Shown here: positions 1-64,000 of the stretch, one piece after another | Layout of the letters: every line of letters starts with the position of its first letter | Position numbering within the stretch: position 1 is the first letter of the stretch | Assembly (NCBI RefSeq): GCF_006352065.1 | Contig: NZ_CP040915.1 | Coordinates: 434,001-498,000 of the forward strand | DNA from: Georgenia yuyongxinii | GTDB taxonomy: Bacteria; Actinomycetota; Actinomycetes; Actinomycetales; Actinomycetaceae | DNA: 64,000 bases | Reading direction: 5' to 3' | Position numbers and translations under genes: made by a program | The notes under the pieces: generated by a model | What the model saw: only the letters and a program-made list of their open reading frames with translations | Databases searched by the model: none | Told to the model about the DNA's origin: nothing

Positions 1-329
1 CCGACCTGGCCGAGTTCGAGGCTGTCGCACGGTCCGTCGACGTGCCCGTGCTGGCCAACATGACCGAGTTCGGCCGCTCCGCGCTCTTCACCGTTCGCCA
101 GCTGGGCGAGGCCGGGGTGCGGCTGGTGATCTACCCGGTCACCCTCCTGCGCCTGGCCATGGGGGTGGCCGAGCGGGCGCTGGGGGTGCTTGCCGCGCAA
201 GGCACCCAGGCGGACCTCGTCCCCGAGATGCAGACCAGGGCCCGCCTGTACGACCTGGTCGACTACGCCGCCTACAACGCCTTCGACGACCAGATCTTCA
301 CCTACCGCCCCGACACGCCGGAGGGCTGA
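1..329 (+). CDS. prpB: Methylisocitrate lyase, C-terminal part (cut by window edge)
   Basis: This is the last ~109 residues of a 2-methylisocitrate lyase, the methylcitrate-cycle enzyme that splits methylisocitrate into pyruvate and succinate in the cytoplasm. The frame is open from base 3 and carries the family pattern VPVLANMTEFG followed by LGEAGVRLVIYPVTLLR, the conserved strand-helix region near the end of the isocitrate lyase/PEP mutase barrel. The catalytic KKCGH region lies upstream of the window. It is followed after 3 bases by prpC, so the two are surely one propionate-catabolism operon; prpD would be expected further upstream. The product call rests on the C-terminal segment and on the neighbour. 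Confidence 0.88.
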   Translation, partial: DLAEFEAVARSVDVPVLANMTEFGRSALFTVRQLGEAGVRLVIYPVTLLRLAMGVAERALGVLAAQGTQADLVPEMQTRARLYDLVDYAAYNAFDDQIFTYRPDTPEG

Positions 330-332
330 GCC

Positions 333-1451
333 GTGGCCGCCGAGATCCACAAGGGCCTGGCCGGCGTCGTCGTCGACGTCACCGCCATCTCCAAGGTCAA
401 CCCCGAGACGAACTCCTTGCTCTACCGCGGCTACCCCGTCCAGCAGCTGGCCGCCCGGTCCACCCTCGAGGAGGTGGCGTACCTGCTCTGGCACGGGGAG
501 CTGCCCGGGCCCGACGAGCTCGCCGTCCTCATCGCCGAGGGCCGCTCCGAGCGGTTCCTCTCCGAGGAGGTGCGTACCGCCGTCGAGGCCCTGCCGAAGA
601 CGTGCCACCCGATGGACGTGTGCCGCACCGCCGTGTCGGTGCTCGGGGCGCACCACCCCCGGGCGGAAGACCACTCCCGGGAGGCCGAGCTGTCCAAGGC
701 CCTCCAGCTGTTCGCCGTCCTGCCGGCCGTCATCGCCCTGGACCAGCGACGCCGTCGCGCCCTGCCGCCGCTCGAGGCCCGCGCGGACCTCGGCTACGCG
801 GAGAACTTTCTGTGGATGACGTTCGGCGAGGTGCCCGACGACGTGGCCCTGCGCGCGTTCGAGACCTCGCTGATCCTCTACGCCGAACACTCCTTCAACG
901 CCTCCACGTTCGCCGCACGGGTCATCACCTCCACGCTCGCCGACCTGCACTCCGCCGTCACCGGAGCAGTGGGTGCTCTGAAGGGGCCGCTGCACGGTGG
1001 CGCGAACGAGGAGGTCATCCACCACTTCGCGGAGATCGGCACGGCCGCGAACGTGCCCGCCTGGCTTGACGCGCGGCTCGGCCGCAAGGATAAGGTGATG
1101 GGCTTCGGGCACCGGGTCTACAAGCACGGCGACTCCCGGGTGCCGACGATGCGCGCCGCACTTGTGGAGCTGGCGGAGCACCTCGGGCGCCAGGACGTGC
1201 TCGAGCTCTTCGACGCGCTGGAGTCCGGGATGCGCGAGCGCACCGGCATCGAGCCCAACCTCGACTACGCCACCGGCCCGGCCTACCACCTCATGGGGTT
1301 CGACCCGGGGGTGTTCACCCCGCTGTTCGTGGCGGCCCGGGTGCTGGGCTGGACCGCGCACATCATGGAGCAGCGGGCCGCCAACACATTGGTGCGGCCG
1401 CTGGCCGAGTACGTGGGCCCGGACGAGCGTGACGTGCCCGAGGGGGCGTGA
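333..1451 (+). CDS. prpC: 2-methylcitrate synthase / citrate synthase
   Basis: It condenses propionyl-CoA with oxaloacetate to 2-methylcitrate; family members often also accept acetyl-CoA. The 372-residue length is normal for the PrpC type. Citrate-synthase signatures are visible: GPLHGGANEEV with the first catalytic His around residue 220, MGFGHRVYKHGDSR with the second His around 255-265, and the Asp region YATGPAYHLMG. The GTG start lies 3 bases after prpB, indicating translational coupling in a prp operon. The N-terminus (IHKGLAGVVVDVTAISKVN) fits bacterial methylcitrate synthases rather than the longer GltA type. No terminator is obvious downstream. Confidence 0.93.
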   Translation: MAAEIHKGLAGVVVDVTAISKVNPETNSLLYRGYPVQQLAARSTLEEVAYLLWHGELPGPDELAVLIAEGRSERFLSEEVRTAVEALPKTCHPMDVCRTAVSVLGAHHPRAEDHSREAELSKALQLFAVLPAVIALDQRRRRALPPLEARADLGYAENFLWMTFGEVPDDVALRAFETSLILYAEHSFNASTFAARVITSTLADLHSAVTGAVGALKGPLHGGANEEVIHHFAEIGTAANVPAWLDARLGRKDKVMGFGHRVYKHGDSRVPTMRAALVELAEHLGRQDVLELFDALESGMRERTGIEPNLDYATGPAYHLMGFDPGVFTPLFVAARVLGWTAHIMEQRAANTLVRPLAEYVGPDERDVPEGA

Positions 1452-1769
1452 GGATCCGGCGCTCAGCCCTCGCCGAACGCCACACGGCTCGCGAACCCGC
1501 GCAGCCGCACCGGCGCCGGGACACCGCGCCTGCCCCGCCGGCTTGTCCGCCGCGAAGTGGCGCCGCTCTCGGTCAGCACGCGGAACCGGCGCCGGTCTTG
1601 TCCCAGAGGTCCATCGTCTCTCTGTCTCGGTTGAGGGTTCCGGCGGCCGCGCCGGGTGAGGGCCTGGACCGGGAAGCGCTCCGCGGCGTGCTGCACGGCG
1701 AATCGGTGAGCGTTCGAGGAATCGGTCAGAGCGCGAGCCGGCCCAAGACAGGGGCAGGTCCGGTTTACG
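1452..1769. other. Intergenic region without recognisable gene
   Basis: This stretch separates prpC from the converging small membrane-protein gene. Frames open here give low-complexity Arg/Pro-rich translations typical of GC-rich shadow frames, with no convincing start or Shine-Dalgarno. I see no strong hairpin followed by T residues and no tRNA-like fold. Confidence 0.5.
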
Positions 1770-1919
1770 TCAGGTGAGCGACCACGGATCTCCGCCGAAG
1801 AGGTACTCGCCGCGTGGCGGCTGGCGGTGGGTGAAGGAGTGCCCGCGGTCGTCCTGCCAGATCACGTGGAGGAGGTAGGCGGCGGCGGTCAGGAACACGA
1901 GGGCCAGGATGAATGTCAT
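1770..1919 (-). CDS. Small membrane protein, 49 residues
   Basis: A 49-codon frame starts at ATG with MTFILALVFLTAAAYLLHVI, one hydrophobic segment (about residues 2-19). A short cytoplasmic-type tail follows with WQDDRGHS near residues 21-28 and a GEYLFGGDPW motif near the stop. The sharp hydrophobic/hydrophilic split and the aromatic end look like a real protein, not a shadow frame. It is transcribed divergently from the GlxA-type regulator across a 93-bp gap containing an inverted repeat, so it may be that regulator's target. I do not recognise the family; similar one-helix proteins are usually left unannotated. Confidence 0.6.
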   Translation of the reverse strand: MTFILALVFLTAAAYLLHVIWQDDRGHSFTHRQPPRGEYLFGGDPWSLT

Positions 1920-1946
1920 GGCAGAAAGCATGCAACCGACCAGATC

Positions 1947-1962
1947 CTGCCACGAGTGGCAG
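1947..1962. promoter_or_regulatory. Perfect palindrome in divergent promoter region (candidate operator)
   Basis: CTGCCAC-GA-GTGGCAG is a perfect 7-bp inverted repeat with a 2-bp centre, midway between the small membrane-protein gene and the GlxA-type regulator. Further TGCCA/TGGCA half-sites flank it at about 1919-1923, 1966-1970 and 1987-1991. Clustered half-sites between divergent genes suggest an operator for the adjacent AraC-type regulator or another factor; this is inference. Confidence 0.45.
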
Positions 1963-2012
1963 ATATGCCAGGTTACGTCGATTTACTGCCAACCCTGTGC
2001 CAGGATGCCTGC

Positions 2013-2960
2013 ATGATCACCAACGTCGCGGCGATCGTCTACGACGGGGTGGCCCCGTTCGAGCTGGGTGTCGTCTGCGAGGCCTGGGGGACCGACCGGT
2101 CCGCGGACGGTCTGCCCACGTTCGACTTCGCCGTCTGCACCCCACGGCCCGGCGCCGTGGCCACCAACGCCGGCTTCGGCCTGCAGGTGCCGCACGACCT
2201 CGCCCGGGCGGCCGAGGCGGACCTCGTAGTGGTCCCGGCGGTGCCGCGCCACGACGAGGTGCCCTCCGACGTCGTCGAGGCACTCCAAGCGGCGTACGCC
2301 CGGGGTGCGCGAATCATGTCGGTGTGCTCGGGCGCCTTCGCGCTCGGTGCGGCCGGGCTGCTCGACGGCCGGCAGTGCACCACCCACTGGATGTTTGCCG
2401 CGGAGCTGGCCGAGCGGTTTCCCGCCGCCGAGGTGCTGCCCGAGGTGCTCTACGTCGACGCCGACCCGATCCTCACCAGCGCCGGCACGGCCGCCGGGGT
2501 GGACGCCAGCCTGTACCTGTGGCGCAAGGAGTTCGGCTCGGCGATCGCGAACCAGGTGGCCAGGCGCATGGTCGTGCCGCCGCAGCGCGAAGGCGGGCAG
2601 GCCCAGTTCATCCGCAACGCGGTGCCGGACCTTGAGGCCGAGACCCTCGGCCCCGTGCTGACCTGGATCGTCGAGCACCTCGACGAACCACTGGACGTGG
2701 ACGCGCTCGCGGGCCGCGCGGCGATGTCCCCGCGCACCTTCGCACGCCGGTTCCGGGCCGAGACCGGCACCACCCCGCACGCGTGGGTCACCACGCAGCG
2801 CCTGCACCGGGCCGAGCACCTCCTCGAGGAGACCGACCGCCCGGTCGACTGGGTGGCCGCCGCCGTCGGCTTCACCCCCGCCGTGCTGCGCCATCACTTC
2901 GCGCAGACCCGCGGGCTGAGCCCGCAGCGCTACCGACGTCGGTTTTCCGCGCTGACCTGA
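2013..2960 (+). CDS. GlxA-family transcriptional regulator (DJ-1/PfpI domain plus AraC HTH)
   Basis: The 315-residue protein has an N-terminal DJ-1/PfpI-like domain (about residues 1-170) and a C-terminal AraC-type double helix-turn-helix (about 215-312). The first domain shows IVYDGVAPFELGVVCEAWG and the nucleophile-elbow pattern MSVCSGAFALGAAGLLDG with its Cys. The second shows MSPRTFARRFRAETGTTPHAWV and ends with LSPQRYRRRF. Such proteins are cytoplasmic one-component regulators, probably sensing a small ligand through the amidotransferase-like domain. The ATG at 2013 is chosen because the upstream in-frame extension runs back through the divergent intergenic region and does not resemble the family. 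The ligand is not deducible. Confidence 0.9.
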   Translation: MITNVAAIVYDGVAPFELGVVCEAWGTDRSADGLPTFDFAVCTPRPGAVATNAGFGLQVPHDLARAAEADLVVVPAVPRHDEVPSDVVEALQAAYARGARIMSVCSGAFALGAAGLLDGRQCTTHWMFAAELAERFPAAEVLPEVLYVDADPILTSAGTAAGVDASLYLWRKEFGSAIANQVARRMVVPPQREGGQAQFIRNAVPDLEAETLGPVLTWIVEHLDEPLDVDALAGRAAMSPRTFARRFRAETGTTPHAWVTTQRLHRAEHLLEETDRPVDWVAAAVGFTPAVLRHHFAQTRGLSPQRYRRRFSALT

Positions 2961-3096
2961 GCGGCGCCTCGCCGTTTGCGGGGGCTCCGGGTGCGGGCCG
3001 CCAGGCTCGCCCCGTCCCGTTCCTGAGCCGCACCTGGCCGCCGCCGCACGTGTGTGGGTGACCGCGCGGGCGTGTCCCGTCGCGTTGGCGGAGCCG

Positions 3097-3582
3097 TCAG
3101 CGGGTGAAGTGGGGCCCGGCCGTCGGGTCGGCCCGGAATGCCAGGGCGTGGCCCAGCCGCTCCCGTGATGAGGCCGTCAGGTCCGCCGGGAGCTGGTGCA
3201 GCGGGTACCACGCCACGGCGAGGGACTCGTCGTCGGCCACGTGGGCCTCACCGCCGACGGGTTCGCACCAGAAGGTGAGGTCGAGGTACTGGGAGCGGTC
3301 GCCGTTGGGGTAGCGGACCTCCTCGCCCGCACCCACCGAAGTCAGGGCGTGGATGCGGACGTCGACGCCGGTTTCCTCAGCCACTTCGCGAACCAGCCCG
3401 CGGGCCGGCTGCTCCCCGGGCTCGAGAATCCCCGACGGCAGCGCCCAGCGGCCGTTGTCGGCCCGCCGGCCGAGCAGCACCCGGTCGGTGTCGTCGAGGA
3501 CGACCCCCGTCACGCCGGGTAGCCACAGCAGCGAGGTGCCGATGTGCGAGCGCAGGGCGGTGATGAACGGCGGGACCGGCAC
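3097..3582 (-). CDS. NUDIX hydrolase
   Basis: The 161-residue protein carries a complete NUDIX box, G-X5-E-X7-REV-A-EE-X-GV (starting GILEPGEQ, about residues 51-73), which binds Mg2+ for hydrolysis of nucleoside-diphosphate-linked compounds. The N-terminus, PFITALRSHIG with LLWLPGVTGVVLDD, is typical of an actinobacterial ADP-ribose/8-oxo-type NUDIX group; the substrate cannot be fixed from sequence. The GTG start is supported by TAGGGT at 3590-3595, placed 7 bases before it with no Shine-Dalgarno, as in a leaderless mRNA. The gene converges with the GlxA-type regulator. Confidence 0.9.
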   Translation of the reverse strand: MPVPPFITALRSHIGTSLLWLPGVTGVVLDDTDRVLLGRRADNGRWALPSGILEPGEQPARGLVREVAEETGVDVRIHALTSVGAGEEVRYPNGDRSQYLDLTFWCEPVGGEAHVADDESLAVAWYPLHQLPADLTASSRERLGHALAFRADPTAGPHFTR

Positions 3583-3618
3583 GGCCCCGACCCTACGCCC
3601 GCGGCTGGGGTGGCGGCC

Positions 3619-4359
3619 TCAGACGAGCCCGGTGGTGCCGATGAGGCTGCCGATGAGGAAAGTCGCGGCCAGCGCCAGACCGCCGCCCAGGACCACCCGC
3701 GCGGCCGCACGCAGCGTCGAGCCGCCGCCGATCCACGAGGCGATCGTCCCGGTGAGGGCGAGGGCGACCAGGGTGGCGGCAAAGGTGACGGGCACCCGCA
3801 CCGGCTCCGGGGGCAGCAGGATGGCGAGCATCGGCAGCACGGCACCGATGGTGAAGGCGACGGCGGAGGCCACGGCAGCGTGCCACGGGCTCACGACGTC
3901 GTCGAGGTCGAGGTTGTGCTTGGCGCGGAGCTGGGCCTCGAGGGGGTCGCGGGCGGTGAGCTCCTCCGCGACCTGGCGGGCTGTCCTCGGTGAGATACCC
4001 CGGGCCTCGTAGGCCCGCGCGAGGTCGGCCAGCTCACCGTCGGGGTCGTCGGTCAACGCCTGCCGCTCGATCTCGACCAGAGAGCGCTCGCTGTCACGCT
4101 GGCTGGAGACCGAGACGTACTCACCCAGCGCCATCGAGATCGCCCCGCCGACGACGGCGGCCATGCCGGCCGTCAGAATGGGCCCGGTCAGCGTGGTCGC
4201 CCCGGCGACGCCGACCACCACCGCGGCCGTGGACACGATGCCGTCGTTCGCGCCGAGCACGCCGGCGCGAAGCCAGTTCAGGCGCTGCGCCAGCCCGGAC
4301 CCGCCACGACTGTCAGCCATGCGATCCGGCGAGGCGGGGCTGGTGAGAGTGTGGACCAT
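3619..4359 (-). CDS. VIT1/CCC1-family membrane transporter
   Basis: The 246-residue protein matches the VIT1/CCC1 family of iron/manganese transporters. After the N-terminal LNWLRAGVLGANDGIVSTAAVVVG segment (helix 1) come helices at GPILTAGMAAVVGGAISMALGEYVSV. A charged cytoplasmic domain of about 60 residues follows (ARAYEARGISPRTARQVAEE), then three C-terminal helices. The family exports Fe2+ or Mn2+ from the cytoplasm in bacteria. The ATG at 4359 is preferred over one 12 codons upstream because TGAGGAGC lies directly in front of it. It is a monocistronic-looking gene next to the NUDIX gene; the exact metal is unknown. Confidence 0.88.
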   Translation of the reverse strand: MVHTLTSPASPDRMADSRGGSGLAQRLNWLRAGVLGANDGIVSTAAVVVGVAGATTLTGPILTAGMAAVVGGAISMALGEYVSVSSQRDSERSLVEIERQALTDDPDGELADLARAYEARGISPRTARQVAEELTARDPLEAQLRAKHNLDLDDVVSPWHAAVASAVAFTIGAVLPMLAILLPPEPVRVPVTFAATLVALALTGTIASWIGGGSTLRAAARVVLGGGLALAATFLIGSLIGTTGLV

Positions 4360-4550
4360 GCTCCTCAGAAAAGCACTACAACGGCGAATCTTCAACGAAG
4401 GAAAGGATTGCCTAATTCACGCCGTGGACCACTTTTCCGCCATATCCCGCTTTCCTGGTGTTCTCTGGACAGGGCCTTGGACCGCGTCCGCTGACTTGTC
4501 GCACGCCGCCGCGTCCGCTGGTTCATGACGCGCCGCCTGGTTGCAGAACG

Positions 4551-4592
4551 GCGAAAGCCCCCGGGAGGAGCGACCTCTCCGGGGACTTTCGC
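4551..4592 (-). terminator. Hairpin terminator after the membrane-protein gene
   Basis: GCGAAAG-CCCC pairs with GGGG-A-CTTTCGC around a GC-rich middle, 31 bases beyond the stop codon of the minus-strand gene at 4624. No strong T-run follows, as is common in actinobacteria. Confidence 0.65.
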
Positions 4593-4623
4593 TGTGCCGG
4601 GCCGGGCCCGCCGGCCGGCCCGT

Positions 4624-5124
4624 TCAGGCGGTGACCAGCTCAGGCTTGCGCTCGGCGGTCACGGGGGCGGTCTTGGCCAGGCCGGTGAAGGTCCAGCCGA
4701 TGACGGCGAGGATGACGCCCAGGCCCATCACCAGGGCGGCGACGCCGTAGGCGACGACCGAGGTGAACAGCGAGGCCCGCAGGAACGAGGCGTTCATGAC
4801 CGTGGTGCGCTGGCCCTGCAGCTCCTCGGCCAGGGCGGTGTCACCGGCGGCCTCGGCCTCCTTGACCAGTCCGCCGAGCTCGGCGTACGTGCGGCCCTCG
4901 GTGGCGGTCATGGCGTGCTCGTCGATGATCTGCGCCTCGGCGAAGGCGGAGAAGGGGCCGTTGACGTCGTCACCGGGCAGCATCTTCGAGTCCCCGGCGA
5001 CGGTGATGTTCTGCTCGGCCAGGTTCGAGGTGATCAGGCCCCACGTCACCCCACCGGCGAGGATGAAGATGATGCCTGCGACGATCGCAACGATCCCGGT
5101 GACCTTGGCGGGCTTGAAGTTCAT
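4624..5124 (-). CDS. Two-helix membrane protein (often mislabelled 'aromatic ring-opening dioxygenase LigA')
   Basis: The 166-residue protein has one N-terminal helix (VTGIVAIVAGIIFILAGGVTW, about 8-28) and one C-terminal helix (VVAYGVAALVMGLGVILAV, about 125-150). The loop between them (about 95 residues, acidic, with FAEAQIIDEHAM and TYAEL) is probably extracytoplasmic. I recognise the pattern from actinobacterial proteins that carry a misleading LigA dioxygenase name; there is nothing enzymatic in it. The ATG at 5124 is chosen over longer frames because AAAGGA lies 8 bases upstream and the protein then begins with a charged residue plus helix. Function is unknown. Confidence 0.8.
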   Translation of the reverse strand: MNFKPAKVTGIVAIVAGIIFILAGGVTWGLITSNLAEQNITVAGDSKMLPGDDVNGPFSAFAEAQIIDEHAMTATEGRTYAELGGLVKEAEAAGDTALAEELQGQRTTVMNASFLRASLFTSVVAYGVAALVMGLGVILAVIGWTFTGLAKTAPVTAERKPELVTA

Positions 5125-5348
5125 GACGGGTCCTTTCCGGATCCTGTATCGGCCACCGGACCTGTTGCCCGGTATCTCCTGCCGACACCCGAAATCTATG
5201 GCCGGGATTCGGAACAAACTGGGACAGAAGTCCTGACCCGACAAACTTCCCGGATCGGGCAGGCCGGACGCCCACCGACGGTCACTAACGACCTGCCAAG
5301 CTGCTGGGCGAACGCCCACGTGGCCGAGCGGGCGGAGAGCCGTGGCCG

Positions 5349-7277
5349 CTACTCCGAGCGGTCTGGCCCGCGGCCCCCGTTGACAGCCAAGCCCCTGCGG
5401 GGCACGGCGCGATCGGGCCGCTGAGGGAGCCGCGCGCGCAGCAGGAATCCGCCCGCCGAGGTCGCTTCGGCGGCGAGGCCGCCGCCCATGGTGCGGATGC
5501 GCTCGGCGGCCCCCGCCAGCCCGAACCCGGAGCCCGCCCCGGCGGGTGCTCCCCTGGGGGCATCGTTCTCGACGCTCACCGCGAGGTCGTCGTCCATACC
5601 CTCGACGCGCACCGACACTCGTGAACCGGGTGCATGCCGCGCACTGTTGGTGAGCCCCTCCTGCACCACCCGATAGACGGCGTGGGCGACCGCCGGATCC
5701 GTGGGTTCGGCCGAGACCGACACGTCGATCCGTAGGCCCGCGGCCCGCATCCGGTCGGCGAGTGCGACGATCCGCGCCTCGAGCGGGGCACCGACGGACG
5801 GGTCGGGCGACGCGCCGATCGTTGCGGCGAGCCGGTCGAGCTCGACGAGGGCCTCCTCGCCGGTGGCGACCACCTGGTCCAGGGCAGCGCGTGCGACTTC
5901 CGGGTGGTCGACGAAGGTCGCCTCAGCGGCCCCGGCGTGCAGCACCATGACGCCAAGGGCGTGGCTGGTCACGTCGTGGAGCTCGAGCGCGATCCGGCGC
6001 CGCTCCTCTTGTCGCGCCTGAGTGGTCGCGGCATCGAGTGCGGTCGCGTGCTCCCGGGTGCGCCGCTCGTGGGCCTCCTGCTCGCTCTCGCGCAGCGACC
6101 ACGCGCGTCCCGTCGCGGCGGCCGCGATGGGCACCGCGAGGGTAGGGACGCTCGATGGGTCGGTCAGCGCGACGACGACGGCAGCGGCGGTCAGGGTGCA
6201 GCCGAATGCGATCCACACGGATCGTCGGCCGAGTGATCCGGTGGTCCATCCGAGCAGCGCGAGGGCGAGCAGCAGGGCTGTCACTATCGTGCTCGCCGCG
6301 CCAGGCAACAGCGACGAGGTCAGAGTCGCGACGACGAGGGCAGCGGATGCCACCGGCCACCGGCGGCGCACCGCGATGGCCGCTCCCAGCAGCAGCAACG
6401 GCAAGAGCGTGATCGGGTCGCCGGTATACCCGCTGAACTCGGGTGCGGTGACGATCTCCGCCATGGCCAGCGCACCGATGACAGCTCCGCTGAGGGCGTC
6501 GACCCAACCGAGCCGGCCCGGTGACCGGCGAGGCCCGCGGAGGTGGTGCCTCGCCGTCGTCGCTTCCTCATCAGCGGGATCCCGCAGCAGTCCGAGCATC
6601 CGGCGCATGTCCGTGACGGCGGCGGTTCCGCGCGTGGCGACACGGGTGATGTCGTCCCCGTCGAGGGTTGACGCGGCTCGCCCTGCATCGTCGCGCATCG
6701 TCGAAACCGCCTGGCGCACCACGACAACGAGTTCGCCGCCCAGGCGTTCCCGCTCCTGAGCGACGGCCACGGCGGCGAGCACCAGCGGGTCCTCGGCCGC
6801 GGTTCGCTCGGCCTCGACCCGGGCCGCCGCGGCGCGCTGCGACCGGTACCGAACCGCCCGGCCGAGTGCCCAGAGTCCTCCGAACAGGACGACGCCGTAG
6901 GCCGTGTCGGCGAACAGATCGAAGGCCGACGACCGGCTCAGCGCGAAGGCGGCGATCGCCGCGAAGATCAGCGCCCAGCCTCGCCACGCGGGTTCCCGGC
7001 GACCCACCATGAAGAAGGTCACGAGGACGCCGGGCATCCAAGCGGCGCTGCTGGTGGTGAGGCCGTACCCGACGATGGTCAGCAGCGCGCCGAGCCATGG
7101 CTGCACCCAGAGCAGCAGCACGGCGCCGAACGTCATGGGCACCGCGAGCAGTAGCGCGGTGGATGGCGGTGCGTCGCGGTCGCCCACGAACCACTCCGAC
7201 GCCACCAGCACGGCAGTGGCGAGGGCGCATCCGGCCGCAGCCAGCCAGGGCGTACGGAACCGGAGCGCGTCCTTCAT
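5349..7277 (-). CDS. NarL-class sensor histidine kinase with duplicated, partly degenerate core
   Basis: The 642-residue protein has two membrane regions, each followed by a dimerization (DHp)-like segment. The second is complete: EERRRIALELHDVTSHALG with the phospho-acceptor His at about 434, then a C-terminal HATPase_c domain (SARHAPGSRVSVRVEG, GSGFGLAGAAERI). The first, around residue 184, aligns residue for residue (QERERLGGELVVVVRQAVS) but has Val in place of His and no ATPase domain after it. The protein probably senses a membrane or envelope signal and phosphorylates the LuxR-type regulator at 8084-8746. The ATG at 7277 has TACGCT six bases upstream, consistent with a leaderless mRNA, and the longer frame is rejected. 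Confidence 0.9.
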   Translation of the reverse strand: MKDALRFRTPWLAAAGCALATAVLVASEWFVGDRDAPPSTALLLAVPMTFGAVLLLWVQPWLGALLTIVGYGLTTSSAAWMPGVLVTFFMVGRREPAWRGWALIFAAIAAFALSRSSAFDLFADTAYGVVLFGGLWALGRAVRYRSQRAAAARVEAERTAAEDPLVLAAVAVAQERERLGGELVVVVRQAVSTMRDDAGRAASTLDGDDITRVATRGTAAVTDMRRMLGLLRDPADEEATTARHHLRGPRRSPGRLGWVDALSGAVIGALAMAEIVTAPEFSGYTGDPITLLPLLLLGAAIAVRRRWPVASAALVVATLTSSLLPGAASTIVTALLLALALLGWTTGSLGRRSVWIAFGCTLTAAAVVVALTDPSSVPTLAVPIAAAATGRAWSLRESEQEAHERRTREHATALDAATTQARQEERRRIALELHDVTSHALGVMVLHAGAAEATFVDHPEVARAALDQVVATGEEALVELDRLAATIGASPDPSVGAPLEARIVALADRMRAAGLRIDVSVSAEPTDPAVAHAVYRVVQEGLTNSARHAPGSRVSVRVEGMDDDLAVSVENDAPRGAPAGAGSGFGLAGAAERIRTMGGGLAAEATSAGGFLLRARLPQRPDRAVPRRGLAVNGGRGPDRSE

Positions 7278-7456
7278 GGTCGGAGCGTAGGAGAGAGGGG
7301 CCGGACCACACACCGTCGGCGAGGAGGACCCCGCATCATCCGCGCCGCGAGCTCCGACCACTCCCGCAGCGAGTGGATCGTGGTTGCGGCGGGGGATCCG
7401 CTGCGACGACGGTCCGGCCGACCCTTGTGGTGCCACCGGACAACGAAAGGATCGCC

Positions 7457-8101
7457 ATGTCCCGCACCAACGCCGTCGCCCTTGTCTGCACCCTCCTGCT
7501 CGCCGCACTCGCCATCGGTGACGCGCTCGCCTACCCCCTGACGGGCGTCTCGCTCGCCTCCGACCGCAACGGGGCCGGCAGCCATCTCGAAGGTCCGTTC
7601 TGGGAGGGACTGGTGAACGTCATCCACGGGATCGCCTACCTCGCGCCGGTCGTCGTGCTGCTCACTGTCGCGGGGCCCGTCTTCCACCGTCGACCGTGGC
7701 GGCAGGGGCTGCGCTGGCTGAGCATCGTCGGCATGACACTCATGGGCCTCGGGTTCCTGGTGTCCGCGTTCCTCCCGGGCGTCGCGGTCGACATCGTCGA
7801 GATTCTTCTCGGTGTCGGATTCCTCGTGACCCTCGTGGTGCCCGGCGCCCTCGGCTTCACGCTGCTCGTGCAGGGCGACCGTTCGCCCTCCGCATGGTTG
7901 CTCGCCGCTGCCCCCCTGGCGCTCGTCGCCGCGTTCGCGTTGGACGCGCTCGGCTCGCCGTGGGGCCACCCCGGCTACGGTGAGGCGCTCGCGTACTGCG
8001 GGTACGCGCTCCTCGGCTGGCGCGGCACGGTGTCGGTCGGCCGCAGTGGGCGGCGGGCTGATGTCGTGCCCCAGCCCGAGCCCTCAGATTCGATCGCCTG
8101 A
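7457..8101 (+). CDS. Polytopic membrane protein between kinase and regulator genes
   Basis: The 214-residue protein has a hydrophobic N-terminus (ALVCTLLLAALAIGDALAYPLTG) and about six membrane segments, with a short polar C-terminal tail. GAAAGG lies 7 bases before the ATG, a good Shine-Dalgarno. It is divergent from the kinase gene, and its 3' end overlaps the converging response-regulator gene by 18 bp. This placement suggests it belongs to the same signalling unit, either as a target or as an accessory sensor; that is inference from position. No family is recognised. Confidence 0.72.
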   Translation: MSRTNAVALVCTLLLAALAIGDALAYPLTGVSLASDRNGAGSHLEGPFWEGLVNVIHGIAYLAPVVVLLTVAGPVFHRRPWRQGLRWLSIVGMTLMGLGFLVSAFLPGVAVDIVEILLGVGFLVTLVVPGALGFTLLVQGDRSPSAWLLAAAPLALVAAFALDALGSPWGHPGYGEALAYCGYALLGWRGTVSVGRSGRRADVVPQPEPSDSIA

Positions 8102-8746
8102 GGGGCGGACCACTCCCGACTCGTAGGCGTGCACGACCGCCTGGATGCGGTCGTGCACCCCGAGCTTCGCGAGGATGCGAGTGACGTGTGTCTTTACTGT
8201 CGCCTCGCCCAGGTAGAGCCGCGCAGCGATCTCAGCGTTGCTCGCGCCGGTGGCGAGCTCCAGGAAGACATCGCGTTCGCGTTCTGTGAGCTCACGCAGC
8301 GTCCGCTCGGCCGACCTGCTCGACGGGGCCGTCACGAAGGTCTCGACGAGCCTTCGGGTGACCGTCGGAGCGAACATCAGCTCGCCCTGGTGCACGCGCC
8401 GGATCGCCGCCACCAGTTCGGTGCGTGGCGTCGTCTTCAGCAGGAACCCCGAGGCGCCCGCACGCAGCGAGTCGGCCACGTAGTCGTCGAGGTCGAACGT
8501 GGTGAGCATGATCACGCGCGCAGCAGGCCTCTCCGAGATGACGGCCAGCACGGCGGCGATGCCGTCCCCGCCGGGCATCTCGACGTCCATGAGGACCACG
8601 TCGGCCCCCGCGGCGGCCGCGACGCGGGCCGCGGCCGGACCGCTCTCGGCCTCGCCGACGACCACGATGTCGTCCTCGGCCTCGAGGATCGTGCGGAGCC
8701 CGACCCTGATGAGGTCCTGGTCGTCGGCGATCACCACTCGGATCAT
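8084..8746 (-). CDS. Response regulator, NarL/FixJ (LuxR-HTH) family
   Basis: The 220-residue regulator has a receiver domain (residues 1-120, acidic pair D8/D9, phospho-acceptor D54 in VVLMDVEMPGGDG, Lys in SGFLLKTTP). A LuxR-type helix-turn-helix follows (about 150-210, LTERERDVFLELATGASNAEI, then TVKTHVTRILAKLG). It is the natural partner of the HisKA_3-type kinase at 5349-7277, although the two are separated by a gene on the other strand rather than being one operon. A GGGAGG Shine-Dalgarno precedes the ATG. It would bind DNA as a dimer on phosphorylation; its targets are unknown. Confidence 0.93.
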   Translation of the reverse strand: MIRVVIADDQDLIRVGLRTILEAEDDIVVVGEAESGPAAARVAAAAGADVVLMDVEMPGGDGIAAVLAVISERPAARVIMLTTFDLDDYVADSLRAGASGFLLKTTPRTELVAAIRRVHQGELMFAPTVTRRLVETFVTAPSSRSAERTLRELTERERDVFLELATGASNAEIAARLYLGEATVKTHVTRILAKLGVHDRIQAVVHAYESGVVRPSGDRI

Positions 8747-8885
8747 GCGGTGCCTCCCTCGACGAGACCCATGTAGTCGGGCCGAACACTACCGCCGGGG
8801 ATGTCGTCGCCCTTGGTCCACGACAGCCAACCTCGTGGCACGAGTGCGGCCCGCGGAGGACCTTCTCACGGAACCCGGAACAGTC

Positions 8886-8923
8886 GAGGCCCCTGGTCCG
8901 CGTCTCCGCAGGCCAGGGGCCTC
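8886..8923 (-). terminator. Hairpin terminator downstream of tRNA-Pro
   Basis: A perfect 11-bp stem (GAGGCCCCTGG paired with CCAGGGGCCTC) with a 16-base loop lies 13 bases past the 3' end of the minus-strand tRNA gene. Confidence 0.75.
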
Positions 8924-8935
8924 TTGTCACCACAG

Positions 8936-9009
<74 letters not shown>

Positions 9010-9083
9010 GTGCAACCGGATCAGACTAACCGAGGCAGGCCCCGTCCGTGAAACCGGCCGGCCCGGATGAGACCGACGCCACC

Positions 9084-10067
9084 TCAGGCGCGCGGCGTGA
9101 GGGTGAGCAACGACGCCTCCGGCCGGCAGGCGAAACGGACCGGCGTATACGGGCTGGTGCCGAGGCCGGCTGAGACGTGCAACCACACGGACCCAGCCCC
9201 GCCGGGTCCGTCCGGCCGGGGTCCGGGCCACCCGTGGAGGCCGCTGGCCCGCGAGCGGTCCAGGTCGCAGTTGGTCACCAGCGCCCCGGCAAACGGCAAG
9301 CACAGCTGCCCCCCGTGGGTGTGGCCGGCGAGGACCAGGTCGCACCCGTCGTCGCGCATCGCCTCGAGCACCCGGACGTAGGGCGCGTGGGTGACGCCCA
9401 GGTGCAGACGGCTCGCCGGCGAACCACCGGAACCTGCGTGGGCGGCCGTCACGCCGTCGCCGGCCGTCACGCCGTCAGCGGTCGTCCGGGGGCCCGGGAA
9501 GCGGTCGCGGTCGAGGTGGGGGTCGTCGACGCCCACGAGGCTGATCTCGGTGTCGCCCACACGGGCGGTGTCGCGGCGGTTGGTGAGGTCGTTCCAGCCC
9601 GCCTGGCGGAAGGCATGAGCCATCTCCTGCGAGGGCAGACGGGCCGGCTCGGGAGGTATCGCGGTGCGCGCGTCGGGCAGGAGGTACCGGGCCGGGTTCT
9701 TCGGCCGTGGTGCGAAGTAGTCGTTGGAGCCGAGTACGAAGGCGCCGGGCCGGTCCAGCAGCGGGCCGTACGCCTCGAGCACGGCGGGCAGTGCCGCGCG
9801 GTGCGCCATGTTGTCCCCGGTCGTCACCACGAAGTCGGGCTCGAGCCGGTCGAGCGCTTGGACCCACGCGATCTTGTCGCGCTGGTGGGGTGTCAGGTGC
9901 AGGTCGGAGACGTGCAGAACGCGGATGGGTGGGGCCCCGGCCGGCAGCACCGGCAGGCTGTACCGGCGCAGGGTGTACAGCCTGGCCTCGGTCAGCGCCC
10001 AGCCGAGCCCGCCGAGGGCGAGCGCTGCGAGAGCCCGCCCGACGGCGGGGCGGCGCGGCACCGCCAC
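9084..10067 (-). CDS. Membrane-anchored metallophosphoesterase
   Basis: The 327-residue calcineurin-type phosphoesterase shows the metal ligands VLHVSDLHLTP, VVTTGDNMAH, VLGSNDYF and LVLAGHTHGGQL in order. One hydrophobic segment near the N-terminus (LAALALGGLGWALTEA) would anchor the catalytic domain outside the membrane. Its GTG start follows the ponA2-like stop by one base, so the two are probably co-translated. The same pair order (PBP then phosphoesterase) is known from mycobacteria (Rv3682-Rv3683), suggesting a cell-wall-related substrate, which is not proven. A short in-frame DGVTA duplication lies near the middle of a variable loop (about residues 198-210). Confidence 0.88.
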   Translation of the reverse strand: MAVPRRPAVGRALAALALGGLGWALTEARLYTLRRYSLPVLPAGAPPIRVLHVSDLHLTPHQRDKIAWVQALDRLEPDFVVTTGDNMAHRAALPAVLEAYGPLLDRPGAFVLGSNDYFAPRPKNPARYLLPDARTAIPPEPARLPSQEMAHAFRQAGWNDLTNRRDTARVGDTEISLVGVDDPHLDRDRFPGPRTTADGVTAGDGVTAAHAGSGGSPASRLHLGVTHAPYVRVLEAMRDDGCDLVLAGHTHGGQLCLPFAGALVTNCDLDRSRASGLHGWPGPRPDGPGGAGSVWLHVSAGLGTSPYTPVRFACRPEASLLTLTPRA

Positions 10068-10068
10068 C

Positions 10069-12540
10069 TTAGTTGAACGGGAAGTCGTCGGGGAAGAAGT
10101 CTTCCGGGCGCGGAACCGACGTGGGGGCAGGCCCGCCGCCGCCGTTGCCGCCGCCGTTACCCTCGCCGTCGCCGCCGGGGGCGGGGGCATCGGCGGGCGG
10201 CGGCGGGGCCGGCTGGGTGGCCGGACCGGAGCTGGGCACGATCGTTACCGTGATGCCGGGTGTCACGCGCGCCCCGGCGGCCGGGGAGGTCGCCGCCACG
10301 CCGCCGGCCTGCCACTCCGACGGCACCGGGGTGCCGAGGCTCACGTTGAACCCGCTCTGCTGCAAGATGGCCTGCGCCTGGTCGACCGGACGGCCCACGA
10401 CGTTCGGCACCGGGACACGGTTGCCGAAGACCTGCCGGGCGCTTGCCTGGGCGAACTGTTCCACGGGCTGCCCCTCCAGTGCCCGGGTCGTGTACCGCTG
10501 CCAGGTCTGGGCCGGGAAGGAGCCGCCGTAGACCCACCGGTTCCGCACCCCGTTGATGACGCTGCCCATCATCGAGATGTCGGCGTTCGAGTGACCCATC
10601 CACACCGCCGTCGCCAGCTGCGGGGTGTAGCCCACGAACCACGCGTGCGCGTCGTCGTTCGCCGTCCCCGTCTTGCCCGCCGCGGGCCGGCCGGGCAGCA
10701 CGGCCCGGATCCCGGTGGAGCCCCGCTGCGGCGAGACCACCTGCTGCAGGGCGTGGTTGACGCCGTTGACGACATCGGGCTCGATCACCTGGGTGCAGCT
10801 CGACTGCGGCACTGTCACATCGTTGCCGTCGCGGTCCTGCACCGCGGTGATGGCCACCGGGGTGCAGTAGGTGCCGCCGGCGGCGAGCGTGGCGAAGGCG
10901 TTGGCCATCCCGAGTGGCGTGACGGTGTTCGTGCCGAGCACGGCGGCCGGGTTGGGCAGGAGGTCGCCGCCGTTGCCGAGCCGCAGGCCCATCTTCTCGG
11001 CGTTGTCGATGATCCCGCACATGTCCATCTGGTTGGCCATCTCGATGTACGAGAGGTTCACCGACATCCGGGTGGCTTCCAGGACGGACATCATCGGCGC
11101 GCTGGGCACGCCCTCGACGTTGGTCGCGTTGTTGTAGTTGTCCTTGTACTCCGGTGCGCAGGAGATGGTCCAGGTGTTACGCGGGAAGGAGCGCTTGTTC
11201 GAGGCCACCATGTCGCTGAGCGAGTGGCCGGTCTCCAGCCACTCGATGAGCGTGAAGACCTTGAAGGTGGAGCCGGACTGGAAGCCGACGCCGCCGCCGT
11301 GCCCCAGGCCCACGTTGAGGTTGACCTTCGTGGCACTTGGGTCCGTCTCGGTCGTGTTGCCGTAGTTGGTGTTCTGGGCCATCGCGAGGATCTTGCCGCT
11401 GCCCGGCTCCACCGAGGACATCGCCATCTCGACGCCGGAGGGGTCGTTCACCGGCACGGAGGCGGTGACCTCTTCGTAGGCCGCCTGCTGCTTGGCCCGG
11501 TCCAGCGTGGTGTGGATGACCAGGCCACCGCGGTAGAGCATCTGCTGACGCTCGGCGCGGTCCTTGCCCCAGCTCTCGTTGTTGAGCAGGTCCTTGACCA
11601 CGTACTCGCAGAAGTACGCGGCCGTCGCCGCCGCCGCGCACCCGTTGGGCGCGCTCTGGATGTCGAGCATGTCCGCCAGCGGGATCGCCACGGCCTCGTC
11701 GTACTCGGCCCGGGTGATGAAGTCCTGGTCCAGCATGGTGCCGAGCACCACGTTCCGTCGCTCCTGGGCCTTCTCCGGGTTGCGGACGGGGTCCCATCGT
11801 GCCGGTGACTGGGTGATGCCCGCGAGCATCGCGGACTGCGCGATGGTCAGGTCCGCCGCGGAGGTGTTGAAGTAGTGCCGGGCTGCCGCCTCGACGCCGT
11901 ACTGTGACGGGCCGAACTGGGCGATGTTGAGGTAGCCCTCCAGGATGTCGTCCTTGGGCACGCGCTGCTCGAGGCCGATGGCCAAGCGCGCCTCGCGCAG
12001 CTTGCGGCCCATCGACGTCTCCGTGGCCTCCGCGATGGCCTGGTCGTCCCCGGACACGCGGCCGGCCTCGATGAGGACGTTCTTCACGTACTGCTGCGTC
12101 AGCGTCGAGGCGCCCTCCAGCTGGCCGCCCGCGATGTTGTTGACGGCAGCGCGTAGCATGCCCTCGGGGTCGATACCGCGGTGGTCGTAGAAGCGGCGGT
12201 CCTCCACCGCGACGACGGCGTCGCGTACGTGCTGGGAGATCTGGTCCAGCCCCACCACGATGCGGTTCTCCGCGTAGAAGGTGGCGATCGTCGAACCGTC
12301 GGCGGCGAGGATGACGCTCTGCTCGGACGGCTCAGGAATGGCCAGCTCGCTGGGCAGGTCCTCGAAGAGGTCCGTCGACGCGGTACTGACGGTGCCCATG
12401 GCCCCCACCGCGGGCATGAGCAGGCCGGCGGTGAGCACGCCACCGAGGCCCGCGACGAGCAGGAACGCCAGCAGCATGGAGAGCAGCTGCATCGGCTTCA
12501 CGGTGCGGCCGGAGGACGACGGTGCTGGCGACATAGACAT
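10069..12540 (-). CDS. ponA2: Bifunctional penicillin-binding protein, PonA2 type, with PASTA domain
   Basis: The 823-residue protein has one N-terminal helix (LLSMLLAFLLVAGLGGVLTAG), then a glycosyltransferase-51 domain with VVAVEDRRFYDHRGID and LEGASTLTQQYVKN. The transpeptidase domain has SXXK at SGSTFKVF, SXN at MSVNLSY and KTGTAN. A single PASTA repeat (VPVPNVVGRPVDQAQ) precedes a Gly/Pro-rich tail. It polymerises and cross-links peptidoglycan at the outer face of the membrane. The neighbours (phosphoesterase downstream, WhiB4-like gene divergent) match the PonA2 locus of mycobacteria. The ATG at 12540 is chosen as the first of two close Met codons before the basic residues and helix; no strong Shine-Dalgarno is seen. 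Confidence 0.92.
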   Translation of the reverse strand: MSMSPAPSSSGRTVKPMQLLSMLLAFLLVAGLGGVLTAGLLMPAVGAMGTVSTASTDLFEDLPSELAIPEPSEQSVILAADGSTIATFYAENRIVVGLDQISQHVRDAVVAVEDRRFYDHRGIDPEGMLRAAVNNIAGGQLEGASTLTQQYVKNVLIEAGRVSGDDQAIAEATETSMGRKLREARLAIGLEQRVPKDDILEGYLNIAQFGPSQYGVEAAARHYFNTSAADLTIAQSAMLAGITQSPARWDPVRNPEKAQERRNVVLGTMLDQDFITRAEYDEAVAIPLADMLDIQSAPNGCAAAATAAYFCEYVVKDLLNNESWGKDRAERQQMLYRGGLVIHTTLDRAKQQAAYEEVTASVPVNDPSGVEMAMSSVEPGSGKILAMAQNTNYGNTTETDPSATKVNLNVGLGHGGGVGFQSGSTFKVFTLIEWLETGHSLSDMVASNKRSFPRNTWTISCAPEYKDNYNNATNVEGVPSAPMMSVLEATRMSVNLSYIEMANQMDMCGIIDNAEKMGLRLGNGGDLLPNPAAVLGTNTVTPLGMANAFATLAAGGTYCTPVAITAVQDRDGNDVTVPQSSCTQVIEPDVVNGVNHALQQVVSPQRGSTGIRAVLPGRPAAGKTGTANDDAHAWFVGYTPQLATAVWMGHSNADISMMGSVINGVRNRWVYGGSFPAQTWQRYTTRALEGQPVEQFAQASARQVFGNRVPVPNVVGRPVDQAQAILQQSGFNVSLGTPVPSEWQAGGVAATSPAAGARVTPGITVTIVPSSGPATQPAPPPPADAPAPGGDGEGNGGGNGGGGPAPTSVPRPEDFFPDDFPFN

Positions 12541-12610
12541 AGGGTACGTGGCCCGTCCGACATCGATCAGGTGCAACGTGCGGCCGGTCCGCCGGGCACC
12601 GCACCCGGCG

Positions 12611-12643
12611 CGCGTAAAGCCGACCGTCGGCCGGCTTTACGCG
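12611..12643. promoter_or_regulatory. 12-bp perfect inverted repeat between divergent ponA2-like and whiB4-like genes
   Basis: CGCGTAAAGCCG pairs exactly with CGGCTTTACGCG around a 9-base centre. It lies 70 bp upstream of the PBP start and 248 bp upstream of the WhiB start, so it cannot be a terminator for either. It may be an operator or an mRNA-leader hairpin. The rest of the 350-bp interval shows no gene and presumably holds the two promoters, which I cannot place with confidence. Confidence 0.5.
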
Positions 12644-12890
12644 ACGACGGAAATCCCGCCGGCTCCTCGGTCACCGCCGCCATGCTGACCAGGGCAGACG
12701 TTCTGGGTACCACGCAATTGATGTGACGTGTCGGCAGGACACGCCAATTTTCGTCTAGGGGCTTCCGTGATTCCCCTCACACCGGATAACGTCACCCGTA
12801 GACAAATACCGTCCGACGACCACCGGACGGGTGAGACCCGGCTGTCGACCACCAGACGGGCTCGTTTGTCTCTGGGACGTAGGAGGAACC

Positions 12891-13232
12891 ATGTGGGACA
12901 ACGAGGATCAGACGTGGGCTTCACGGGCGGCGTGCGCGACCGGGGAGCCCGACGCATTGTTCGTCCGTGGCGCCGCGCAGCGCGTCGCTCGTGAGCTGTG
13001 CTTCAGCTGCAAGGTCCGGATGGAGTGCCTCGCCGACGCGTTGAGCTCGCAGACGAGCTTCGGCGTGTGGGGAGGGCTGACGGAACGAGAGCGGCGCGCG
13101 TTGCTGCGGCGCTACCCCGAAGTGACGGACTGGGCGGGCTGGCTGCGCCAGGAGGACGACGAGCTCATCGCCGAGCTGCGCGCACAGCGTGCCCCGCGGA
13201 TCCTCGCTCGTACGCGGGTGCAGCTGGCCTGA
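12891..13232 (+). CDS. WhiB-family iron-sulfur regulator, WhiB4/WblA-like
   Basis: The 113-residue protein has the four cluster-binding Cys of WhiB proteins (ACATG, then CFSCKVRMEC), with the GVWGG turn in FGVWGGLTERERRALL and a basic C-terminus. The DALFVRGAAQ motif before the Cys trio and TERERRALLRRYPEVTDW after it are, from memory, hallmarks of the WhiB4/WblA group, which responds to redox stress and affects antioxidant and developmental genes. The position divergent from a PonA2-type PBP matches mycobacterial whiB4. A perfect AGGAGG lies 4 bases before the ATG; in-frame sequence upstream is leader, not protein. Confidence 0.92.
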   Translation: MWDNEDQTWASRAACATGEPDALFVRGAAQRVARELCFSCKVRMECLADALSSQTSFGVWGGLTERERRALLRRYPEVTDWAGWLRQEDDELIAELRAQRAPRILARTRVQLA

Positions 13233-13284
13233 GCGGCGCACTGACCGGGGCGTGATCTCACGGATGGGTGGCCGGTGTGACGTG

Positions 13285-13322
13285 GCCGAGGAACTGGTCG
13301 TCGAGCCGACCAGTTCCTCGGC
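13285..13322 (+). terminator. Long hairpin terminator after the whiB4-like gene
   Basis: A perfect 16-bp stem (GCCGAGGAACTGGTCG paired with its complement) with a 6-base loop lies 52 bases past the WhiB stop codon and before the next promoter. Confidence 0.8.
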
Positions 13323-13415
13323 GTCGTTCACGCGGGCTGGTGCGCTCGCCCTGCGCGCCGCTGCTCCGCGCTCCGTCACACGGGGGCATCGGACGGCGCT
13401 GCTTAGGATGACGCC

Positions 13416-13580
13416 ATGACCACATGGGAGTACGCGACGATTCCTTTGCTCACCCACAACACCAAGGCCATCCTCGACCAGTGGGGTGAGGACGGCTGGG
13501 AGCTGGTGCAGGTCGTGCCGGGCCCGACCGGGTCGGCGAACCTAGTGGCCTACCTCAAGCGGCCCAAGGGCGAGAAGTGA
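13416..13580 (+). CDS. DUF4177-type small protein
   Basis: The 54-residue protein begins MTTWEYATIPLLTHN and has EDGWELVQVVPGP and VAYLKRPKGEK, the strand pattern of DUF4177 proteins. TAGGAT at 13404-13409, six bases before the ATG, suggests a leaderless mRNA. The stop overlaps the GTG start of the RidA gene (GTGA), so the two are translationally coupled. A small gene of this kind also sits beside ridA in mycobacteria. Function is unknown. Confidence 0.85.
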   Translation: MTTWEYATIPLLTHNTKAILDQWGEDGWELVQVVPGPTGSANLVAYLKRPKGEK

Positions 13581-14044
13581 GCGCCACCGAGCGGCTGGCC
13601 GACATCGGCGTGACCCTGCCGCCGGTGCCGCGGCCCGCCGGCGTGTACGTCCCGGCGCTGCGGCACGGGAACCTGGTGTACACCTCCGGGCAGCTACCCC
13701 TCGTCAACGGCAACCTGACGGTGACCGGCAGGGTCGGCGACTCCGCGGACGCCGTCGACCCGGCGGACGCCAACGTGGCCGCCCGCACGTGCGTGCTCAA
13801 CGCGCTCGCGGCCGCCGCTGAGGCCGCCGGCGGGCTCGACAACATCGAACGGGTGGTGAAGGTGACCGGTTTCGTCGCCTCCGAGCCGTCCTTCACCGGA
13901 CAACCCGGGGTGATCAACGGCGCCTCGCAGCTGCTCGGCGAGATCTTCGGTGCCGCCGGCGCGCACGCCCGCTCCGCCGTCGGTGTGGCCGCCCTGCCGA
14001 TGGACGCCCCGGTCGAGGTGGAGATCGTCGTCGCGGTGCGCTGA
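13577..14044 (+). CDS. RidA/YjgF-family protein
   Basis: The 155-residue protein belongs to the YjgF/YER057c/UK114 family, most like the 'endoribonuclease-like' subgroup with an N-terminal TERLADIGVTLPPVPRPAGVY and VYTSGQLPLVNG. Classical RidA deaminates reactive enamine/imine intermediates using an Arg near the C-terminus. In this subgroup the equivalent end reads AVGVAALPMDAPVEVEIV, without the usual catalytic Arg in an R-X-A/C pattern, so activity cannot be assumed. The GTG start overlaps the stop of the DUF4177 gene. It converges on crp across a strong hairpin. Confidence 0.85.
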   Translation: MSATERLADIGVTLPPVPRPAGVYVPALRHGNLVYTSGQLPLVNGNLTVTGRVGDSADAVDPADANVAARTCVLNALAAAAEAAGGLDNIERVVKVTGFVASEPSFTGQPGVINGASQLLGEIFGAAGAHARSAVGVAALPMDAPVEVEIVVAVR

Positions 14045-14081
14045 CCACACTCGACGCTCAGGCCGCACGACCACGAAACGC

Positions 14082-14115
14082 CGACGGCGCCCCCTCACCT
14101 GAGGGGGCGCCGTCG
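14082..14115. terminator. Bidirectional hairpin terminator between ridA-like and crp
   Basis: A 16-bp perfect stem (CGACGGCGCCCCCTCA paired with TGAGGGGGCGCCGTCG) with a tiny CC loop sits between the two converging genes, with T-rich GTCGTCGTT on the right side. Confidence 0.85.
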
Positions 14116-14129
14116 TCGTTCGTGGGGAG

Positions 14130-14807
14130 TCAGCGGGCGCGGCGACGCAGCCGGTCGAGGTCGAGCAGCAGGACGGCGCGGCCCTCGAGCCGGATCCAGC
14201 CGCGGGAGACGAACTCCGCCAGGGACTTGTTGACCGTCTCGCGGGAGGCGCCCACCAGCTGGGCGAGCTCCTCCTGGGTGAGGTCGTGCGGCACGTGGAC
14301 GCCGTCGTCGGTGATCTCGCCGAAGCGGTCCGCCAGGTCGAGGAGGGCCTTGGCCACGCGGCCGGGCACGTCGGAGAACACCAGGTCGGCCAGCGACTCG
14401 TTGGTGCGGCGCAGCCGCTGGGCGAGGGCCTTGAGCATGTGCTTGGCGAGCGAGGGCCGGCCCTCGAGGAACTCCATGAGGTCCTGGTGCTCGAGCTCGA
14501 GCAGCCGGGTGGGAGCCACCGCGGTCGCCGTCGTCGAGCGGGGGCCCGGGTCGAACAGGGTCAGCTCGCCGAGCAGCTCGCCCGGGCCGAGGACGGCGAG
14601 GAGGTTCTCGCGACCGTCAGGTGAGGTGTGCCCGAGCTTCACCTTGCCCTCGGTGAGGATGTACAGGCGGTCACCCGGGTCGCCCTCGTTGAAGAGGGTC
14701 TCGCCGCGCCGGAGCGAGGTCTCGCTCATCAGGCTGCGCAGCGCGGCCTGGTCCTGCTCGTCGAGAGCCTCGAAGAGCGGCACGGAGCCGATCACATTCT
14801 GTTCCAC
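14130..14807 (-). CDS. crp: Crp/Fnr-family cAMP receptor-like global regulator
   Basis: The 225-residue regulator has a cyclic-nucleotide-binding beta-roll (GDRLYILTEGKVKLGH, then PGELLGELTLFDPGPRSTTATAV) and a winged helix-turn-helix (HDLTQEELAQLVGASRETVN). It ends in the Arg-rich DLDRLRRRAR typical of actinobacterial Crp. It binds TGTGA-type sites as a dimer, probably with cAMP. The GTG at 14807 is preferred to the ATG four codons upstream because its N-terminal length matches the M. tuberculosis protein and GGGA lies 6 bases ahead; the ATG at 14819 is an alternative. The neighbours ridA and nth are conserved around crp in actinobacteria. Confidence 0.93.
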   Translation of the reverse strand: MEQNVIGSVPLFEALDEQDQAALRSLMSETSLRRGETLFNEGDPGDRLYILTEGKVKLGHTSPDGRENLLAVLGPGELLGELTLFDPGPRSTTATAVAPTRLLELEHQDLMEFLEGRPSLAKHMLKALAQRLRRTNESLADLVFSDVPGRVAKALLDLADRFGEITDDGVHVPHDLTQEELAQLVGASRETVNKSLAEFVSRGWIRLEGRAVLLLDLDRLRRRAR

Positions 14808-14945
14808 GGTGTGTCCCATCTGCCGGCGGGCGTCTGACTGCACTCTCTTGCGGGCCCGGAGGCGCCGCACCCGGGCCCATCCTGCCACCCAGGTGAGCGG
14901 GGACACACGCCAACCGGGTGGGCGCGCCGCTCTACGCTGGGCGCC

Positions 14946-15650
14946 ATGACCCCCGCGTCCCGCCGGCCCCGCTCGAAGAAGGCGGCCCGAGAACAGGCCA
15001 CCGCGGTCGACGCGCTCCTTACCGAGGCATGGCCGGACGCCCGGTGCGAGCTGGACTTCACCTCCCCGCTCGAGCTCCTGGTGGCGACCGTGCTCTCCGC
15101 GCAGACCACCGACGTGCGCGTCAACCAGGTCACGCCCATCCTGTTCGCGGCCTACCCGGACGCACCCGCCTATGCCGCCGCCCGCCGGGAGGACCTGGAG
15201 GAGATCCTGCGGCCGTTGGGGTTCTTCCGGTCCAAGTCCGCCGCCGTTCAGGGCCTCGGCGCCGCCCTGGTGGCCGACCACGGCGGTGAGGTGCCCGCCA
15301 CCCTGGAGGAGCTGGTCAGGCTGCCGGGGGTGGGGCGCAAGACGGCGAACGTCGTCCTCGGCAACGCGTTCGGCATCCCGGGCATCACCGTGGACACGCA
15401 CGTGGGCCGCCTGGCCCGCCGGCTGGGGTGGACGGGGGAGAAGGACCCGGTCAAGGTCGAGGCGCGCATCGCCGAGCTGCTCCCGCCGGAGGAGTGGACG
15501 ATGGCCTGTCACCGGCTGATCTTCCACGGCCGGCGGGTGTGTCACGCCCGTAAGCCCGCCTGCGGAGCCTGCGTCCTGGCCGAGCTGTGCCCGTCCTACG
15601 GCGAGGGCGAGACCGACCCCGAGCGCGCCCAGGCGCTGGTCACCGGCTGA
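14946..15650 (+). CDS. nth: Endonuclease III (DNA glycosylase/AP lyase)
   Basis: The 234-residue base-excision repair enzyme removes oxidised pyrimidines. Visible features are [15 protein letters not shown], the helix-hairpin-helix [14 protein letters not shown] with its catalytic Lys region, the catalytic Asp in [13 protein letters not shown], and the 4Fe-4S ligands C-X6-C-X2-C-X5-C near the end ([17 protein letters not shown]). TACGCT ends 7 bases before the ATG with no Shine-Dalgarno, suggesting a leaderless transcript. It is divergent from crp, as in mycobacteria. Confidence 0.95.
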
Positions 15651-15686
15651 GCCGCGGGCTCAACGGGAGTAGGGCGCCTCGAGGGC

Positions 15687-16634
15687 TCAGCGGGAGGAGG
15701 AGATCTCCCGCCCGTCGGCCGCGTCGTGCTGCGTGGCGAGGAAGGCCAGCAGCAGGTCGGTGACCTCCTCGGGTGCCTCCTCCGGGAGGAAGTGCCCGGC
15801 GCCGGCCACCACGTGCTCGCGCAGCGGACCGGTGACGAACTCGGCGTCGCGGGCGAAGGTACGCGCAGGTAGCAGCCGGTCGCTCGCGCCGCGGACGCTG
15901 AGCACGGGCACCGTCACCGGTCGGCTGACCGCGGCCAGGTAGCGCCGCCCGTCCGTCCGGGGCGTCGACCGCACCAGCCAGCGGAAGTGCTCCATCGCGC
16001 TGTGCGCGGCGAACGGCAGCCCCATCGCCTCGGTGTAGCGCGGCGCCTGCGACGTGGCGCCGTCATTCCCCGGGGCGGACCACTCCCGCAGCAGGTCTGC
16101 CACGAGGGTGCCCTCGCGCAGTGCGCGCTCGGGGAACCACGGCACCTGGAAACGGGCGAGGGTGGCCAGCGCCCGCACGGGCATCTTGTTGCCGAGCCGG
16201 TGCAGGGGCAGCGGGTGCGGGTTGGCCAGCACGGCGACGGCGCGGGTCAGACCCGGCGCGAAGGACGGCATGGACCACGCGACGGTGCCACCGAAGCCGT
16301 GCCCGACGACGACGGCGTCCGCGGCCCCGAGCGAGCGGATCACCCCGGCGACGTCGCGGGCGAAGACGGCGGTCTCATGGCGGCGCGGGGGCTTGTCCGA
16401 GCCGCCGAACCCGCGCAGGTCCATCGCCGCCACCCGGTAGCCGGCCTCGGCCAGCGCCGGGATCTGCTGGCGCCACGCCCACCAGAACTGCGGGAAGGCG
16501 TGCAGCAGCACCACCAACGGGCGCCGAGAGTCGGCCGGCCCGGCCAGCACCACGTGGAACTGGGCGCCGTTGGCGGGGACGTTGCGGTGCTCCCACGGTC
16601 CGGGGACGAGCACACAGCTGGGATCGGCTACCAC
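15687..16634 (-). CDS. Alpha/beta-hydrolase-fold protein, EphE-like, nucleophile missing
   Basis: The 315-residue protein has the epoxide-hydrolase-type pattern LVVLLHAFPQFWWAWR (oxyanion HxFP), AAMDLRGFGGSDKP and a C-terminal AGAGHFLPEEAPEEV with the base His. The nucleophile elbow reads VVGHGFGGTVAW, with Gly where Ser or Asp should be. The M. tuberculosis neighbour EphE also departs from the motif here (GHADGG, from memory), so the family may not be a standard hydrolase. The GTG at 16634 is chosen because TACCGT lies 7 bases upstream; a GTG three codons earlier is possible. It follows nth convergently. Confidence 0.82.
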   Translation of the reverse strand: MVADPSCVLVPGPWEHRNVPANGAQFHVVLAGPADSRRPLVVLLHAFPQFWWAWRQQIPALAEAGYRVAAMDLRGFGGSDKPPRRHETAVFARDVAGVIRSLGAADAVVVGHGFGGTVAWSMPSFAPGLTRAVAVLANPHPLPLHRLGNKMPVRALATLARFQVPWFPERALREGTLVADLLREWSAPGNDGATSQAPRYTEAMGLPFAAHSAMEHFRWLVRSTPRTDGRRYLAAVSRPVTVPVLSVRGASDRLLPARTFARDAEFVTGPLREHVVAGAGHFLPEEAPEEVTDLLLAFLATQHDAADGREISSSR

Positions 16635-16663
16635 GTCAGGCACGGTAGCGGGTCACCGGACGA

Positions 16664-16987
16664 TCAGAGGAACGCCAGCGCCACCATGTAGGAGCCGGTG
16701 CCGCCGACGATGCTGAGCATCGCGTTGCCCCGCCACAGGTGCAGCCCCGCCGTGACCAGGACACCGATCGCCTCGGGCAGGCCGTGTGGGGCCGTGCTGA
16801 GGTCTACGGCCGAGAGCGTGTAGACCACGAGGATGGCCATCACCCCCAACGGCATCGTGCGGCCGAGGAACGTGACCAGCGCGGAGTCGCGCACCCGGCG
16901 CAGGGCGAGGAACGGGGCGAGCCGCAGGGCGTAGGTGACCGCGAAGATCACTACCAGAGTGAGCACGATCTGGCCGGGGCTAGGCAT
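16664..16987 (-). CDS. azlD: AzlD-type branched-chain amino acid exporter subunit
   Basis: The 107-residue protein has four hydrophobic segments and the AzlD pattern VTYALRLAPFLALRRVRDSALVTFLGRTMPLGVMAILVVY. It is the small partner of AzlC; the pair exports branched-chain amino acids. The start overlaps the AzlC gene end by 8 bp, so the two are co-translated. Confidence 0.9.
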   Translation of the reverse strand: MPSPGQIVLTLVVIFAVTYALRLAPFLALRRVRDSALVTFLGRTMPLGVMAILVVYTLSAVDLSTAPHGLPEAIGVLVTAGLHLWRGNAMLSIVGGTGSYMVALAFL

Positions 16988-17807
16988 CGGGAGCCTCCCT
17001 CCGGGCCGCGGCAGGGGTGCCGGTCTGCTGTGAGGCGGTCTGCTCGGCGTTGGTCCGTTTGGCGTCGTTCCCGTGCTCGTCGGTCCCCTGTGCGCCGTCC
17101 TTCCGGGCGCCCACGGCGAACCGGGCCCCGAGCACGACGACGAACGCCATCAGCGCGACCACCAGCATTCCGCCGGGCGCCGCCAGCAGGGCCAGGCCGG
17201 CGCACGCGAGCGCGACGACGAGCGTGGGCAGGTCGGGAGCGACCCGGAAAGCGTCGATCGTGAGCACCACGAAGAGCGCCGTGAGTGCGAAGCCCAGCCC
17301 CTCGGCGTCGAGCCCCAGCTTGGCCCCGAGCAGCGCCCCGGTCGTGGAGCCGGTGAGCCAGTACATGTGGCAGAGGATCTGGGTGGCCAGCACCCGGGTG
17401 CCGGTCATGCCGTGCTGCGGCTTGGTGGCCAGCAGCGCGTACGCCTCGTCGGTGAGCATGTGGACGCCCCACAGCCGCCCGACGGCGGAGCGAATCTTCA
17501 GCAGCGGGAAGCTCAGGCCGTAGAAGACGTGCCGGAAGTTGACGAAGAACGTGGTGGCGGCGACCTGTGCCAGGCCCACACCGCCGGTGACGAGCCCGAT
17601 CGCGAGGAACTCCATCGACCCGGCGTAGATGAGGACCGAGAATACCGGCGCCCACCACCAAGCCAGCCCGCTCGTGACGAGCAGGACGCCGAATGCGGCC
17701 CCCAGGGGGAGGTACCCCATGCCGACCGCGACCGTGTCCCTGGCAGCCTTCGCGACCTCGCAGCGGCGGTAGGCGCGCAGGCTCGTCGGGTCGGCGGGGA
17801 TGGACAC
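16980..17807 (-). CDS. azlC: AzlC-type branched-chain amino acid exporter subunit
   Basis: The 275-residue protein shows AzlC features: DTVAVGMGYLPLGAAFGVLLV at the N-terminus, GSMEFLAIGLV, and FFVNFRHVFYGLSFP in the third segment. It has about six to seven helices, then a polar, charged C-terminal tail of about 45 residues. The GTG start is preceded at 6 bases by TAACCT (leaderless pattern). Together with AzlD it forms the exporter of leucine-type amino acids; the specificity is inferred from family only. Confidence 0.9.
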   Translation of the reverse strand: MSIPADPTSLRAYRRCEVAKAARDTVAVGMGYLPLGAAFGVLLVTSGLAWWWAPVFSVLIYAGSMEFLAIGLVTGGVGLAQVAATTFFVNFRHVFYGLSFPLLKIRSAVGRLWGVHMLTDEAYALLATKPQHGMTGTRVLATQILCHMYWLTGSTTGALLGAKLGLDAEGLGFALTALFVVLTIDAFRVAPDLPTLVVALACAGLALLAAPGGMLVVALMAFVVVLGARFAVGARKDGAQGTDEHGNDAKRTNAEQTASQQTGTPAAARREAPDA

Positions 17808-17940
17808 AGGGTCAGGTTAGGCACCCCGACCCGGGACCCGCTCCCAGGTCCGGCTCGCGGGAGCCCCGCCACCGCCAGAACAACCCCGTTGCCGGCGTCG
17901 AGTCCGCGGTGAGAACAGCCTCCCCCGCCTCGGGTGGGAA

Positions 17941-17987
17941 CAACGGTGAGGAAACGACCGCCTGGGCCAGTCGTTTCCTCACCGTTG
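17941..17987 (-). terminator. Long perfect hairpin downstream of acs
   Basis: A 17-bp perfect stem (CAACGGTGAGGAAACGA and its complement) with a 13-base loop lies 38 bases beyond the acs stop codon. Confidence 0.8.
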
Positions 17988-18024
17988 TGGGCTCGGTGGG
18001 CCCACCTCCGCCGTCGAGCGCCGC

Positions 18025-20004
<1,980 letters not shown>

Positions 20005-20170
20005 CGGGGGCCCTCCGTTGGTTGCGCTGGTCGTCCGAGGCGGCGGCCACGTGTGCCGTGGCTCACAACCTCCCGAGGCAACATAGCGAAGTTGGGCCCG
20101 AGGACTACAGCCTGCCCACCTTTGTCTCTGCGGTGCTTGTGGGAGCCGGAGGTGGGGGGCCTTGTCGCGG

Positions 20171-20249
20171 GACGACGGCGGAGCGTGGGGTGGGCGGGCG
20201 ACCGGACGACGGCGGAGCGTGGGGGGGCGACCGGACGACGGCGGAGGGT
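20171..20249. repeat. Triplicated ~30-bp repeat upstream of acs
   Basis: The core GACGACGGCGGAGCGT occurs at 20171-20186 and 20205-20220, and with one change at 20234-20249. The flanking GACCGG/GGGG bases are shared by the last two copies. It lies between the acs start and the 3' end of the next minus-strand gene; no function is visible. Confidence 0.8.
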
Positions 20250-20253
20250 CGGG

Positions 20254-21369
20254 TCAGCGGGCACCGTGCCGGGCGGCACGGCCGGGCAGGTCGCGCCGGG
20301 CGAGCTGACGGCGGGTGCGCTCCTCGCTGCGGCCTTGCCGGCGGGCACCGTGAGAGACGACCCCGAGCAGCACGAGGAACAGCCCGGACGCAGCCAGCCG
20401 CCCGCTCTCGAGGTCCGCGACCAGGTGGGTGGCGAGGTTGCCGGCGAGACTGCCACGCCCGTGCAGCTCGTCCAGCGCCGGGCGGAGCAGGTCGCCGGCG
20501 TCGACCGGGAAGGCCAGGAACAGTGCGGCGGCGAGGAACGTGACCGCCCCGACGACGATGACACCCGGGGAGGACCACCGGGCGGTGAGGATCACGACCG
20601 CGGCGACCAGCAGACCGCACGTCAGCTCGGCCAGGCCCACCGGGTCGAGCGCGCCGGGCGCCGACGCGAGGCGGGCGCCTGCATCGGTCAGGAGGAACCA
20701 CCCGATCGGCGCCAGGACCACACTGAGCGCCAGACCCCACCAGTGCGCGGCCGTCCGGGAGCGCGGCCGGGCCTGCTCCGCGCCGGCGAGGGCGACGTCG
20801 GTGGGGTCGGGGTCATCCAGCCACCGGGCGCGCAGGTGCGGAGCGGGCGGCGCCGCGGGGGAGCCGTTCGCCGGGGCAGGCTCGGGGGAGCCGGCGGCGA
20901 CGGGGTTCCACCGGCCGGCGCGCGCTCCGGCCTGCTCGACGCCGGCCTGCTCGACGCCGGCCTGCTCGACGCCGGCCTGCTCGACGCCGGCCTGCTCGAC
21001 GTCGGTCGACCCTCCGGTGGTCGACGCTATGGCCCGCCCGGTGAGGGTCTGTGTGGTGCTGGCCCCGGCGGCCGCGCTACCCAGAACCGTCAACGGCTGG
21101 TCAGCGACCCTCGGGGCGTCAGCCCGGTCGCCCGCTCCGGTCACCTCGCCAGCGACCTCGTCGGCACGGGTGGGTTCGTCGAGCAGGCCCAGCAACCGCT
21201 GGCGGCGTACCGCGGTCGACTCGAGGTCGTCCCGATCGGTGCCGCCGAGGAGTTCGCGCCGGGTGGGCGCCGCCGCGCCGTCGCCGAGGCCGTCGTCAGC
21301 CTGGCCGGTGGCCTCCGCCGGGGCGGTGCCGTCGGCGTCGTCGGGGCGTGCAGGGCTTGACGTGGTCAC
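20254..21369 (-). CDS. Membrane protein with disordered N-terminal half and four-helix module
   Basis: The 371-residue protein has a polar, Ala/Asp/Gly-rich N-terminal part of about 200 residues containing five copies of VEQAG. About four membrane helices follow (HWWGLALSVVLAPIGWFLL, then AELTCGLLVAAVVILTA, VIVVGAVTFLAAALFLAF and LAASGLFLVLLGVV) with a basic tail. The GTG at 21369 is chosen over one eight codons upstream because AAGGAGG lies 5 bases ahead. The membrane module resembles the two halves of the neighbouring protein at 21451-22455. No known family is recognised; a septal or envelope role is only a guess. Confidence 0.7.
   Translation of the reverse strand: MTTSSPARPDDADGTAPAEATGQADDGLGDGAAAPTRRELLGGTDRDDLESTAVRRQRLLGLLDEPTRADEVAGEVTGAGDRADAPRVADQPLTVLGSAAAGASTTQTLTGRAIASTTGGSTDVEQAGVEQAGVEQAGVEQAGVEQAGARAGRWNPVAAGSPEPAPANGSPAAPPAPHLRARWLDDPDPTDVALAGAEQARPRSRTAAHWWGLALSVVLAPIGWFLLTDAGARLASAPGALDPVGLAELTCGLLVAAVVILTARWSSPGVIVVGAVTFLAAALFLAFPVDAGDLLRPALDELHGRGSLAGNLATHLVADLESGRLAASGLFLVLLGVVSHGARRQGRSEERTRRQLARRDLPGRAARHGAR
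20929..21003. repeat. In-frame 15-bp tandem repeat, five copies
   Basis: GGCCTGCTCGACGCC is repeated five times head to tail (last copy with one base changed), encoding (G/D)VEQA units in the minus-strand membrane protein. Copies are nearly identical at the DNA level, so the array is recent and probably length-variable. Confidence 0.95.
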
Positions 21370-21450
21370 GCGGGCCTCCTTGGTCCTTGCCACGGTACCC
21401 AGACCAGGGCAACGGCCCCCGGGCGCCGCGCCGCAACCGTCGTGCGGCCC

Positions 21451-22455
21451 TCAGCCGGCCACCGGGACGGCCCGTTCTGCCCGCTCCAGGCGCCGGCCGG
21501 TCCGGCGCGCGAAGTGCCCGGCCGCTCCGCCGAGCACCAGCACCAGCCCCAATATCGCCAGTCCGCCGGTGCCGAGCATCGCCACGACGCCGACCGCGCT
21601 GTCCAGGCGCAGCATCACGTTGAGCGCCCAGTGCTGCCCGGCGATGGCCAACGCGGCGACCGCGACAGGCAGCAGGTACATCAACCAGCCCGCCAGCTGA
21701 GCGCCGAGGGAGGACACGCCCACCAGTGCGAGGACCAGCACGAGCAGCGCGCACGCCAACAGCAAGGACGGCTCCTGCCACGGCTGGCCTCCCCCCTGGA
21801 CGCCCAGCTCGAGGCTGAGACGGCCAGCGCCGCGGCCGAGCAGGATGATCGTCGCGGGCGACAGGGCCAGGGAGAACACGGCGACGAGCACGTGGGCCCA
21901 CATCCTCGACGGCGGGGGCAGGGGAGGCGGCGGCGAGGCTGCGGTCTCGTCGTCCTGGTCGAGGACGGTCGGTTCAGGCGCCGCGTCCGCCTGCTCCTGG
22001 TGTCGCCCCGCTCGACGGGCGAGGTGCGCGCCCAGTGCCGCGCCCAGAAGCGCGGCGCCGACCGCCAGCAGGACGCCGCTGAACGCGAGCACGGACACCG
22101 CCGATCGCAGCTCGAGCGGCCCCGGAGCGGTGAGCAGCGGCCTGGTGAGCGCGCCGCCCACCAGGCCCGGGAGGAAGGCCCACAGCCCGGCCACCACCAG
22201 TGCCAGGCTCGAGGCGAACGCCGCGGTGGCAGCGATGCCGGCGAGGAGGACGGTGCCGAGGGCCAGCCACGGCCAGCCTCCGAGCGGTACCTCTCCGGCG
22301 GGGCTGGCCATGAGCTCCTGGGCGCCGTGGGCGAGGGAGACGATGGCCGGCGGGGCGAGCACCAGACCGACGAAGGCGCCGACGATGTGCGCACCTCTCC
22401 GGGAGGGAGGCTCGCCGACCTGGCTCAGCGGTGTGTCCGGCTGCGCAGCGCTCAC
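21451..22455 (-). CDS. Eight-helix membrane protein with internal duplication
   Basis: The 334-residue protein consists of two similar halves, each with about four helices, linked by a polar segment ending in PPPPLPPPSRM. The first half begins AHIVGAFVGLVLAPPAIVS and the second AHVLVAVFSLALSPATIIL, with LAHGAQEL and LGRGAGRL following at matching places. The GTG start has GGGGAG a few bases upstream. It lies just ahead of the gene at 20254-21369 on the same strand (81-bp gap), which carries a third copy of the module. Function is unknown; a transport role is not supported by any motif. Confidence 0.7.
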   Translation of the reverse strand: MSAAQPDTPLSQVGEPPSRRGAHIVGAFVGLVLAPPAIVSLAHGAQELMASPAGEVPLGGWPWLALGTVLLAGIAATAAFASSLALVVAGLWAFLPGLVGGALTRPLLTAPGPLELRSAVSVLAFSGVLLAVGAALLGAALGAHLARRAGRHQEQADAAPEPTVLDQDDETAASPPPPLPPPSRMWAHVLVAVFSLALSPATIILLGRGAGRLSLELGVQGGGQPWQEPSLLLACALLVLVLALVGVSSLGAQLAGWLMYLLPVAVAALAIAGQHWALNVMLRLDSAVGVVAMLGTGGLAILGLVLVLGGAAGHFARRTGRRLERAERAVPVAG

Positions 22456-22493
22456 CGCATGCTCCCCACTCCTCGGCTCAGATCTCCGTCAGT

Positions 22494-22526
22494 GTTCCAC
22501 GGGACGGTGACGTTCCACGGGACGGT
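22494..22526. repeat. Direct duplication of GTTCCACGGGACGGT
   Basis: Two exact 15-bp copies with an 18-bp period lie in the divergent region between the eight-helix membrane protein and the Fic-like gene. This could be a regulatory direct repeat or a slippage product. Confidence 0.6.
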
Positions 22527-22646
22527 CACACGGCAGGCGGGGATGCCGCGGACGGCCGTCCCTCGCCGGCTGCGGGAGGGGCCGCCCGCCGTCCTGCCGT
22601 GGGCCGCGCGCGCGGGGCCGTCGTCCGCCCTCCGTACCCTGGCGCC

Positions 22647-23603
22647 ATGACCGACGTGCACACCGCCCTGGCGGCGCTCACCCAGCTCGACGGTGTCACG
22701 GAGGCGGCCGACCGGGCCCGTGAGGCGAGCGCGGCGCTGCGCTGGCACGAGGGGCTGCGCCGGCGCTGGCGGGAGGCGCGGGCGGAGACGGCGGTGCGCT
22801 CCGCCGTCGCCGATGCCGCGCTGGCGGGCGCACGGGTGGAGTCCGGCTGGCTGCGCGCCCAGGTGGCCTCCGGCGCCGCGCGCACCATGCACGCCGCGTC
22901 CGACCGGCCCGCGAGCTCGACATCTGACCGCTCCGCAGACGACCGGCCCGCGGACGGGCCACCGACCGGCCCCGGCGAGGCTCTCGCGCTCGCGGCGTGG
23001 CGCGGTCAGGCGCACGTTGGCGAGCTGCTCGGCGACCTCGGTGGCCGCGGCACCGCGCCGGCGGTCCCGGCCGCCGAGCTTCTCGCCGGGCTGCACCGCG
23101 ACCTCACCGCGCACCTGGCCCTTGCCGGCGCGGTGCCGGATGCGGCCGTGGGACGGCCCCGCAGCGCGGACCAGCGGCCTCGTGAACCGGGGCCCGACGG
23201 AATCGACGGGGCGCCGGTCGGTGAGGAGCTCGAGGTGCGCCTGGCGGCGCTGCGTGCCGTGCTCGAGGCCCGGGACGCGCCCGCGCTGGCCCGGGTCGCG
23301 GTGGCCCACGCCGAGATCGTCACGCTACGACCGTTCCTGGTCGGCAACGGCCAGCTCGGCCGCGTCGTCGCGCGGCTCCTCGCGGTCCGCTCCGGGCTCG
23401 AGCCCACCGGGGTGGCGGTGCTCGACACCTACGCGGCCGCCGATCCGGGGCGGTACCGGCGGGCACTCGCCGGGTACGCCTCCGGGACCCCGGCGGGGGT
23501 GGCCGCCTGGCTGACGTTCCAGGCGGACGCCGTCGTCGCCGGTTGTCAGGCGGGTGCGGAGGTGGCGACGGCGGTGCTCGCCGGCCGCGTCCAGCCCCGC
23601 TGA
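22647..23603 (+). CDS. Degenerate Fic-domain protein
   Basis: The 318-residue protein has a Fic-like core near residues 215-290: HAEIVTLRPFLVGNGQLGRVVARLLAVRSGLEPTGV. The canonical HPFxxGNGRxxR would supply the catalytic His and the phosphate-binding Arg. Here they are Arg (LRPF) and Gln (GNGQ), so AMP transfer is unlikely. An Ala-rich N-terminal helical region includes a polar insertion (about residues 82-110). TACCCT six bases before the ATG gives a leaderless-type start. Degenerate Fic-like proteins beside an HAD phosphatase and ssd-tad genes are, to my recollection, common in this order. A scaffold or regulatory role is inference. Confidence 0.78.
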   Translation: MTDVHTALAALTQLDGVTEAADRAREASAALRWHEGLRRRWREARAETAVRSAVADAALAGARVESGWLRAQVASGAARTMHAASDRPASSTSDRSADDRPADGPPTGPGEALALAAWRGQAHVGELLGDLGGRGTAPAVPAAELLAGLHRDLTAHLALAGAVPDAAVGRPRSADQRPREPGPDGIDGAPVGEELEVRLAALRAVLEARDAPALARVAVAHAEIVTLRPFLVGNGQLGRVVARLLAVRSGLEPTGVAVLDTYAAADPGRYRRALAGYASGTPAGVAAWLTFQADAVVAGCQAGAEVATAVLAGRVQPR

Positions 23604-23606
23604 CCC

Positions 23607-24407
23607 TCAGTGGGCCCGGTGCGCCCGCCGCAGGACCGTCGCCCCGGCGGCGACGAGCCCGACGACAACGGCGCTCCCCGCACCGACCCGCAGGGGCCGG
23701 GTCCACCACGTGCGCAAGGGCACAGGACGTGCGAAGTGGTGCACCGGCCAGCCGCGCGCCACCGCGGTGCGGCGCAGCGCCCGATCGGGGTTGACGGCCA
23801 CCGGGTGGCCGACCGCCTCGAGCATCGGTAGGTCCGTCACCGAGTCGGAGTAAGCGGCGCAGGCGGCCAGGTCGTACCCCCGCTGCGCGGCGAGGGCACG
23901 GATGGCGTCCGCCTTCGCGGGGCCAAAGACGTAGCGCGCGACGCGGCCCGTGAAGTGCCCGTCGACCACCTCCATGGCCGAGGCGATGACCTCGTCCGCG
24001 CCGAGCATCGCCGCGATGGGGCGCACCACGTCCTCGGCCGACGCCGAGACGACGACCACGTCCGCGCCGTCGTCGTGGTGGCGCTGAATGAGCTCGACCG
24101 CCTCCCGGTAGACGCGGGGCTGGACGAACGTGCTGAGCGCCCCCTCCACGACCTTGCGGAAACGGGGCTCCTCCCAGCCGTCGACCATGAGGGACAGCTG
24201 CTCGCGCACCCGCTCGCTGCGCCGCCGGTCAGCGCCCACGAGCACGTAGCCCAGCTGCGCCGCGGCAGAGCGCAGCAGGTCCGCCCGGGTGAGCAGGCCG
24301 GCGGCGAGCAGCGGCCGGGCGAGCGTGACCGATGAGGCGGTGGACAGCACGGTCTTGTCCAGGTCGAAGAACGCCGCTCTGGGAGCGCTCGCAGGCTCCG
24401 CGCTCAT
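23607..24407 (-). CDS. HAD-superfamily IB phosphatase (SerB-like) with C-terminal membrane segment
   Basis: The 266-residue HAD hydrolase has motif I FFDLDKTVLS (Asp15/Asp17), motif II VVVSAS (Ser), the motif III Lys in FGPAKADAIR, and motif IV AYSDSVTDLPML. A C-terminal hydrophobic stretch (GSAVVVGLVAAGATVL) followed by basic residues suggests membrane attachment. The subfamily covers phosphoserine-type and lipid phosphatases; the substrate is not determinable. It converges with the Fic-like gene (4-bp gap) and lies near ssd-tad genes, as Rv3661 does in M. tuberculosis. Confidence 0.9.
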   Translation of the reverse strand: MSAEPASAPRAAFFDLDKTVLSTASSVTLARPLLAAGLLTRADLLRSAAAQLGYVLVGADRRRSERVREQLSLMVDGWEEPRFRKVVEGALSTFVQPRVYREAVELIQRHHDDGADVVVVSASAEDVVRPIAAMLGADEVIASAMEVVDGHFTGRVARYVFGPAKADAIRALAAQRGYDLAACAAYSDSVTDLPMLEAVGHPVAVNPDRALRRTAVARGWPVHHFARPVPLRTWWTRPLRVGAGSAVVVGLVAAGATVLRRAHRAH

Positions 24408-24414
24408 GGCCCGG

Positions 24415-25050
24415 TCACACCTCCGTCGGCGCGCCCGGCTCCAGCGGGCGGAACGTGGTGCCCTCCGGCATGAAGTCTGCGAGCACCGCGTACACCAGCC
24501 GGGTGGTTGCCATCGCCCGCTCGTGGATCGGCACCGCCACCCGTGGGCGCACCGACCGCACGTAGTCCACCGACTCCGCCGCCTTCAGCCACGGCCCGCT
24601 GGTGGGTACCGCCAGCACGTCGACGGGCCGGCCCGGGTCAGCGAAGGAGTCGCCGGGATGGACGAACGCGCCGTCGTCGATCATGTAGCCGGCGTTGGTG
24701 CAGCCGGGCCGGTCGGCGTAGATGACGGCGTGGGTGCCGCCGATGACGTCGATCGTCGCGCCCGCGACCGTGAGGTGCTCACCGGGCGTGACGACGTGCG
24801 CGTCGATGCCGTGATCCGCGAGCAGCGGCGCGGTGTCCGGGTCGCACAGCACACGCGCCCCCGGGTTCGCGCCGACGAGGCCGGGCAGCCGCGCCGGGTC
24901 GGCGTGGTCGGGGTGCTGGTGGGTGAGGAGGATGGCGTCGAGGTCGCGCAGCGACTCGAAACCCTCCGCGTAGGTGCCGGGATCGAGCAGCAGACGTGCT
25001 GTGCCGGTCTCCAGCAGCACGCACGCGTGGCCGAGGTGGGTGATCCGCAT
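24415..25050 (-). CDS. Metallo-beta-lactamase-fold hydrolase (UlaG/UPF0173-like)
   Basis: The 211-residue protein shows MRITHLGHACVLLETG at the N-terminus, the metal motif LLTHQHPDHAD, a downstream IGGTHAVIY His and a C-terminal AVPIHE His, as in the UlaG/UPF0173 branch. It is a cytoplasmic Zn or Mn hydrolase of unknown substrate. It follows the HAD gene start by 7 bp on the same strand, so the two are probably one operon with this gene first. It is divergent from the tad locus. Confidence 0.85.
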   Translation of the reverse strand: MRITHLGHACVLLETGTARLLLDPGTYAEGFESLRDLDAILLTHQHPDHADPARLPGLVGANPGARVLCDPDTAPLLADHGIDAHVVTPGEHLTVAGATIDVIGGTHAVIYADRPGCTNAGYMIDDGAFVHPGDSFADPGRPVDVLAVPTSGPWLKAAESVDYVRSVRPRVAVPIHERAMATTRLVYAVLADFMPEGTTFRPLEPGAPTEV

Positions 25051-25167
25051 GGCCACACTGTCGCAGAGGACCGTCCGCCGCGTCCCTCGACCGGTGCGTC
25101 CCGGTTCTCCACAACCCGTGAGCGCGCCCAGGACCTGCCGGCCCACCCTGGTCCCAGGGGGTGGGCG

Positions 25168-26169
25168 ATGTACCGGGAACATCAGGTGGCACTGCACGGC
25201 GCGGACGACACCGTCGCGGCGCAGGTGCGGCGCCTCGCGGAGCTCGCCGGGACCGAGGTGGTGGTCGTCCCGGCCGGGGAGGAGGTCGCCGCGGCGCTGG
25301 TGCTGACCGAGGTCGGTGGGCCGGGGCGGCTGCGGGTGCGGGTGGACCCGGCCCGGCTCGCCACCATGCCCGACGGCGCGGCGGCGCCCGCCGTCGTCGT
25401 GCTCCCCGGCGAGGCGGAGGTGCTCCTCGACCTCATGGTGGCCGTCGGTGCGCGGCACCGGGCGCACACCGTCGGGGTCGTCGGCGCGCACGGCGGAGCC
25501 GGCGCGTCCGTACTGGCCGCCACGCTCGCCCGCGCTGCCGCAGGGGCCGGCTCGGCCACCGCGGTGGTGGACATGGACCCCGCGGGCGGCGGGCTCGACG
25601 TCCTGCTCGGGGTCGAGCACGACCCCGGCCAGCGGTGGGCCGACCTCGGCTCCGAGACGGGCGCGATCCTGCCACAGCGCCTCGCCCTCGCCCTGCCCGA
25701 GTGGCACCTCGTGCGGGTGCTCTCCGGGGACCGGCGCGGCGGCGCGCCCCTGGACCGCGTGGCACGCTCGGCGGTCCGCGCGCTCGGCCAGGGCCACGAC
25801 GTCGTCGTGCTCGACCTGCCCCGCCAGGTCCTGGCCGCCGGGCCCGCCGGGGACCTGTGGCTGCGGTGGTGCGCGGACGTGGTGCTGCTCGGGCGCAGCG
25901 GGGTGCGCGGCGGGGCGGCGGTGCTCGCGGCGGCCCCGCTGCTCGTCGCCCACGGCCGGGCCCACCTGGTCATGCGTGCGGCGGCGGGCGAGGGCGGGGA
26001 CGCCGCCGAGCTGGCCGAGGCGGCCGGCCTGCCGCTGGCGGCGACCATGCGAGACGAACGTGCCCTCGCGGCGGGCATCGAGCAGGGCCTGAGCCCGGGC
26101 GACCAGCGCCGCGGGCACCTGCGCACCGCCGCCCGCGGGCTCGTGGCCCGGCTGGGGCTGGGGCCGTGA
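25168..26169 (+). CDS. ssd: Septum-site-determining-like protein (Ssd/CpaE-type) with altered P-loop
   Basis: The 333-residue protein has an N-terminal receiver-like region (about 1-95) and a MinD/ParA-type domain. The deviant Walker motif reads VVGAHGGAGASVLAATLA, lacking the signature lysines; VVDMDPAGGGLDVLLG and VVVLDLPRQVL follow. Ssd proteins head actinobacterial tad loci and are thought to place the pilus system or affect septation. The ATG at 25168 follows AGGGGG at about 8-9 bases. The stop overlaps the GTG of tadA (GTGA), so it is the first gene of the tad operon. Confidence 0.88.
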   Translation: MYREHQVALHGADDTVAAQVRRLAELAGTEVVVVPAGEEVAAALVLTEVGGPGRLRVRVDPARLATMPDGAAAPAVVVLPGEAEVLLDLMVAVGARHRAHTVGVVGAHGGAGASVLAATLARAAAGAGSATAVVDMDPAGGGLDVLLGVEHDPGQRWADLGSETGAILPQRLALALPEWHLVRVLSGDRRGGAPLDRVARSAVRALGQGHDVVVLDLPRQVLAAGPAGDLWLRWCADVVLLGRSGVRGGAAVLAAAPLLVAHGRAHLVMRAAAGEGGDAAELAEAAGLPLAATMRDERALAAGIEQGLSPGDQRRGHLRTAARGLVARLGLGP

Positions 26170-27368
26170 GCGCCCCCGACCTCTCCCAGGTGCGCTCCGC
26201 GCTGGCACGGGGCGCCTCGGTGCCCGAGGCGCTCGGCAACGGCCTGGGCACCACCAGCCTGCTGCGGCTGGACGCCGCGGTGCGGGTCGAGCTGCGCGGC
26301 GCCGGACCGCTCATCCAGCCGCTGCTCGACGACCCCGCGGTCACCGACGTGCTGGTCAACGGTGCCGACGGGGTGTGGGTGGACCGCGGGCGTGGCCTCG
26401 AGCGCGTCCGCGCGAGCGGTGCCCTCGCCGACGCCGCCGCCGTCCGGGCCCTGGCCACCCGGCTCGCCGCGGCGTGCGGGCAGCGCCTGGACGATGCCAG
26501 CCCGGTGGTGGACGGGTCGCTTCCGGACGGCACGCGCCTGCACGCCGTGCTCCCGCCGCTGTCGGCGGGCGGCACCCTCATCTCGCTGCGCACCCACCGC
26601 ACCCGCACCTTCACCCTCGCCGAGCTGGTGGCCTGCGGCACCGTGCCCGCCGCCGCCGAAGCGGTGCTGCGCGGGCTCGTGGCCGCCCGGGCGAACGTGC
26701 TCGTCTCCGGAGCGACCGGGTCGGGCAAGACGACCCTTCTGGCCTCGCTGCTGTCCCTGGTGCGGGCCGACGAGCGGATCGTGTGCATCGAGGAGTCCGC
26801 CGAGCTGCGCCCGGCGCACCCCCACGTGGTGCATCTGCAGGTCCGCCGGGCCAACGTCCAGCGCGTGGGGGAGGTCCCGCTCAGCGACCTCGTGCGCGCC
26901 GCCATGCGCATGCGGCCCGACCGGCTCGTGCTCGGGGAGTGCCGCGGCGCGGAGGTGCGCGACGTGCTCGGTGCCCTGAACACCGGGCACGACGGCGGCT
27001 GGGCCACCGTGCACGCCAACGCCACGGCCGACGTCCCGGCGCGGCTGGTGGCGCTGGGGGCGCTGGCGGGGATGGACACCGCCACCGTGGCCGCCCAGGC
27101 CGTCAGCGCCGTGGACGCCGTGCTCCACCTGCGCCGCACCGGCGGCGTGCGGCGCCTGGTCGAGATCGGGGTGCTGAGCCGGGCCGGCGGGGAGCTGGTG
27201 TGCACGCCAGCACTCACAGTCGACGGTGTTGGGGCTGTGCACACGGGCCCCGGCTGGGAGCGACTGGCTCGCCGGCTCGGCACGAAGGATCAGCCGGACG
27301 GCGGCGCGGGCCTCAAGCCGGACGGCGCGTCCCGGTCCCCCGGCCGCCACACAGCAGGATCGCCATGA
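26166..27368 (+). CDS. tadA: TadA/CpaF secretion ATPase
   Basis: The 400-residue type II/IV secretion ATPase has an N-terminal domain (VTDVLVNGADGVWVDRG), Walker A GATGSGKTTLL at about residues 181-190, an Asp box with ERIVCIEESAELR, Walker B MRPDRLVLGECRGAE, and the His box GWATVHANAT. It is a cytoplasmic hexamer that drives Tad/Flp pilus assembly. The protein ends in a polar tail rich in Gly, Asp and Ser. The start overlaps ssd and the end overlaps tadB by 4 bp (ATGA). Confidence 0.95.
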   Translation: MSAPDLSQVRSALARGASVPEALGNGLGTTSLLRLDAAVRVELRGAGPLIQPLLDDPAVTDVLVNGADGVWVDRGRGLERVRASGALADAAAVRALATRLAAACGQRLDDASPVVDGSLPDGTRLHAVLPPLSAGGTLISLRTHRTRTFTLAELVACGTVPAAAEAVLRGLVAARANVLVSGATGSGKTTLLASLLSLVRADERIVCIEESAELRPAHPHVVHLQVRRANVQRVGEVPLSDLVRAAMRMRPDRLVLGECRGAEVRDVLGALNTGHDGGWATVHANATADVPARLVALGALAGMDTATVAAQAVSAVDAVLHLRRTGGVRRLVEIGVLSRAGGELVCTPALTVDGVGAVHTGPGWERLARRLGTKDQPDGGAGLKPDGASRSPGRHTAGSP

Positions 27369-28195
27369 CAGCCGCGGCCGCCGTCGCGGTGCTGGTGGCC
27401 GCGGCCACCTGGCTGCTGCTGGCTCCCGCGCGAAGCTCACGGTCCCGCACGCCCGGCCCCGGCTGGGCAGCCGGGCGGTGGCGCGTCCGCCCGAGCTCGC
27501 GCCACCCGGCTCAGCCGGACCTGGACCTCGGGGTGCTCGTCACGGAGGTGGCCACCCGGCTGCGCACGGGGGTGACGGTCGAGAAGGCGTGGGCCGAGAC
27601 CTTCGCCCGGATGGGGCTGGAGGAGCGCGACCGGGCTGGACCTGTCCTGGGCGACGGCGGGGTGCCAGTGACGCTCGAACGCCTCGCCGTCACCTCCTCC
27701 CGCGCCCCCACCCGCACCCGCGAGATGTCATCTCCTCGGCGAGATGTCATCGCGCCTCCCAGCGGGCGGGCGGGCGGCCGCGGCCGACGGTGGCGCGTCA
27801 CGGGCCGTAGCCGCACGGCGCTCAGCACGGCGGCGCTCGCCGCCCTCCCCGGTGCGCTCGCGGCCTGCCGGCTCACCCACGAGCTCGGTGCACCGCTCGC
27901 GCAGGTGCTCGAGCGGTGCGCGCAGGGACTCACCGAGGCGGGCCACGCCCGCACCGCTCGCGCCGTTGCGCTGGCCGGTCCACGGGCCACCGCTCGGCTG
28001 CTCGGGTGGCTGCCGCTGCTGGGCCTCGGCCTGGGGATCGCCGTCGGGGCGGACCCGCTGGCAGTGCTGTTGGACGGTCGCGGCGGGACCGCTTGCCTGG
28101 TGCTCGGGCTCGCACTCATGGTGGCCGGGCGCCGCTGGGTGGCGGCCCTGGACCGGGCCGCGTCGTCGGCCGCCGACCTGGGCGGCGCCCGGTGA
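27365..28195 (+). CDS. tadB: TadB-type inner membrane protein with repeat insertion
   Basis: The 276-residue protein has an N-terminal helix (AAAAVAVLVAAATWLLL), a T2SSF-type domain with LVTEVATRLRTGVTVEKAW and then CRLTHELGAPLAQVLERC, and a C-terminal helix pair. The linker between these two blocks (about residues 110-140) contains two copies of the GAGATGTCAT repeat translated as REMSSPRRDV, which is unlike the rest of the protein. TadB and TadC form the pilus assembly platform. Both ends overlap neighbours by 4 bp. Confidence 0.87.
   Translation: MTAAAAVAVLVAAATWLLLAPARSSRSRTPGPGWAAGRWRVRPSSRHPAQPDLDLGVLVTEVATRLRTGVTVEKAWAETFARMGLEERDRAGPVLGDGGVPVTLERLAVTSSRAPTRTREMSSPRRDVIAPPSGRAGGRGRRWRVTGRSRTALSTAALAALPGALAACRLTHELGAPLAQVLERCAQGLTEAGHARTARAVALAGPRATARLLGWLPLLGLGLGIAVGADPLAVLLDGRGGTACLVLGLALMVAGRRWVAALDRAASSAADLGGAR
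27722..27751. repeat. GAGAYGTCA repeat, two units inside tadB
   Basis: Units GAGATGTCATCTCCTCGGC (27722-27740) and GAGATGTCATC (27741-27751) match the dispersed 19-bp-period repeat found at three intergenic sites. Here it is inside a reading frame and keeps it open. Confidence 0.88.
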
Positions 28196-28767
28196 TCCTC
28201 ATGGTGCTCGCGCTGCTGAGTGTGCTGCCGTGGGCGCTGCCAGGCCGCGCGGCCCTCGTCCGGCGGACCCGTGCCCGCACCGCACGGGACGCACGGGCGG
28301 CGGCCATCCGCGTCCCGCCGGGGGTCGACGTCGCCGTCCTGCTCGATCTCGCCGACGCGGCGCTCGGCGCGGGGGCCTCCGTGCCCGGCACCCTCCAGGC
28401 GATCGGCCGCGCCGTGGACCCGATGGGCACGGCGCCGGCGGGCGCCGTCGGACCCGCCCTACGGCAGGCGGGATCGGCTCTACTCCTTGGCGCGCCGTGG
28501 GCCGAGGCCTGGGCGATGACGCCGCCCGGGCTGCGTCCTCTCGTCGACGCCCTCGAGCCGGCCTGGCAGGACGGCGCCGCGCCGGGACCGCTGCTGCGCC
28601 GCGCCGCGGCTGCCGTTCGGGCCGACCGTCAGCAGCACGCCCAGGAGGCGGCCGCGCGGCTCGGCGTGCGCCTCGTGCTGCCCCTGGGACTGTGCTTCCT
28701 CCCTGCGTTCGTGCTCCTGGGCATCGTGCCTGTCGTCCTCGCCGCGGGCGGGGGGCTGCTCGGGTGA
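28192..28767 (+). CDS. tadC: TadC-type inner membrane protein
   Basis: The 191-residue T2SSF-domain protein has an N-terminal helix (LMVLALLSVLPWALPG), a cytoplasmic helical region with VDVAVLLDLADAALGAGASVPGTLQAIG, a basic segment (RADRQQHAQEAAARLGVRL), and a C-terminal helix (PAFVLLGIVPVVLAAGG). The GTG start overlaps the tadB stop (GTGA). It would normally be followed closely by the Flp pilin gene, but an unrelated gene pair intervenes here. Confidence 0.88.
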   Translation: MILMVLALLSVLPWALPGRAALVRRTRARTARDARAAAIRVPPGVDVAVLLDLADAALGAGASVPGTLQAIGRAVDPMGTAPAGAVGPALRQAGSALLLGAPWAEAWAMTPPGLRPLVDALEPAWQDGAAPGPLLRRAAAAVRADRQQHAQEAAARLGVRLVLPLGLCFLPAFVLLGIVPVVLAAGGGLLG

Positions 28768-28793
28768 GTGAGCGGCAGGCGATGCGGATGCCG

Positions 28794-29255
28794 TCATCGT
28801 GGCCGGGTCGGGTACGGACGGTCGGTGACGAGGTTCTTCATGACGAGGGTGGAGTTGAGGCGCTGCACCCCGGGAAGTGTGGACAGCACGTCGTCCTCCA
28901 GCTGGGCGTACGCATCGAGGTCCGCGGTCCGTACTCGCAGCAGATAGTCGGGGTCACCGAAGAGGCGCTGGGCCTGCAGCACGTTCGGCACGTTCCGGAC
29001 CGCAGCCTCGAAGGCCATGAGCGTCTCCCGGTCCTCCTGGCGCATCGTGACGAAGACCAACGCCTCGAAGCCAAGCCCGAGGGGAACCGGGTCGATGACC
29101 GCGCGGTAGCCGAGGATCGCACCCCCGCGTTCCAGGTCACGCACCCGACGATGGGTCGGAGACAGCGTGAGTCCCACCCGGGACGCCAGATCGGTGAGGC
29201 TGATTCGCCCCTCCTCCTGCAGCACCGCAAGAATCTCCCGGTCAAGATCATCCAT
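28794..29255 (-). CDS. Lrp/AsnC-family transcriptional regulator
   Basis: The 153-residue regulator has an N-terminal helix-turn-helix (LDREILAVLQEEGRISLTDLASRVGLTLSPTHRRV) and a C-terminal RAM ligand-binding domain (GFEALVFVTMRQED, FGDPDYLLRVRTADLDAYAQLEDD). It is divergent from a LysE-type exporter gene, the usual arrangement in which the Lrp protein senses an amino acid and controls export. The ATG at 29255 is chosen because the longer frame runs into the exporter's promoter region. The pair interrupts the tad locus. Confidence 0.93.
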   Translation of the reverse strand: MDDLDREILAVLQEEGRISLTDLASRVGLTLSPTHRRVRDLERGGAILGYRAVIDPVPLGLGFEALVFVTMRQEDRETLMAFEAAVRNVPNVLQAQRLFGDPDYLLRVRTADLDAYAQLEDDVLSTLPGVQRLNSTLVMKNLVTDRPYPTRPR

Positions 29256-29353
29256 GCAGTGAATTCTGCCCGTAAATGCGGCTTCGGGCGAGGATTTGCG
29301 GAGCACCTTGCGGCAGTTCCTCCGTAGCCTTCCGAAGGACGGAAGGGGGCGTG

Positions 29354-29995
29354 ATGGAACCGGCAGCACTCGCGATGTTCAGCGGCATCGCAGCGGCGAT
29401 GGTGGCGGTCCCCGGTCCGGATTGGGTGTTCGTGCTTGCGGCCGGCACCCGGAACCGTGTCGTCCTACCGGCGGTGACCGGGTTGATGATCGGCTATGCG
29501 CTCATCACCACGGCGGTCGCGCTCGGCGTCGGCCCCGTGGTCGCCGCGCAGCCGGTCATCTTGACGACGCTGTCGATCGCCGGCGCCGGGTACCTGGCGT
29601 ATCTCGGCATCGGCATTCTCAGGTCCGCGCGCACCGCGGCGCCCGCAGGTGCCGCCGCCCACGACACTCCTTGTTGGGGGGCGTTCATCCGCCGAGGAAT
29701 CGGCGTGACGGCCCTGAACCCCAAGGCACTGCTGCTCTTCCTGGCGATCCTTCCGCAGTTCGCGCGTCCCTCTGCCCCCTGGCCGATGCCGGCACAGCTT
29801 GCCGTGCTGGGAGCTGTGTTCATCGCGTTCGCGGCCGTGTTCTACACGATGCTCGGCTACCTCGCAGACCGCGTCTTCGGCCCACGCCCGCGCCTGAACG
29901 CCATCATCTCGCGAGTCGCCGGCATCGCGATGCTCGCCGTCGGGGCGCTCATGCTGGGAGAACAGGCAATTCACGCCTGGCCGGGGAACGCCTGA
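29354..29995 (+). CDS. LysE/RhtB-family amino acid exporter
   Basis: The 213-residue protein has six helices and the LysE-family pattern VAVPGPDWVFVLAAGTRN, followed by LGIGILRSART and GVTALNPKALLLFLAILPQF. It exports amino acids or related metabolites from the cytoplasm. The ATG is preceded by AAGGGGG at about 7 bases. Divergent from an AsnC/Lrp regulator at 98 bp. The exact substrate is unknown. With its regulator it forms a cassette placed inside the tad operon. Confidence 0.93.
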   Translation: MEPAALAMFSGIAAAMVAVPGPDWVFVLAAGTRNRVVLPAVTGLMIGYALITTAVALGVGPVVAAQPVILTTLSIAGAGYLAYLGIGILRSARTAAPAGAAAHDTPCWGAFIRRGIGVTALNPKALLLFLAILPQFARPSAPWPMPAQLAVLGAVFIAFAAVFYTMLGYLADRVFGPRPRLNAIISRVAGIAMLAVGALMLGEQAIHAWPGNA

Positions 29996-30259
29996 CCCGG
30001 CGCAGACCCGCCTGCGCGGCGGGTGAACGCTCGGCCGCGGCATCAATGCAGACACTGCCGTGCCGAGCCGTCTCGATCCACAGCGCGCGCGACTCTGGCG
30101 CTGACGCGGCGGACCGTTGCGTCTCATGCCACCCCGTCCACAGCCGGCTCGGCCGGGTCGACGGCGATCCCCCCGCGTCCAGCAACCTCGGTGGCAACGG
30201 TTCGGCACCAGCCCGACCGGCACCAAGGGGCCCCAGCGCCCCGGAGAAAGGGGAGCACG

Positions 30260-30478
30260 ATGACGATTCGACGGCGGTGGGGGCAGGCCCGGACGTCACT
30301 GGGGCGGCGGGTCGCCCGCCTCCGTAAGCAGGACGAGGCCGGCATGGCGACGGCCGAGTACGCCGTGGGGACCGTGGCGGCCGCATCGCTGGCCGGCGTC
30401 CTGCTTGCGATCCTGAAGAGCGAGTGGGTGCGGGAGCTCATCTCCGACCTCATCCGCTCGGCGCTCGGCCTGGGATGA
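30260..30478 (+). CDS. Flp pilin-like protein (DUF4244 type)
   Basis: The 72-residue protein has a basic N-terminus, then DEAGMATAEYAVGTVAAASLAGVLLAIL, the class IV-type prepilin segment with GMATAEYA before one helix, and a short amphipathic end (WVRELISDLIRSALGL). It should be the structural pilin of the Tad system. AAAGGGGAG lies just before the ATG. The stop overlaps the next gene (ATGA). The 264 bp upstream, after the LysE gene, show no gene and may contain the promoter for the second half of the tad locus. Confidence 0.88.
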   Translation: MTIRRRWGQARTSLGRRVARLRKQDEAGMATAEYAVGTVAAASLAGVLLAILKSEWVRELISDLIRSALGLG

Positions 30479-30915
30479 CCGCGTCCTCACCGGCGGTGGG
30501 CGGGCTCGCCTGCCCGCCGCCGGGCGGCCGGTCCCAGGCCGCCACCCATGCGCCCCGGGACCGTGGCCACGGCCGGCGGGAGCGAGGCGGCGTCACGGCC
30601 GAGCTGGCGATCGTGCTGCCGGGAGTCGTGCTGCTGCTGCTCGCCCTGCTCACGGCCGCGAGCGCGGCCCTGACCCAGGTGCGCGTCGCCGACGCCGCCC
30701 GTGCCGGGGCGCGGGCCGTGGCGCTCGGAGAGCCGCACACGGTGATCATCGACATGACCGCCAGGCTCGCCGGCGAGGGGGCGTCGGTGCGGGTCGCGAG
30801 CGACGGCCCCTTCGTGGTCGTCGAGGTCGCGCGCGACCTGCCGGGCCCGCTCCGCCTGACCGACCTGGTGGCCCGGGCGACTGCCAGGGCCGTGCCCGAG
30901 CCGGGGGCGCCGTGA
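30475..30915 (+). CDS. tadE: TadE-like pseudopilin
   Basis: The 146-residue protein has a hydrophilic N-terminal region of about 35 residues, then ERGGVTAELAIVLPGVVLLLLALLTA, the TadE prepilin-type helix with Glu at position +5-like spacing, followed by a beta-type C-terminal domain (ASVRVASDGPFVVVEVARDL). It is likely exported and inserted into the pilus or base. Starts and ends are overlapped by the flanking tad genes (ATGA, GTGA). Confidence 0.88.
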   Translation: MTASSPAVGGLACPPPGGRSQAATHAPRDRGHGRRERGGVTAELAIVLPGVVLLLLALLTAASAALTQVRVADAARAGARAVALGEPHTVIIDMTARLAGEGASVRVASDGPFVVVEVARDLPGPLRLTDLVARATARAVPEPGAP

Positions 30916-31343
30916 TGCGCGCGGGCGAAATGGGGACCGGACGGACCGAACGGGACGGGCGGACGGTACAGCCAGGGTCGCGCCCCGGTGACGGCAGGGA
31001 GCGCGGGTCGGGCACGGTGCTCGGCCTGGCGCTCGTCGTGGTGCTGGTCATCCTTACCGTCGCGGTCGTCGGTCTCGCCCGGGCGGTGCATGCCCGCGGT
31101 ACCGCCCAGAGCGCCGCGGACCTCGCCGCGCTCGCCGCAGCCTCTGCCCTTCACCGAGCAGGTGGCTCGATCGACGACCCGTGCACGGTGGCCGCGCATG
31201 TGGTCGAGGCCAACGACGCCGAGCCCGCCGGGTGCACGGTCAGCGGGGCGGTCGTGGAGGTCCGCGCCCGGGTGGTCGTCCTCGGGCAGTCCGACGGTGT
31301 GCTGGTGGCCCGCGCCAACGCCCGCGCCGGACCGGCGCGCTGA
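30912..31343 (+). CDS. TadG/TadE-like secretion-neighbourhood protein
   Basis: The 143-residue protein shows RERGSGTVLGLALVVVLVILTVAVVGLARAVHARGTAQSAADLAALAAA, the helix plus 'QSAADLAALAAA' pattern of helicase/secretion-neighbourhood TadE-like proteins (Rv3654c type). A small Cys-containing C-terminal domain (DDPCTVAAHVVEANDAEPAGCTV) may hold a disulfide outside the membrane. The GTG start overlaps tadE; it is the last gene of the tad operon and converges on the hydrolase gene. Confidence 0.87.
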   Translation: MMRAGEMGTGRTERDGRTVQPGSRPGDGRERGSGTVLGLALVVVLVILTVAVVGLARAVHARGTAQSAADLAALAAASALHRAGGSIDDPCTVAAHVVEANDAEPAGCTVSGAVVEVRARVVVLGQSDGVLVARANARAGPAR

Positions 31344-31354
31344 TTCGGGGCAGG

Positions 31355-32215
31355 TCAGCGTCCCGCCAGGTAGTCCAGCTGGGCCTCGACGGACATGCGG
31401 GCCGCCGCCCAGAGGGCCCGGTCCACGTCGGCGTACACCTTCGCCACCACTGCCATCGGGTCCGCCGCGGTCGGCGGCAGGCCCAGCTCGTCGAGCGCCC
31501 GCCGGATCTCGACCAGGCGCTGTTCGCGGTGGCGCCTGTACTCGCGGGCAACGGCGACGACGTCGGGACGCTCGGGGCCGTGGCCGGGCAGCATGACGCC
31601 GTCACGGCCCTGGTCGATCAGGAGGTTCAGGGAGTCCATGTACTGCGCCAGGCTGCCGTCGGCGGGGTCGAGGACGGTGGTGCCGCGGCCCAGAACCGTG
31701 TCGCCCGTGAGGAGAGCGCGCTCCGGCGGCGCGGCTAGGTGCGGTGTGTGCTTCGAGGCCGGCGGCTGATGTTCGACCAGGAGACTGATCGAGTCGGCGG
31801 TGTGCCCCGGGGTGTGCAGGACGGTGATTCGCAGGCCCGCTGCCTGGACGACCTCCCGGTCACGCAACGGCGCCGCGCCGCGGCAGAAGTCGCTGGACCA
31901 TGCGCGCACGGGAGCTCCGGTGCGCGCGGCGAGCGCGTCGAGGCCGCCGGTGTGGTCGTGGTGGCGGTGGGTGACGAGGAGGGCTTCGACGCGGCCGCCG
32001 TCGGTTGAGCATGCGGCGGTCACCGCGGCGGTGTGGGCCGGTGCGTCCGCCGGGCCCGGGTCGACCACAACGCATCCGTCGACGCCCGGGGCTCGCAGGA
32101 TCCAGGTGTTGGTGCCCTCAAGCTCCATCGCGCCGGGGTTGTGGCACAGCACCACCGACGCGAAGCCGGTAACGGCCCGCGGAACCTCGTAGGCGGGGTG
32201 GGTGGGAGTGTTCAT
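31355..32215 (-). CDS. Metallo-beta-lactamase-fold hydrolase (RNase Z/glyoxalase II-like, Rv3677c type)
   Basis: The 286-residue protein carries the motif THRHHDHTGGLDAL, then VLHTPGHTADSISLL, LLTGDTVLGRGTTV and VMLPGHGPERPD, giving a full dinuclear Zn set. A C-terminal winged-type region follows (VEIRRALDELGLPPTAADPMAVVAKVY). The mycobacterial homologue sits beside ridA and crp; here it is about 17 kb away, with its ATG overlapping the helicase stop (ATGA). A thioesterase or nuclease activity is possible; the substrate is not known. Confidence 0.9.
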   Translation of the reverse strand: MNTPTHPAYEVPRAVTGFASVVLCHNPGAMELEGTNTWILRAPGVDGCVVVDPGPADAPAHTAAVTAACSTDGGRVEALLVTHRHHDHTGGLDALAARTGAPVRAWSSDFCRGAAPLRDREVVQAAGLRITVLHTPGHTADSISLLVEHQPPASKHTPHLAAPPERALLTGDTVLGRGTTVLDPADGSLAQYMDSLNLLIDQGRDGVMLPGHGPERPDVVAVAREYRRHREQRLVEIRRALDELGLPPTAADPMAVVAKVYADVDRALWAAARMSVEAQLDYLAGR

Positions 32216-34758
32216 CGGGACGCACGCCGACCGTTCGCGGGGATCGTGCCGCCGCCGCCGCCACCGTCGCCGACGCCGTCGCCGCCGCCTGCCGCGCCGG
32301 TGCCACCGGCGCCCGCCGGCGCCGCCCCGAGCAGCAGCCTGAGCAGCCGGACCGCGCCGTGCTTGTCCAGGGGGGAGTTGCCGTTGCCGCACTTGGGCGA
32401 CTGCACGCAGCTGGGGCAGCCGTCCTGGCACCGGCAGGCGGTGATCGCGTCCAGCGTGGCCCGCAGCCACTGCGCGGCCGCCCGGTAGCCGCGCTCGGCG
32501 AAGCCCGCGCCGCCGGGGTAGCCGTCGTGCACGAACACAGTGGGCTGCCCGGTTTGTGGGTGGACCGCCGTCGAGAGCCCGCCGATGTCCCATCGGTCGC
32601 AGGTGGCCAGCAGCGGCAGCAACCCGATCGAGGCGTGCTCGGCGGCGTGCAGCGCGCCGGGCAGCGCGTCCTTTCCAACGCCGGCCGACTCGCACGCCTC
32701 GGCGCTGAGCGTCCACCACACCGCCGTGGTCGGCAGCACCCGCTCGGACATGTCCAGCGGGTACGAGCCGATGATGTCCAGGCCCGGCACGCGGCGCTTG
32801 TCGTAGCCGGTGACCTGGCTGGTGACCTCGACGTCGCCGAAGGACCACAGCACCGCGGCGTCCGCGGAGCTCCAATCCTGCCGGTCCCGGGTGCCGATGA
32901 TCCGCACCGACGACGTCGAGCGGGCCTTGGTCCGGTGCCCCACCTCCGCGTCCTCGTGGACCAGGGCCACCTCGTCCTCCAGGGCATCGACGACGAACGT
33001 GCGGCCCTGGTGCACGTACACCGCGCCGGGGAAGACGGTTCCATCGGCACGGGCGCCGTCCACGGTGCCCAGGACCGTGCCGGTGCCGATCTCCACCACC
33101 TGCACGGGCCGGTCGAGGCCGCCGCGCAAGTCGGTGAGGTCCTGCGCCCGCTCGGGCCGGGCGAAGTTCCAGAACCACCCGTTCGGGCGGCGCCGCAGCA
33201 GCCCCCGGCGGACGAGCTCGTCGAGCAGCGTCCCGTCGGGCAGCCCGAAGAGCGGCAGGTCGGCGTCGGTCAGCGGTGACTCGGACGCGGCCGCGCACAG
33301 GTGCGGGGCGAGGACATAGGGGTTGGCGGGGTCGAACGTCGTCGCCTCCACCCCCGAGCCGAAGATCGCCTCCGGGTGGTGCACGAGGAACCCGTCGAGG
33401 GGGTCGTCGCTCGCCACGAGCACCGCCACGCCGTCGGCCCCGGCGCGGCCGGCCCGGCCTGCCTGCTGCCACAGGGACACCCGGGTGCCTGGCCAGCCGG
33501 CGATGATGACGGCGTCGAGCCCGGCGACGTCCACCCCGAGCTCCAGGGCGTTCGTGGTGGCCAGCGCGAGCAGCTCCCCGCTGCGCAGCGCCCGCTCCAG
33601 CTCCCGGCGCTCCTCGGGCAGGTACCCGCCGCGGTAGGCGGCCACCCGGGCCGCCAGCTCTCCGTCGACCTCGCGCAGGCGCCGGCGTGCCTGCTCGGCG
33701 ATGACCTCGGCGCCGTATCGCGACCGGACGAAAACCAGGGTGCGGGCCCCGGCGGAGACCAGGTCCGCGAGCAGGTCGGCCGCCTCGGCGGTGGCGCTGC
33801 GCCGCGGGCCGTCCTCGAGCGCCTCGCTCGCGGCGTCGGTGGCAGCGAGGTCCACGCCCTGGCCCGGCCAGGTCGCCGCCCACCCCGTCGACAGCGCCGG
33901 CTGCCACAGCGCGACGGATCGCCGGCCGGACGGCGCGGCGTCCTCGGTGACGGCCACGACGTCCTCGGTTGGCACCCCGACCAGGCGGGCCGCGGTCAGC
34001 GCCGGCTCGGCGGTGGTGGCGGAGGCGCACAGCACGGTCGGCTGCGCCCCGTAGTACGCGGCGAGCCGCAGCAGCCGGCGCAGCACCAGGGCCACGTGGG
34101 CGCCCAGCACCCCGCGGTAGGCGTGGCACTCGTCGACGACCACGTACCGCAGCCCGCGCAGCAGCCGCTGCCAGCGACGGTGCGCGGGGAGCATCGAGAA
34201 GTGGAGGAAGTCGGGGTTGGAGAGGACGACGTCGGCGTGGTCGCGGGCCCAGTCACGCTCGGTCAGCGGCGTGTCGCCGTCGCACGTGGTGACCCGGATG
34301 CCGCGGAGCTGAGCCGCGTCCAGGAGGCGGTGCAGCCCGGCGAGCTGGTCCGCCGCCAGCGCCTTGGTGGGGGAGAGGTACAGGGTCGTCGGGCGGCGGG
34401 TGTAGTCCCCGATCCGGCCTGAGGCGGGGCTGGCGGCCTGGGCGGCGCCCTCCCGGACGGCCGAGAGCACGGGCAGCCACGCGGCCAGAGACTTGCCCGA
34501 GCCGGTGCCGGTCGCGATCACGGTGTGCCGGCCGGCCCACGCGGCCTCGGCGGCGGTGACCTGATGCTCCCAGGGCGCACTGACCCCCATGCGTCTGTAG
34601 CCGGCCACCACGTCCGGGTCCGCCCACGTGGGCCAGTCCGCCCGGCGGCCCTCGCGGGCCGGGAGCTGCTCGAGGTGCACCAGCCGCCCGTCGCGCGCAC
34701 CGGTGGCGCGCAGCAGGTTCACAAGGTCGGGGCCAGACACGGTCCCAGTGTGCGTCAC
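32212..34758 (-). CDS. DEAD/DEAH-box helicase with C-terminal Cys cluster (MrfA/YprA-like)
   Basis: The 848-residue SF2 helicase has Walker A VIATGTGSGKSLAAW, LSPTKALAADQ, DECHAYRG (DEAH variant), CASATT, then helicase-C motifs ALATTNALELGVDVAGLD and WQQAGRAGRAG. A DUF1998-like C-terminal region ends in a four-Cys cluster, CRCQDGCPSCVQSPKC, matching MrfA/YprA DNA-repair helicases. The tail is Gly-rich. It probably works on damaged DNA in the cytoplasm. GTG 34758 is used; a GTG at 34740, with CACACT six bases ahead, is an alternative leaderless start. A GAGAYGTCA array lies upstream. Confidence 0.92.
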   Translation of the reverse strand: MTHTGTVSGPDLVNLLRATGARDGRLVHLEQLPAREGRRADWPTWADPDVVAGYRRMGVSAPWEHQVTAAEAAWAGRHTVIATGTGSGKSLAAWLPVLSAVREGAAQAASPASGRIGDYTRRPTTLYLSPTKALAADQLAGLHRLLDAAQLRGIRVTTCDGDTPLTERDWARDHADVVLSNPDFLHFSMLPAHRRWQRLLRGLRYVVVDECHAYRGVLGAHVALVLRRLLRLAAYYGAQPTVLCASATTAEPALTAARLVGVPTEDVVAVTEDAAPSGRRSVALWQPALSTGWAATWPGQGVDLAATDAASEALEDGPRRSATAEAADLLADLVSAGARTLVFVRSRYGAEVIAEQARRRLREVDGELAARVAAYRGGYLPEERRELERALRSGELLALATTNALELGVDVAGLDAVIIAGWPGTRVSLWQQAGRAGRAGADGVAVLVASDDPLDGFLVHHPEAIFGSGVEATTFDPANPYVLAPHLCAAASESPLTDADLPLFGLPDGTLLDELVRRGLLRRRPNGWFWNFARPERAQDLTDLRGGLDRPVQVVEIGTGTVLGTVDGARADGTVFPGAVYVHQGRTFVVDALEDEVALVHEDAEVGHRTKARSTSSVRIIGTRDRQDWSSADAAVLWSFGDVEVTSQVTGYDKRRVPGLDIIGSYPLDMSERVLPTTAVWWTLSAEACESAGVGKDALPGALHAAEHASIGLLPLLATCDRWDIGGLSTAVHPQTGQPTVFVHDGYPGGAGFAERGYRAAAQWLRATLDAITACRCQDGCPSCVQSPKCGNGNSPLDKHGAVRLLRLLLGAAPAGAGGTGAAGGGDGVGDGGGGGGTIPANGRRASR

Positions 34759-34860
34759 GGCACCGACAACCTCGCCCAGTCATCCCCCCAGCCCCCGGCC
34801 CGCGCAGCGGCCACCCACCCCATCCCCGCGCACACATCACCGCGACGCGTCGACCTTTCG

Positions 34861-34923
34861 CGACATCTCATGACGTCTCACCGAGGACTTGACGTGTCAC
34901 CGAGGACTTGACGTCTCGCGCAC
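34861..34923 (-). repeat. GAGAYGTCA repeat array, three 19-bp units plus GTGCGC edge
   Basis: Read on the minus strand, GTGCGC is followed by exactly three 19-bp units: GAGACGTCAAGTCCTCGGT, GACACGTCAAGTCCTCGGT and GAGACGTCATGAGATGTCG. It lies in the 285-bp interval between the divergent helicase and STAS genes; nothing else is recognised there. Confidence 0.9.
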
Positions 34924-35043
34924 TCGCGCGGGTGGGGTTGGCAGGCACCTGCCAGGGACACAAGTCCCCTCTTCCGGGGGCTGGTCGTGGTGGCGCGGCG
35001 TGCCACGATGTGGGCTCAGGGGGCAGAAGGGGGGACCGGACGA

Positions 35044-35490
35044 GTGAACTTCTCCGTGCAACGACGCGAGGTGGACGGCGTACCGGTCGTGAGCGCCGTC
35101 GGGGAGCTCGACGGCGGCTCGGTCGAGCTGCTGGCCGGCGAGCTCGAGCTCGCGCTGGACGCGCTGCCACCGGCGATCATCGTGGACCTCGCGGGCGTGA
35201 CCTTCATCGACTCCACCGGTGTGCGAGCTGTGACGCGCAAGCAGGACAGCCTCGTCTCGCTGGAGACCCGGCTGTATGTGGTCGCCCCCGCGGACCGGAT
35301 CCGGGAGGTTTTCGTCCTGACCGGGACGGCCGACGGTGTGCCTCTCCACCGCAGCCTGGACGAGGCGCTCGTGGCGGCCGCTCAGGTGCCGATCATGCAG
35401 GCCACGGCCGTGGTGCGGGTCCCCGCACACGGCCTTGCGGGCCCCGCGGATGCGGTCGCGGTTCCTCCCAATCGTCAATCGGGTGCCTGA
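35044..35490 (+). CDS. STAS-domain anti-sigma-factor antagonist
   Basis: The 148-residue protein is a single STAS domain: FSVQRREVDGVPVVSAVGELDGG, IIVDLAGVTFIDSTGVRAV with the phosphorylatable Ser in the DSTG motif, and LYVVAPADRIREVFVLTG. A C-terminal extension of about 35 residues follows. It probably antagonises a serine-kinase anti-sigma factor by partner switching; no kinase or sigma gene lies in the window. The GTG at 35044 is chosen because the domain starts there; AAGGGGGG lies about 13 bases upstream. Confidence 0.9.
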   Translation: MNFSVQRREVDGVPVVSAVGELDGGSVELLAGELELALDALPPAIIVDLAGVTFIDSTGVRAVTRKQDSLVSLETRLYVVAPADRIREVFVLTGTADGVPLHRSLDEALVAAAQVPIMQATAVVRVPAHGLAGPADAVAVPPNRQSGA

Positions 35491-35570
35491 TCGGCGGGTA
35501 GGCTCCGCTACGACGTGCCGCCCGGGCGACGACGCCCGTGGCCGGTGAACTGCGCTGCCAAGGAGGGCGG

Positions 35571-37883
35571 ATGCTGGATCTGGGAACCTCGAGCCTGGCC
35601 ATCGTCGGGGCTATCGGGGTCATCGCCCTCGTCGCGCTCGTGATCGCGGTGGTCCTGCGAAGGCAGGTGCTCGTCGCGGACGAGGGCACCCCGCGGATGC
35701 AGGAGATCGCCCGTGCGATCCAGGAGGGCGCCTCGGCCTACCTGACCCGCCAGTTCCGGACGTTGGCGGTCTTCGCCGTCATCGTCTTCGGGCTGCTCTT
35801 CCTCCTGCCCGCCGACCCTGAGGTCAAGCTGGGCCGGGCGATCGCCTTCCTGTTCGGTGCCGGGTTCTCCGCCTCCATCGGCTACCTGGGCATGTCGCTG
35901 GCCGTGCGCGCCAACGTGCGCGTCGCCGCCGCGGCCACCCGGAAGAACGGCCGCGCGGAAGGGGCGCAGATCGCGTTCCGCACCGGCGGCGTCGTCGGCA
36001 TGAGCGTGGTGGGCCTCGGCCTGCTGGGCGCGGCCGGCGTGGTGCTCATCTACCGCGCGGACGCCCCGGCGGTGCTCGAGGGCTTCGGCTTCGGCGCGGC
36101 GCTGCTGGCGATGTTCATGCGCGTGGGCGGCGGCATCTTCACCAAGGCCGCCGACGTCGGAGCGGACCTGGTCGGCAAGGTCGAGCAGGGCATTCCCGAG
36201 GACGACCCCCGCAACGCCGCCACCATCGCGGACAACGTGGGCGACAACGTGGGCGACTGCGCCGGCATGGCGGCGGACCTGTTCGAGTCCTACGCCGTCA
36301 TGCTCGTCGCCTCCCTGATCCTGGGCACGGCCGTGATGGGGGAGCAGGGGCTCATCCTTCCGCTCATCGTCACCGCCGTCGGCGCCCTGGTCGCCGTGCT
36401 GGGTGTGTTCATCACCAAGGTGCGCGGCTCCGAGTCCGGGCTGCGGGCCATCTACCGCGGCTTCTACCTCTCCGCGCTCGCCGGCGTCGTGCTCGCCGCG
36501 GTCGGCGCGTACGTGTACCTGCCCAGCACCTTCGCGGCCATCCCCGGCGTCAGCGAGGAGCTGGCCGGGCACCCCGGCGACCCGCGGCTGATCGTCTCCC
36601 TCGCCGTCCTGATCGGCGTGGTGCTGGCCGGCATCATCCTGTGGCTGACCGGCTACTTCACCGGCACCACCTCCCGGCCCACCCTGCACGTGGCGTCCAC
36701 CACCCGCACCGGTGCTGCCACCGTGGTGCTCTCCGGGATCGGCGTGGGCTTCCAGTCCGCCGTCTACACCGCGGGCATCATCGCCGCTGCCATCTGCGCG
36801 GTGTTCCTGCTCTCCGGTGGCTCCGTCGGCCTGGCACTGTTCCTCGTGGCGCTGGCCGGCTGCGGCCTGCTCACCACGGTCGGCGTCATCGTCGCCATGG
36901 ACACCTTCGGCCCGGTCAGCGACAACGCCCAGGGCATCGCCGAGATGTCCGGTGACGTCGACGAGGAGGGCGCGCAGATCCTCACCGACCTCGACGCCGT
37001 CGGCAACACCACCAAGGCGATCACCAAGGGCATCGCGATCGCCACCGCCGTGCTGGCGGCCACGGCACTGTTCGGCTCCTACGCCGACGCCGTCCGCCAG
37101 GGCATGGCCGAGTTCGCCGACGCCGGCACCGAGGTCGCCGGCGGCATCGTCGGGGCGATGATGACCTACGAGATCATCTCGCCGATCACCCTGGTGGGCG
37201 TCATCCTCGGTGGGGCGACGGTGTTCCTCTTCTCCGGTGTGGCCATCGACGCCGTCACCCGCGCCGCCGGCACCATCGTCTTCGAGGTGCGCCGCCAGTT
37301 CCGGGAGAACCCCGGCATCATGACCGGCCAGACCCGCCCCGAGTACGGCCGCGTGGTAGACATCTGCACCCGTGAGTCCTTGCGTGAGCTCGCCACCCCG
37401 GGCCTGCTGGCCGCGTTCGCGCCGATCGCCGTGGGCTTCGGCCTGGGCGTCGGCCCGCTGGCCGGGTTCCTCGCCGGGGCCATCGGCGCGGGCGTGCTCA
37501 TGGCCGTCTTCCTCGCCAACTCCGGCGGGGCGTGGGACAACGCCAAGAAGATCGTCGAGGACGGGCACTACGGCGGCAAGGGCTCCGACGCGCACGCCGC
37601 GGCGATCATCGGCGACACGGTCGGCGACCCGTTCAAGGACACCGCCGGCCCCGCGATCAACCCGCTCATCAAGGTGATGAACCTCGTGTCGGTGCTGATC
37701 GCGCCGGCCGTGGTTCAGCTGAGCGTCCCGGCCGACACCAACCACGCGGTGCGTATCGCCATCGCCTGCGTGGCCGCCGGGATCGCCGTCAGCGCGATCG
37801 CCCTCTCCCGCGTGCGAGCCGCCCGGGCCGACGCCGGCGAGCGCAACGGCTCGCGGCAGGAGGCGACCGCCGGGTCGCACTGA
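35571..37883 (+). CDS. hppA: Membrane-bound proton-translocating pyrophosphatase, K+-independent type
   Basis: The 770-residue protein with about 16 helices couples PPi hydrolysis to H+ export. Key motifs: VGADLVGKVEQGIPEDDPRN, ADNVGDNVGDCAGMAADLFE and the C-terminal GDTVGDPFKDTAGPAINPLI. At the K+-switch site it reads VGNTTKAITKGIA with Lys instead of Ala, the K+-independent form. The ATG has a textbook AAGGAGG upstream. It stands alone between the STAS gene and its own terminator. It would recycle biosynthetic PPi into proton-motive force. Confidence 0.96.
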   Translation: MLDLGTSSLAIVGAIGVIALVALVIAVVLRRQVLVADEGTPRMQEIARAIQEGASAYLTRQFRTLAVFAVIVFGLLFLLPADPEVKLGRAIAFLFGAGFSASIGYLGMSLAVRANVRVAAAATRKNGRAEGAQIAFRTGGVVGMSVVGLGLLGAAGVVLIYRADAPAVLEGFGFGAALLAMFMRVGGGIFTKAADVGADLVGKVEQGIPEDDPRNAATIADNVGDNVGDCAGMAADLFESYAVMLVASLILGTAVMGEQGLILPLIVTAVGALVAVLGVFITKVRGSESGLRAIYRGFYLSALAGVVLAAVGAYVYLPSTFAAIPGVSEELAGHPGDPRLIVSLAVLIGVVLAGIILWLTGYFTGTTSRPTLHVASTTRTGAATVVLSGIGVGFQSAVYTAGIIAAAICAVFLLSGGSVGLALFLVALAGCGLLTTVGVIVAMDTFGPVSDNAQGIAEMSGDVDEEGAQILTDLDAVGNTTKAITKGIAIATAVLAATALFGSYADAVRQGMAEFADAGTEVAGGIVGAMMTYEIISPITLVGVILGGATVFLFSGVAIDAVTRAAGTIVFEVRRQFRENPGIMTGQTRPEYGRVVDICTRESLRELATPGLLAAFAPIAVGFGLGVGPLAGFLAGAIGAGVLMAVFLANSGGAWDNAKKIVEDGHYGGKGSDAHAAAIIGDTVGDPFKDTAGPAINPLIKVMNLVSVLIAPAVVQLSVPADTNHAVRIAIACVAAGIAVSAIALSRVRAARADAGERNGSRQEATAGSH

Positions 37884-37897
37884 CCCGACCTTCAGCG

Positions 37898-37928
37898 AGG
37901 GGCGTGCGGCCGAGCCGCACGCCCCTCA
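37898..37928 (+). terminator. Hairpin terminator after hppA
   Basis: A 14-bp perfect stem (GAGGGGCGTGCGGC and complement) with a 3-base loop lies 15 bases past the hppA stop. Confidence 0.85.
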
Positions 37929-37986
37929 CGGTCGGTCCATCGCCGACGCCGTGCGCCCCCGGGCGGTGGACCGTAGGTTCGCCCCC

Positions 37987-38742
37987 ATGGGTGCTACCGA
38001 GCTTCTCCTGGTGCGGCACGGGCAGAGTGCCGCCAACGTCGCCGCCGCCTACGCCGAGTCCATCGGCGCCGAGCAGATCGACGTCCCGGCCCGCGACGCG
38101 GACGTCGAGCTGTCCGACACCGGCCTGGAGCAGGCCCGCGCGCTCGGCGTGTGGCTGGCGGGCCTGCCCGCGGCGCACCGTCCCCAGGCCGTGTGGTCCT
38201 CGCCGTACCGCCGCGCGGCCGACACCGCCCGCACGGCCCTGGCCGAGTCCGGCCTCGATGTGCCGCTGCTCCTCGACGAGCGGCTACGGGACCGGGACCT
38301 GGGCATCACCGACACCCTCACCTCCGCCGGCGTGCGGGCCCGCTACCCCGAGGAGGCGGAGCGGCGCCGCTGGCTCGGGAAGTTCTACCACCGGCCCCCC
38401 GGCGGGGAGTCCTGGGCCGACGTCGCCCTGCGGGTGCGCTCCGTGCTCGCCGACCTCGAGCGCCAGGACCGCGCCGACCGGGTGCTCATCACCTGCCACG
38501 ACGCCGTCGTCCTGCTCTTCCGGTACGTGTGCGAGCACCTCGGGGAGACCGACGTGCTGGCCATCGGCCGCGACGAGGGCGTGCGCAACGCGGCCGTGAC
38601 CCAGCTGGTGACCGACGGGGACGGGTGGCGGCTGGCCGGGTACAACGTCGAGGAGCATCTGGCGGAGCAGGGTGCGGCGACCACGGAGGAGCCTCCGGTG
38701 GGAGAGACGCCCAAGGCGGGCGCCGCCGAGGGGCACGCATGA
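37987..38742 (+). CDS. Histidine phosphatase superfamily protein (phosphoglycerate-mutase-like)
   Basis: The 251-residue protein has the catalytic RHG motif in ELLLVRHGQSAANV, WSSPYRRAADTA, LRDRDLGI and a second His in VLITCHDAVVLLF. The acidic insertion (SIGAEQIDVPARDADVELSDTG) and length fit a broad-specificity phosphatase rather than a glycolytic mutase. TAGGTT ends 7 bases before the ATG (leaderless pattern). The stop overlaps the next gene (ATGA), so it is co-translated with the NAD(P)HX dehydratase. Confidence 0.9.
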   Translation: MGATELLLVRHGQSAANVAAAYAESIGAEQIDVPARDADVELSDTGLEQARALGVWLAGLPAAHRPQAVWSSPYRRAADTARTALAESGLDVPLLLDERLRDRDLGITDTLTSAGVRARYPEEAERRRWLGKFYHRPPGGESWADVALRVRSVLADLERQDRADRVLITCHDAVVLLFRYVCEHLGETDVLAIGRDEGVRNAAVTQLVTDGDGWRLAGYNVEEHLAEQGAATTEEPPVGETPKAGAAEGHA

Positions 38743-39605
38743 CGGCCACGCCGATCACCCCGGCACTGCTGCGCGACTGGCCCCTGCCGGAGCCGAGCGG
38801 CAGCAAGTACGGGCGCGGTCAGGTGCTGGTCGTGGGCGGGGCCCGGGCCACCCCGGGTGCGGTGCTGCTGGCGGGCGAGAGCGCCCTGCGGGTGGGCGCC
38901 GGCCGGCTCACCGTGGCCGTGGCGGCCTCGGCCGTCGGCCCTCTCGCCGTCGTGCTGCCCGAGGCCGGGGTCCGGGGCCTGAAGGAGGACGACGGCGGCG
39001 ACGTCGTCGGCACCGACGCCGCGGTCCTCGGCCGCGACCTGGAGCGGGCCGACGCCGTCCTTCTCGGGCCGGGCCTCGGGGAGCCCGAGGGCACCGCCGC
39101 ACTGCTGGAGGGCCTGCTGCCGGTGCTGCCCGACGGCGTGCCGGTCATCCTCGACGCGTTCGCCCTGGGCGTCCTGCCGGGGCTGCCGCCGGTCCGGGAG
39201 GCGCTCGCCGGCAGGCTGGTGCTCACCCCCAACGTCGCCGAGCTCGCCCGGTTGCTCGACGTCGCGGAGGTCGCCGACGACGACGCCACCGACGCGGCCG
39301 TGACGGTCGCCGCGCAGTACGGTGCCGTCGTCACCGGCCACGGGACCGTCACGGACGGCACAGAGATCTGGGAGGCCACCACCGGGCACACCGGGCTGGG
39401 CACCTCCGGCAGCGGCGACGTGCTCGCCGGCGCCCTGGTCGGGCTGCTCGCGCGCGGCGCCGACAGGGCCCAGGCCGCGGTCTGGGCGACCCACCTGCAC
39501 GCCAGCGCCGGGGACTCGCTGACGGCGAGCGTGGGCAAGGTCGGCTTCCTGGCGCGTGAGCTGATCCCCGAGCTACCCCGCCTGCTGCACGAGCTGACCG
39601 TCTGA
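38739..39605 (+). CDS. nnrD: ADP-dependent (S)-NAD(P)H-hydrate dehydratase
   Basis: The 288-residue ribokinase-like enzyme repairs hydrated NAD(P)H. It shows GQVLVVGGARATPGAVLLAGESALRVGAGRLT, LLGPGLGEPEG, RLVLTPNVAELARLL and TGLGTSGSGDVLAGALVG with the catalytic GSGD. Only the C-terminal dehydratase domain is present; the epimerase (NnrE) half found in fused enzymes is absent from this window. It overlaps the phosphatase gene by 4 bp. Function follows from strong family motifs. Confidence 0.9.
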   Translation: MTATPITPALLRDWPLPEPSGSKYGRGQVLVVGGARATPGAVLLAGESALRVGAGRLTVAVAASAVGPLAVVLPEAGVRGLKEDDGGDVVGTDAAVLGRDLERADAVLLGPGLGEPEGTAALLEGLLPVLPDGVPVILDAFALGVLPGLPPVREALAGRLVLTPNVAELARLLDVAEVADDDATDAAVTVAAQYGAVVTGHGTVTDGTEIWEATTGHTGLGTSGSGDVLAGALVGLLARGADRAQAAVWATHLHASAGDSLTASVGKVGFLARELIPELPRLLHELTV

Positions 39606-39651
39606 TCCGCCGCGGGCCTCCACCCGCCGGCGACCTCTCTACGCTCACCCC

Positions 39652-41298
39652 ATGACCGCCCGCCCCAGCCCCGCCCCGCCCGCCGGCCCCGCGACGGACG
39701 TCGGCGTCTTGCGCGGCGACCTCGGTGCGGCCGGGTTCACTGTCGACGGCGTGGGCGACCTGCTCGGCGACGTCGCCGGCGCCGCCCTGCACCGCGAGCA
39801 GCGCGTGCCCGCGCTACGGCTGGCCCGCGGCGTCGACTCGCCCGCCGCCACCCTCGTTCGTCTCTTCATGCTCGGCGACGAGGTCACCACCGCCGAGCTC
39901 GCCGCCGCCCTGCCCGGCACCGGCCCGGCGGGCGCTCAGGCGCTCGGCCTGGTGGCGCGGGCGGGCGCCGGCCACGCCGACCCCGTGCGCGCCACCGTCG
40001 ACCTGCGGCCCTACGCGGCCGCCGACGCCGCGGGGGCGGCGCACTGGTGGGTGGCGTCCGACCTCGGCGAGGTGGCGACCGGCACCAGCCTGCGCGCCGA
40101 CCACGTGCTCGGCATCGGCGGGGCGTCCACCACGCTGGCGCAGCTGACCGTGCGAGACCCGCGCCCGCGGGTGCTGGACCTCGGCACGGGCTGCGGGGTC
40201 CAGGCACTGCACGCCGCGCGCCACGGCGAGCACGTGGTGGCCACCGACATCTCGGCCCGGGCACTCGGTTTCGCCGCCTTCAACGCCGCCCTGGCAGGGA
40301 CGGACCTGGACCTGCGCCGCGGGTCGCTGCTCGAGCCGGTCGCCGGGGAGGCGTTCGACCTCGTCGTGTCCAACCCGCCCTTCGTCATCACGCCCACCGC
40401 CGCCTACGATGCCGGCCTGCCGCTCATGGAGTACCGCGACGGCGGACGAGGCGGCGACCTGCTCGTGCGTGAGCTGATCACCACCGTCGGCGCCCATCTC
40501 GCTCCGGGCGGGGTCGCGCAGCTGCTGGGCAACTGGGAGCACCACCGCCGCGAGGACTGGCGCGACCGGGTGCTCGGCTGGCTCGCGGCGTCGGGCCTGG
40601 ACGGATGGGTAGTGCAGCGCGAGGTCCAGGACCCGGCCGAGTACGCGGAGCTGTGGCTGCGCGACGGCGGCCTGCGCCCCGAGGTGGACCGGCCCGGCTA
40701 CGAGGCTGCCTACGCCGCGTGGCTGGGCGACTTCGAGGCGCGCGGCGTCGAGGCCGTCGGGTTCGGTTACGTGCTGCTGCGCCGCCCCGGTCAAGCGGGT
40801 CGGCCGTGGCACCGCGTGGAGGAGGTGAGCGGCCCGGTGCGACAGCCGCTGGGCCAACACGTCCTCTACGTCCTCGCCGCCCGGGACTGGCTGGCCGCGC
40901 GCGGCGTGCCCGACGGCGATGGCACCCCCAGCGCTCGTGTGCCTGACGGTGGTGGCACGCCCAGCGCTCGTGTGCCCGACGGCGCCCGCGGCCTCACCGT
41001 CCTGGCGGACCACCGGTTCGCCGTCGCGCCCGACGTCACCGAGGAACGCTTCCTCACGCCCGGCGCGTCCGACCCCCAGGTGATCCAGCTGCGCCAGGGC
41101 GGCGGACTGGGCCGGGTGGTCCGGCCGGGCACGCTGGTCGCGGGCGCCGTCGGTGCCTGCGACGGCGAGCTCACCCTCGGGCAGATCATCGGCGGCCTCG
41201 CCGCACTGCTCGACCTGCGCATTGACGACGTCGCCGCCGAGGTGCTGCCCGCCGCCCGTGAGCTGCTCCTCGACGGCTTCCTCCGTCCGGTGCCCTGA
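39652..41298 (+). CDS. Class I SAM-dependent methyltransferase (HemK/PrmC-like motifs)
   Basis: The 548-residue protein has an N-terminal helical domain (about 1-150) that resembles an actinobacterial methyltransferase-associated domain, a SAM-binding motif RVLDLGTGCGVQALHAA, and the catalytic NPPF in VVSNPPFVITP (N-methyltransferase type). A C-terminal domain of about 200 residues is present. The substrate may be protein Gln or a nucleic-acid base; not decidable. Between residues about 419 and 440 two 33-bp in-frame duplications encode VPDGxGTPSAR. TACGCT six bases before the ATG indicates a leaderless start. M. tuberculosis has a similar gene next to topA. Confidence 0.85.
   Translation: MTARPSPAPPAGPATDVGVLRGDLGAAGFTVDGVGDLLGDVAGAALHREQRVPALRLARGVDSPAATLVRLFMLGDEVTTAELAAALPGTGPAGAQALGLVARAGAGHADPVRATVDLRPYAAADAAGAAHWWVASDLGEVATGTSLRADHVLGIGGASTTLAQLTVRDPRPRVLDLGTGCGVQALHAARHGEHVVATDISARALGFAAFNAALAGTDLDLRRGSLLEPVAGEAFDLVVSNPPFVITPTAAYDAGLPLMEYRDGGRGGDLLVRELITTVGAHLAPGGVAQLLGNWEHHRREDWRDRVLGWLAASGLDGWVVQREVQDPAEYAELWLRDGGLRPEVDRPGYEAAYAAWLGDFEARGVEAVGFGYVLLRRPGQAGRPWHRVEEVSGPVRQPLGQHVLYVLAARDWLAARGVPDGDGTPSARVPDGGGTPSARVPDGARGLTVLADHRFAVAPDVTEERFLTPGASDPQVIQLRQGGGLGRVVRPGTLVAGAVGACDGELTLGQIIGGLAALLDLRIDDVAAEVLPAARELLLDGFLRPVP
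40906..40971. repeat. In-frame 33-bp tandem duplication in methyltransferase gene
   Basis: Two 33-bp copies (40906-40938, 40939-40971) differing at a few bases encode VPDGDGTPSAR and VPDGGGTPSAR, followed by a partial third copy (VPDG). It sits in a predicted loop and preserves the frame. Confidence 0.9.
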
Positions 41299-41400
41299 CT
41301 GGCGGCAGGCGCAGTCCTCACACGCTTCGACCGGTGGCACCCCGGCTCCCCGCGCCCCGCCCAGCGTGCGCGCCTCCCGACCCACCCGCACGATGGGTCC

Positions 41401-42258
41401 ATGGCTGACGAGACGACGCAGATCCCCGCCCAGCAGCAGCAGTGGCCCGGCACCCCGAGCAAGCTGACCCCGCCCGCGGACCACGGCGAGACCAGCTACA
41501 CCGGCCGCGACCGGCTGACCGGCAAGAAGGCCCTGATCACCGGCGGCGACTCGGGCATCGGGCGCGCCACCGCCATCGCCTTCGCCAAGGAGGGCGCCGA
41601 CGTCGCCATCACGTTCCTGCCCGAGGAGCAGGCCGACGCCGAGGAGACCCGCCGCCACGTCCAGGCCGCGGGGCGCACCTGCGTGCTGCTGCCGGCCGAC
41701 CTGCGCTCCGAGGAGGCGGCGACCGACGTCGCCACCAACGCGGTCAAGGAGCTCGGCGGCCTCGACGTCCTGGTCAACAACGCCGGCTTCCAGATGTCCC
41801 ACCAGGCCCTGGAGGAGTTCCCCGGCGAGCAGATCGAGCGCACGTTCGCCACGAACGTCTTCGCCACCTTCTGGCTCACCAAGGCGATCGCCCCGCACAT
41901 GCGGCCCGGGTCGAGCATCCTCAACACCACGTCCATCCAGGCGTTCCAGCCGTCCGAGCCGCTCCTGGACTACGCCGCCACCAAGGCCGCGCTCAACAAC
42001 CTCACAGTGAACCTCGCGACGGAGCTCGGCCCGCGGGGCATCCGGGTCAACGCCGTGGCCCCCGGGCCCATCTGGACCCCGCTCATCCCCACCACCTTCC
42101 CCGAGGAGAAGGTCGAGGGCTTCGGCGCCGACACCCCGCTGGGCCGCCCAGGCCAGCCGGTCGAGGTGGCCAGCGCGTTCGTGTTCCTCGCGAGCGACGA
42201 GGCCAGCTACGTCTCGGGCACCGTGCTGGGCGTCACCGGCGGCAAGGCCGTGTTCTGA
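41401..42258 (+). CDS. Short-chain dehydrogenase/reductase (YghA-like)
   Basis: The 285-residue oxidoreductase has an N-terminal extension (QQQQWPGTPSKLTPPADHGE), the NAD(P) motif ALITGGDSGIGRATA, DVLVNNAGFQM, the catalytic Tyr-Lys in LLDYAATKAALNN, and a C-terminal SYVSGTVLGVTGGK. The long N-terminus and pattern place it with YghA/glucose-1-dehydrogenase-like stress SDRs of broad specificity. It precedes a DUF2071 gene by 16 bp and may be co-transcribed with it. The physiological substrate is unknown. Confidence 0.9.
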   Translation: MADETTQIPAQQQQWPGTPSKLTPPADHGETSYTGRDRLTGKKALITGGDSGIGRATAIAFAKEGADVAITFLPEEQADAEETRRHVQAAGRTCVLLPADLRSEEAATDVATNAVKELGGLDVLVNNAGFQMSHQALEEFPGEQIERTFATNVFATFWLTKAIAPHMRPGSSILNTTSIQAFQPSEPLLDYAATKAALNNLTVNLATELGPRGIRVNAVAPGPIWTPLIPTTFPEEKVEGFGADTPLGRPGQPVEVASAFVFLASDEASYVSGTVLGVTGGKAVF

Positions 42259-42274
42259 CCGACCGGAGGCCGGC

Positions 42275-42958
42275 ATGTCCAGCAACCGGGTGCCCAGGCC
42301 CGTCAGCCTGCAGCGGTTGACGGACGTGACGTTCCTGCACTGGGCCCTGCCGGCGTCCGCGGTGGAGGAGCGGCTCCCGCCCGGTCTGGACCTGGACACG
42401 TTCGACGGCCGCGCCTGGGTGGGCGTCGTCCCCCTCGTCATGCGCGACGTCCGCCCGGCTCGCCTGCCCGCGGTGCCGCACCTGTCCCACTTCACCGAAA
42501 TCAACGTGCGCACCTACGTGCGCGGCCCCGACGGCGTCCCCGGAGTGTGGTTCTACTCCCTCGAGTGCCCACGCCTGCCGGTGGTGGCCGCACTGCGCGG
42601 GCTCGGCCTGCCGTACACGTGGGCCCGCACGCACACGCAGACCTCCGGCGAGCACGTCGCCTACCGCAGCCGCCGCCGGGACGGCACCGGCATGCACGCC
42701 GCCACGCGCATCGGCAGCCCCGTGGAGAAAGACCAGCTCATGCACTTCCTCGTGGAGCGCTACCACGCGTTCTTCTGGCGCGCCGGCCTGTGGCGGGTAC
42801 CGGTGGAGCACCGGCCCTGGCCGTTGCGCGCGGCCACCGCCCACGCCGACGTCGGGACCCTGCTCCACGCCGTCCACCTGCCCGGCCCCCGGTCCGAGCC
42901 ACTGGTCCAGTTCAGCCCCGGGGTGGACGCGCGGATCGGCGCGCCCCGGCGCGCATGA
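42275..42958 (+). CDS. DUF2071-family protein (YqjF-like)
   Basis: The 227-residue protein matches the YqjF/DUF2071 family: MLHWALPASAVEERLPPGLDLDTF-type start (here FLHWALP), WVGVVPLVMRDVRPARLP, FTEINVRTYVRG, GVWFYSLECPRLPVV, and a C-terminal HRPWPLRAATA. The family is of unknown biochemical function, often near stress genes. GGAGG lies 9 bases before the ATG. The stop overlaps the FUSC gene (ATGA). Confidence 0.88.
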   Translation: MSSNRVPRPVSLQRLTDVTFLHWALPASAVEERLPPGLDLDTFDGRAWVGVVPLVMRDVRPARLPAVPHLSHFTEINVRTYVRGPDGVPGVWFYSLECPRLPVVAALRGLGLPYTWARTHTQTSGEHVAYRSRRRDGTGMHAATRIGSPVEKDQLMHFLVERYHAFFWRAGLWRVPVEHRPWPLRAATAHADVGTLLHAVHLPGPRSEPLVQFSPGVDARIGAPRRA

Positions 42959-44085
42959 GCCCCGCGCGCACCCCCGTCGTCACCGCGGGCCTGGGGCGCT
43001 GGCGTTCCCGGCGCCCCGGCTGGGCCCGCCGCATCTGGGCCCGCCATCCCCGTCTGGCGATGGCCGCACGAGCGGCGATCGCGGCCCCGCTGGCGTGGGT
43101 GGTCGCCCTCGCCATCCCCGGCCCGACGGCGGACTACCCCTACTACGCCCCGCTGGGCGCCGTCGTCGCCACGACCTTCACCCTCGCCGGCTCGGTACGC
43201 GAGTCCCTCCAGGCCGTCGCCAGCATCGCGCTGGGCGCGATGACCGCGTTCGCGGTGGGGGCGGTCACGAACCAGACGAACCCGCTGGGCATCGCGGTCG
43301 TGGTGGCGCTCGGGGTGCTCCTGGCCGGCTGGCGCGTGCTGGGTGACATGGGCTCCTGGGTGCCGACGGCGGCGCTGTTCACGCTCATCATCGGCGGCAG
43401 CGACCCGACCGGATACATCGGCGCCTACACCGGGCTGACTCTGCTCGGCGCGCTCATCGGCGTCGTCGTCAACCTCACCTTCCCGCCGCTGCCGCTCGCA
43501 CCCGCCCAGCACGCGCTCACCCGCGTCCGCGAGCTCCTCGCCGCCCAGCTCGCGGACCTCGCGGACGGGCTCGAGCGGGACACCCCGCCCGACGCCGCCG
43601 AGTGGGCCCGGCGCCGCCGCGACCTCGCCGAGCCCATGGGCGCCATGAACGACGCCGTCGTGGCCGCCTCGGAGGCCCGCCGCTGGAACCGCCGCACCCC
43701 GCACTACGACATCGCCATCACCCGGCAGGACCGGATGTCCAGCGCGCTGCGCCGCGCCGCCCTCGTGGTCGAGGACCTCACCGCCACCGTCACGGAGGAG
43801 GAGCGCGCCGACCTGGACACGCTCGCCCTCGGTCCCGGCCTGCGCCCGCCCGCCGCACGGGCCATGCGCGCCCTGGCCGACGTGCTGCGTCAGGTGGAGG
43901 GCCGCGCCACCGGCACCCCAGAGGTCATCCGGGCGGAGCAGGCCGTCGACCAGCTGCGCCTCGCAGTCACCCGCGCCGGCGCCGACCCCTCCGGCCTGCT
44001 CGTCGCCGCGAGCCTGGTCGTCTCCCTGCGCCGTCTGCTCGAGGCCGTCACCGACCCGCCCGGATACCGCGAGCCGACCGGTTGA
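42955..44085 (+). CDS. FUSC-family membrane protein
   Basis: The 376-residue protein has a membrane domain of about six helices (AARAAIAAPLAWVVALAI; YPYYAPLGAVVATTFTLAGSVRES; VVVALGVLLAGWRVLG; TAALFTLIIGG) and a long cytoplasmic helical C-terminal half rich in Arg, Ala and Glu. This is the FUSC/aromatic acid exporter layout (YccS-like). It probably moves small aromatic or organic compounds; no evidence for the exact ligand. It is coupled to the DUF2071 gene. Confidence 0.82.
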   Translation: MSPARTPVVTAGLGRWRSRRPGWARRIWARHPRLAMAARAAIAAPLAWVVALAIPGPTADYPYYAPLGAVVATTFTLAGSVRESLQAVASIALGAMTAFAVGAVTNQTNPLGIAVVVALGVLLAGWRVLGDMGSWVPTAALFTLIIGGSDPTGYIGAYTGLTLLGALIGVVVNLTFPPLPLAPAQHALTRVRELLAAQLADLADGLERDTPPDAAEWARRRRDLAEPMGAMNDAVVAASEARRWNRRTPHYDIAITRQDRMSSALRRAALVVEDLTATVTEEERADLDTLALGPGLRPPAARAMRALADVLRQVEGRATGTPEVIRAEQAVDQLRLAVTRAGADPSGLLVAASLVVSLRRLLEAVTDPPGYREPTG

Positions 44086-44180
44086 CACCGAGCGGCGGAG
44101 TGGCTCGCTGGACGGCCGGAGACAAACGCAACGTCGCGCTCGGACCGGGCTGCCGGCCAGCTCGTGGTTATCGTGACCCG

Positions 44181-45035
44181 GTGACGCAGACACTCACCCG
44201 TGAGCAGCGCCGCACCGACAGCACCCGACGGACGGTCGCCGCGCTCCTCGCGGTGCTCGCCGCCGCCGCGGTGACCACGGTGTGGTGGTTCTTCGTCACC
44301 ACCGCCACTGGCCAGCACCTCGACGACGTCGCCTACACCGGCTCGCGCATCGGTCGCACCCGCCTGGCCGAGTACACCCAGTCCGTGCTCGACGTGGTCT
44401 CCGTGCCGTTCCTGATCGTGGTGATCGTGGTAGCCACCGCCGTCGCGCTGCTGCGCCGCCGTTGGTGGCTGGCGCTGGGCGTCGGCGCGGTGGTCGGCGC
44501 CGCGAACCTGACGACGCAGCTGCTTAAGTACGAGGTCTTTAACCGCCCCGACCTGGGCATCACCGACGGATACGCCGCCAACACCCTGCCCAGCGGGCAC
44601 ACGACCGTGGCCGGCTCGGTGGGCCTGGCCGTGCTGCTGGTCGCCCCGGCCCGCTGGCGCTGGCTGGTGGCGCCGCTGGCCGCCGTCTACACCGGGGCGA
44701 CCGGCATCGCGACCATGGCGGACGGCTGGCACCGGGCCTCCGACGTCGTCGCCGCCGTCCTCGTGGTCACCGGGTGGGCGCTGCTCGCCGTGGCGGTGAC
44801 CGGCCCGGTGGACGCCGTCGGCCCGGTCCGCGCCGCCGGCTGGGTCCTGGGCGTGGCCGGGGTGGCGGGCGCCCTGGTCGCCCTGGTCTGCCTGCTCCTG
44901 ACCCGCGGGGCCGACGCCGACCCCTCCCGGGCCCAGATGCTCATCGCCTATGGTGGGGCGAGCGTGGGGGTGATGGCGGTCCTCAGCCTCGCCACCCTCG
45001 CGGTGCTGCTCGTGGGTGCCCGGCCCGCTCGCTGA
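44181..45035 (+). CDS. PAP2-family membrane phosphatase
   Basis: The 284-residue protein shows the PAP2 catalytic pattern: K-X6-RP in KYEVFNRPD, PSGHTTVAGS, and GWHRASDVVAAV (R-X5-H-X3-D-like third motif: H-RASD). About six helices are present. It probably dephosphorylates a lipid or lipid-linked pyrophosphate at the outer face of the membrane. The GTG at 44181, with TATCGT six bases ahead, is chosen as a leaderless start. It lies between the FUSC and topA genes. Confidence 0.88.
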   Translation: MTQTLTREQRRTDSTRRTVAALLAVLAAAAVTTVWWFFVTTATGQHLDDVAYTGSRIGRTRLAEYTQSVLDVVSVPFLIVVIVVATAVALLRRRWWLALGVGAVVGAANLTTQLLKYEVFNRPDLGITDGYAANTLPSGHTTVAGSVGLAVLLVAPARWRWLVAPLAAVYTGATGIATMADGWHRASDVVAAVLVVTGWALLAVAVTGPVDAVGPVRAAGWVLGVAGVAGALVALVCLLLTRGADADPSRAQMLIAYGGASVGVMAVLSLATLAVLLVGARPAR

Positions 45036-45181
45036 GGCGCGTCACCACCAGCGTCCCTGCCGGGTGCGCCGGCACCCAGGTGTGGGCATGAGCACCCGCA
45101 CCTGCTCCGGTGACGGGGTACCGTCACCGTCGAAAGCGGCCCGGCGCTTCCCGGGCCCGTCCAGAAGTAAGGAACGTCCGC

Positions 45182-47962
45182 GTGACCACCTCCCGCAAGC
45201 TCGTGATCGTCGAGTCGCCCGCCAAGGCGCGCACCATCGGCGGGTACCTCGGCCCCGACTTCGACGTCGAGGCCAGCGTGGGCCACATCCGCGACCTTCC
45301 CCAGCCCTCCGAGCTGCCCGCGGACATGAAGAAGGGCCCCTACGGCAAGTTCGCCGTGGACGTCGAGGGCGACTTCGACCCCTACTACGTGGTCGACTCG
45401 GACAAGAAGAAGAAGGTTACCGAGCTCAAGCGGGCCCTGAAGGACGCTGACGAGCTCTACCTCGCCACGGATGAGGACCGCGAGGGCGAGGCCATCGCGT
45501 GGCACCTGCTCGACGTCCTCAAGCCCACGGTGCCGGTCAAGCGGATGGTCTTCCACGAGATCACCCGCGAGGCCATCACCCGGGCCCTGGAGAACACCCG
45601 CGAGCTCGACACCCGGCTCGTCGACGCCCAGGAGACCCGCCGCATCCTCGACCGCCTGGTGGGCTACGAGGTCTCCCCGCTGCTGTGGCGCAAGATCAAG
45701 CCCGGCATCTCCGCCGGCCGTGTGCAGTCCGTGGCCACCCGCATGGTGGTCGAGCGCGAGCGGGAGCGGATGGCGTTCCGGTCGGCGTCCTACTGGGACG
45801 TCTCGGGCACCTTCACCGGTGGCGACGAGGCCGTGGACCGCCGCGGCTTCGAGGCCCGCCTCGTCACCCTGGACTCCCGGCGCGTGGCCACCGGCCGCGA
45901 CTTCGGCGACGACGGCCACCTCAAGCCCGCCGCGCAGAAGGCCGACGTGGTCCACCTGCACCAGGCCGAGGCGACCGCGCTCGCCGCGGCCCTGGAGCGG
46001 GCCGAGGCATGCGTGGTCTCCATGGAGACCAAGCCCTACACCCGCCGCCCGGCCGCACCGTTCACCACCTCCACGCTGCAGCAGGAGGCCTCCCGCAAGC
46101 TGCGCATGAGCGCCCGGGAGACCATGCGCACCGCGCAGGGGCTGTACGAGAACGGCTTCATCACCTACATGCGTACCGACTCCTCGGCGCTGTCCGGGCA
46201 GGCCATCGCCGCGGCCCGCCGCCAGGCCGCCGAGCTCTACGGCCCCGAGTACGTGCCGGACAAGCCCCGCGCGTACGGCGCCAAGGCCAAGGGCGCCCAG
46301 GAGGCGCACGAGGCCATCCGGCCCGCCGGGGACTCCTTCCGGACCCCCGCGCAGGTGGCCAACCAGCTCACCGGCGCCCAGTTCAAGCTCTACGAGCTCA
46401 TCTGGAAGCGCACCGTCGCCTCCCAGATGGCCGACGCCCGCGGCTCCACCGCCACGGTGCGCCTGGCAGCGACCGCCGTGCTCGGCGACGGCGCCCGCCA
46501 GGCCGAGCTGACGGCGTCGGGCACGGTCATCACCTTCCGCGGCTTCCTGGCCGCCTACGAGGAGGGCCGCGACGCCGAGCGGTACGACGCCGCCGCGGAC
46601 AAGGAGACCCGCCTGCCGGTGCTGAAGGAGGGCGACGCCGTCGTCACCGATGCGGTCACCGCCGAGGGGCACGAGACCACCCCGCCGCCGCGCTACACCG
46701 AGGCCTCGCTGGTCAAGGCGCTGGAGGAGCGCGGCATCGGCCGCCCCTCCACGTACGCGGCGACCATCTCCACCATCACCGACCGCGGCTACGTCGACCG
46801 ACGCGGGCAGGCGCTCGTGCCCACCTGGCTGGCGTTCTCCGTGGTGCGCCTGCTCGAGGAGAACCTTCCCCGGCTCGTCGACTACGACTTCACCGCCGAG
46901 ATGGAGGGCGACCTTGACCGCATCGCCTCCGGCACCGAGGACCGGGTCGGCTGGCTCTCACGGTTCTACCGCGGCGACGCCGCCGCCGCCCGGCCGGGCC
47001 TGAAGACCCTGGTCGAGGGGCTCGGGGACATCGACGCCCGCGCCGTCAACAGCATCGACATCGGCGACGGCATCACGCTGCGGGTGGGCCGCTACGGGCC
47101 CTACCTGGAGACCGCCCCCGCGGAGGAGGGCGCCGAGGGCCGGCGCGCCAGCGTGCCCGACGACGTCGCCCCCGACGAGCTCACCGTGGACTTGGCCAAG
47201 GAGCTGCTCGAGCGGCAGGCCGACGACGGTCGCGAGCTCGGCGCCGACCCGGCCACCGGGCACATGATCATCGCCAAGAACGGCCGCTTCGGCCCCTACG
47301 TCACCGAGGTCCTCCCCGAGGAGGACGACGGCGACGCGGCGGCTGCCACCACCGGCGACAGCCCGAACGGCACCGCCCCCGCGGGCGCGAAGAAGAAGCC
47401 CGTGCGGAAGAAGGCCGCCAAGGCCAAGCCGCGCACGGCGTCGCTGTTCAAGTCCATGCAGCTCGAGACCGTCACCCTCGAGGACGCGCTGCGGCTGCTG
47501 TCCCTGCCGCGGGTGGTCGGCGCCGACCCCGAGGGCGTGGAGATCACCGCCCAGAATGGCCGCTACGGGCCGTACCTGAAGAAGGGCACCGACTCGCGTT
47601 CCCTGACCAGCGAGGACCAGATCTTCGACGTCACGGTCGAGGAGGCACTGGCCATCTACGCCCAGCCCAAGCGCGGGCGCGGCGCCACCGCCAAGCCGCC
47701 GCTGCGTGAGCTGGGGGAGGACCCGGTCTCGGGGAAGCCGGTGTCCGTCAAGGACGGCCGCTTCGGCCCCTACGTCACCGACGGCACCACCAACGCGACC
47801 CTGCGCAAGGACGACGCGCCCGAGTCGATCACCCCCGAGCGGGGCTTCGAGCTCCTCGCGGAGAAGCGGGCCAAGGGCCCGGCCAAGAAGCCGGCCCGCA
47901 AGCCCGCGGCGAAGAAGACCACCACCAAGACGGCCGCGAAGAAGGCGCCGGCGACGAAGTAG
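45182..47962 (+). CDS. topA: DNA topoisomerase I
   Basis: The 926-residue type IA topoisomerase has a Toprim domain (KLVIVESPAKARTIGGYLG, LATDEDREGEAIAWHL), the catalytic Tyr at about residue 329 in GFITYMRTDSSAL, and the repeated C-terminal domains carrying NGRFGPYV/NGRYGPYL/DGRFGPYV units. It ends in a Lys/Ala-rich tail (about 25 residues) that helps DNA binding in actinobacterial enzymes. No Zn-finger Cys cluster is seen, as in other actinobacteria. The GTG start has AAGGAAC at about 9 bases. A repeat array follows 15 bases past the stop. Confidence 0.96.
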   Translation: MTTSRKLVIVESPAKARTIGGYLGPDFDVEASVGHIRDLPQPSELPADMKKGPYGKFAVDVEGDFDPYYVVDSDKKKKVTELKRALKDADELYLATDEDREGEAIAWHLLDVLKPTVPVKRMVFHEITREAITRALENTRELDTRLVDAQETRRILDRLVGYEVSPLLWRKIKPGISAGRVQSVATRMVVERERERMAFRSASYWDVSGTFTGGDEAVDRRGFEARLVTLDSRRVATGRDFGDDGHLKPAAQKADVVHLHQAEATALAAALERAEACVVSMETKPYTRRPAAPFTTSTLQQEASRKLRMSARETMRTAQGLYENGFITYMRTDSSALSGQAIAAARRQAAELYGPEYVPDKPRAYGAKAKGAQEAHEAIRPAGDSFRTPAQVANQLTGAQFKLYELIWKRTVASQMADARGSTATVRLAATAVLGDGARQAELTASGTVITFRGFLAAYEEGRDAERYDAAADKETRLPVLKEGDAVVTDAVTAEGHETTPPPRYTEASLVKALEERGIGRPSTYAATISTITDRGYVDRRGQALVPTWLAFSVVRLLEENLPRLVDYDFTAEMEGDLDRIASGTEDRVGWLSRFYRGDAAAARPGLKTLVEGLGDIDARAVNSIDIGDGITLRVGRYGPYLETAPAEEGAEGRRASVPDDVAPDELTVDLAKELLERQADDGRELGADPATGHMIIAKNGRFGPYVTEVLPEEDDGDAAAATTGDSPNGTAPAGAKKKPVRKKAAKAKPRTASLFKSMQLETVTLEDALRLLSLPRVVGADPEGVEITAQNGRYGPYLKKGTDSRSLTSEDQIFDVTVEEALAIYAQPKRGRGATAKPPLRELGEDPVSGKPVSVKDGRFGPYVTDGTTNATLRKDDAPESITPERGFELLAEKRAKGPAKKPARKPAAKKTTTKTAAKKAPATK

Positions 47963-47977
47963 CCCCCCGTTTTGGTT

Positions 47978-48054
47978 GTGCGCGAGATGTCATCTCCTCC
48001 GTGAGACGTCATCTTTGGTGAGACGTCATCTCGTCCGTGAGATGTCATCTGGGG
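47978..48054 (+). repeat. GAGAYGTCA repeat array, four units plus GTGCGC edge
   Basis: GTGCGC is followed by units GAGATGTCATCTCCTCCGT (47984-48002), GAGACGTCATCTTTGGT (48003-48019), GAGACGTCATCTCGTCCGT (48020-48038) and GAGATGTCATCTGGGG (48039-48054). It fills the space between topA and the converging membrane-protein gene, so it could act as a terminator region. Confidence 0.93.
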
Positions 48055-48067
48055 CCGGTCCGCACCG

Positions 48068-48769
48068 TCAGAAGATGAACCACACCGCGGCGGCCAGGAT
48101 CGCGGTTGCCGCGGGCAGCAGCCATGCACCGAGCACGGTGGTACGCAGGGCCGAGCGCTCCTCGCGTGCGGCCCCGGCGGCGTCAACCGGGCTCACCACC
48201 GGGTCCGCCATACCGGCCGCTGCGCGGTGTTCGGTGATCGCCGAGCCGAGCAGCATCGCGATCCCGAGGACCACCACGGGCTGAGCGGGCATCTGTGCCA
48301 CGGCGCCGGTGAGGAGCTCCCCGGCCGTCACGGCGACCGCCAGCAGGATCGCGCCGATGACGATCGAGCGAACCGCGTGGTCGACCACCGCGCGCAGGTT
48401 CTGGGCCGCCATGACGACGGCGAGCACCATCACGCCGATCGCCACGAGGAGGCCGATCGTGAGGGTGAAGGGCTCGTCGGTCCGCAACGCCATGACCGCG
48501 TCGAGCGTCACGTACATGCCGGCGAGCCCGACGAGCGAAGGCACGAGGATGCGCCCCAGGCGGGCCGGCTCGGCGGGCAGCTCCAGGCTCCGTGCGTAGG
48601 GTGCTGGCTCCCCGAACGCCGCCGCCGCGCTCTCCCCGCTATCCGTGCAGTGTGTGCGCACCTGCTCGAGGGCGTCGCCGATCAGGCGGCCGTCGACGTC
48701 GAGCAGGCGCAGCTCGAGGACGAAGTCGTTCTCCCAGGCGGCGTCCACCGGGGTGTGCGGTCCGGTCAT
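48068..48769 (-). CDS. Membrane protein co-transcribed with PadR regulator
   Basis: The 233-residue protein has a polar N-terminal region (about 75 residues, WENDFVLELRLLDVDGRLIGDAL) that looks like a small cytoplasmic domain, then about five helices and a short end. The family is commonly seen after PadR regulators in actinobacteria as a 'permease-like' protein of unknown function. Its ATG overlaps the PadR stop (ATGA), giving a regulator-target operon. Confidence 0.78.
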   Translation of the reverse strand: MTGPHTPVDAAWENDFVLELRLLDVDGRLIGDALEQVRTHCTDSGESAAAAFGEPAPYARSLELPAEPARLGRILVPSLVGLAGMYVTLDAVMALRTDEPFTLTIGLLVAIGVMVLAVVMAAQNLRAVVDHAVRSIVIGAILLAVAVTAGELLTGAVAQMPAQPVVVLGIAMLLGSAITEHRAAAGMADPVVSPVDAAGAAREERSALRTTVLGAWLLPAATAILAAAVWFIF

Positions 48770-49146
48770 GATCGGCTCTCTCTCTGTGGGGCGCTGCGGG
48801 ACGGGTCGGGGGACACGGGGGAGTCGGCGACGAAGCCGCGCGTGAGGTCGGCGAAGCGGGCCCACCGTTCCGCCAGGGTGGTGAGCTGGGTGCGGCCCTC
48901 GCCGGTGAGTGCGTAGTACTTGCGAGCCGGGCCGCTCTCGCCGGTGCGCCACTCGACCTCGACGAGACCGGCCCGTTCGAACCGCGTGAGCAGTGGGTAG
49001 AGGGTGCCGCCCTTGACCGCGCCGACGCCGGCCTCCTCCAGGCGGGCGGAGATCGCGTAGCCGTAGGTCGGCCCGTCGGCCACGACGCGCAGCACGCACA
49101 CCTCGAGCGCGCCGCGCAGCCACTCACCGGGCCAGTCGTCCACCAT
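48766..49146 (-). CDS. PadR-family transcriptional regulator
   Basis: The 126-residue protein has a winged helix (LEVCVLRVVADGPTYGYAISARLEEAGVGAVKGGTLYPLLTRFERAGLVEVEW) with the classic PadR TYGYAI and GTLYPLL motifs, and a short C-terminal helix for dimerisation. It is probably autoregulated: TACTGT lies 7 bases before the ATG and overlaps the palindrome GTAGCGCTAC. The signal sensed is unknown; PadR proteins often respond to toxic small molecules. Confidence 0.93.
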   Translation of the reverse strand: MVDDWPGEWLRGALEVCVLRVVADGPTYGYAISARLEEAGVGAVKGGTLYPLLTRFERAGLVEVEWRTGESGPARKYYALTGEGRTQLTTLAERWARFADLTRGFVADSPVSPDPSRSAPQRESRS

Positions 49147-49153
49147 GAGCTAG

Positions 49154-49186
49154 ACAGTAGCGCTACCTAGTTAGTGCGTCTACCTA
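49154..49186. promoter_or_regulatory. PadR promoter with palindrome and direct repeat (candidate operator)
   Basis: On the minus strand TACTGT (49154-49159) is a -10-like hexamer 7 bases before the PadR ATG. It overlaps the perfect palindrome GTAGCGCTAC (49157-49166), and CTACCTA is repeated at 49163-49169 and 49180-49186. A repressor bound here would block the promoter of its own gene. Confidence 0.6.
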
Positions 49187-49221
49187 CTAGAGATGCGCCC
49201 TCGCACGGCTACGCTCGTGAC

Positions 49222-50268
49222 ATGGAAGCCCAGGTGACGGCGCCGAACCTGCTCCCCGCGCCCGCAGATCCCACGGACGCACCGCCGCTGCGCTGGGGCA
49301 TCCTCGGCGCTGGCGGGATCGCCCGCCGCTTCGCCCGTGAGGTGCCCGCCCGCTCGGCCCAGCAGGTGCTGGCCGTCGCCTCCCGGGACCAGCGCCGCGC
49401 CGACGCCTTCGCCGCCGAGCACGGCGTGGGCCGCGCCTACGGCAGCTACGAGCTCCTGGTCACCGACGAGGACGTCGATGTCGTCTACATCGCCACCCCG
49501 CACAGCGCGCACCGCGACCACGCCCTCCTCGCGCTGGAGGCCGGCAAGCACGTGCTGGTGGAGAAGGCGTTCACCCGCAACGCGGACGAGGCCCTCGAGG
49601 TGCTCGACGCCGCCCGCGAGCGGCACCTGTTCGTCATGGAGGCCATGTGGACGCGGTTCCTGCCGCACATGGTCGCCCTCCGCGGACTGATCGGCTCCGG
49701 CGCCCTCGGCGAGATCCTTGCCGTCACGGCCGACCACGGCCAGCGGCTGGACACCGTCGAGCGGCTCCTCGCCCCCGAGCTGGCCGGCGGGGCGCTGCTG
49801 GACCTCGGCGTGTACCCCGTCTCGTTCGCATACGACGTGCTCGGCGCCCCCGCATCCGTCCACGCTGCCGGCGCCCTCACGGACGTCGGCGTCGACGCGC
49901 ACGAGGCCGTGACCCTGACCTATGCCGGCACCCGGGCGGTTGCGGTCTGCACCTCGAACATGTGGGCCACCACCGCCACGACCGCGTCGGTGGTGGGCAC
50001 CGAGGGGCGGGTCGACATCGACGGCCCCTTCTACCGGCCGACGTCGTTCACGGTCACCCCGTTCAGTGGCGCGCCGTGGCGGTTCGAACCCGTCCCGGGG
50101 ATCACGGCAGCGGACGGCGGGTTCGAGTTCCAGGCCGCCGAGGTGGCCCGGTGCGTCGCGGACGGGCGGCGCGAGTCGGTGGACATGCCCTGGCGGGCGA
50201 CCCTCGAGGTCATGGAGGTCCTGGACGAGGTCCGCCGCCAGCTGGGGGTCGTCTACCCCGGGGAGTGA
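49222..50268 (+). CDS. Gfo/Idh/MocA-family oxidoreductase
   Basis: The 348-residue protein has the N-terminal dinucleotide motif RWGILGAGGIARRFAREV, VVYIATPHSAHRDHALLALEAGKHVLVEKAFTRN (the catalytic EKxF/P loop), and a C-terminal Gfo/Idh alpha/beta domain with GGALLDLGVYPVSFAYD. It reduces or oxidises sugars or inositols with NAD(P). The substrate is unknown. TACGCT six bases before the ATG gives a leaderless-type start. Its 3' end is included in a 36-bp tandem duplication that runs past the stop codon. Confidence 0.92.
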   Translation: MEAQVTAPNLLPAPADPTDAPPLRWGILGAGGIARRFAREVPARSAQQVLAVASRDQRRADAFAAEHGVGRAYGSYELLVTDEDVDVVYIATPHSAHRDHALLALEAGKHVLVEKAFTRNADEALEVLDAARERHLFVMEAMWTRFLPHMVALRGLIGSGALGEILAVTADHGQRLDTVERLLAPELAGGALLDLGVYPVSFAYDVLGAPASVHAAGALTDVGVDAHEAVTLTYAGTRAVAVCTSNMWATTATTASVVGTEGRVDIDGPFYRPTSFTVTPFSGAPWRFEPVPGITAADGGFEFQAAEVARCVADGRRESVDMPWRATLEVMEVLDEVRRQLGVVYPGE

Positions 50269-50333
50269 CGGGCACCAGGCCGCGTGGTCGCCCGAGTGGA
50301 GTGACGGGCACCAGGCCGCGTGGTCTACCGAGT
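50262..50333. repeat. 36-bp tandem duplication spanning the oxidoreductase stop codon
   Basis: Copies at 50262-50297 and 50298-50333 differ at only a few bases near the 3' end (TCGCCC versus TCTACC), and a partial third copy follows. The first copy contains the gene's last codon and TGA, so the repeat arose after the gene end was in place. Confidence 0.92.
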
Positions 50334-50404
50334 GCAGTGACGCGCACGCCTGGACCGGTGGATGACGCGTCAGCTCCGTGGGCGCGGCTGGTTACCCTTG
50401 CCAG

Positions 50405-51145
50405 GTGACCGACCTGCCCCCCGCCGTCCCCCCGACCGGCGCGCCTGCGCCCCAGCCGGGCCGCTTCGTCTCGCTCGAGGGCGGCGACTTCGCGGGCAAG
50501 ACCACCCAGCAGCGCATGCTCGGGGACTGGCTGCGCGAGCTCGGCCACGAGGTGGTCCTCACCCGCGAGCCCGGCGGCACACCGCTCGGGCAGGTGCTGC
50601 GCGACGCCGTCCTGCACGGCGCGGACGTCGACCCGCGCACAGAGGCGCTGCTCTACGCCACCGACCGCGCCCACCACGTCCACCAGCTCGTGCTGCCCGC
50701 CCTGGCGCGTGGCGCCGTCGTGGTGACCGACCGGTACCTCGACTCCTCGGTCGCCTACCAGGGCTCCGCCCGCGAGCTCGGAGACCAGGAGATCCGCGCG
50801 CTCTCGCTGTGGGCCACCGAGGGCCTGCTGCCCCACGTCACGGTCCTGCTCGATCTCGACCCGGCCGCCGCCGCTGCTCGCCGCACGGGCGCCCCGGACC
50901 GGATCGAGCGCGAGTCCGCCGCGTTCCACACCCGCGTACGCGAGCACTTCCTCGCCCTGGCCGCCGCCGAGCCCGGCCGGTACCTGGTCCTCGACGCCGC
51001 CCGGCCCGCCGAGGAGATCCACGCCGCGATCCGTGAACGGCTGGCGCCGCTGCTGCCCGCCAGGCCGGACACCGTCGTGCCCGCGACGCCGGACGTCGTC
51101 GCGGCGGCCCACCCCACCCGTACCCGCCCGCGGGCCGACCGATGA
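50405..51145 (+). CDS. tmk: dTMP kinase
   Basis: The 246-residue enzyme phosphorylates dTMP to dTDP. It has the P-loop variant FVSLEGGDFAGKTTQQ, the REPGGTPLG motif (DR loop precursor), and TDRYLDSSVAYQG. A C-terminal extension of about 35 residues beyond the family core is Ala/Pro/Arg-rich. TACCCT ends 6 bases before the GTG start (leaderless pattern). The stop overlaps holB (ATGA), a common pairing. Confidence 0.95.
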   Translation: MTDLPPAVPPTGAPAPQPGRFVSLEGGDFAGKTTQQRMLGDWLRELGHEVVLTREPGGTPLGQVLRDAVLHGADVDPRTEALLYATDRAHHVHQLVLPALARGAVVVTDRYLDSSVAYQGSARELGDQEIRALSLWATEGLLPHVTVLLDLDPAAAAARRTGAPDRIERESAAFHTRVREHFLALAAAEPGRYLVLDAARPAEEIHAAIRERLAPLLPARPDTVVPATPDVVAAAHPTRTRPRADR

Positions 51146-52329
51146 GCGTCTGGGACGAGGTGGTCGGCCAGGAGCAGGTCGTGTCCACCTTGCAGGCCGC
51201 CGTCGAGGCCTCCCGGGCCGGTACCGACGGCGCCCCCGCCGCGGACGCCGGCCGGGCCATGACCCATGCCTGGCTCATCACCGGCCCGCCCGGGTCGGGC
51301 CGGTCCGTGGCCGCGCGCGCGTTCGCCGCGGCCCTGCAGTGCACCGACCCGGACGAGCCCGGTTGCGGGCACTGCCAGGCCTGCACGACGACGCTGGCGG
51401 GCACCCACGCCGACGTCGCGCTGGTCGGCACGGAGAAGGTCGTCTTCAGCATCGACGAGATCCGCCCGCTGGTCTCCCAGGCGCAGCGCTCCCCGTCCCA
51501 GGGCCGCTGGCGCGTCATGCTCATGGAGGACGCCGACCGCATGGTCGAGCGCACCTCCAACGTCCTCCTCAAGGCCATCGAGGAGCCGCCGCCGCGCACC
51601 GTGTGGCTGCTGTGCGCCCCGAGCCCCGAGGACGTCCTCACCACCATCCGCTCACGCTGCCGCGCGGTGCACCTGCGCGTGCCGGACCCTCGCGCCGTCG
51701 CCGACCTCCTCGTCCGCCGGGACGGGCTCGACCCGCAGGTGGCGCTCACCGCAGCCCGGGCCGCCCAGTCCCACGTGGGTCTGGCCCGCCGGCTCGCCCG
51801 GGACCCGCAGGCCCGCGAACGTCGGCGCCGCCTCCTCGGTGTGCCCACCGCCATCCGCGGGGTGGGCGACGCCGTTCTCGCCGCCGCCCAGCTCATCGAC
51901 ATCTCCGCCGCCGACGCCAAGGCCGCCACCGAGGAGCGCGACGCCGAGGAGAAGGCCGCGCTCCTGCGCACCCTGGGCGCCGACGCGGGCACCAAGCTTC
52001 CCCCGGCGCTGCGCGGGCAGGTCCGCCAGCTCGAGGAGGACCAGAAGCGGCGGGCCACCCGGGCCCAGCGGGACGTGCTGGACCGGGCCATGGTCGACCT
52101 GCTGTCGCTCTACCGCGACGTGCTGGTGGTCCAGCTCGGCGCCGACGTCGAGCTCGTCAACGCCGACGCCGCGGACCAGGTCCGCCGCCTCGCCGAGGGC
52201 ACCACCCCGGAGCAGACGGTGCGCCGCATGGACGCCGTGGGGGTCGCCCGCGAGCGGCTCGCGGGCAACGTGGCACCGCTGCTGGCGGTGGAGGCGATGA
52301 TGGTGGCGCTGCGCCCACAGGCCTCCTGA
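51142..52329 (+). CDS. holB: DNA polymerase III subunit delta-prime
   Basis: The 395-residue clamp-loader subunit has an AAA+ domain with a degenerate P-loop (ITGPPGSGRSVAAR, Arg for Lys, as expected for the non-hydrolysing delta-prime), a Zn-binding cluster (CTDPDEPGCGHCQACTT), EDADRMVERTSNVLLKAIEEPP and TIRSRCRAVHLR. It works with tau/gamma and delta to load the beta clamp. It is co-translated with tmk and followed after 71 bp by a peptidase gene. Confidence 0.95.
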   Translation: MSVWDEVVGQEQVVSTLQAAVEASRAGTDGAPAADAGRAMTHAWLITGPPGSGRSVAARAFAAALQCTDPDEPGCGHCQACTTTLAGTHADVALVGTEKVVFSIDEIRPLVSQAQRSPSQGRWRVMLMEDADRMVERTSNVLLKAIEEPPPRTVWLLCAPSPEDVLTTIRSRCRAVHLRVPDPRAVADLLVRRDGLDPQVALTAARAAQSHVGLARRLARDPQARERRRRLLGVPTAIRGVGDAVLAAAQLIDISAADAKAATEERDAEEKAALLRTLGADAGTKLPPALRGQVRQLEEDQKRRATRAQRDVLDRAMVDLLSLYRDVLVVQLGADVELVNADAADQVRRLAEGTTPEQTVRRMDAVGVARERLAGNVAPLLAVEAMMVALRPQAS

Positions 52330-52400
52330 CGCCCGCACGTGACCAGTCTCGCTGTGGATCCGGGGTGAGGCCGTCCCGGACCGCCAGGTAGCGTGACCGG

Positions 52401-53921
52401 GTGAGACCTCTCCGCCCCCTCCTTGCTGCCGTGCTCGCCCTCGCCCTGCTGGGTGGGTGCACCGCCGGCGCCGACGAGCCGGCGCCCAGCCCCGCGAAGG
52501 CGGACCTGCAGACCAAGGTTCCCGCCGAGCTGGAGGAGTACTACGGCCAGGACGTCGCCTGGGAGGAGTGCGGCAGCAACCTCGAGTGCGCCGACGTCAC
52601 CGTCCCACTCGACTACGACGCCCCCGACGGCGAGGACATCACCATCGCCGTCAAGCGCCTGCACTCCTCCCGGGACGGGCAGCGGGTCGGCTCCCTCCTC
52701 ATCAACCCGGGCGGCCCGGGCTCGTCCGGCACCAGCCTCGTCGACTCCGCGACTGCCTTGTTCAGCGAGGACCTGCGCGCCGCGTACGACGTCGTCGGCT
52801 TCGACCCGCGCGGCACCGGTGACTCCACCCGGGTGGACTGTGTGAGCGACTTCGAGCTCGACCGCATCCGCGGCGCCCAGTACGAGCCCGAGACGCCCGC
52901 GGGGCTGGAGGCCTACGCGGCGGACACCGACTTCATCGCCGAGGGGTGCGTCGCGAACAGCGGCGACCTCGTCACCGAGGTGGACACCGCCTCCGCCGCC
53001 CGGGACATGGACATCCTGCGCCACCTGCTCGGTGAGCCCGAGCTCGACTACCTCGGCTACTCCTACGGCACCTACCTGGGCGCCACCTACGCGGAGCTGT
53101 TCCCCGGCCACGTCGGCCGGCTCGTGCTCGACGGCGCGATGGACCCCTCGCTGGGCTCGCACGAGACGGTCCTGGGGCAGGCCCGGGGCTTCGAGCAGGC
53201 GCTGCGTGCGTACGTCCAGGACTGCCTCGGCGGCGAGGCCTGCCCGCTCAGCGGCAGCGTGGACGACGGCGTCGCCCAGGTCCAGACGCTCCTGCAGGTC
53301 ACCGAGGACACCCCGCTGCCCACCGCCGACGGCCGCGAGCTCACCGCGCCGTTGGCGTTCTCGGGCATGATCACCCCGCTCTACGAGAGCCGGACGTGGT
53401 TCTTCCTCTCCCAGGCCCTGGACCAGGCCATGAACGACGGCGACGGGTCCCTCCTGCTGTACCTCGCCGACCTCATGGCCGGCCGCGCCGAGGACGGCAC
53501 GTACCCGGACGGCTCCACCGAGGCGAACTGGGCCATCAACTGTGCCGACTTCGGCTCCACCGGTGACCCCGAGATATGGGCGCGGCAGGCGGAGGAGCTG
53601 CGGGAGGCGTCCCCGACGTTCGGGGACATGCTCGCCTACGGAGACCTGCTCTGCGCCGACTGGCCCGGTGACCCCGCCGGCAGCCGTGGGCCGCTCACCG
53701 CGGCCGGCGCGGCCCCGATCATGGTGGTGGGCACCACCGGTGACCCGGCGACCCCGTACGAGGGGAGCGTCGCCCTTGCCGACCAGCTGGAAAGCGGTTT
53801 TCTGGTCACCTACGACGGCGAGGGCCACACCGCCTACGGTCGCTCCAACGAGTGCGTCGCCGCGGCGGTGGACGCGTTCCTCATCGACGGCGTCAAGCCC
53901 GAGGACGGGCTGGTCTGCTGA
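52401..53921 (+). CDS. Secreted lipoprotein peptidase, SlpD/SlpE-type (TAP-like alpha/beta hydrolase)
   Basis: The 506-residue protein begins with a lipoprotein signal peptide, PLLAAVLALALLGGC (lipobox LLGGC), so it is exported and anchored outside. The catalytic Ser lies in DYLGYSYGTYLGATYAELFP, with the TAP-like C-terminal domain (PIMVVGTTGDPATPYEGSVALADQL) and EGHTAYGRSNECV with the His. Streptomyces SlpD/E and tripeptidyl aminopeptidases have this layout. It probably trims extracellular peptides. The GTG has TAGCGT six bases upstream. It lies between holB and tRNA-Thr. Confidence 0.93.
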   Translation: MRPLRPLLAAVLALALLGGCTAGADEPAPSPAKADLQTKVPAELEEYYGQDVAWEECGSNLECADVTVPLDYDAPDGEDITIAVKRLHSSRDGQRVGSLLINPGGPGSSGTSLVDSATALFSEDLRAAYDVVGFDPRGTGDSTRVDCVSDFELDRIRGAQYEPETPAGLEAYAADTDFIAEGCVANSGDLVTEVDTASAARDMDILRHLLGEPELDYLGYSYGTYLGATYAELFPGHVGRLVLDGAMDPSLGSHETVLGQARGFEQALRAYVQDCLGGEACPLSGSVDDGVAQVQTLLQVTEDTPLPTADGRELTAPLAFSGMITPLYESRTWFFLSQALDQAMNDGDGSLLLYLADLMAGRAEDGTYPDGSTEANWAINCADFGSTGDPEIWARQAEELREASPTFGDMLAYGDLLCADWPGDPAGSRGPLTAAGAAPIMVVGTTGDPATPYEGSVALADQLESGFLVTYDGEGHTAYGRSNECVAAAVDAFLIDGVKPEDGLVC

Positions 53922-54061
53922 TCTGGCTGGCCGCCGCTGTGGGCGGTGGCGAGGCGGCGTGCTGTAGATCACGACCGACAGAGCGACATCGCTTTGTCCC
54001 TCGACCACCCGCCCCGGTACAGTGGTCCGCGCTGAGTCCGGGCCGCGCCCGGGACGTACGC

Positions 54062-54134
54062 GCCGCCTTAGCTCAGTCGGCAGAGCGATTCACTCGTAAT
54101 GAATAGGTCGTGGGTTCGATTCCCACAGGCGGCT
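54062..54134 (+). tRNA. tRNA-Thr, anticodon CGT
   Basis: The 73-base cloverleaf has acceptor stem GCCGCCT/AGGCGGC with discriminator T, D arm GCTC-AGTCGGCA-GAGC, and anticodon stem ATTCA/TGAAT with loop CTCGTAA (anticodon CGT, codon ACG). The T arm is GTGGG-TTCGATT-CCCAC. CCA is not encoded. A hairpin terminator follows 7 bases later. Confidence 0.97.
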
Positions 54135-54141
54135 CCGACAG

Positions 54142-54171
54142 GAAGGGCCCGGTCCTCGGATCGGGCCCTTC
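54142..54171 (+). terminator. Hairpin terminator after tRNA-Thr
   Basis: A 10-bp stem GAAGGGCCCG/CGGGCCCTTC with a 10-base loop, placed directly after the tRNA. Confidence 0.85.
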
Positions 54172-54795
54172 GTGCATGGAGGGTCCGGACACTCCGGCAA
54201 CGGGTGCCTCTTTGCGCCCACGCGGGACTCGCAGGACCAGTGACGGCCCATCCGTGGCGGTGTGCCGGAATGGCCGGGCTCCGCGTTCTCTGCTCAGCTC
54301 CCGGCGTGCTGTAATCGTCGGAGACACACACGGCGAAGTGCGGCCACCTCGACGCGCGCAGTGCTAACGTCCGCCCACCCGTGGCGAATCGCCGCCATTG
54401 CCGTGCTGATATACCGAACGGACCGGCATGTCACTGCTCGGCTGCGTGCGGCAGGTTCGGCCGGACATTCTTTGCCGCTCCGGCATAGTCGCTGGGACGG
54501 GCCGCCTCGAGCACCGACGTAAGTCGAGCGCTATTGGTCGGCTGCTGGCGAGGCCGGCCAGCTCATGGACCGCAGCAGGACTCGTATTCGCAGCGAAGTG
54601 CCGTTCGCTCGCCGGCCAGAGGCGGAGGAAGGCCCGGCACGGGCGTAGGTGCGGTGCCCGGCGCCGTCGGTGTGAGCGGCGCCCACACCAGGCTTCCCGC
54701 CGCCGCCGCCCCGTGAGCTCCCCCGTGAATGCTCTCGGCGCCGTTGTCGCCCGGCAGCTCCGCGAGCGGCGCACAGCGCCACGTACACTCGCCGG
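54172..54795. other. Intergenic region without a convincing gene
   Basis: This is the longest non-coding stretch in the window. It has a lower GC share than its surroundings in places (for example the GCTGATATACCG area near 54400). Open frames across it translate to Arg/Ala-rich low-complexity sequence without good starts. It ends in TACACT at 54784-54789, the -10-like element of the following small gene. No tRNA, array or strong hairpin seen. Confidence 0.5.
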
Positions 54796-54951
54796 GTGGA
54801 CTTCCTCGTGGCTCTGATCCCCTCCATCGGGGTGGGAATTCTGTTCTTCATCGTCATCCGAGCGCTGGTGAACGCGGACCGCAATGAACGTGCGGCGCGC
54901 AAGCGACTCGAGGAGGAGGACGCCAGAAAGGCCGCCCGCGAGGAGGGTTAG
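54796..54951 (+). CDS. Small membrane protein upstream of lsr2, 51 residues
   Basis: The 51-codon frame reads MDFLVALIPSIGVGILFFIV..., with one N-terminal helix (about residues 3-24), then a highly charged helix rich in Arg, Glu and Ala (NERAARKRLEEEDARKAARE). TACACT ends 6 bases before the GTG start, a leaderless pattern. Similar short membrane proteins precede lsr2 in related actinobacteria, to my recollection. The layout, one helix plus a coiled-coil-like tail, suggests a cytoplasmic-facing protein-binding role. Function is unknown. Confidence 0.8.
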   Translation: MDFLVALIPSIGVGILFFIVIRALVNADRNERAARKRLEEEDARKAAREEG

Positions 54952-55099
54952 TTCCTCCACCGTGGCCGCTGGTTTCATCCTTCTTCCGTCCTTAAGGTGA
55001 CAATTCCTCCCGCGACAATTACGCTTTCATCAAGCGTGATCGTGTTGACGCGCCTCACGGGAGATTCCTCCCGGGAATGCCCGAGAAGAAAGACACACC

Positions 55100-55429
55100 A
55101 TGGCGCAGAAGGTTCAAGTCACCCTCGTCGACGACATCGACGGTTCGCCCGCTGACGAGACCGTCACCTTTGCCCTCGACGGGATCAGCTACGAGATCGA
55201 CCTGACCGAACGGCACGCGAGCGCGCTGCGCGAGTCTTTCGCAGAATGGGTCGGCCATGCCCGCCGCTCCGGTGGTCGCAAGATTTCCGCCAAGCGGTCC
55301 ACGGGGGGCCGGAGCGATGCCGCGGACGCCGGCAAGGTACGTGAGTGGGCACGCCAGCAGGGCTACGAGGTCTCCGAGCGTGGCCGCATCTCGGCCGAGA
55401 TCCGCGAGGCCTACGACAAGGCCCACTGA
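55100..55429 (+). CDS. lsr2: Lsr2 nucleoid-associated protein
   Basis: The 109-residue H-NS-like protein has an N-terminal dimerisation domain (KVQVTLVDDIDGSPADETVTFALDGISYEIDL) and a C-terminal AT-hook-like DNA-binding helix with SERGRISAEIREAY, where RGR enters the minor groove. It binds AT-rich DNA and silences foreign genes. The ATG follows GAGAAG. It has its own strong terminator. Length and both domains match the family. Confidence 0.96.
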   Translation: MAQKVQVTLVDDIDGSPADETVTFALDGISYEIDLTERHASALRESFAEWVGHARRSGGRKISAKRSTGGRSDAADAGKVREWARQQGYEVSERGRISAEIREAYDKAH

Positions 55430-55560
55430 GTCGGGTTCGTCCGGTGAGGTGAGCCGGCCACCCGGTGACCGAGCGCCCGGTGAGGTGACCCGGCGCGCCC
55501 GCCCACCTCATCGCCACCGGAGATCCACGCCTGCCCCGCGGTCAGGCTCTGCCCGAGACA

Positions 55561-55596
55561 CGAAGGCCCGCCTCGCGTGCGCGAGGCGGGCCTTCG
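55561..55596. terminator. Hairpin terminator between lsr2 and secreted esterase gene
   Basis: A 17-bp perfect stem CGAAGGCCCGCCTCGCG and complement with a TG loop lies between two converging genes, so it can serve both. Confidence 0.88.
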
Positions 55597-55653
55597 TCGG
55601 TGGTTCGACTCGGCGGCAGCTGCTGCCGCTGGGTCAGCGGTCGAGACGCTGGC

Positions 55654-56856
55654 TCAGCGGTCGAACAGGCGCATGACCCACTCGAGGACGAGTCGCTGGA
55701 ACCGGCCGAGCCGGTCCGCCGGGCCGGCGTCGTCCGTGCTGTCCGTCGCCTTGTCGCGGTCGGGGCGCTGCGCAGGCTCGGGGACCGTCACCGCGTCGTC
55801 GGCCTCGGCCGGCTCGGTGGTGGGGGTCTCGGTGGTGGCGCCGCCAGGTGCGGTGGCCTCGCCGGGCGTCGCAGGCGTCGGAGCGCTGCCGGAGCCGCCG
55901 CGAGGGGGCGTGGACTCGTTCGGGGTGTCGGTCCCAGCCGTGGGCGCCTCGGTCACCGGAGCGGGCGCCGGGGCTGGAGCGGGCGCCGGGGCCGGAGCGG
56001 GCGCCGGGGCCGGCGCAGGTGCGGGGGCGGGCGCCGGGGAGGCGGCGCTGCCGCCGTCGTGCAGGTCGAGCTGCCGGCCGACCACGGGGCCGAACGTGCC
56101 CGAGAGGCTGTGCGTCACGCCGGCAGGCGTCTCCAGCGACGTGGCGAAGCCCTGTCCCTGGTACCACGCCGAGCCGCGCTTGGCGTCGGCGAGGGCGTTG
56201 TAGCCGTCGCGACCGTCGTCGGCCTGTCCGGTGTACCAGTGCATCGGGAAGTCGCCCCGAAGCCCGGCGTCGAAGCCGCTGGCCGACACCCGCGGAGACC
56301 CGCCGCCACCGAAGACGACCGAGCCGCCGCCGTCGATGAGGTTGGAGCTGGAGGGCAGGAAGAACTGAGTGATGAACTGGCTGCCGCCGGAGTAGCCCAC
56401 GAGCCAGACGCGCTCGGTGTCGATGTCGTACTGGGCGTACAGCTTCGCCACGAGGTCGCGCACGTACGCGGCGTTGGCGCTGCCCTCCTCCCACCAGGTG
56501 ATAGAGCCGGACTTGTCCGGAGAGAGCACCGGCACCGTGATCATGTCGTGCTCGCGCGCCTGCGCGACGATGCCCTCCGAGCCGCCGAGGGAGTACGGCG
56601 ACGACGGGTTCTTGAACTCGTGTGCCCCGTCGCCGTGGAACTGCAGGACCAGGCCGGCGGGCCGGTCGGCCGGCACGCCGGAGGCGTACACGTGGTACTT
56701 CGAGGAGAGCCCGTTCGAGGCGGTGAAGGAGACGTTGGTCTGGTCGGAGAACGCCCCGCCGTTGCCGCCGGTGGAGGCGGAGGCAGGGATCGCGGTGAAT
56801 GCCACCGCCGCGGTGGTACCGGCGGCGGCGAGCAGCCCGATGGCGCGCTTGAGCAC
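55654..56856 (-). CDS. Secreted alpha/beta-hydrolase (esterase/PHB-depolymerase-like) with low-complexity linker
   Basis: The 400-residue protein has a signal peptide (KRAIGLLAAAGTTAAVAFTAIPASAS), a catalytic domain with VLQFHGDGAHEF (oxyanion hole) and VWLVGYSGGSQF (nucleophile Ser). A repeated Pro-Ala linker of about 30 residues follows, then a Thr/Pro/Glu-rich stretch and a C-terminal amphipathic helix (RFQRLVLEWVMRLFDR). The linker suggests a tethered or wall-spanning domain. The GTG at 56856, 8 bases after GGAG, is preferred over a longer frame that lacks a signal peptide. The substrate is unknown. Confidence 0.82.
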   Translation of the reverse strand: MLKRAIGLLAAAGTTAAVAFTAIPASASTGGNGGAFSDQTNVSFTASNGLSSKYHVYASGVPADRPAGLVLQFHGDGAHEFKNPSSPYSLGGSEGIVAQAREHDMITVPVLSPDKSGSITWWEEGSANAAYVRDLVAKLYAQYDIDTERVWLVGYSGGSQFITQFFLPSSSNLIDGGGSVVFGGGGSPRVSASGFDAGLRGDFPMHWYTGQADDGRDGYNALADAKRGSAWYQGQGFATSLETPAGVTHSLSGTFGPVVGRQLDLHDGGSAASPAPAPAPAPAPAPAPAPAPAPAPAPAPVTEAPTAGTDTPNESTPPRGGSGSAPTPATPGEATAPGGATTETPTTEPAEADDAVTVPEPAQRPDRDKATDSTDDAGPADRLGRFQRLVLEWVMRLFDR

Positions 56857-57043
56857 GAAAACAGCTCCAGGGGGGTCAGGACCCGCGGTCGGCAGGTCAC
56901 GAAATAGTAACGGTCCTGACGTTAACCCGACGGATGTCGAAATCCCAAGCGGGTGGTCGCTGTCCGGTCGGTGAGCGATGTCTCGTCTCGGCGGCCCGGA
57001 GGTCCCCGGGCCGCCGTGGGCGGCGGATGGGAGAATGTCCGGC

Positions 57044-57781
57044 ATGACCTACACGCTGGTACTGCTCCGCCACGGCGAGAGCGAGTGGAACGCCAAGAAC
57101 CTGTTCACGGGCTGGGTCGACGTGCCCCTGTCCGAGAAGGGCACCGAGGAGGCCAAGCGCGGCGGGCAGCTGCTCGTCGACGCCGGCGTCCTGCCCGACG
57201 TCGTCCACACCTCCCTGCTGCGGCGCGCCATCATGACCGCCAACCTCTCCCTCGACGAGGCCGACCGGCACTGGATCCCGGTCAAGCGCGACTGGCGCCT
57301 GAACGAGCGCCACTACGGCGCGCTCCAGGGCAAGAACAAGAAGGAGATCCGCGACGAGTACGGGGAGGAGCAGTTCATGCAGTGGCGCCGCTCCTACGAC
57401 GCGCCGCCGCCCGAGATCGAGCTCGGCTCGAAGTGGTCCCAGGACGCCGACCCCCGCTACGCCGGTGAGCCGATCCCGCGCAGCGAGTGCCTCAAGGACG
57501 TCCTCGAGCGCGCCATGCCGTACTGGGAGGGCGAGATCGTGCCCGACCTCAAGGCGGGCAAGTCCGTCCTCGTGGCCGCGCACGGCAACTCCCTGCGCGC
57601 GATCATCAAGCACCTCGACGGCGTCTCCGACGAGGCGATCGCCGGGCTGAACGTCCCGACGGGCATCCCGCTCCTCTACGAGCTCGACGAGAACCTTCGC
57701 CCCACGGTCCCCGGTGGTACGTACCTCGACCCCGAGGCCGCCAAGGCTGCTATCGCCGCCGTCGCCAACCAGGGCAAGTAA
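57044..57781 (+). CDS. gpmA: 2,3-bisphosphoglycerate-dependent phosphoglycerate mutase
   Basis: The 245-residue glycolytic enzyme starts [19 protein letters not shown] with the phospho-His at residue 10. It has [30 protein letters not shown], and the second His in [17 protein letters not shown]. This is the dPGM type needed for 3- to 2-phosphoglycerate interconversion. The neighbours phoU, senX3 and regX3 match the conserved gpm1-senX3-regX3 order in actinobacteria. An ATG three codons upstream (57035) is an alternative start. Confidence 0.95.
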
Positions 57782-57835
57782 GCGCGACGGCGCCGCCCGC
57801 TCCCAGCGGACGCGGACGACGCCGTCGCTTCAGCA

Positions 57836-57875
57836 CGAAGGCCCCCGCACCGCCTCGGCGGTACGGGGGCCTTCG
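57836..57875. terminator. Hairpin terminator between gpmA and phoU
   Basis: CGAAGGCCCCCG pairs with CGGGGGCCTTCG, with an inner ACCGCC/GGCGGT extension; it lies between two converging genes. Confidence 0.88.
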
Positions 57876-57903
57876 TCGGCTCTTGGCCGGGTCGGTCTCG
57901 GGC

Positions 57904-58593
57904 TCAGCGCGCCTCGTCGGACGGTGCGGACTCGTGGGGCACCCGCACCGCGTTGCTCGTGTCACCGGTCACCAGGTACGAGATCCGCCTGGCCACGGAG
58001 ACGCCGTGGTCACCGAAGCGCTCCAGGTAGCGCCCCAGCAGCACGGAGTCCACGATCTCCTGCCGCGTGAGCTCCTGAGAGTCGTCGAGGACCACCTGGA
58101 AGGAGTCCCGGTGGAGCGCGTCGAGGATCTCGTCCTCCTGCTCCACCGCGGCGGCCAGGTTCATGTCGCGGGTCTCGAGCAGCTGGTGCACCTGCGTGCC
58201 GACCTTGGTGGCCTGCGCCCCCATCTTGTCCAGGATGTCCTTCATCGGGCCGGACACGGCCGGCTCGGGGTAGCGCCCGCGCGCGACGTAGGCCAGGTGC
58301 CGGGCCAGGTCGCCCATGCGCTCGAGGGTCGCGGAGAGCTGCAGGCCCGAGACCACCACGCGCAGGTCGGTCGCGACCGGAGCCTGCCGGGCGAGCAGCG
58401 AGATCCCCAGGTCGTCGATCTTGTTCTCGAGGGCGTCGATCGCGTTGTCCGCGTCGATCACCTGCTCGGCGAGGGTGAGGTCGGCGACCTTCAGGGCGGT
58501 CGCAGCCTGCTCGATCGCGGTGGCCACGTGGCCGGCCATCGTGACCAGGCTCTCGCCCAGCTCCTGCATCTCCTGCTTGAAAATTTCGCGCAC
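57904..58593 (-). CDS. phoU: Phosphate-signalling protein PhoU
   Basis: The 229-residue protein has two PhoU three-helix repeats (LGESLVTMAGHVATAIEQAATAL, then VHQLLETRDMNLAAAVEQEDEILDALH), with the metal-binding E/D-rich patterns DADNAIDALENKIDDLG and ERFGDHGVSVARR. It links the Pst phosphate transporter to the SenX3 kinase and represses the Pho response when phosphate is high. The GTG at 58593 has GAGGATGAC ahead. It is divergent from senX3 across 156 bp containing GGTRAAC repeats. Confidence 0.95.
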   Translation of the reverse strand: MREIFKQEMQELGESLVTMAGHVATAIEQAATALKVADLTLAEQVIDADNAIDALENKIDDLGISLLARQAPVATDLRVVVSGLQLSATLERMGDLARHLAYVARGRYPEPAVSGPMKDILDKMGAQATKVGTQVHQLLETRDMNLAAAVEQEDEILDALHRDSFQVVLDDSQELTRQEIVDSVLLGRYLERFGDHGVSVARRISYLVTGDTSNAVRVPHESAPSDEAR

Positions 58594-58682
58594 GTCATCC
58601 TCACCTCGTTGCGGCCCGGCTGGCGGGCACATCTCTGCCTACCGTAGCCAAGCGGTCGGGGATGCACACGGCGTAACGCGCA

Positions 58683-58722
58683 GGTAAACGGACGAGGTCC
58701 GACCGGGGGTGGCTCGGTGAAC
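58683..58722. promoter_or_regulatory. Candidate Pho box between phoU and senX3
   Basis: GGTAAAC (58683-58689) and GGTGAAC (58716-58722), reverse of the actinobacterial GTTCACC half-site, lie 33 bp apart, that is three 11-bp steps, in the divergent promoter region. The steps between them match poorly (GAGGTCC, GGGGGTG), so this is tentative. Confidence 0.35.
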
Positions 58723-58749
58723 TCGGCCACGCGGGCCTAACCTGCCTGC

Positions 58750-60033
58750 GTGGACCAGATGTGGCAGCTCGTGGGGATCGTGCTGCTCGGCCTGCTCGTC
58801 GTGGCGGTGGGGGTGCTGGCGTTCCGGCTGAGCGAGCGCGAGCAGCGGCGGGGCCCGCGGGGGGAGCCGAGCATGGAGGACGACGTCGTCTCCGTGCTGT
58901 CCGTGCTGCCCCAGAGCGTCGTCGTGCTCGAGCCCGACGACGACGTGCTGCGCGCCTCCGCGTCCGCCTACGGCTTCGGCCTGGTCCGCAACGACACCCT
59001 GGCCCACCCCGAGGTGCGCGACATGGTCGCCGCGGTGCGCCGCGACGGCCACATCCGCGACGCGGAGCTCACCCTCACCCGCGGGCCCGTCGAGGGCGCC
59101 GGCACCCTGCGCATGCAGGTCCGGGTCGCACCGCTCAAGGGTGACCGCATGCTCGTGCTCGCCGAGGACCGCACGGCCGCCCGCCGGGTGGAGGAGATGC
59201 GCCGCGACTTCGTCGCCAACGTCTCCCACGAGCTGAAGACACCGGTCGGGGCGCTGTCGCTGCTCGCCGAGACCGTGGCCGACAGCGCCGACGAGCCGGA
59301 CACCGTGCGCCACTTCGCCGGCCGCATGGGCAAGGAGTCACGCCGGCTCGCGGCACTGGTCCAGGAGATCATCGAGCTCTCCCGGCTGCAGGAGCCCGAC
59401 GCACTCGTCGAGCCCGAGCTGGTCGCGGTGGACGACGTCGTCGCCGAGGCGGTGGACCGGGTGCGCGTGGAGGCCCAGTCCCGCACGCTCACGCTCGTCC
59501 TCGGCGGGGCGAAGGACCTGCGGGTCTACGGCGACGCCGCGCTGCTCACGACGGCGGTGCGCAACCTGCTGGACAACGCGATCCGGTACGCCCCTCCGTC
59601 GTCGCGGGTGTCGGTGGGGGTCTCGCGCGCGGACGCCCTGGTGCGGATCGCCGTCGTCGACCAGGGCCCGGGCATCCCCGAGGACCAGCGCGAGCGGGTG
59701 TTCGAGCGGTTCTACCGCCTCGACGCCGCCCGGTCCCGCGACACCGGGGGGTCCGGCCTGGGCCTGAGCATCGTCAAGCACATCGCCAACGACCACGGCG
59801 GCCGGGTGGAGATCTGGTCCACCCTGGGCAAGGGCTCGACGTTCACGCTCGTGCTGCCCGAGGCCTACGGGTCGGCCACACCGGACGAGGCGGACGGCGA
59901 CGGGGCGGCCCGGGCCGGCAAGGCCGGGGGCACCGGGACCGAGCACGCCAAGGAGGGGGCGGCACCTGCCGCGCCCGAGCAGATCACGGACGCGGGCAAG
60001 CGGCCCGGTCGCGCCATGGAGGAAACACGCTGA
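58750..60033 (+). CDS. senX3: Phosphate-sensing histidine kinase SenX3
   Basis: The 427-residue kinase has one N-terminal helix (LVGIVLLGLLVVAVGVLAF), a PAS-like domain (about 45-145), the DHp His at about residue 160 in ANVSHELKTPVGALS, and HATPase_c boxes NLLDNAIRYAPP, VDQGPGIPEDQRERVFERFYR and GGSGLGLSIVKHIA. A polar C-terminal tail follows. It phosphorylates RegX3 when phosphate is low. TAACCT six bases before the GTG suggests a leaderless mRNA. The regX3 start lies one base after its stop. Confidence 0.96.
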   Translation: MDQMWQLVGIVLLGLLVVAVGVLAFRLSEREQRRGPRGEPSMEDDVVSVLSVLPQSVVVLEPDDDVLRASASAYGFGLVRNDTLAHPEVRDMVAAVRRDGHIRDAELTLTRGPVEGAGTLRMQVRVAPLKGDRMLVLAEDRTAARRVEEMRRDFVANVSHELKTPVGALSLLAETVADSADEPDTVRHFAGRMGKESRRLAALVQEIIELSRLQEPDALVEPELVAVDDVVAEAVDRVRVEAQSRTLTLVLGGAKDLRVYGDAALLTTAVRNLLDNAIRYAPPSSRVSVGVSRADALVRIAVVDQGPGIPEDQRERVFERFYRLDAARSRDTGGSGLGLSIVKHIANDHGGRVEIWSTLGKGSTFTLVLPEAYGSATPDEADGDGAARAGKAGGTGTEHAKEGAAPAAPEQITDAGKRPGRAMEETR

Positions 60034-60034
60034 T

Positions 60035-60727
60035 ATGACCACCATCCTGCTCGTCGAGGACGAGGAGTCCTACCGCGAACCGCTCACGTTCAAGCTCGAG
60101 CGTGACGGCTTCGAGGTGGTGCCGGTGGCCGACGGGCTCAACGCCCTGACCGCGTTCGACCGCGGCGGCATCGACGTCGTGCTGCTCGACCTCATGCTCC
60201 CGGGTCTGTCCGGCACCGAGGTGTGCCGGCAGCTGCGCCAGCGCGGCAACGTGCCGGTCATCATGCTCACCGCGAAGGACAGCGAGATCGACAAGGTCGT
60301 CGGGCTGGAGCTCGGCGCGGACGACTACGTCACCAAGCCGTACTCCTACCGCGAGCTCGTCGCCCGCGTGCATGCCGTGCTGCGCCGCACCGGCGTCGGG
60401 GACGACCTCGACGAGCCCGCGGTGCTGGCCGTCGGGCGGGTGCGGATGGACGTGGACCGACACGAGCTGCGGGTCGACGGCGAGCCGGTCGCGATCCCGC
60501 TGCGCGAGTTCGAGCTGCTCGAGCTCTTTCTGCGCAACCCCGACCGGGTGCTCACCCGTGGGCAGCTCATCGACCGGGTCTGGGGGTCCAACTACGTCGG
60601 CGACACCAAGACGCTCGACGTCCACGTCAAGCGGGTGCGCGCGAAGATCGAAGAGGACCCGTCGCGGCCCACGATGCTGCAGACGGTGCGCGGCCTGGGG
60701 TACAAGCTGATCTCCCCGTCGGTCTAG
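60035..60727 (+). CDS. regX3: Phosphate-response regulator RegX3
   Basis: The 230-residue OmpR/PhoB-type regulator has a receiver domain (VEDEESYREPL, phospho-acceptor D52 in VVLLDLMLPGLSG, Lys in DDYVTKPYS) and a winged helix C-terminal domain (ELFLRNPDRVLTRGQLIDRVWG, LDVHVKRVRAKIEEDPSRP, TVRGLGYKL). It activates phosphate-starvation genes. It is co-transcribed with senX3. The PhoU gene is divergent, so the three make one phosphate module. Confidence 0.96.
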   Translation: MTTILLVEDEESYREPLTFKLERDGFEVVPVADGLNALTAFDRGGIDVVLLDLMLPGLSGTEVCRQLRQRGNVPVIMLTAKDSEIDKVVGLELGADDYVTKPYSYRELVARVHAVLRRTGVGDDLDEPAVLAVGRVRMDVDRHELRVDGEPVAIPLREFELLELFLRNPDRVLTRGQLIDRVWGSNYVGDTKTLDVHVKRVRAKIEEDPSRPTMLQTVRGLGYKLISPSV

Positions 60728-60826
60728 CTGCGCCAGAGCGCCCAGGCCCAGCGGGCCGGGACGACGGGAGGCGCGCTCCCGCCGTCGGGCGTGCTGACGA
60801 CGCCGTGCGGCGGCACCACCTACCGG

Positions 60827-61294
60827 TCAGGCCTGACCGAGGACCTCGTCGTACGGGGGGATGGTGCCGTCGAGCACCGGCACGGACACGCTGATCTGGG
60901 CGCCATCCTCCAAACCCACGGTGGAGGGGAGGAGTCCGCCGGGCGCGACGTCGACGGACGCGATCCGCACGCCGTCGTCGAGCAGGTTGGCGGTCTTGCC
61001 GGCCGGCACCCGCACCGGGACCCCGTTGCCCTCGCCGAGGCTCAGCGTGACGAGCGCGTTCTCCCTGGAGCGGTTGACGACGGCGCCGACCACGTGGCCC
61101 TCGCCGCCCTCGCTCTCGGTCAGCACCATGAGGTTCTCGACGACGACGCCGTCCGCGACCTCGACGCGGATGCCGTCGCTGGGCGCGTACTCCATCTGCG
61201 TGGTGATCGGGTTCGCGACCGAGCACCCGGCCAGGACGAGCGCGGCGCCGAGCATCGTGGCGGCGATGGCGGAACGGCGGATGGTGCGGGCCAC
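60827..61294 (-). CDS. Lipoprotein of unknown function (DUF461/PCu_AC-like position)
   Basis: The 155-residue protein has a lipoprotein signal peptide (SAIAATMLGAALVLAGC) with lipobox LAGC and a mature beta-rich domain containing YAPSDGIRVEVADGVVVENLMVLTE, NRSRENALVTLSLGEG and VRVPAGKTANL. This pattern resembles secreted 'NRTDQPVTVTL'-type domains of actinobacterial lipoproteins beside regX3/carD. The GTG at 61294 has GAAGGAG 8 bases ahead. It is anchored outside the membrane; the ligand, perhaps a metal, is unproven. Confidence 0.82.
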   Translation of the reverse strand: MARTIRRSAIAATMLGAALVLAGCSVANPITTQMEYAPSDGIRVEVADGVVVENLMVLTESEGGEGHVVGAVVNRSRENALVTLSLGEGNGVPVRVPAGKTANLLDDGVRIASVDVAPGGLLPSTVGLEDGAQISVSVPVLDGTIPPYDEVLGQA

Positions 61295-61517
61295 GGAAGG
61301 TCTCCTTCGTCGTTTCTGCTGCGGGCGCGCCGCAGCGCGGCGGCCTCCCAGGGGGAGATTACCGGAGGAACTCAACGCCGCAGCCCCACCGCAGGCGTGT
61401 CCGCCGAGCCCGGCGCTGCCGCATAGTTCCGCGCCGCGTGGGCGGTGGCGGGCCGTGTCGACCGGCCACACGTGTCTATTCGCTCACGAGCCGCAGAAAT
61501 CCGCCATTTCCGCGTGC

Positions 61518-61523
61518 TAGAAT
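61518..61523 (+). promoter_or_regulatory. carD promoter -10 element
   Basis: TGCTAGAAT gives an extended -10 (TAGAAT) 33 bases before the carD ATG, with a leader containing GAGGGAG as ribosome-binding site. No clear -35 is seen, typical for CarD/RbpA-dependent promoters. Confidence 0.65.
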
Positions 61524-61556
61524 AGGGGCCTTCACGACCTGAGGGAGCACCCAGAC

Positions 61557-62039
61557 ATGACCTTCGCTGTCGGCGAGACCGTTGTCTATCCGCATCACGG
61601 CGCGGCGCTGATCGAGGATATCTCTACCCGGACCATCCGCGGAGAAGAAAAGCTCTACCTGCACCTGCGTGTCGCGCAGGGTGACCTGACCATCCAGGTT
61701 CCCGCCGAGAACGTCGACCTCGTCGGTGTCCGCGACGTCGTCGGTACCGAGGGTCTGGAGAAGGTCTTCGAGGTGCTGCGCGCCCCGTACACCGAGGAGC
61801 CCACCAACTGGTCGCGCCGCTACAAGGCGAACGTCGAGAAGATTGCCTCCGGCGACATCATCAAGGTCGCCGAGGTCGTCCGGGACCTCTCCCGTCGCGA
61901 CACCGACCGCGGCCTGTCCGCGGGCGAGAAGCGCATGCTCGCCAAGGCCCGTCAGATCCTCGTCTCCGAGCTCGCCCTGGCGGAGAAGACCGAGGAGGTC
62001 AAGGCCGAGGCCATGCTCGACGAGGTCCTCGCGTCCTGA
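61557..62039 (+). CDS. carD: RNA polymerase-binding transcription factor CarD
   Basis: The 160-residue protein has an N-terminal RNA-polymerase-interacting Tudor-like domain ([33 protein letters not shown]) and a C-terminal helical DNA-binding domain with [17 protein letters not shown], containing the Trp that wedges into the open bubble. It stabilises open complexes at many promoters including rRNA. GAGGGAG precedes the ATG by about 9 bases. IspD follows after a stem-loop, as in mycobacteria. Confidence 0.96.
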
Positions 62040-62062
62040 CCCCGAGAGTGATCGACCGCAGC

Positions 62063-62094
62063 ACGCGCGTGATGGCACCGGCCGTCACGCGCGT
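62063..62094. terminator. Stem-loop between carD and ispD
   Basis: ACGCGCGTGA pairs with TCACGCGCGT across a 12-base loop, 24 bases past the carD stop and 19 bases before the ispD start. It may terminate or attenuate read-through into ispD. No T-run follows. Confidence 0.5.
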
Positions 62095-62112
62095 CGTGCG
62101 TCCGGGGGCGGC

Positions 62113-62835
62113 GTGAGCACGGCCGCCGTGCTGACCGCGGCCGGCTCGGGCACCCGGCTCGGCCGGGCGCTGCCCAAGGCGCTCGTCGAGCTCGCCGGGG
62201 TACCGCTGGTGGTGCGCGCCGCCCAGGGGCTCGCGCTGGCCCGCTGCCTGGAGCTCGTGGTCGTCACCGTGCCGCCGCACGAGGTGCGCGGCTTCCAGGC
62301 CCTGTTCCTGGGCGGGTACGTGCCCGGCACCCGCCTGGCCGCCCGCATCGTCCCGGGCGGGGCTACCCGGCAGGCCTCCGTCGCCGCCGGGCTTGCCGCA
62401 CTGCCCGACGACGTCGACGTCGTCCTGGTGCACGACGCCGCCCGCTGCCTCGCCCCGCCCGCGCTGGTGCGCAGCGTCGAGGCCGCCGTGCGGCAGGGGC
62501 ACCGCGCCGTCGTCCCCGCCCTGCCGGTGACCGACACCATCAAGGCCGTCGGGCCGGCCCACTCCAGCGGGGCGGAACCTGTCACGGCCACCGTGGACCG
62601 TGGCGCGCTTCGTGCCGTGCAGACCCCGCAGGGCTTCGACCGGGCGCTGCTCGAGGCCGCGCACGCCGCCGGGGCCGCCCGGGCCGCGGACGAGGCGGTG
62701 GCCGCGTCCGACGACGCCGGCCTGGTCGAGGCGCTCGGCGAGCCCGTGTGGGTGGTGCCCGGCCACGAGCGGGCCATGAAGATCACGACCCCGCGGGACC
62801 TCGCGCTGGCCCACCTGCTCGTGGCCGAGGGCTAA
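62113..62835 (+). CDS. ispD: 2-C-methyl-D-erythritol 4-phosphate cytidylyltransferase
   Basis: The 240-residue MEP-pathway enzyme shows AVLTAAGSGTRLGRALPKALVEL (nucleotide-binding AAGxGxR...PK), GGATRQASVAAGL, VLVHDAARCLAPPAL, and TPQGFDRALL. It converts MEP and CTP to CDP-ME for isoprenoid synthesis. The GTG start follows CGGGGGCG at 5 bases. Family length is normal. IspF lies 190 bp downstream, separated by a repeat array rather than overlapping, as the two genes often do. Confidence 0.94.
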   Translation: MSTAAVLTAAGSGTRLGRALPKALVELAGVPLVVRAAQGLALARCLELVVVTVPPHEVRGFQALFLGGYVPGTRLAARIVPGGATRQASVAAGLAALPDDVDVVLVHDAARCLAPPALVRSVEAAVRQGHRAVVPALPVTDTIKAVGPAHSSGAEPVTATVDRGALRAVQTPQGFDRALLEAAHAAGAARAADEAVAASDDAGLVEALGEPVWVVPGHERAMKITTPRDLALAHLLVAEG

Positions 62836-62841
62836 CTATCT

Positions 62842-62931
62842 GTGCGCGAGATGTCATCTTCTCCGCGAGATGTCATCCCGCCCGCCCTCCCGCGAGATGT
62901 CATGATCTCACCGAGATGTCATGGCTTCCCC
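62842..62931 (+). repeat. GAGAYGTCA repeat array, four units plus GTGCGC edge
   Basis: GTGCGC is followed by GAGATGTCATCTTCTCCGC (62848-62866), a 27-bp unit (62867-62893), GAGATGTCATGATCTCACC (62894-62912) and GAGATGTCATGGCTTCCCC (62913-62931). It lies between ispD and ispF, where a polycistronic transcript would be expected. Confidence 0.93.
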
Positions 62932-63025
62932 GAGGGGTCCTGGTTGTCCGCGACATCCCTCCGAGGAACGCGCGTGCACGACGTCGCCGAGCTACGCCGT
63001 CGCCACGGCCCGCTAACTTGAGCCC

Positions 63026-63514
63026 ATGCAGCTGCCGCGCACCGGTATCGGGACCGACGTCCACGCCTTCGCCACCGCGGGCGAGCGCCCGATGGCCCTC
63101 GCGTGCCTCACCTGGCCCGGGGTGACGGGCCTGGCCGGCCACTCCGACGGCGACGTCGCCGCCCACGCCGCCTGTGACGCGCTCTTCGCGGCCGCCGGCC
63201 TGGGGGACCTCGGCACGCAGTTCGGCACGTCCGACCCGCGATGGGCCGGCGCCAGCGGCGCGGCCATGCTCACCGAGACCGCCCGGCGCCTACTCGACGC
63301 CGGCTACGCCATCGGCAACGTCGCCGTGCAGGTCATCGGACTGCGGCCGAAGATCGGACCGCGCCGGGCGGAGGCAGAGGCGGCCATGAGCGCCGCGCTC
63401 GACGCGCCCGTCAGTCTGAGTGCGACCACCACCGACGGGCTGGGGTTCACCGGCCGGGGGGAGGGCCTGGCCGCCATCGCGACGGCCCTGGTCGTCCCCA
63501 CGCCGCAGGGCTGA
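63026..63514 (+). CDS. ispF: 2-C-methyl-D-erythritol 2,4-cyclodiphosphate synthase
   Basis: The 162-residue MEP-pathway enzyme has [10 protein letters not shown] (metal ligands Asp11/His13), [18 protein letters not shown] with the third ligand His, [11 protein letters not shown], and [15 protein letters not shown] at the C-terminus. The trimer cyclises CDP-ME-2P. TAACTT ends six bases before the ATG, so it likely has its own leaderless promoter after the repeat array that separates it from ispD. Confidence 0.95.
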
Positions 63515-63563
63515 GCGACGAGCTCCCGCGCGTTCGCCGCCGGCCTTGAAACGCCGTCGACCC

Positions 63564-64000
63564 TCAGACGCCGGCGGGCCGGGAGTCAAGCGGGGTGTCG
63601 GTGCGGTGGGAGTGCGGGCGCACCGGCAGCAGCAGCGCCAGGCCCAGGGCGAGCACCAGGACGATGCCGAGGATGCCCCAGTACTGCACGTCGTTGCCCG
63701 TCAGACCGGTGGCCGCGGCGCCCAGTCCGAGGAACACGGAGAACGCGGCCGGGGCGAGGAAGCTCACGGCACGACCGGTAGTGGCGTACAGCCCGAACAC
63801 CTGGCCCTCCCGACCTGCCGGGATGAGCCGGGCCAGGAACGTGCGCGACGCCGACTGCGCAGGCCCGACGAAGATGCACAAGATCAGCCCGAGGACCCAG
63901 AACGCCGTCCGGCCTGCGTCGTGGAAGACGAACACCCCCGTGCCGGCGGCGATCATGCAGGCCAGCGCGAGCACGATGACCCGCTTGGGGCCTATGCGGT
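63564..64000 (-). CDS. MFS transporter, C-terminal part (cut by window edge)
   Basis: The last ~145 residues of a major-facilitator protein show three to four helices: VIVLALACMIAAGTGVFVF, FWVLGLILCIFVGPAQSASRTFLARLIPAGREGQVFGLY, and YWGILGIVLVLALGLALLL. The SASRTFLARLIPAGREGQVFGLY segment is the UMF1-family signature (Atg22-like effluxers). The substrate is unknown. It converges with ispF (49-bp gap). Confidence 0.82.
   Translation of the reverse strand, partial: RIGPKRVIVLALACMIAAGTGVFVFHDAGRTAFWVLGLILCIFVGPAQSASRTFLARLIPAGREGQVFGLYATTGRAVSFLAPAAFSVFLGLGAAATGLTGNDVQYWGILGIVLVLALGLALLLPVRPHSHRTDTPLDSRPAGV

Follow-up and report, generated by a model that had tools for sequence, protein, structure and literature searches.

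The best described repeats of a comparable kind are the REP/PU sequences and BIMEs of the GTAG- and CGTC-tagged superfamilies. According to PMC3733652, these are present as many short extragenic copies in tandem and convergent gaps, lie near the 3' end of the upstream gene and are arranged predominantly as head-to-head dimers, head-to-tail dimers being negligible in the CGTC families. REP families differ between related species and could act as RNA or DNA elements (PMC3733652), and the word stem 'Actinobacter' is absent from the paper. A REP-finder published in 2025 tabulates three Actinomycetota genomes (PMC12306157), and REP-like sequences have therefore already been called in the phylum. 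REPINs, inverted doublets that persist in a lineage, are associated with RAYT transposases (PMC3116915). Two further systems consist of short words. The DUS of Neisseriaceae show species dialects and inverted pairs tied to terminators (PMC3630211), and the TAACTGA direct repeats of Beggiatoaceae form 169 intergenic sets in one genome and were proposed to be binding sites of a post-transcriptional regulator (PMC4679880).

The repeat family analyzed here, in the genome from which the window was taken (G000), is closest in kind to REP/BIME, which it resembles in place and pairing. It is extragenic and downstream of open reading frames, in convergent and unidirectional gaps (35 convergent, 53 tandem and 3 divergent), and head-to-head arrangements predominate (36 vs 1), though 75 of 113 clusters have a single orientation. 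It is not counted as a member, because a search for the tag, the unit stem and a Y1 transposase found none of them. Head-to-tail rows with a 19-bp step dominate instead, the units have by eye no 5-13 bp stem flanked by an unpaired GTAG or CGTC tag, and folding is not kept between dialects; the CGTC of one relative (G126) is part of the core rather than a stem-adjacent tag, and G000 is without a RAYT (Y1_Tnp). The family also differs from REPINs in its tandem rows and in having some positions that several species share despite different spelling, and from DUS in its rarity within genes and its 19-bp rows. Like the TAACTGA sets, it consists of short intergenic direct repeats; those sets lie mostly just upstream of starts, whereas the G000 rows lie just downstream of stops, with dialects and inverted partners. 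None of the titles and abstract openings listed by literature searches described the family; a Streptomyces genome paper is among the 429 papers that contain GAGATGTCA.

Repeat arrays in the window

The window is the whole stretch of DNA analyzed, 64,000 nucleotides at positions 434001-498000 of the contig. Four arrays at four sites had been reported in it by the initial annotation, and all were found where claimed. They are listed with the two genes whose 3' ends bear arrays.

27722-27759, plus strand: array 1, two 19-bp units, inside a TadB-like frame (27365-28195)
34861-34917, minus strand: array 2, three units (GAGACGTCA, GACACGTCA, GAGACGTCA) spaced by 19 bp
45182-47962, plus strand: topA (Topoisom_bac, 4e-116), 3' end bearing array 3
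47984-48057, plus strand: array 3, four units with spacing 19, 17 and 19, 21 nt past the topA stop
62113-62835, plus strand: ispD (IspD, 8.7e-57), 3' end bearing array 4
62848-62931, plus strand: array 4, four units with spacing 19, 27 and 19, 12 nt past the ispD stop and before ispF

The TadB-like protein had no Pfam match. Its reading frame runs uninterrupted through array 1, as had been remarked, and the array stretch corresponds to a variable linker, with gaps or unrelated residues in 7 aligned relatives (G052 left out). Array 2 is flanked by two divergent genes, a DEAD-box/MrfA-like helicase gene (32212-34722, minus strand) and a STAS-domain gene (35044-35490, plus strand), a placement that is exceptional (3 of 113 clusters). 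Array 3 precedes the stop of a called convergent gene. The topA 3' gap was without a row in 8 of 8 relatives read, and the ispD-ispF gap in the 7 relatives read, save for a single unit of the G022 dialect in G022.

Copy number, core and arrangement

Across the single contig of 4,171,640 bp, GAGAYGTCAT was found 229 times and the reversed pattern 0 times, which upholds the proposal of a dispersed family beyond chance and makes the family larger than first claimed. Genome positions were listed for 161 of the 229 matches, and these form 90 clusters. Polarity of the cores with the replication strand was rejected, both strands carrying similar numbers (117 and 112). Within the window, GAGAYGTCATC with at most 2 mismatches was found 51 times, against a mean of 30.4 (sd 6.2, maximum 47) in 100 shuffles. 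The 9-mer with 1 mismatch was not enriched there (26 observed vs 27.5 expected), so that the signal lies in near-exact cores and their spacing. A scan of the window with a 19-mer profile returned the four arrays as the sole multi-unit sites, with isolated weaker matches elsewhere, and the same scan of the mirror of the window gave no match of at least 8 bits.

The anatomy of the rows was read from 78 blocks totalling 511,398 bases, or ~12% of the G000 sequence. All were picked for the matches in them, apart from the window and a stretch of 240 kb (2.99-3.23 Mb), both selected independently of matches. Genes were called with a home-made codon-usage caller, not taken from annotation. A profile with a fixed GTC core gave 395 matches, versus 18 in the mirror, in 113 clusters. 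The unit is 19 bp long with the core GAG-n-n-GTCA, position 4 being mostly A, and its G000 form is GAGATGTCATCTTCTCCGY. Rows consist of one to several units arranged head-to-tail, with a spacing of exactly 19 bp in 135 of 165 same-strand neighbours. Inverted arrangements comprised 36 head-to-head, 1 tail-to-tail and 1 complex; the single-orientation clusters were 43 plus-only and 32 minus-only at the threshold used. Three of the four window arrays (topA, helicase-side and ispD-ispF) do begin with GTGCGC, as the initial annotation stated, but the hexamer is no boundary of the family, since of 148 array starts in these blocks it precedes only 5, and starts with CCCGC or CCCGT are commoner.

Position of the rows relative to genes

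Besides the tandem, convergent and divergent gaps given above, 13 of the 113 clusters lay in called genes and 9 had no called gene on one side. Nine of the 13 in-gene clusters were single matches, which are probably due to chance. The 53 clusters in tandem gaps were 31 sense-only, 6 antisense-only, 14 head-to-head, 1 tail-to-tail and 1 complex (sense vs antisense, p 4e-5). The sense rows in these gaps were closer to the preceding stop than to the next start in 26 of 31 cases, with medians of 21 nt from the stop and 179 nt to the next start. A row is typically located 10-40 nt past a stop, in the sense of the gene that has ended. The array inside tadB, the 3 divergent gaps and the 6 antisense-only clusters are at sites that do not fit a role at gene ends.

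Distribution and dialects in related genomes

The relatives read were 76-86% identical to G000 over their longest matches. Pairs of GAGNNGTCA at 19 bp numbered 109 in G000, 147 in G107, 195 in G126, 7 in G133 and 3 in G094, with 0 in G022, G052, G076 and G119. Eight of 213 genomes of the taxonomic family matched this pair pattern, 5 within the genus and 3 from one other genus with 1 pair each. Of 396 genomes sampled from the order, 3 had three-unit rows; one was G000, the only genus member in that draw, and the other two had 1 row each. A scan of public genome contigs, from which close relatives were perhaps left out, returned two isolated matches, in Duganella and Flavobacterium, which is near chance (~0.5). 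The plasmid, phage and viral collections gave no match to the repeat family. As far as searched, the family does not extend beyond one genus.

The G022 dialect, GASNGGTCAWSTMCT, was found at 131 places in G022, 38 in G107 and 0 or 1 in each of the other seven genomes. Among the matches listed, its spacing was mostly ~30-55 bp and not 19 bp; G022 keeps the core and not the 19-bp step. Core positions 1-3 and 6-9 hardly varied among the units of G126 and G107, whose spacer was more variable, a constancy that is partly by construction because the core was the search key and the patterns used to collect units favour a conserved core. De novo 19-bp rows in the 3' regions of relatives stood out in the samples of G000 and G126 alone, several G126 stretches having been picked for their rows, and none was found at 15/19 identity in a 156 kb sample of G107. 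The rows are dispensable: none of the loci read in G119 and G076 had one, and these two genomes and G052, which was read at topA and ispD-ispF only, lack the pair pattern.

Rows at orthologous genes

Array-adjacent genes were collected from the relatives (n = 37: 16 from G107, 10 from G133, 9 from G126 and 2 from G094). The G000 orthologue was also array-adjacent for 11 of the 37, at 9 sites, although several of the G107 loci were fetched because the G000 spelling occurs in them, a choice that may bias the count towards shared sites. This overlap gave p 4e-7 at an assumed background of 4.5% and 6e-6 at 5.9%, or 2e-4 when 9 was counted instead of 11. Sense cores lay within 250 nt of 14 of 239 G000 stops (5.9%), and at least two such cores at 7 of 239. 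The G000 gene list came from an earlier cluster set, used also for the hairpin count below, in which some ++ rows with a spacing of 23 were scored as +- because the unit is a near-palindrome.

Gene names in this comparison (recB-like, acs-like, yaeQ-like, rpf-like, aldh, ppc, tpiA, rluB, xerD, rho and odhA/kgd) are those that we presume by eye from protein ends. Places shared with different spelling are found mainly between G000 and G126, with few for G107 and G133. Past the stop of the odhA/kgd-like gene, G126 has four units at 24 nt and G000 four units, in another spelling, at 18 nt; G094 has one exact core and one degenerate core there, and the rows of all three precede a GC-rich hairpin. 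Two sense and two inverted units were found at rho in both G000 and G126. Sense rows were present in G126 at 4 of 8 loci not chosen for G126 (recB-like, tpiA, rluB and xerD), the xerD row being counted by the script as 1 core since the frame enters it, where reading shows more. Against the G126 background of 0/64 stops with at least two sense cores in 250 nt, this gave p 7e-5 for 4/8 and 9e-4 for 3/8. G126 had no row at topA and the rpf-like and acs-like genes, and aldh had only the antisense row of a neighbour.

Cores of G022 were found at ppc (2), xerD (2), the acs-like gene (1) and odhA/kgd (1, beyond the hairpin) and its GAC form at tpiA, the yaeQ-like gene and 3' of ispD, with none at rho, rluB, the rpf-like gene or topA. 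By script, G094 had rows at 0 of 10 loci with odhA/kgd excluded; a degenerate rho hairpin was seen by eye. One single core (recB-like) was found for G107 in 8 loci not chosen for it. G133 had rows at 0 of 8 loci not chosen for it, its recB-like and acs-like loci having entered because of their rows.

Possible function and origin of the rows

The reading that we lean towards, with confidence just short of evenly balanced, is that these genus-restricted arrays at gene ends are iteron-like rows that bind protein at transcript ends. A constant core and 19-bp step, set against variable spacers and the lack of a common fold, favour recognition by a protein; the protein-binding array and the transcript-end structure named as options in the initial annotation are both still live. 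Each row would then offer several binding sites to a dedicated core-reading protein, which would bind on DNA in the manner of iterons or on the RNA of the 3' UTR. The bound row might mark or aid the end of transcription, through insulation, termination or topological relief, the last having been proposed for gyrase at REPs. Row copy number could change by tandem slippage, units could be homogenized by short-tract recombination or copying, and the preference of the binder would drift along with the units to give the dialects.

The shared places with unshared spelling, the uniform units within each row and the drifting spacers suggest that positions are inherited and units homogenized within genomes, with steady gain and loss. 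The more specific proposal of a lineage-specific transcript-end code, in which a dedicated protein reads sense 19-bp rows and fast co-evolution of binder and row yields dialects at partly the same ends, is more doubtful. The family offers a natural experiment on REP-like function, with position partly conserved and sequence swapped among a few species, beside sisters without a detected copy. The putative binder should be findable, by pull-down with dialect rows or from its presence and absence in the genomes of the genus, and what gene-end repeats do would then be directly testable in high-GC Gram-positives.

A serious rival is a selfish miniature element, MITE- or REPIN-like and with a strong taste for gene ends, moved by a hypothetical enzyme that prefers terminator-proximal targets. 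Head-to-head pairs would be its full copies and tandem rows their decay or amplification products. We regard this as possible, if somewhat doubtful. Larger pieces have been copied to new places, as is evident from composites of ~160 bp at 503.0, 934.1 and 1878.0 kb with 83-91% identity and from a 52-bp palindrome that recurs at three loci, in the same form at two and with one difference at the third. The row-free topA 3' gap in 8 relatives and the array in the tadB linker also fit a mobile element and suggest that the topA and tadB rows are newer gains; copy numbers from 0 to ~200 within the genus, and the few sites that G107 and G133 have in common with G000, point the same way. Rows at the same genes with different spelling across species, above all in G000 and G126, argue against it, since simple recent insertion would not lead one to expect them. 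The 'mobile or copied unit' of the initial annotation thus holds for the copied pieces and for the new sites that seem to arise, and not for the shared places.

Two transposase families were searched. Y1_Tnp (PF01797, RAYT) gave 0 matches in G000, with control matches in 5 of 14 genomes, and rve (PF00665) gave 3 genome matches with no GAGAYGTCA core within ~1.5 kb, only isolated weak profile scores. Neither result favours an element, nor do the plasmid, phage and viral collections. A full-length IS with repeat ends was rejected: repeat pairs 0.7-2 kb apart (L063-L067) enclose frames, among which no transposase was recognized by eye.

It is less probable that the rows act as 3'-UTR RNA elements, the transcribed row either serving as the target of an RNase or RNA-binding protein or folding in such a way as to protect the 3' end of the mRNA. 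Their sense orientation and their position ahead of a hairpin would suit such a role. The strongest 44-nt hairpin was downstream of the row in 26, inside it in 11 and upstream in 5 of 42 sense single-orientation rows, a count made on the earlier cluster set with antisense-only, divergent and in-gene clusters left out and uncorrected for free space, near-stop rows leaving more room downstream. As the hairpin is mostly downstream, many rows are probably transcribed between the stop codon and the terminator. Head-to-head pairs are self-complementary, and two G000 units in tandem gave a better fold than their shuffles (z -2.5). The imperfect palindrome attributed earlier to each unit is indeed a near-palindrome in G000, but its folding was not kept in the related dialects tested (tandem units, z -1.1, 0.2, -1.7, -0.4 and 0.8). 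Rfam at gathering score matched no array from 8 sources, and only 2 tRNAs of the window were matched.

A DNA uptake signal, a short word enriched by transformation with Neisseriaceae-like dialects and inverted pairs at terminators, is very improbable. The family has dialects and head-to-head pairs at gene ends, both reported for DUS in PMC3630211, but only 11 of 225 cores lie within called genes, without the abundance in coding regions expected of such a signal, and the rigid 19-bp rows, the few hundred copies and the three sister species in which none was detected also speak against it. That the arrays are simply intrinsic terminators can be dismissed almost entirely: head-to-head pairs could form long hairpins at gene ends, but at the threshold used 75 of the 113 clusters lack an inverted partner, and for 26 of the 42 sense single-orientation arrays the row and the strongest hairpin are distinct, the hairpin being downstream.

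Within the blocks of the Georgenia yuyongxinii genome that were examined, three copies of a composite element were located, at 503.0 kb, 934.1 kb and 1878.0 kb, in either orientation. The ∼110 bp core carries inverted repeats of 13 bp (GGAAATGCTCGCG), which do not match perfectly at 934.1 kb, together with a second GC hairpin. In all three copies the core is flanked on both sides by head-to-head 19-bp units of the GAGAYGTCA family.

Two sense units, in the orientation of the gene just ended, and two inverted units were found at the 3′ end of rho in two species, the relative G126 and G. yuyongxinii (2947535). The gene name was assigned by eye in both genomes; the gene for the transcription terminator Rho itself bears units of the family.

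The helicase-side array of three minus-strand units lies in a divergent gap (window 34722-35044) that is likely a promoter region; nearly all other arrays are placed differently.

The 19-bp family was undetected in the congeneric genomes G076 and G052. Their ispD-ispF gap carries different short repeats, GATGTGACG / GTGACATCG-like, which represent either a separate family or a very diverged one. The gap 3′ of tpiA contains another tandem repeat in each of two further relatives, CACGCGTGTCGG-like in G119 and with a unit of ∼37 bp in G133.

Clean tandem repeats unrelated to the 19-bp family were also present in the window:
20927-21005, 15-bp tandem repeat
40906-40984, 33-bp tandem repeat
50262-50347, 36-bp tandem repeat
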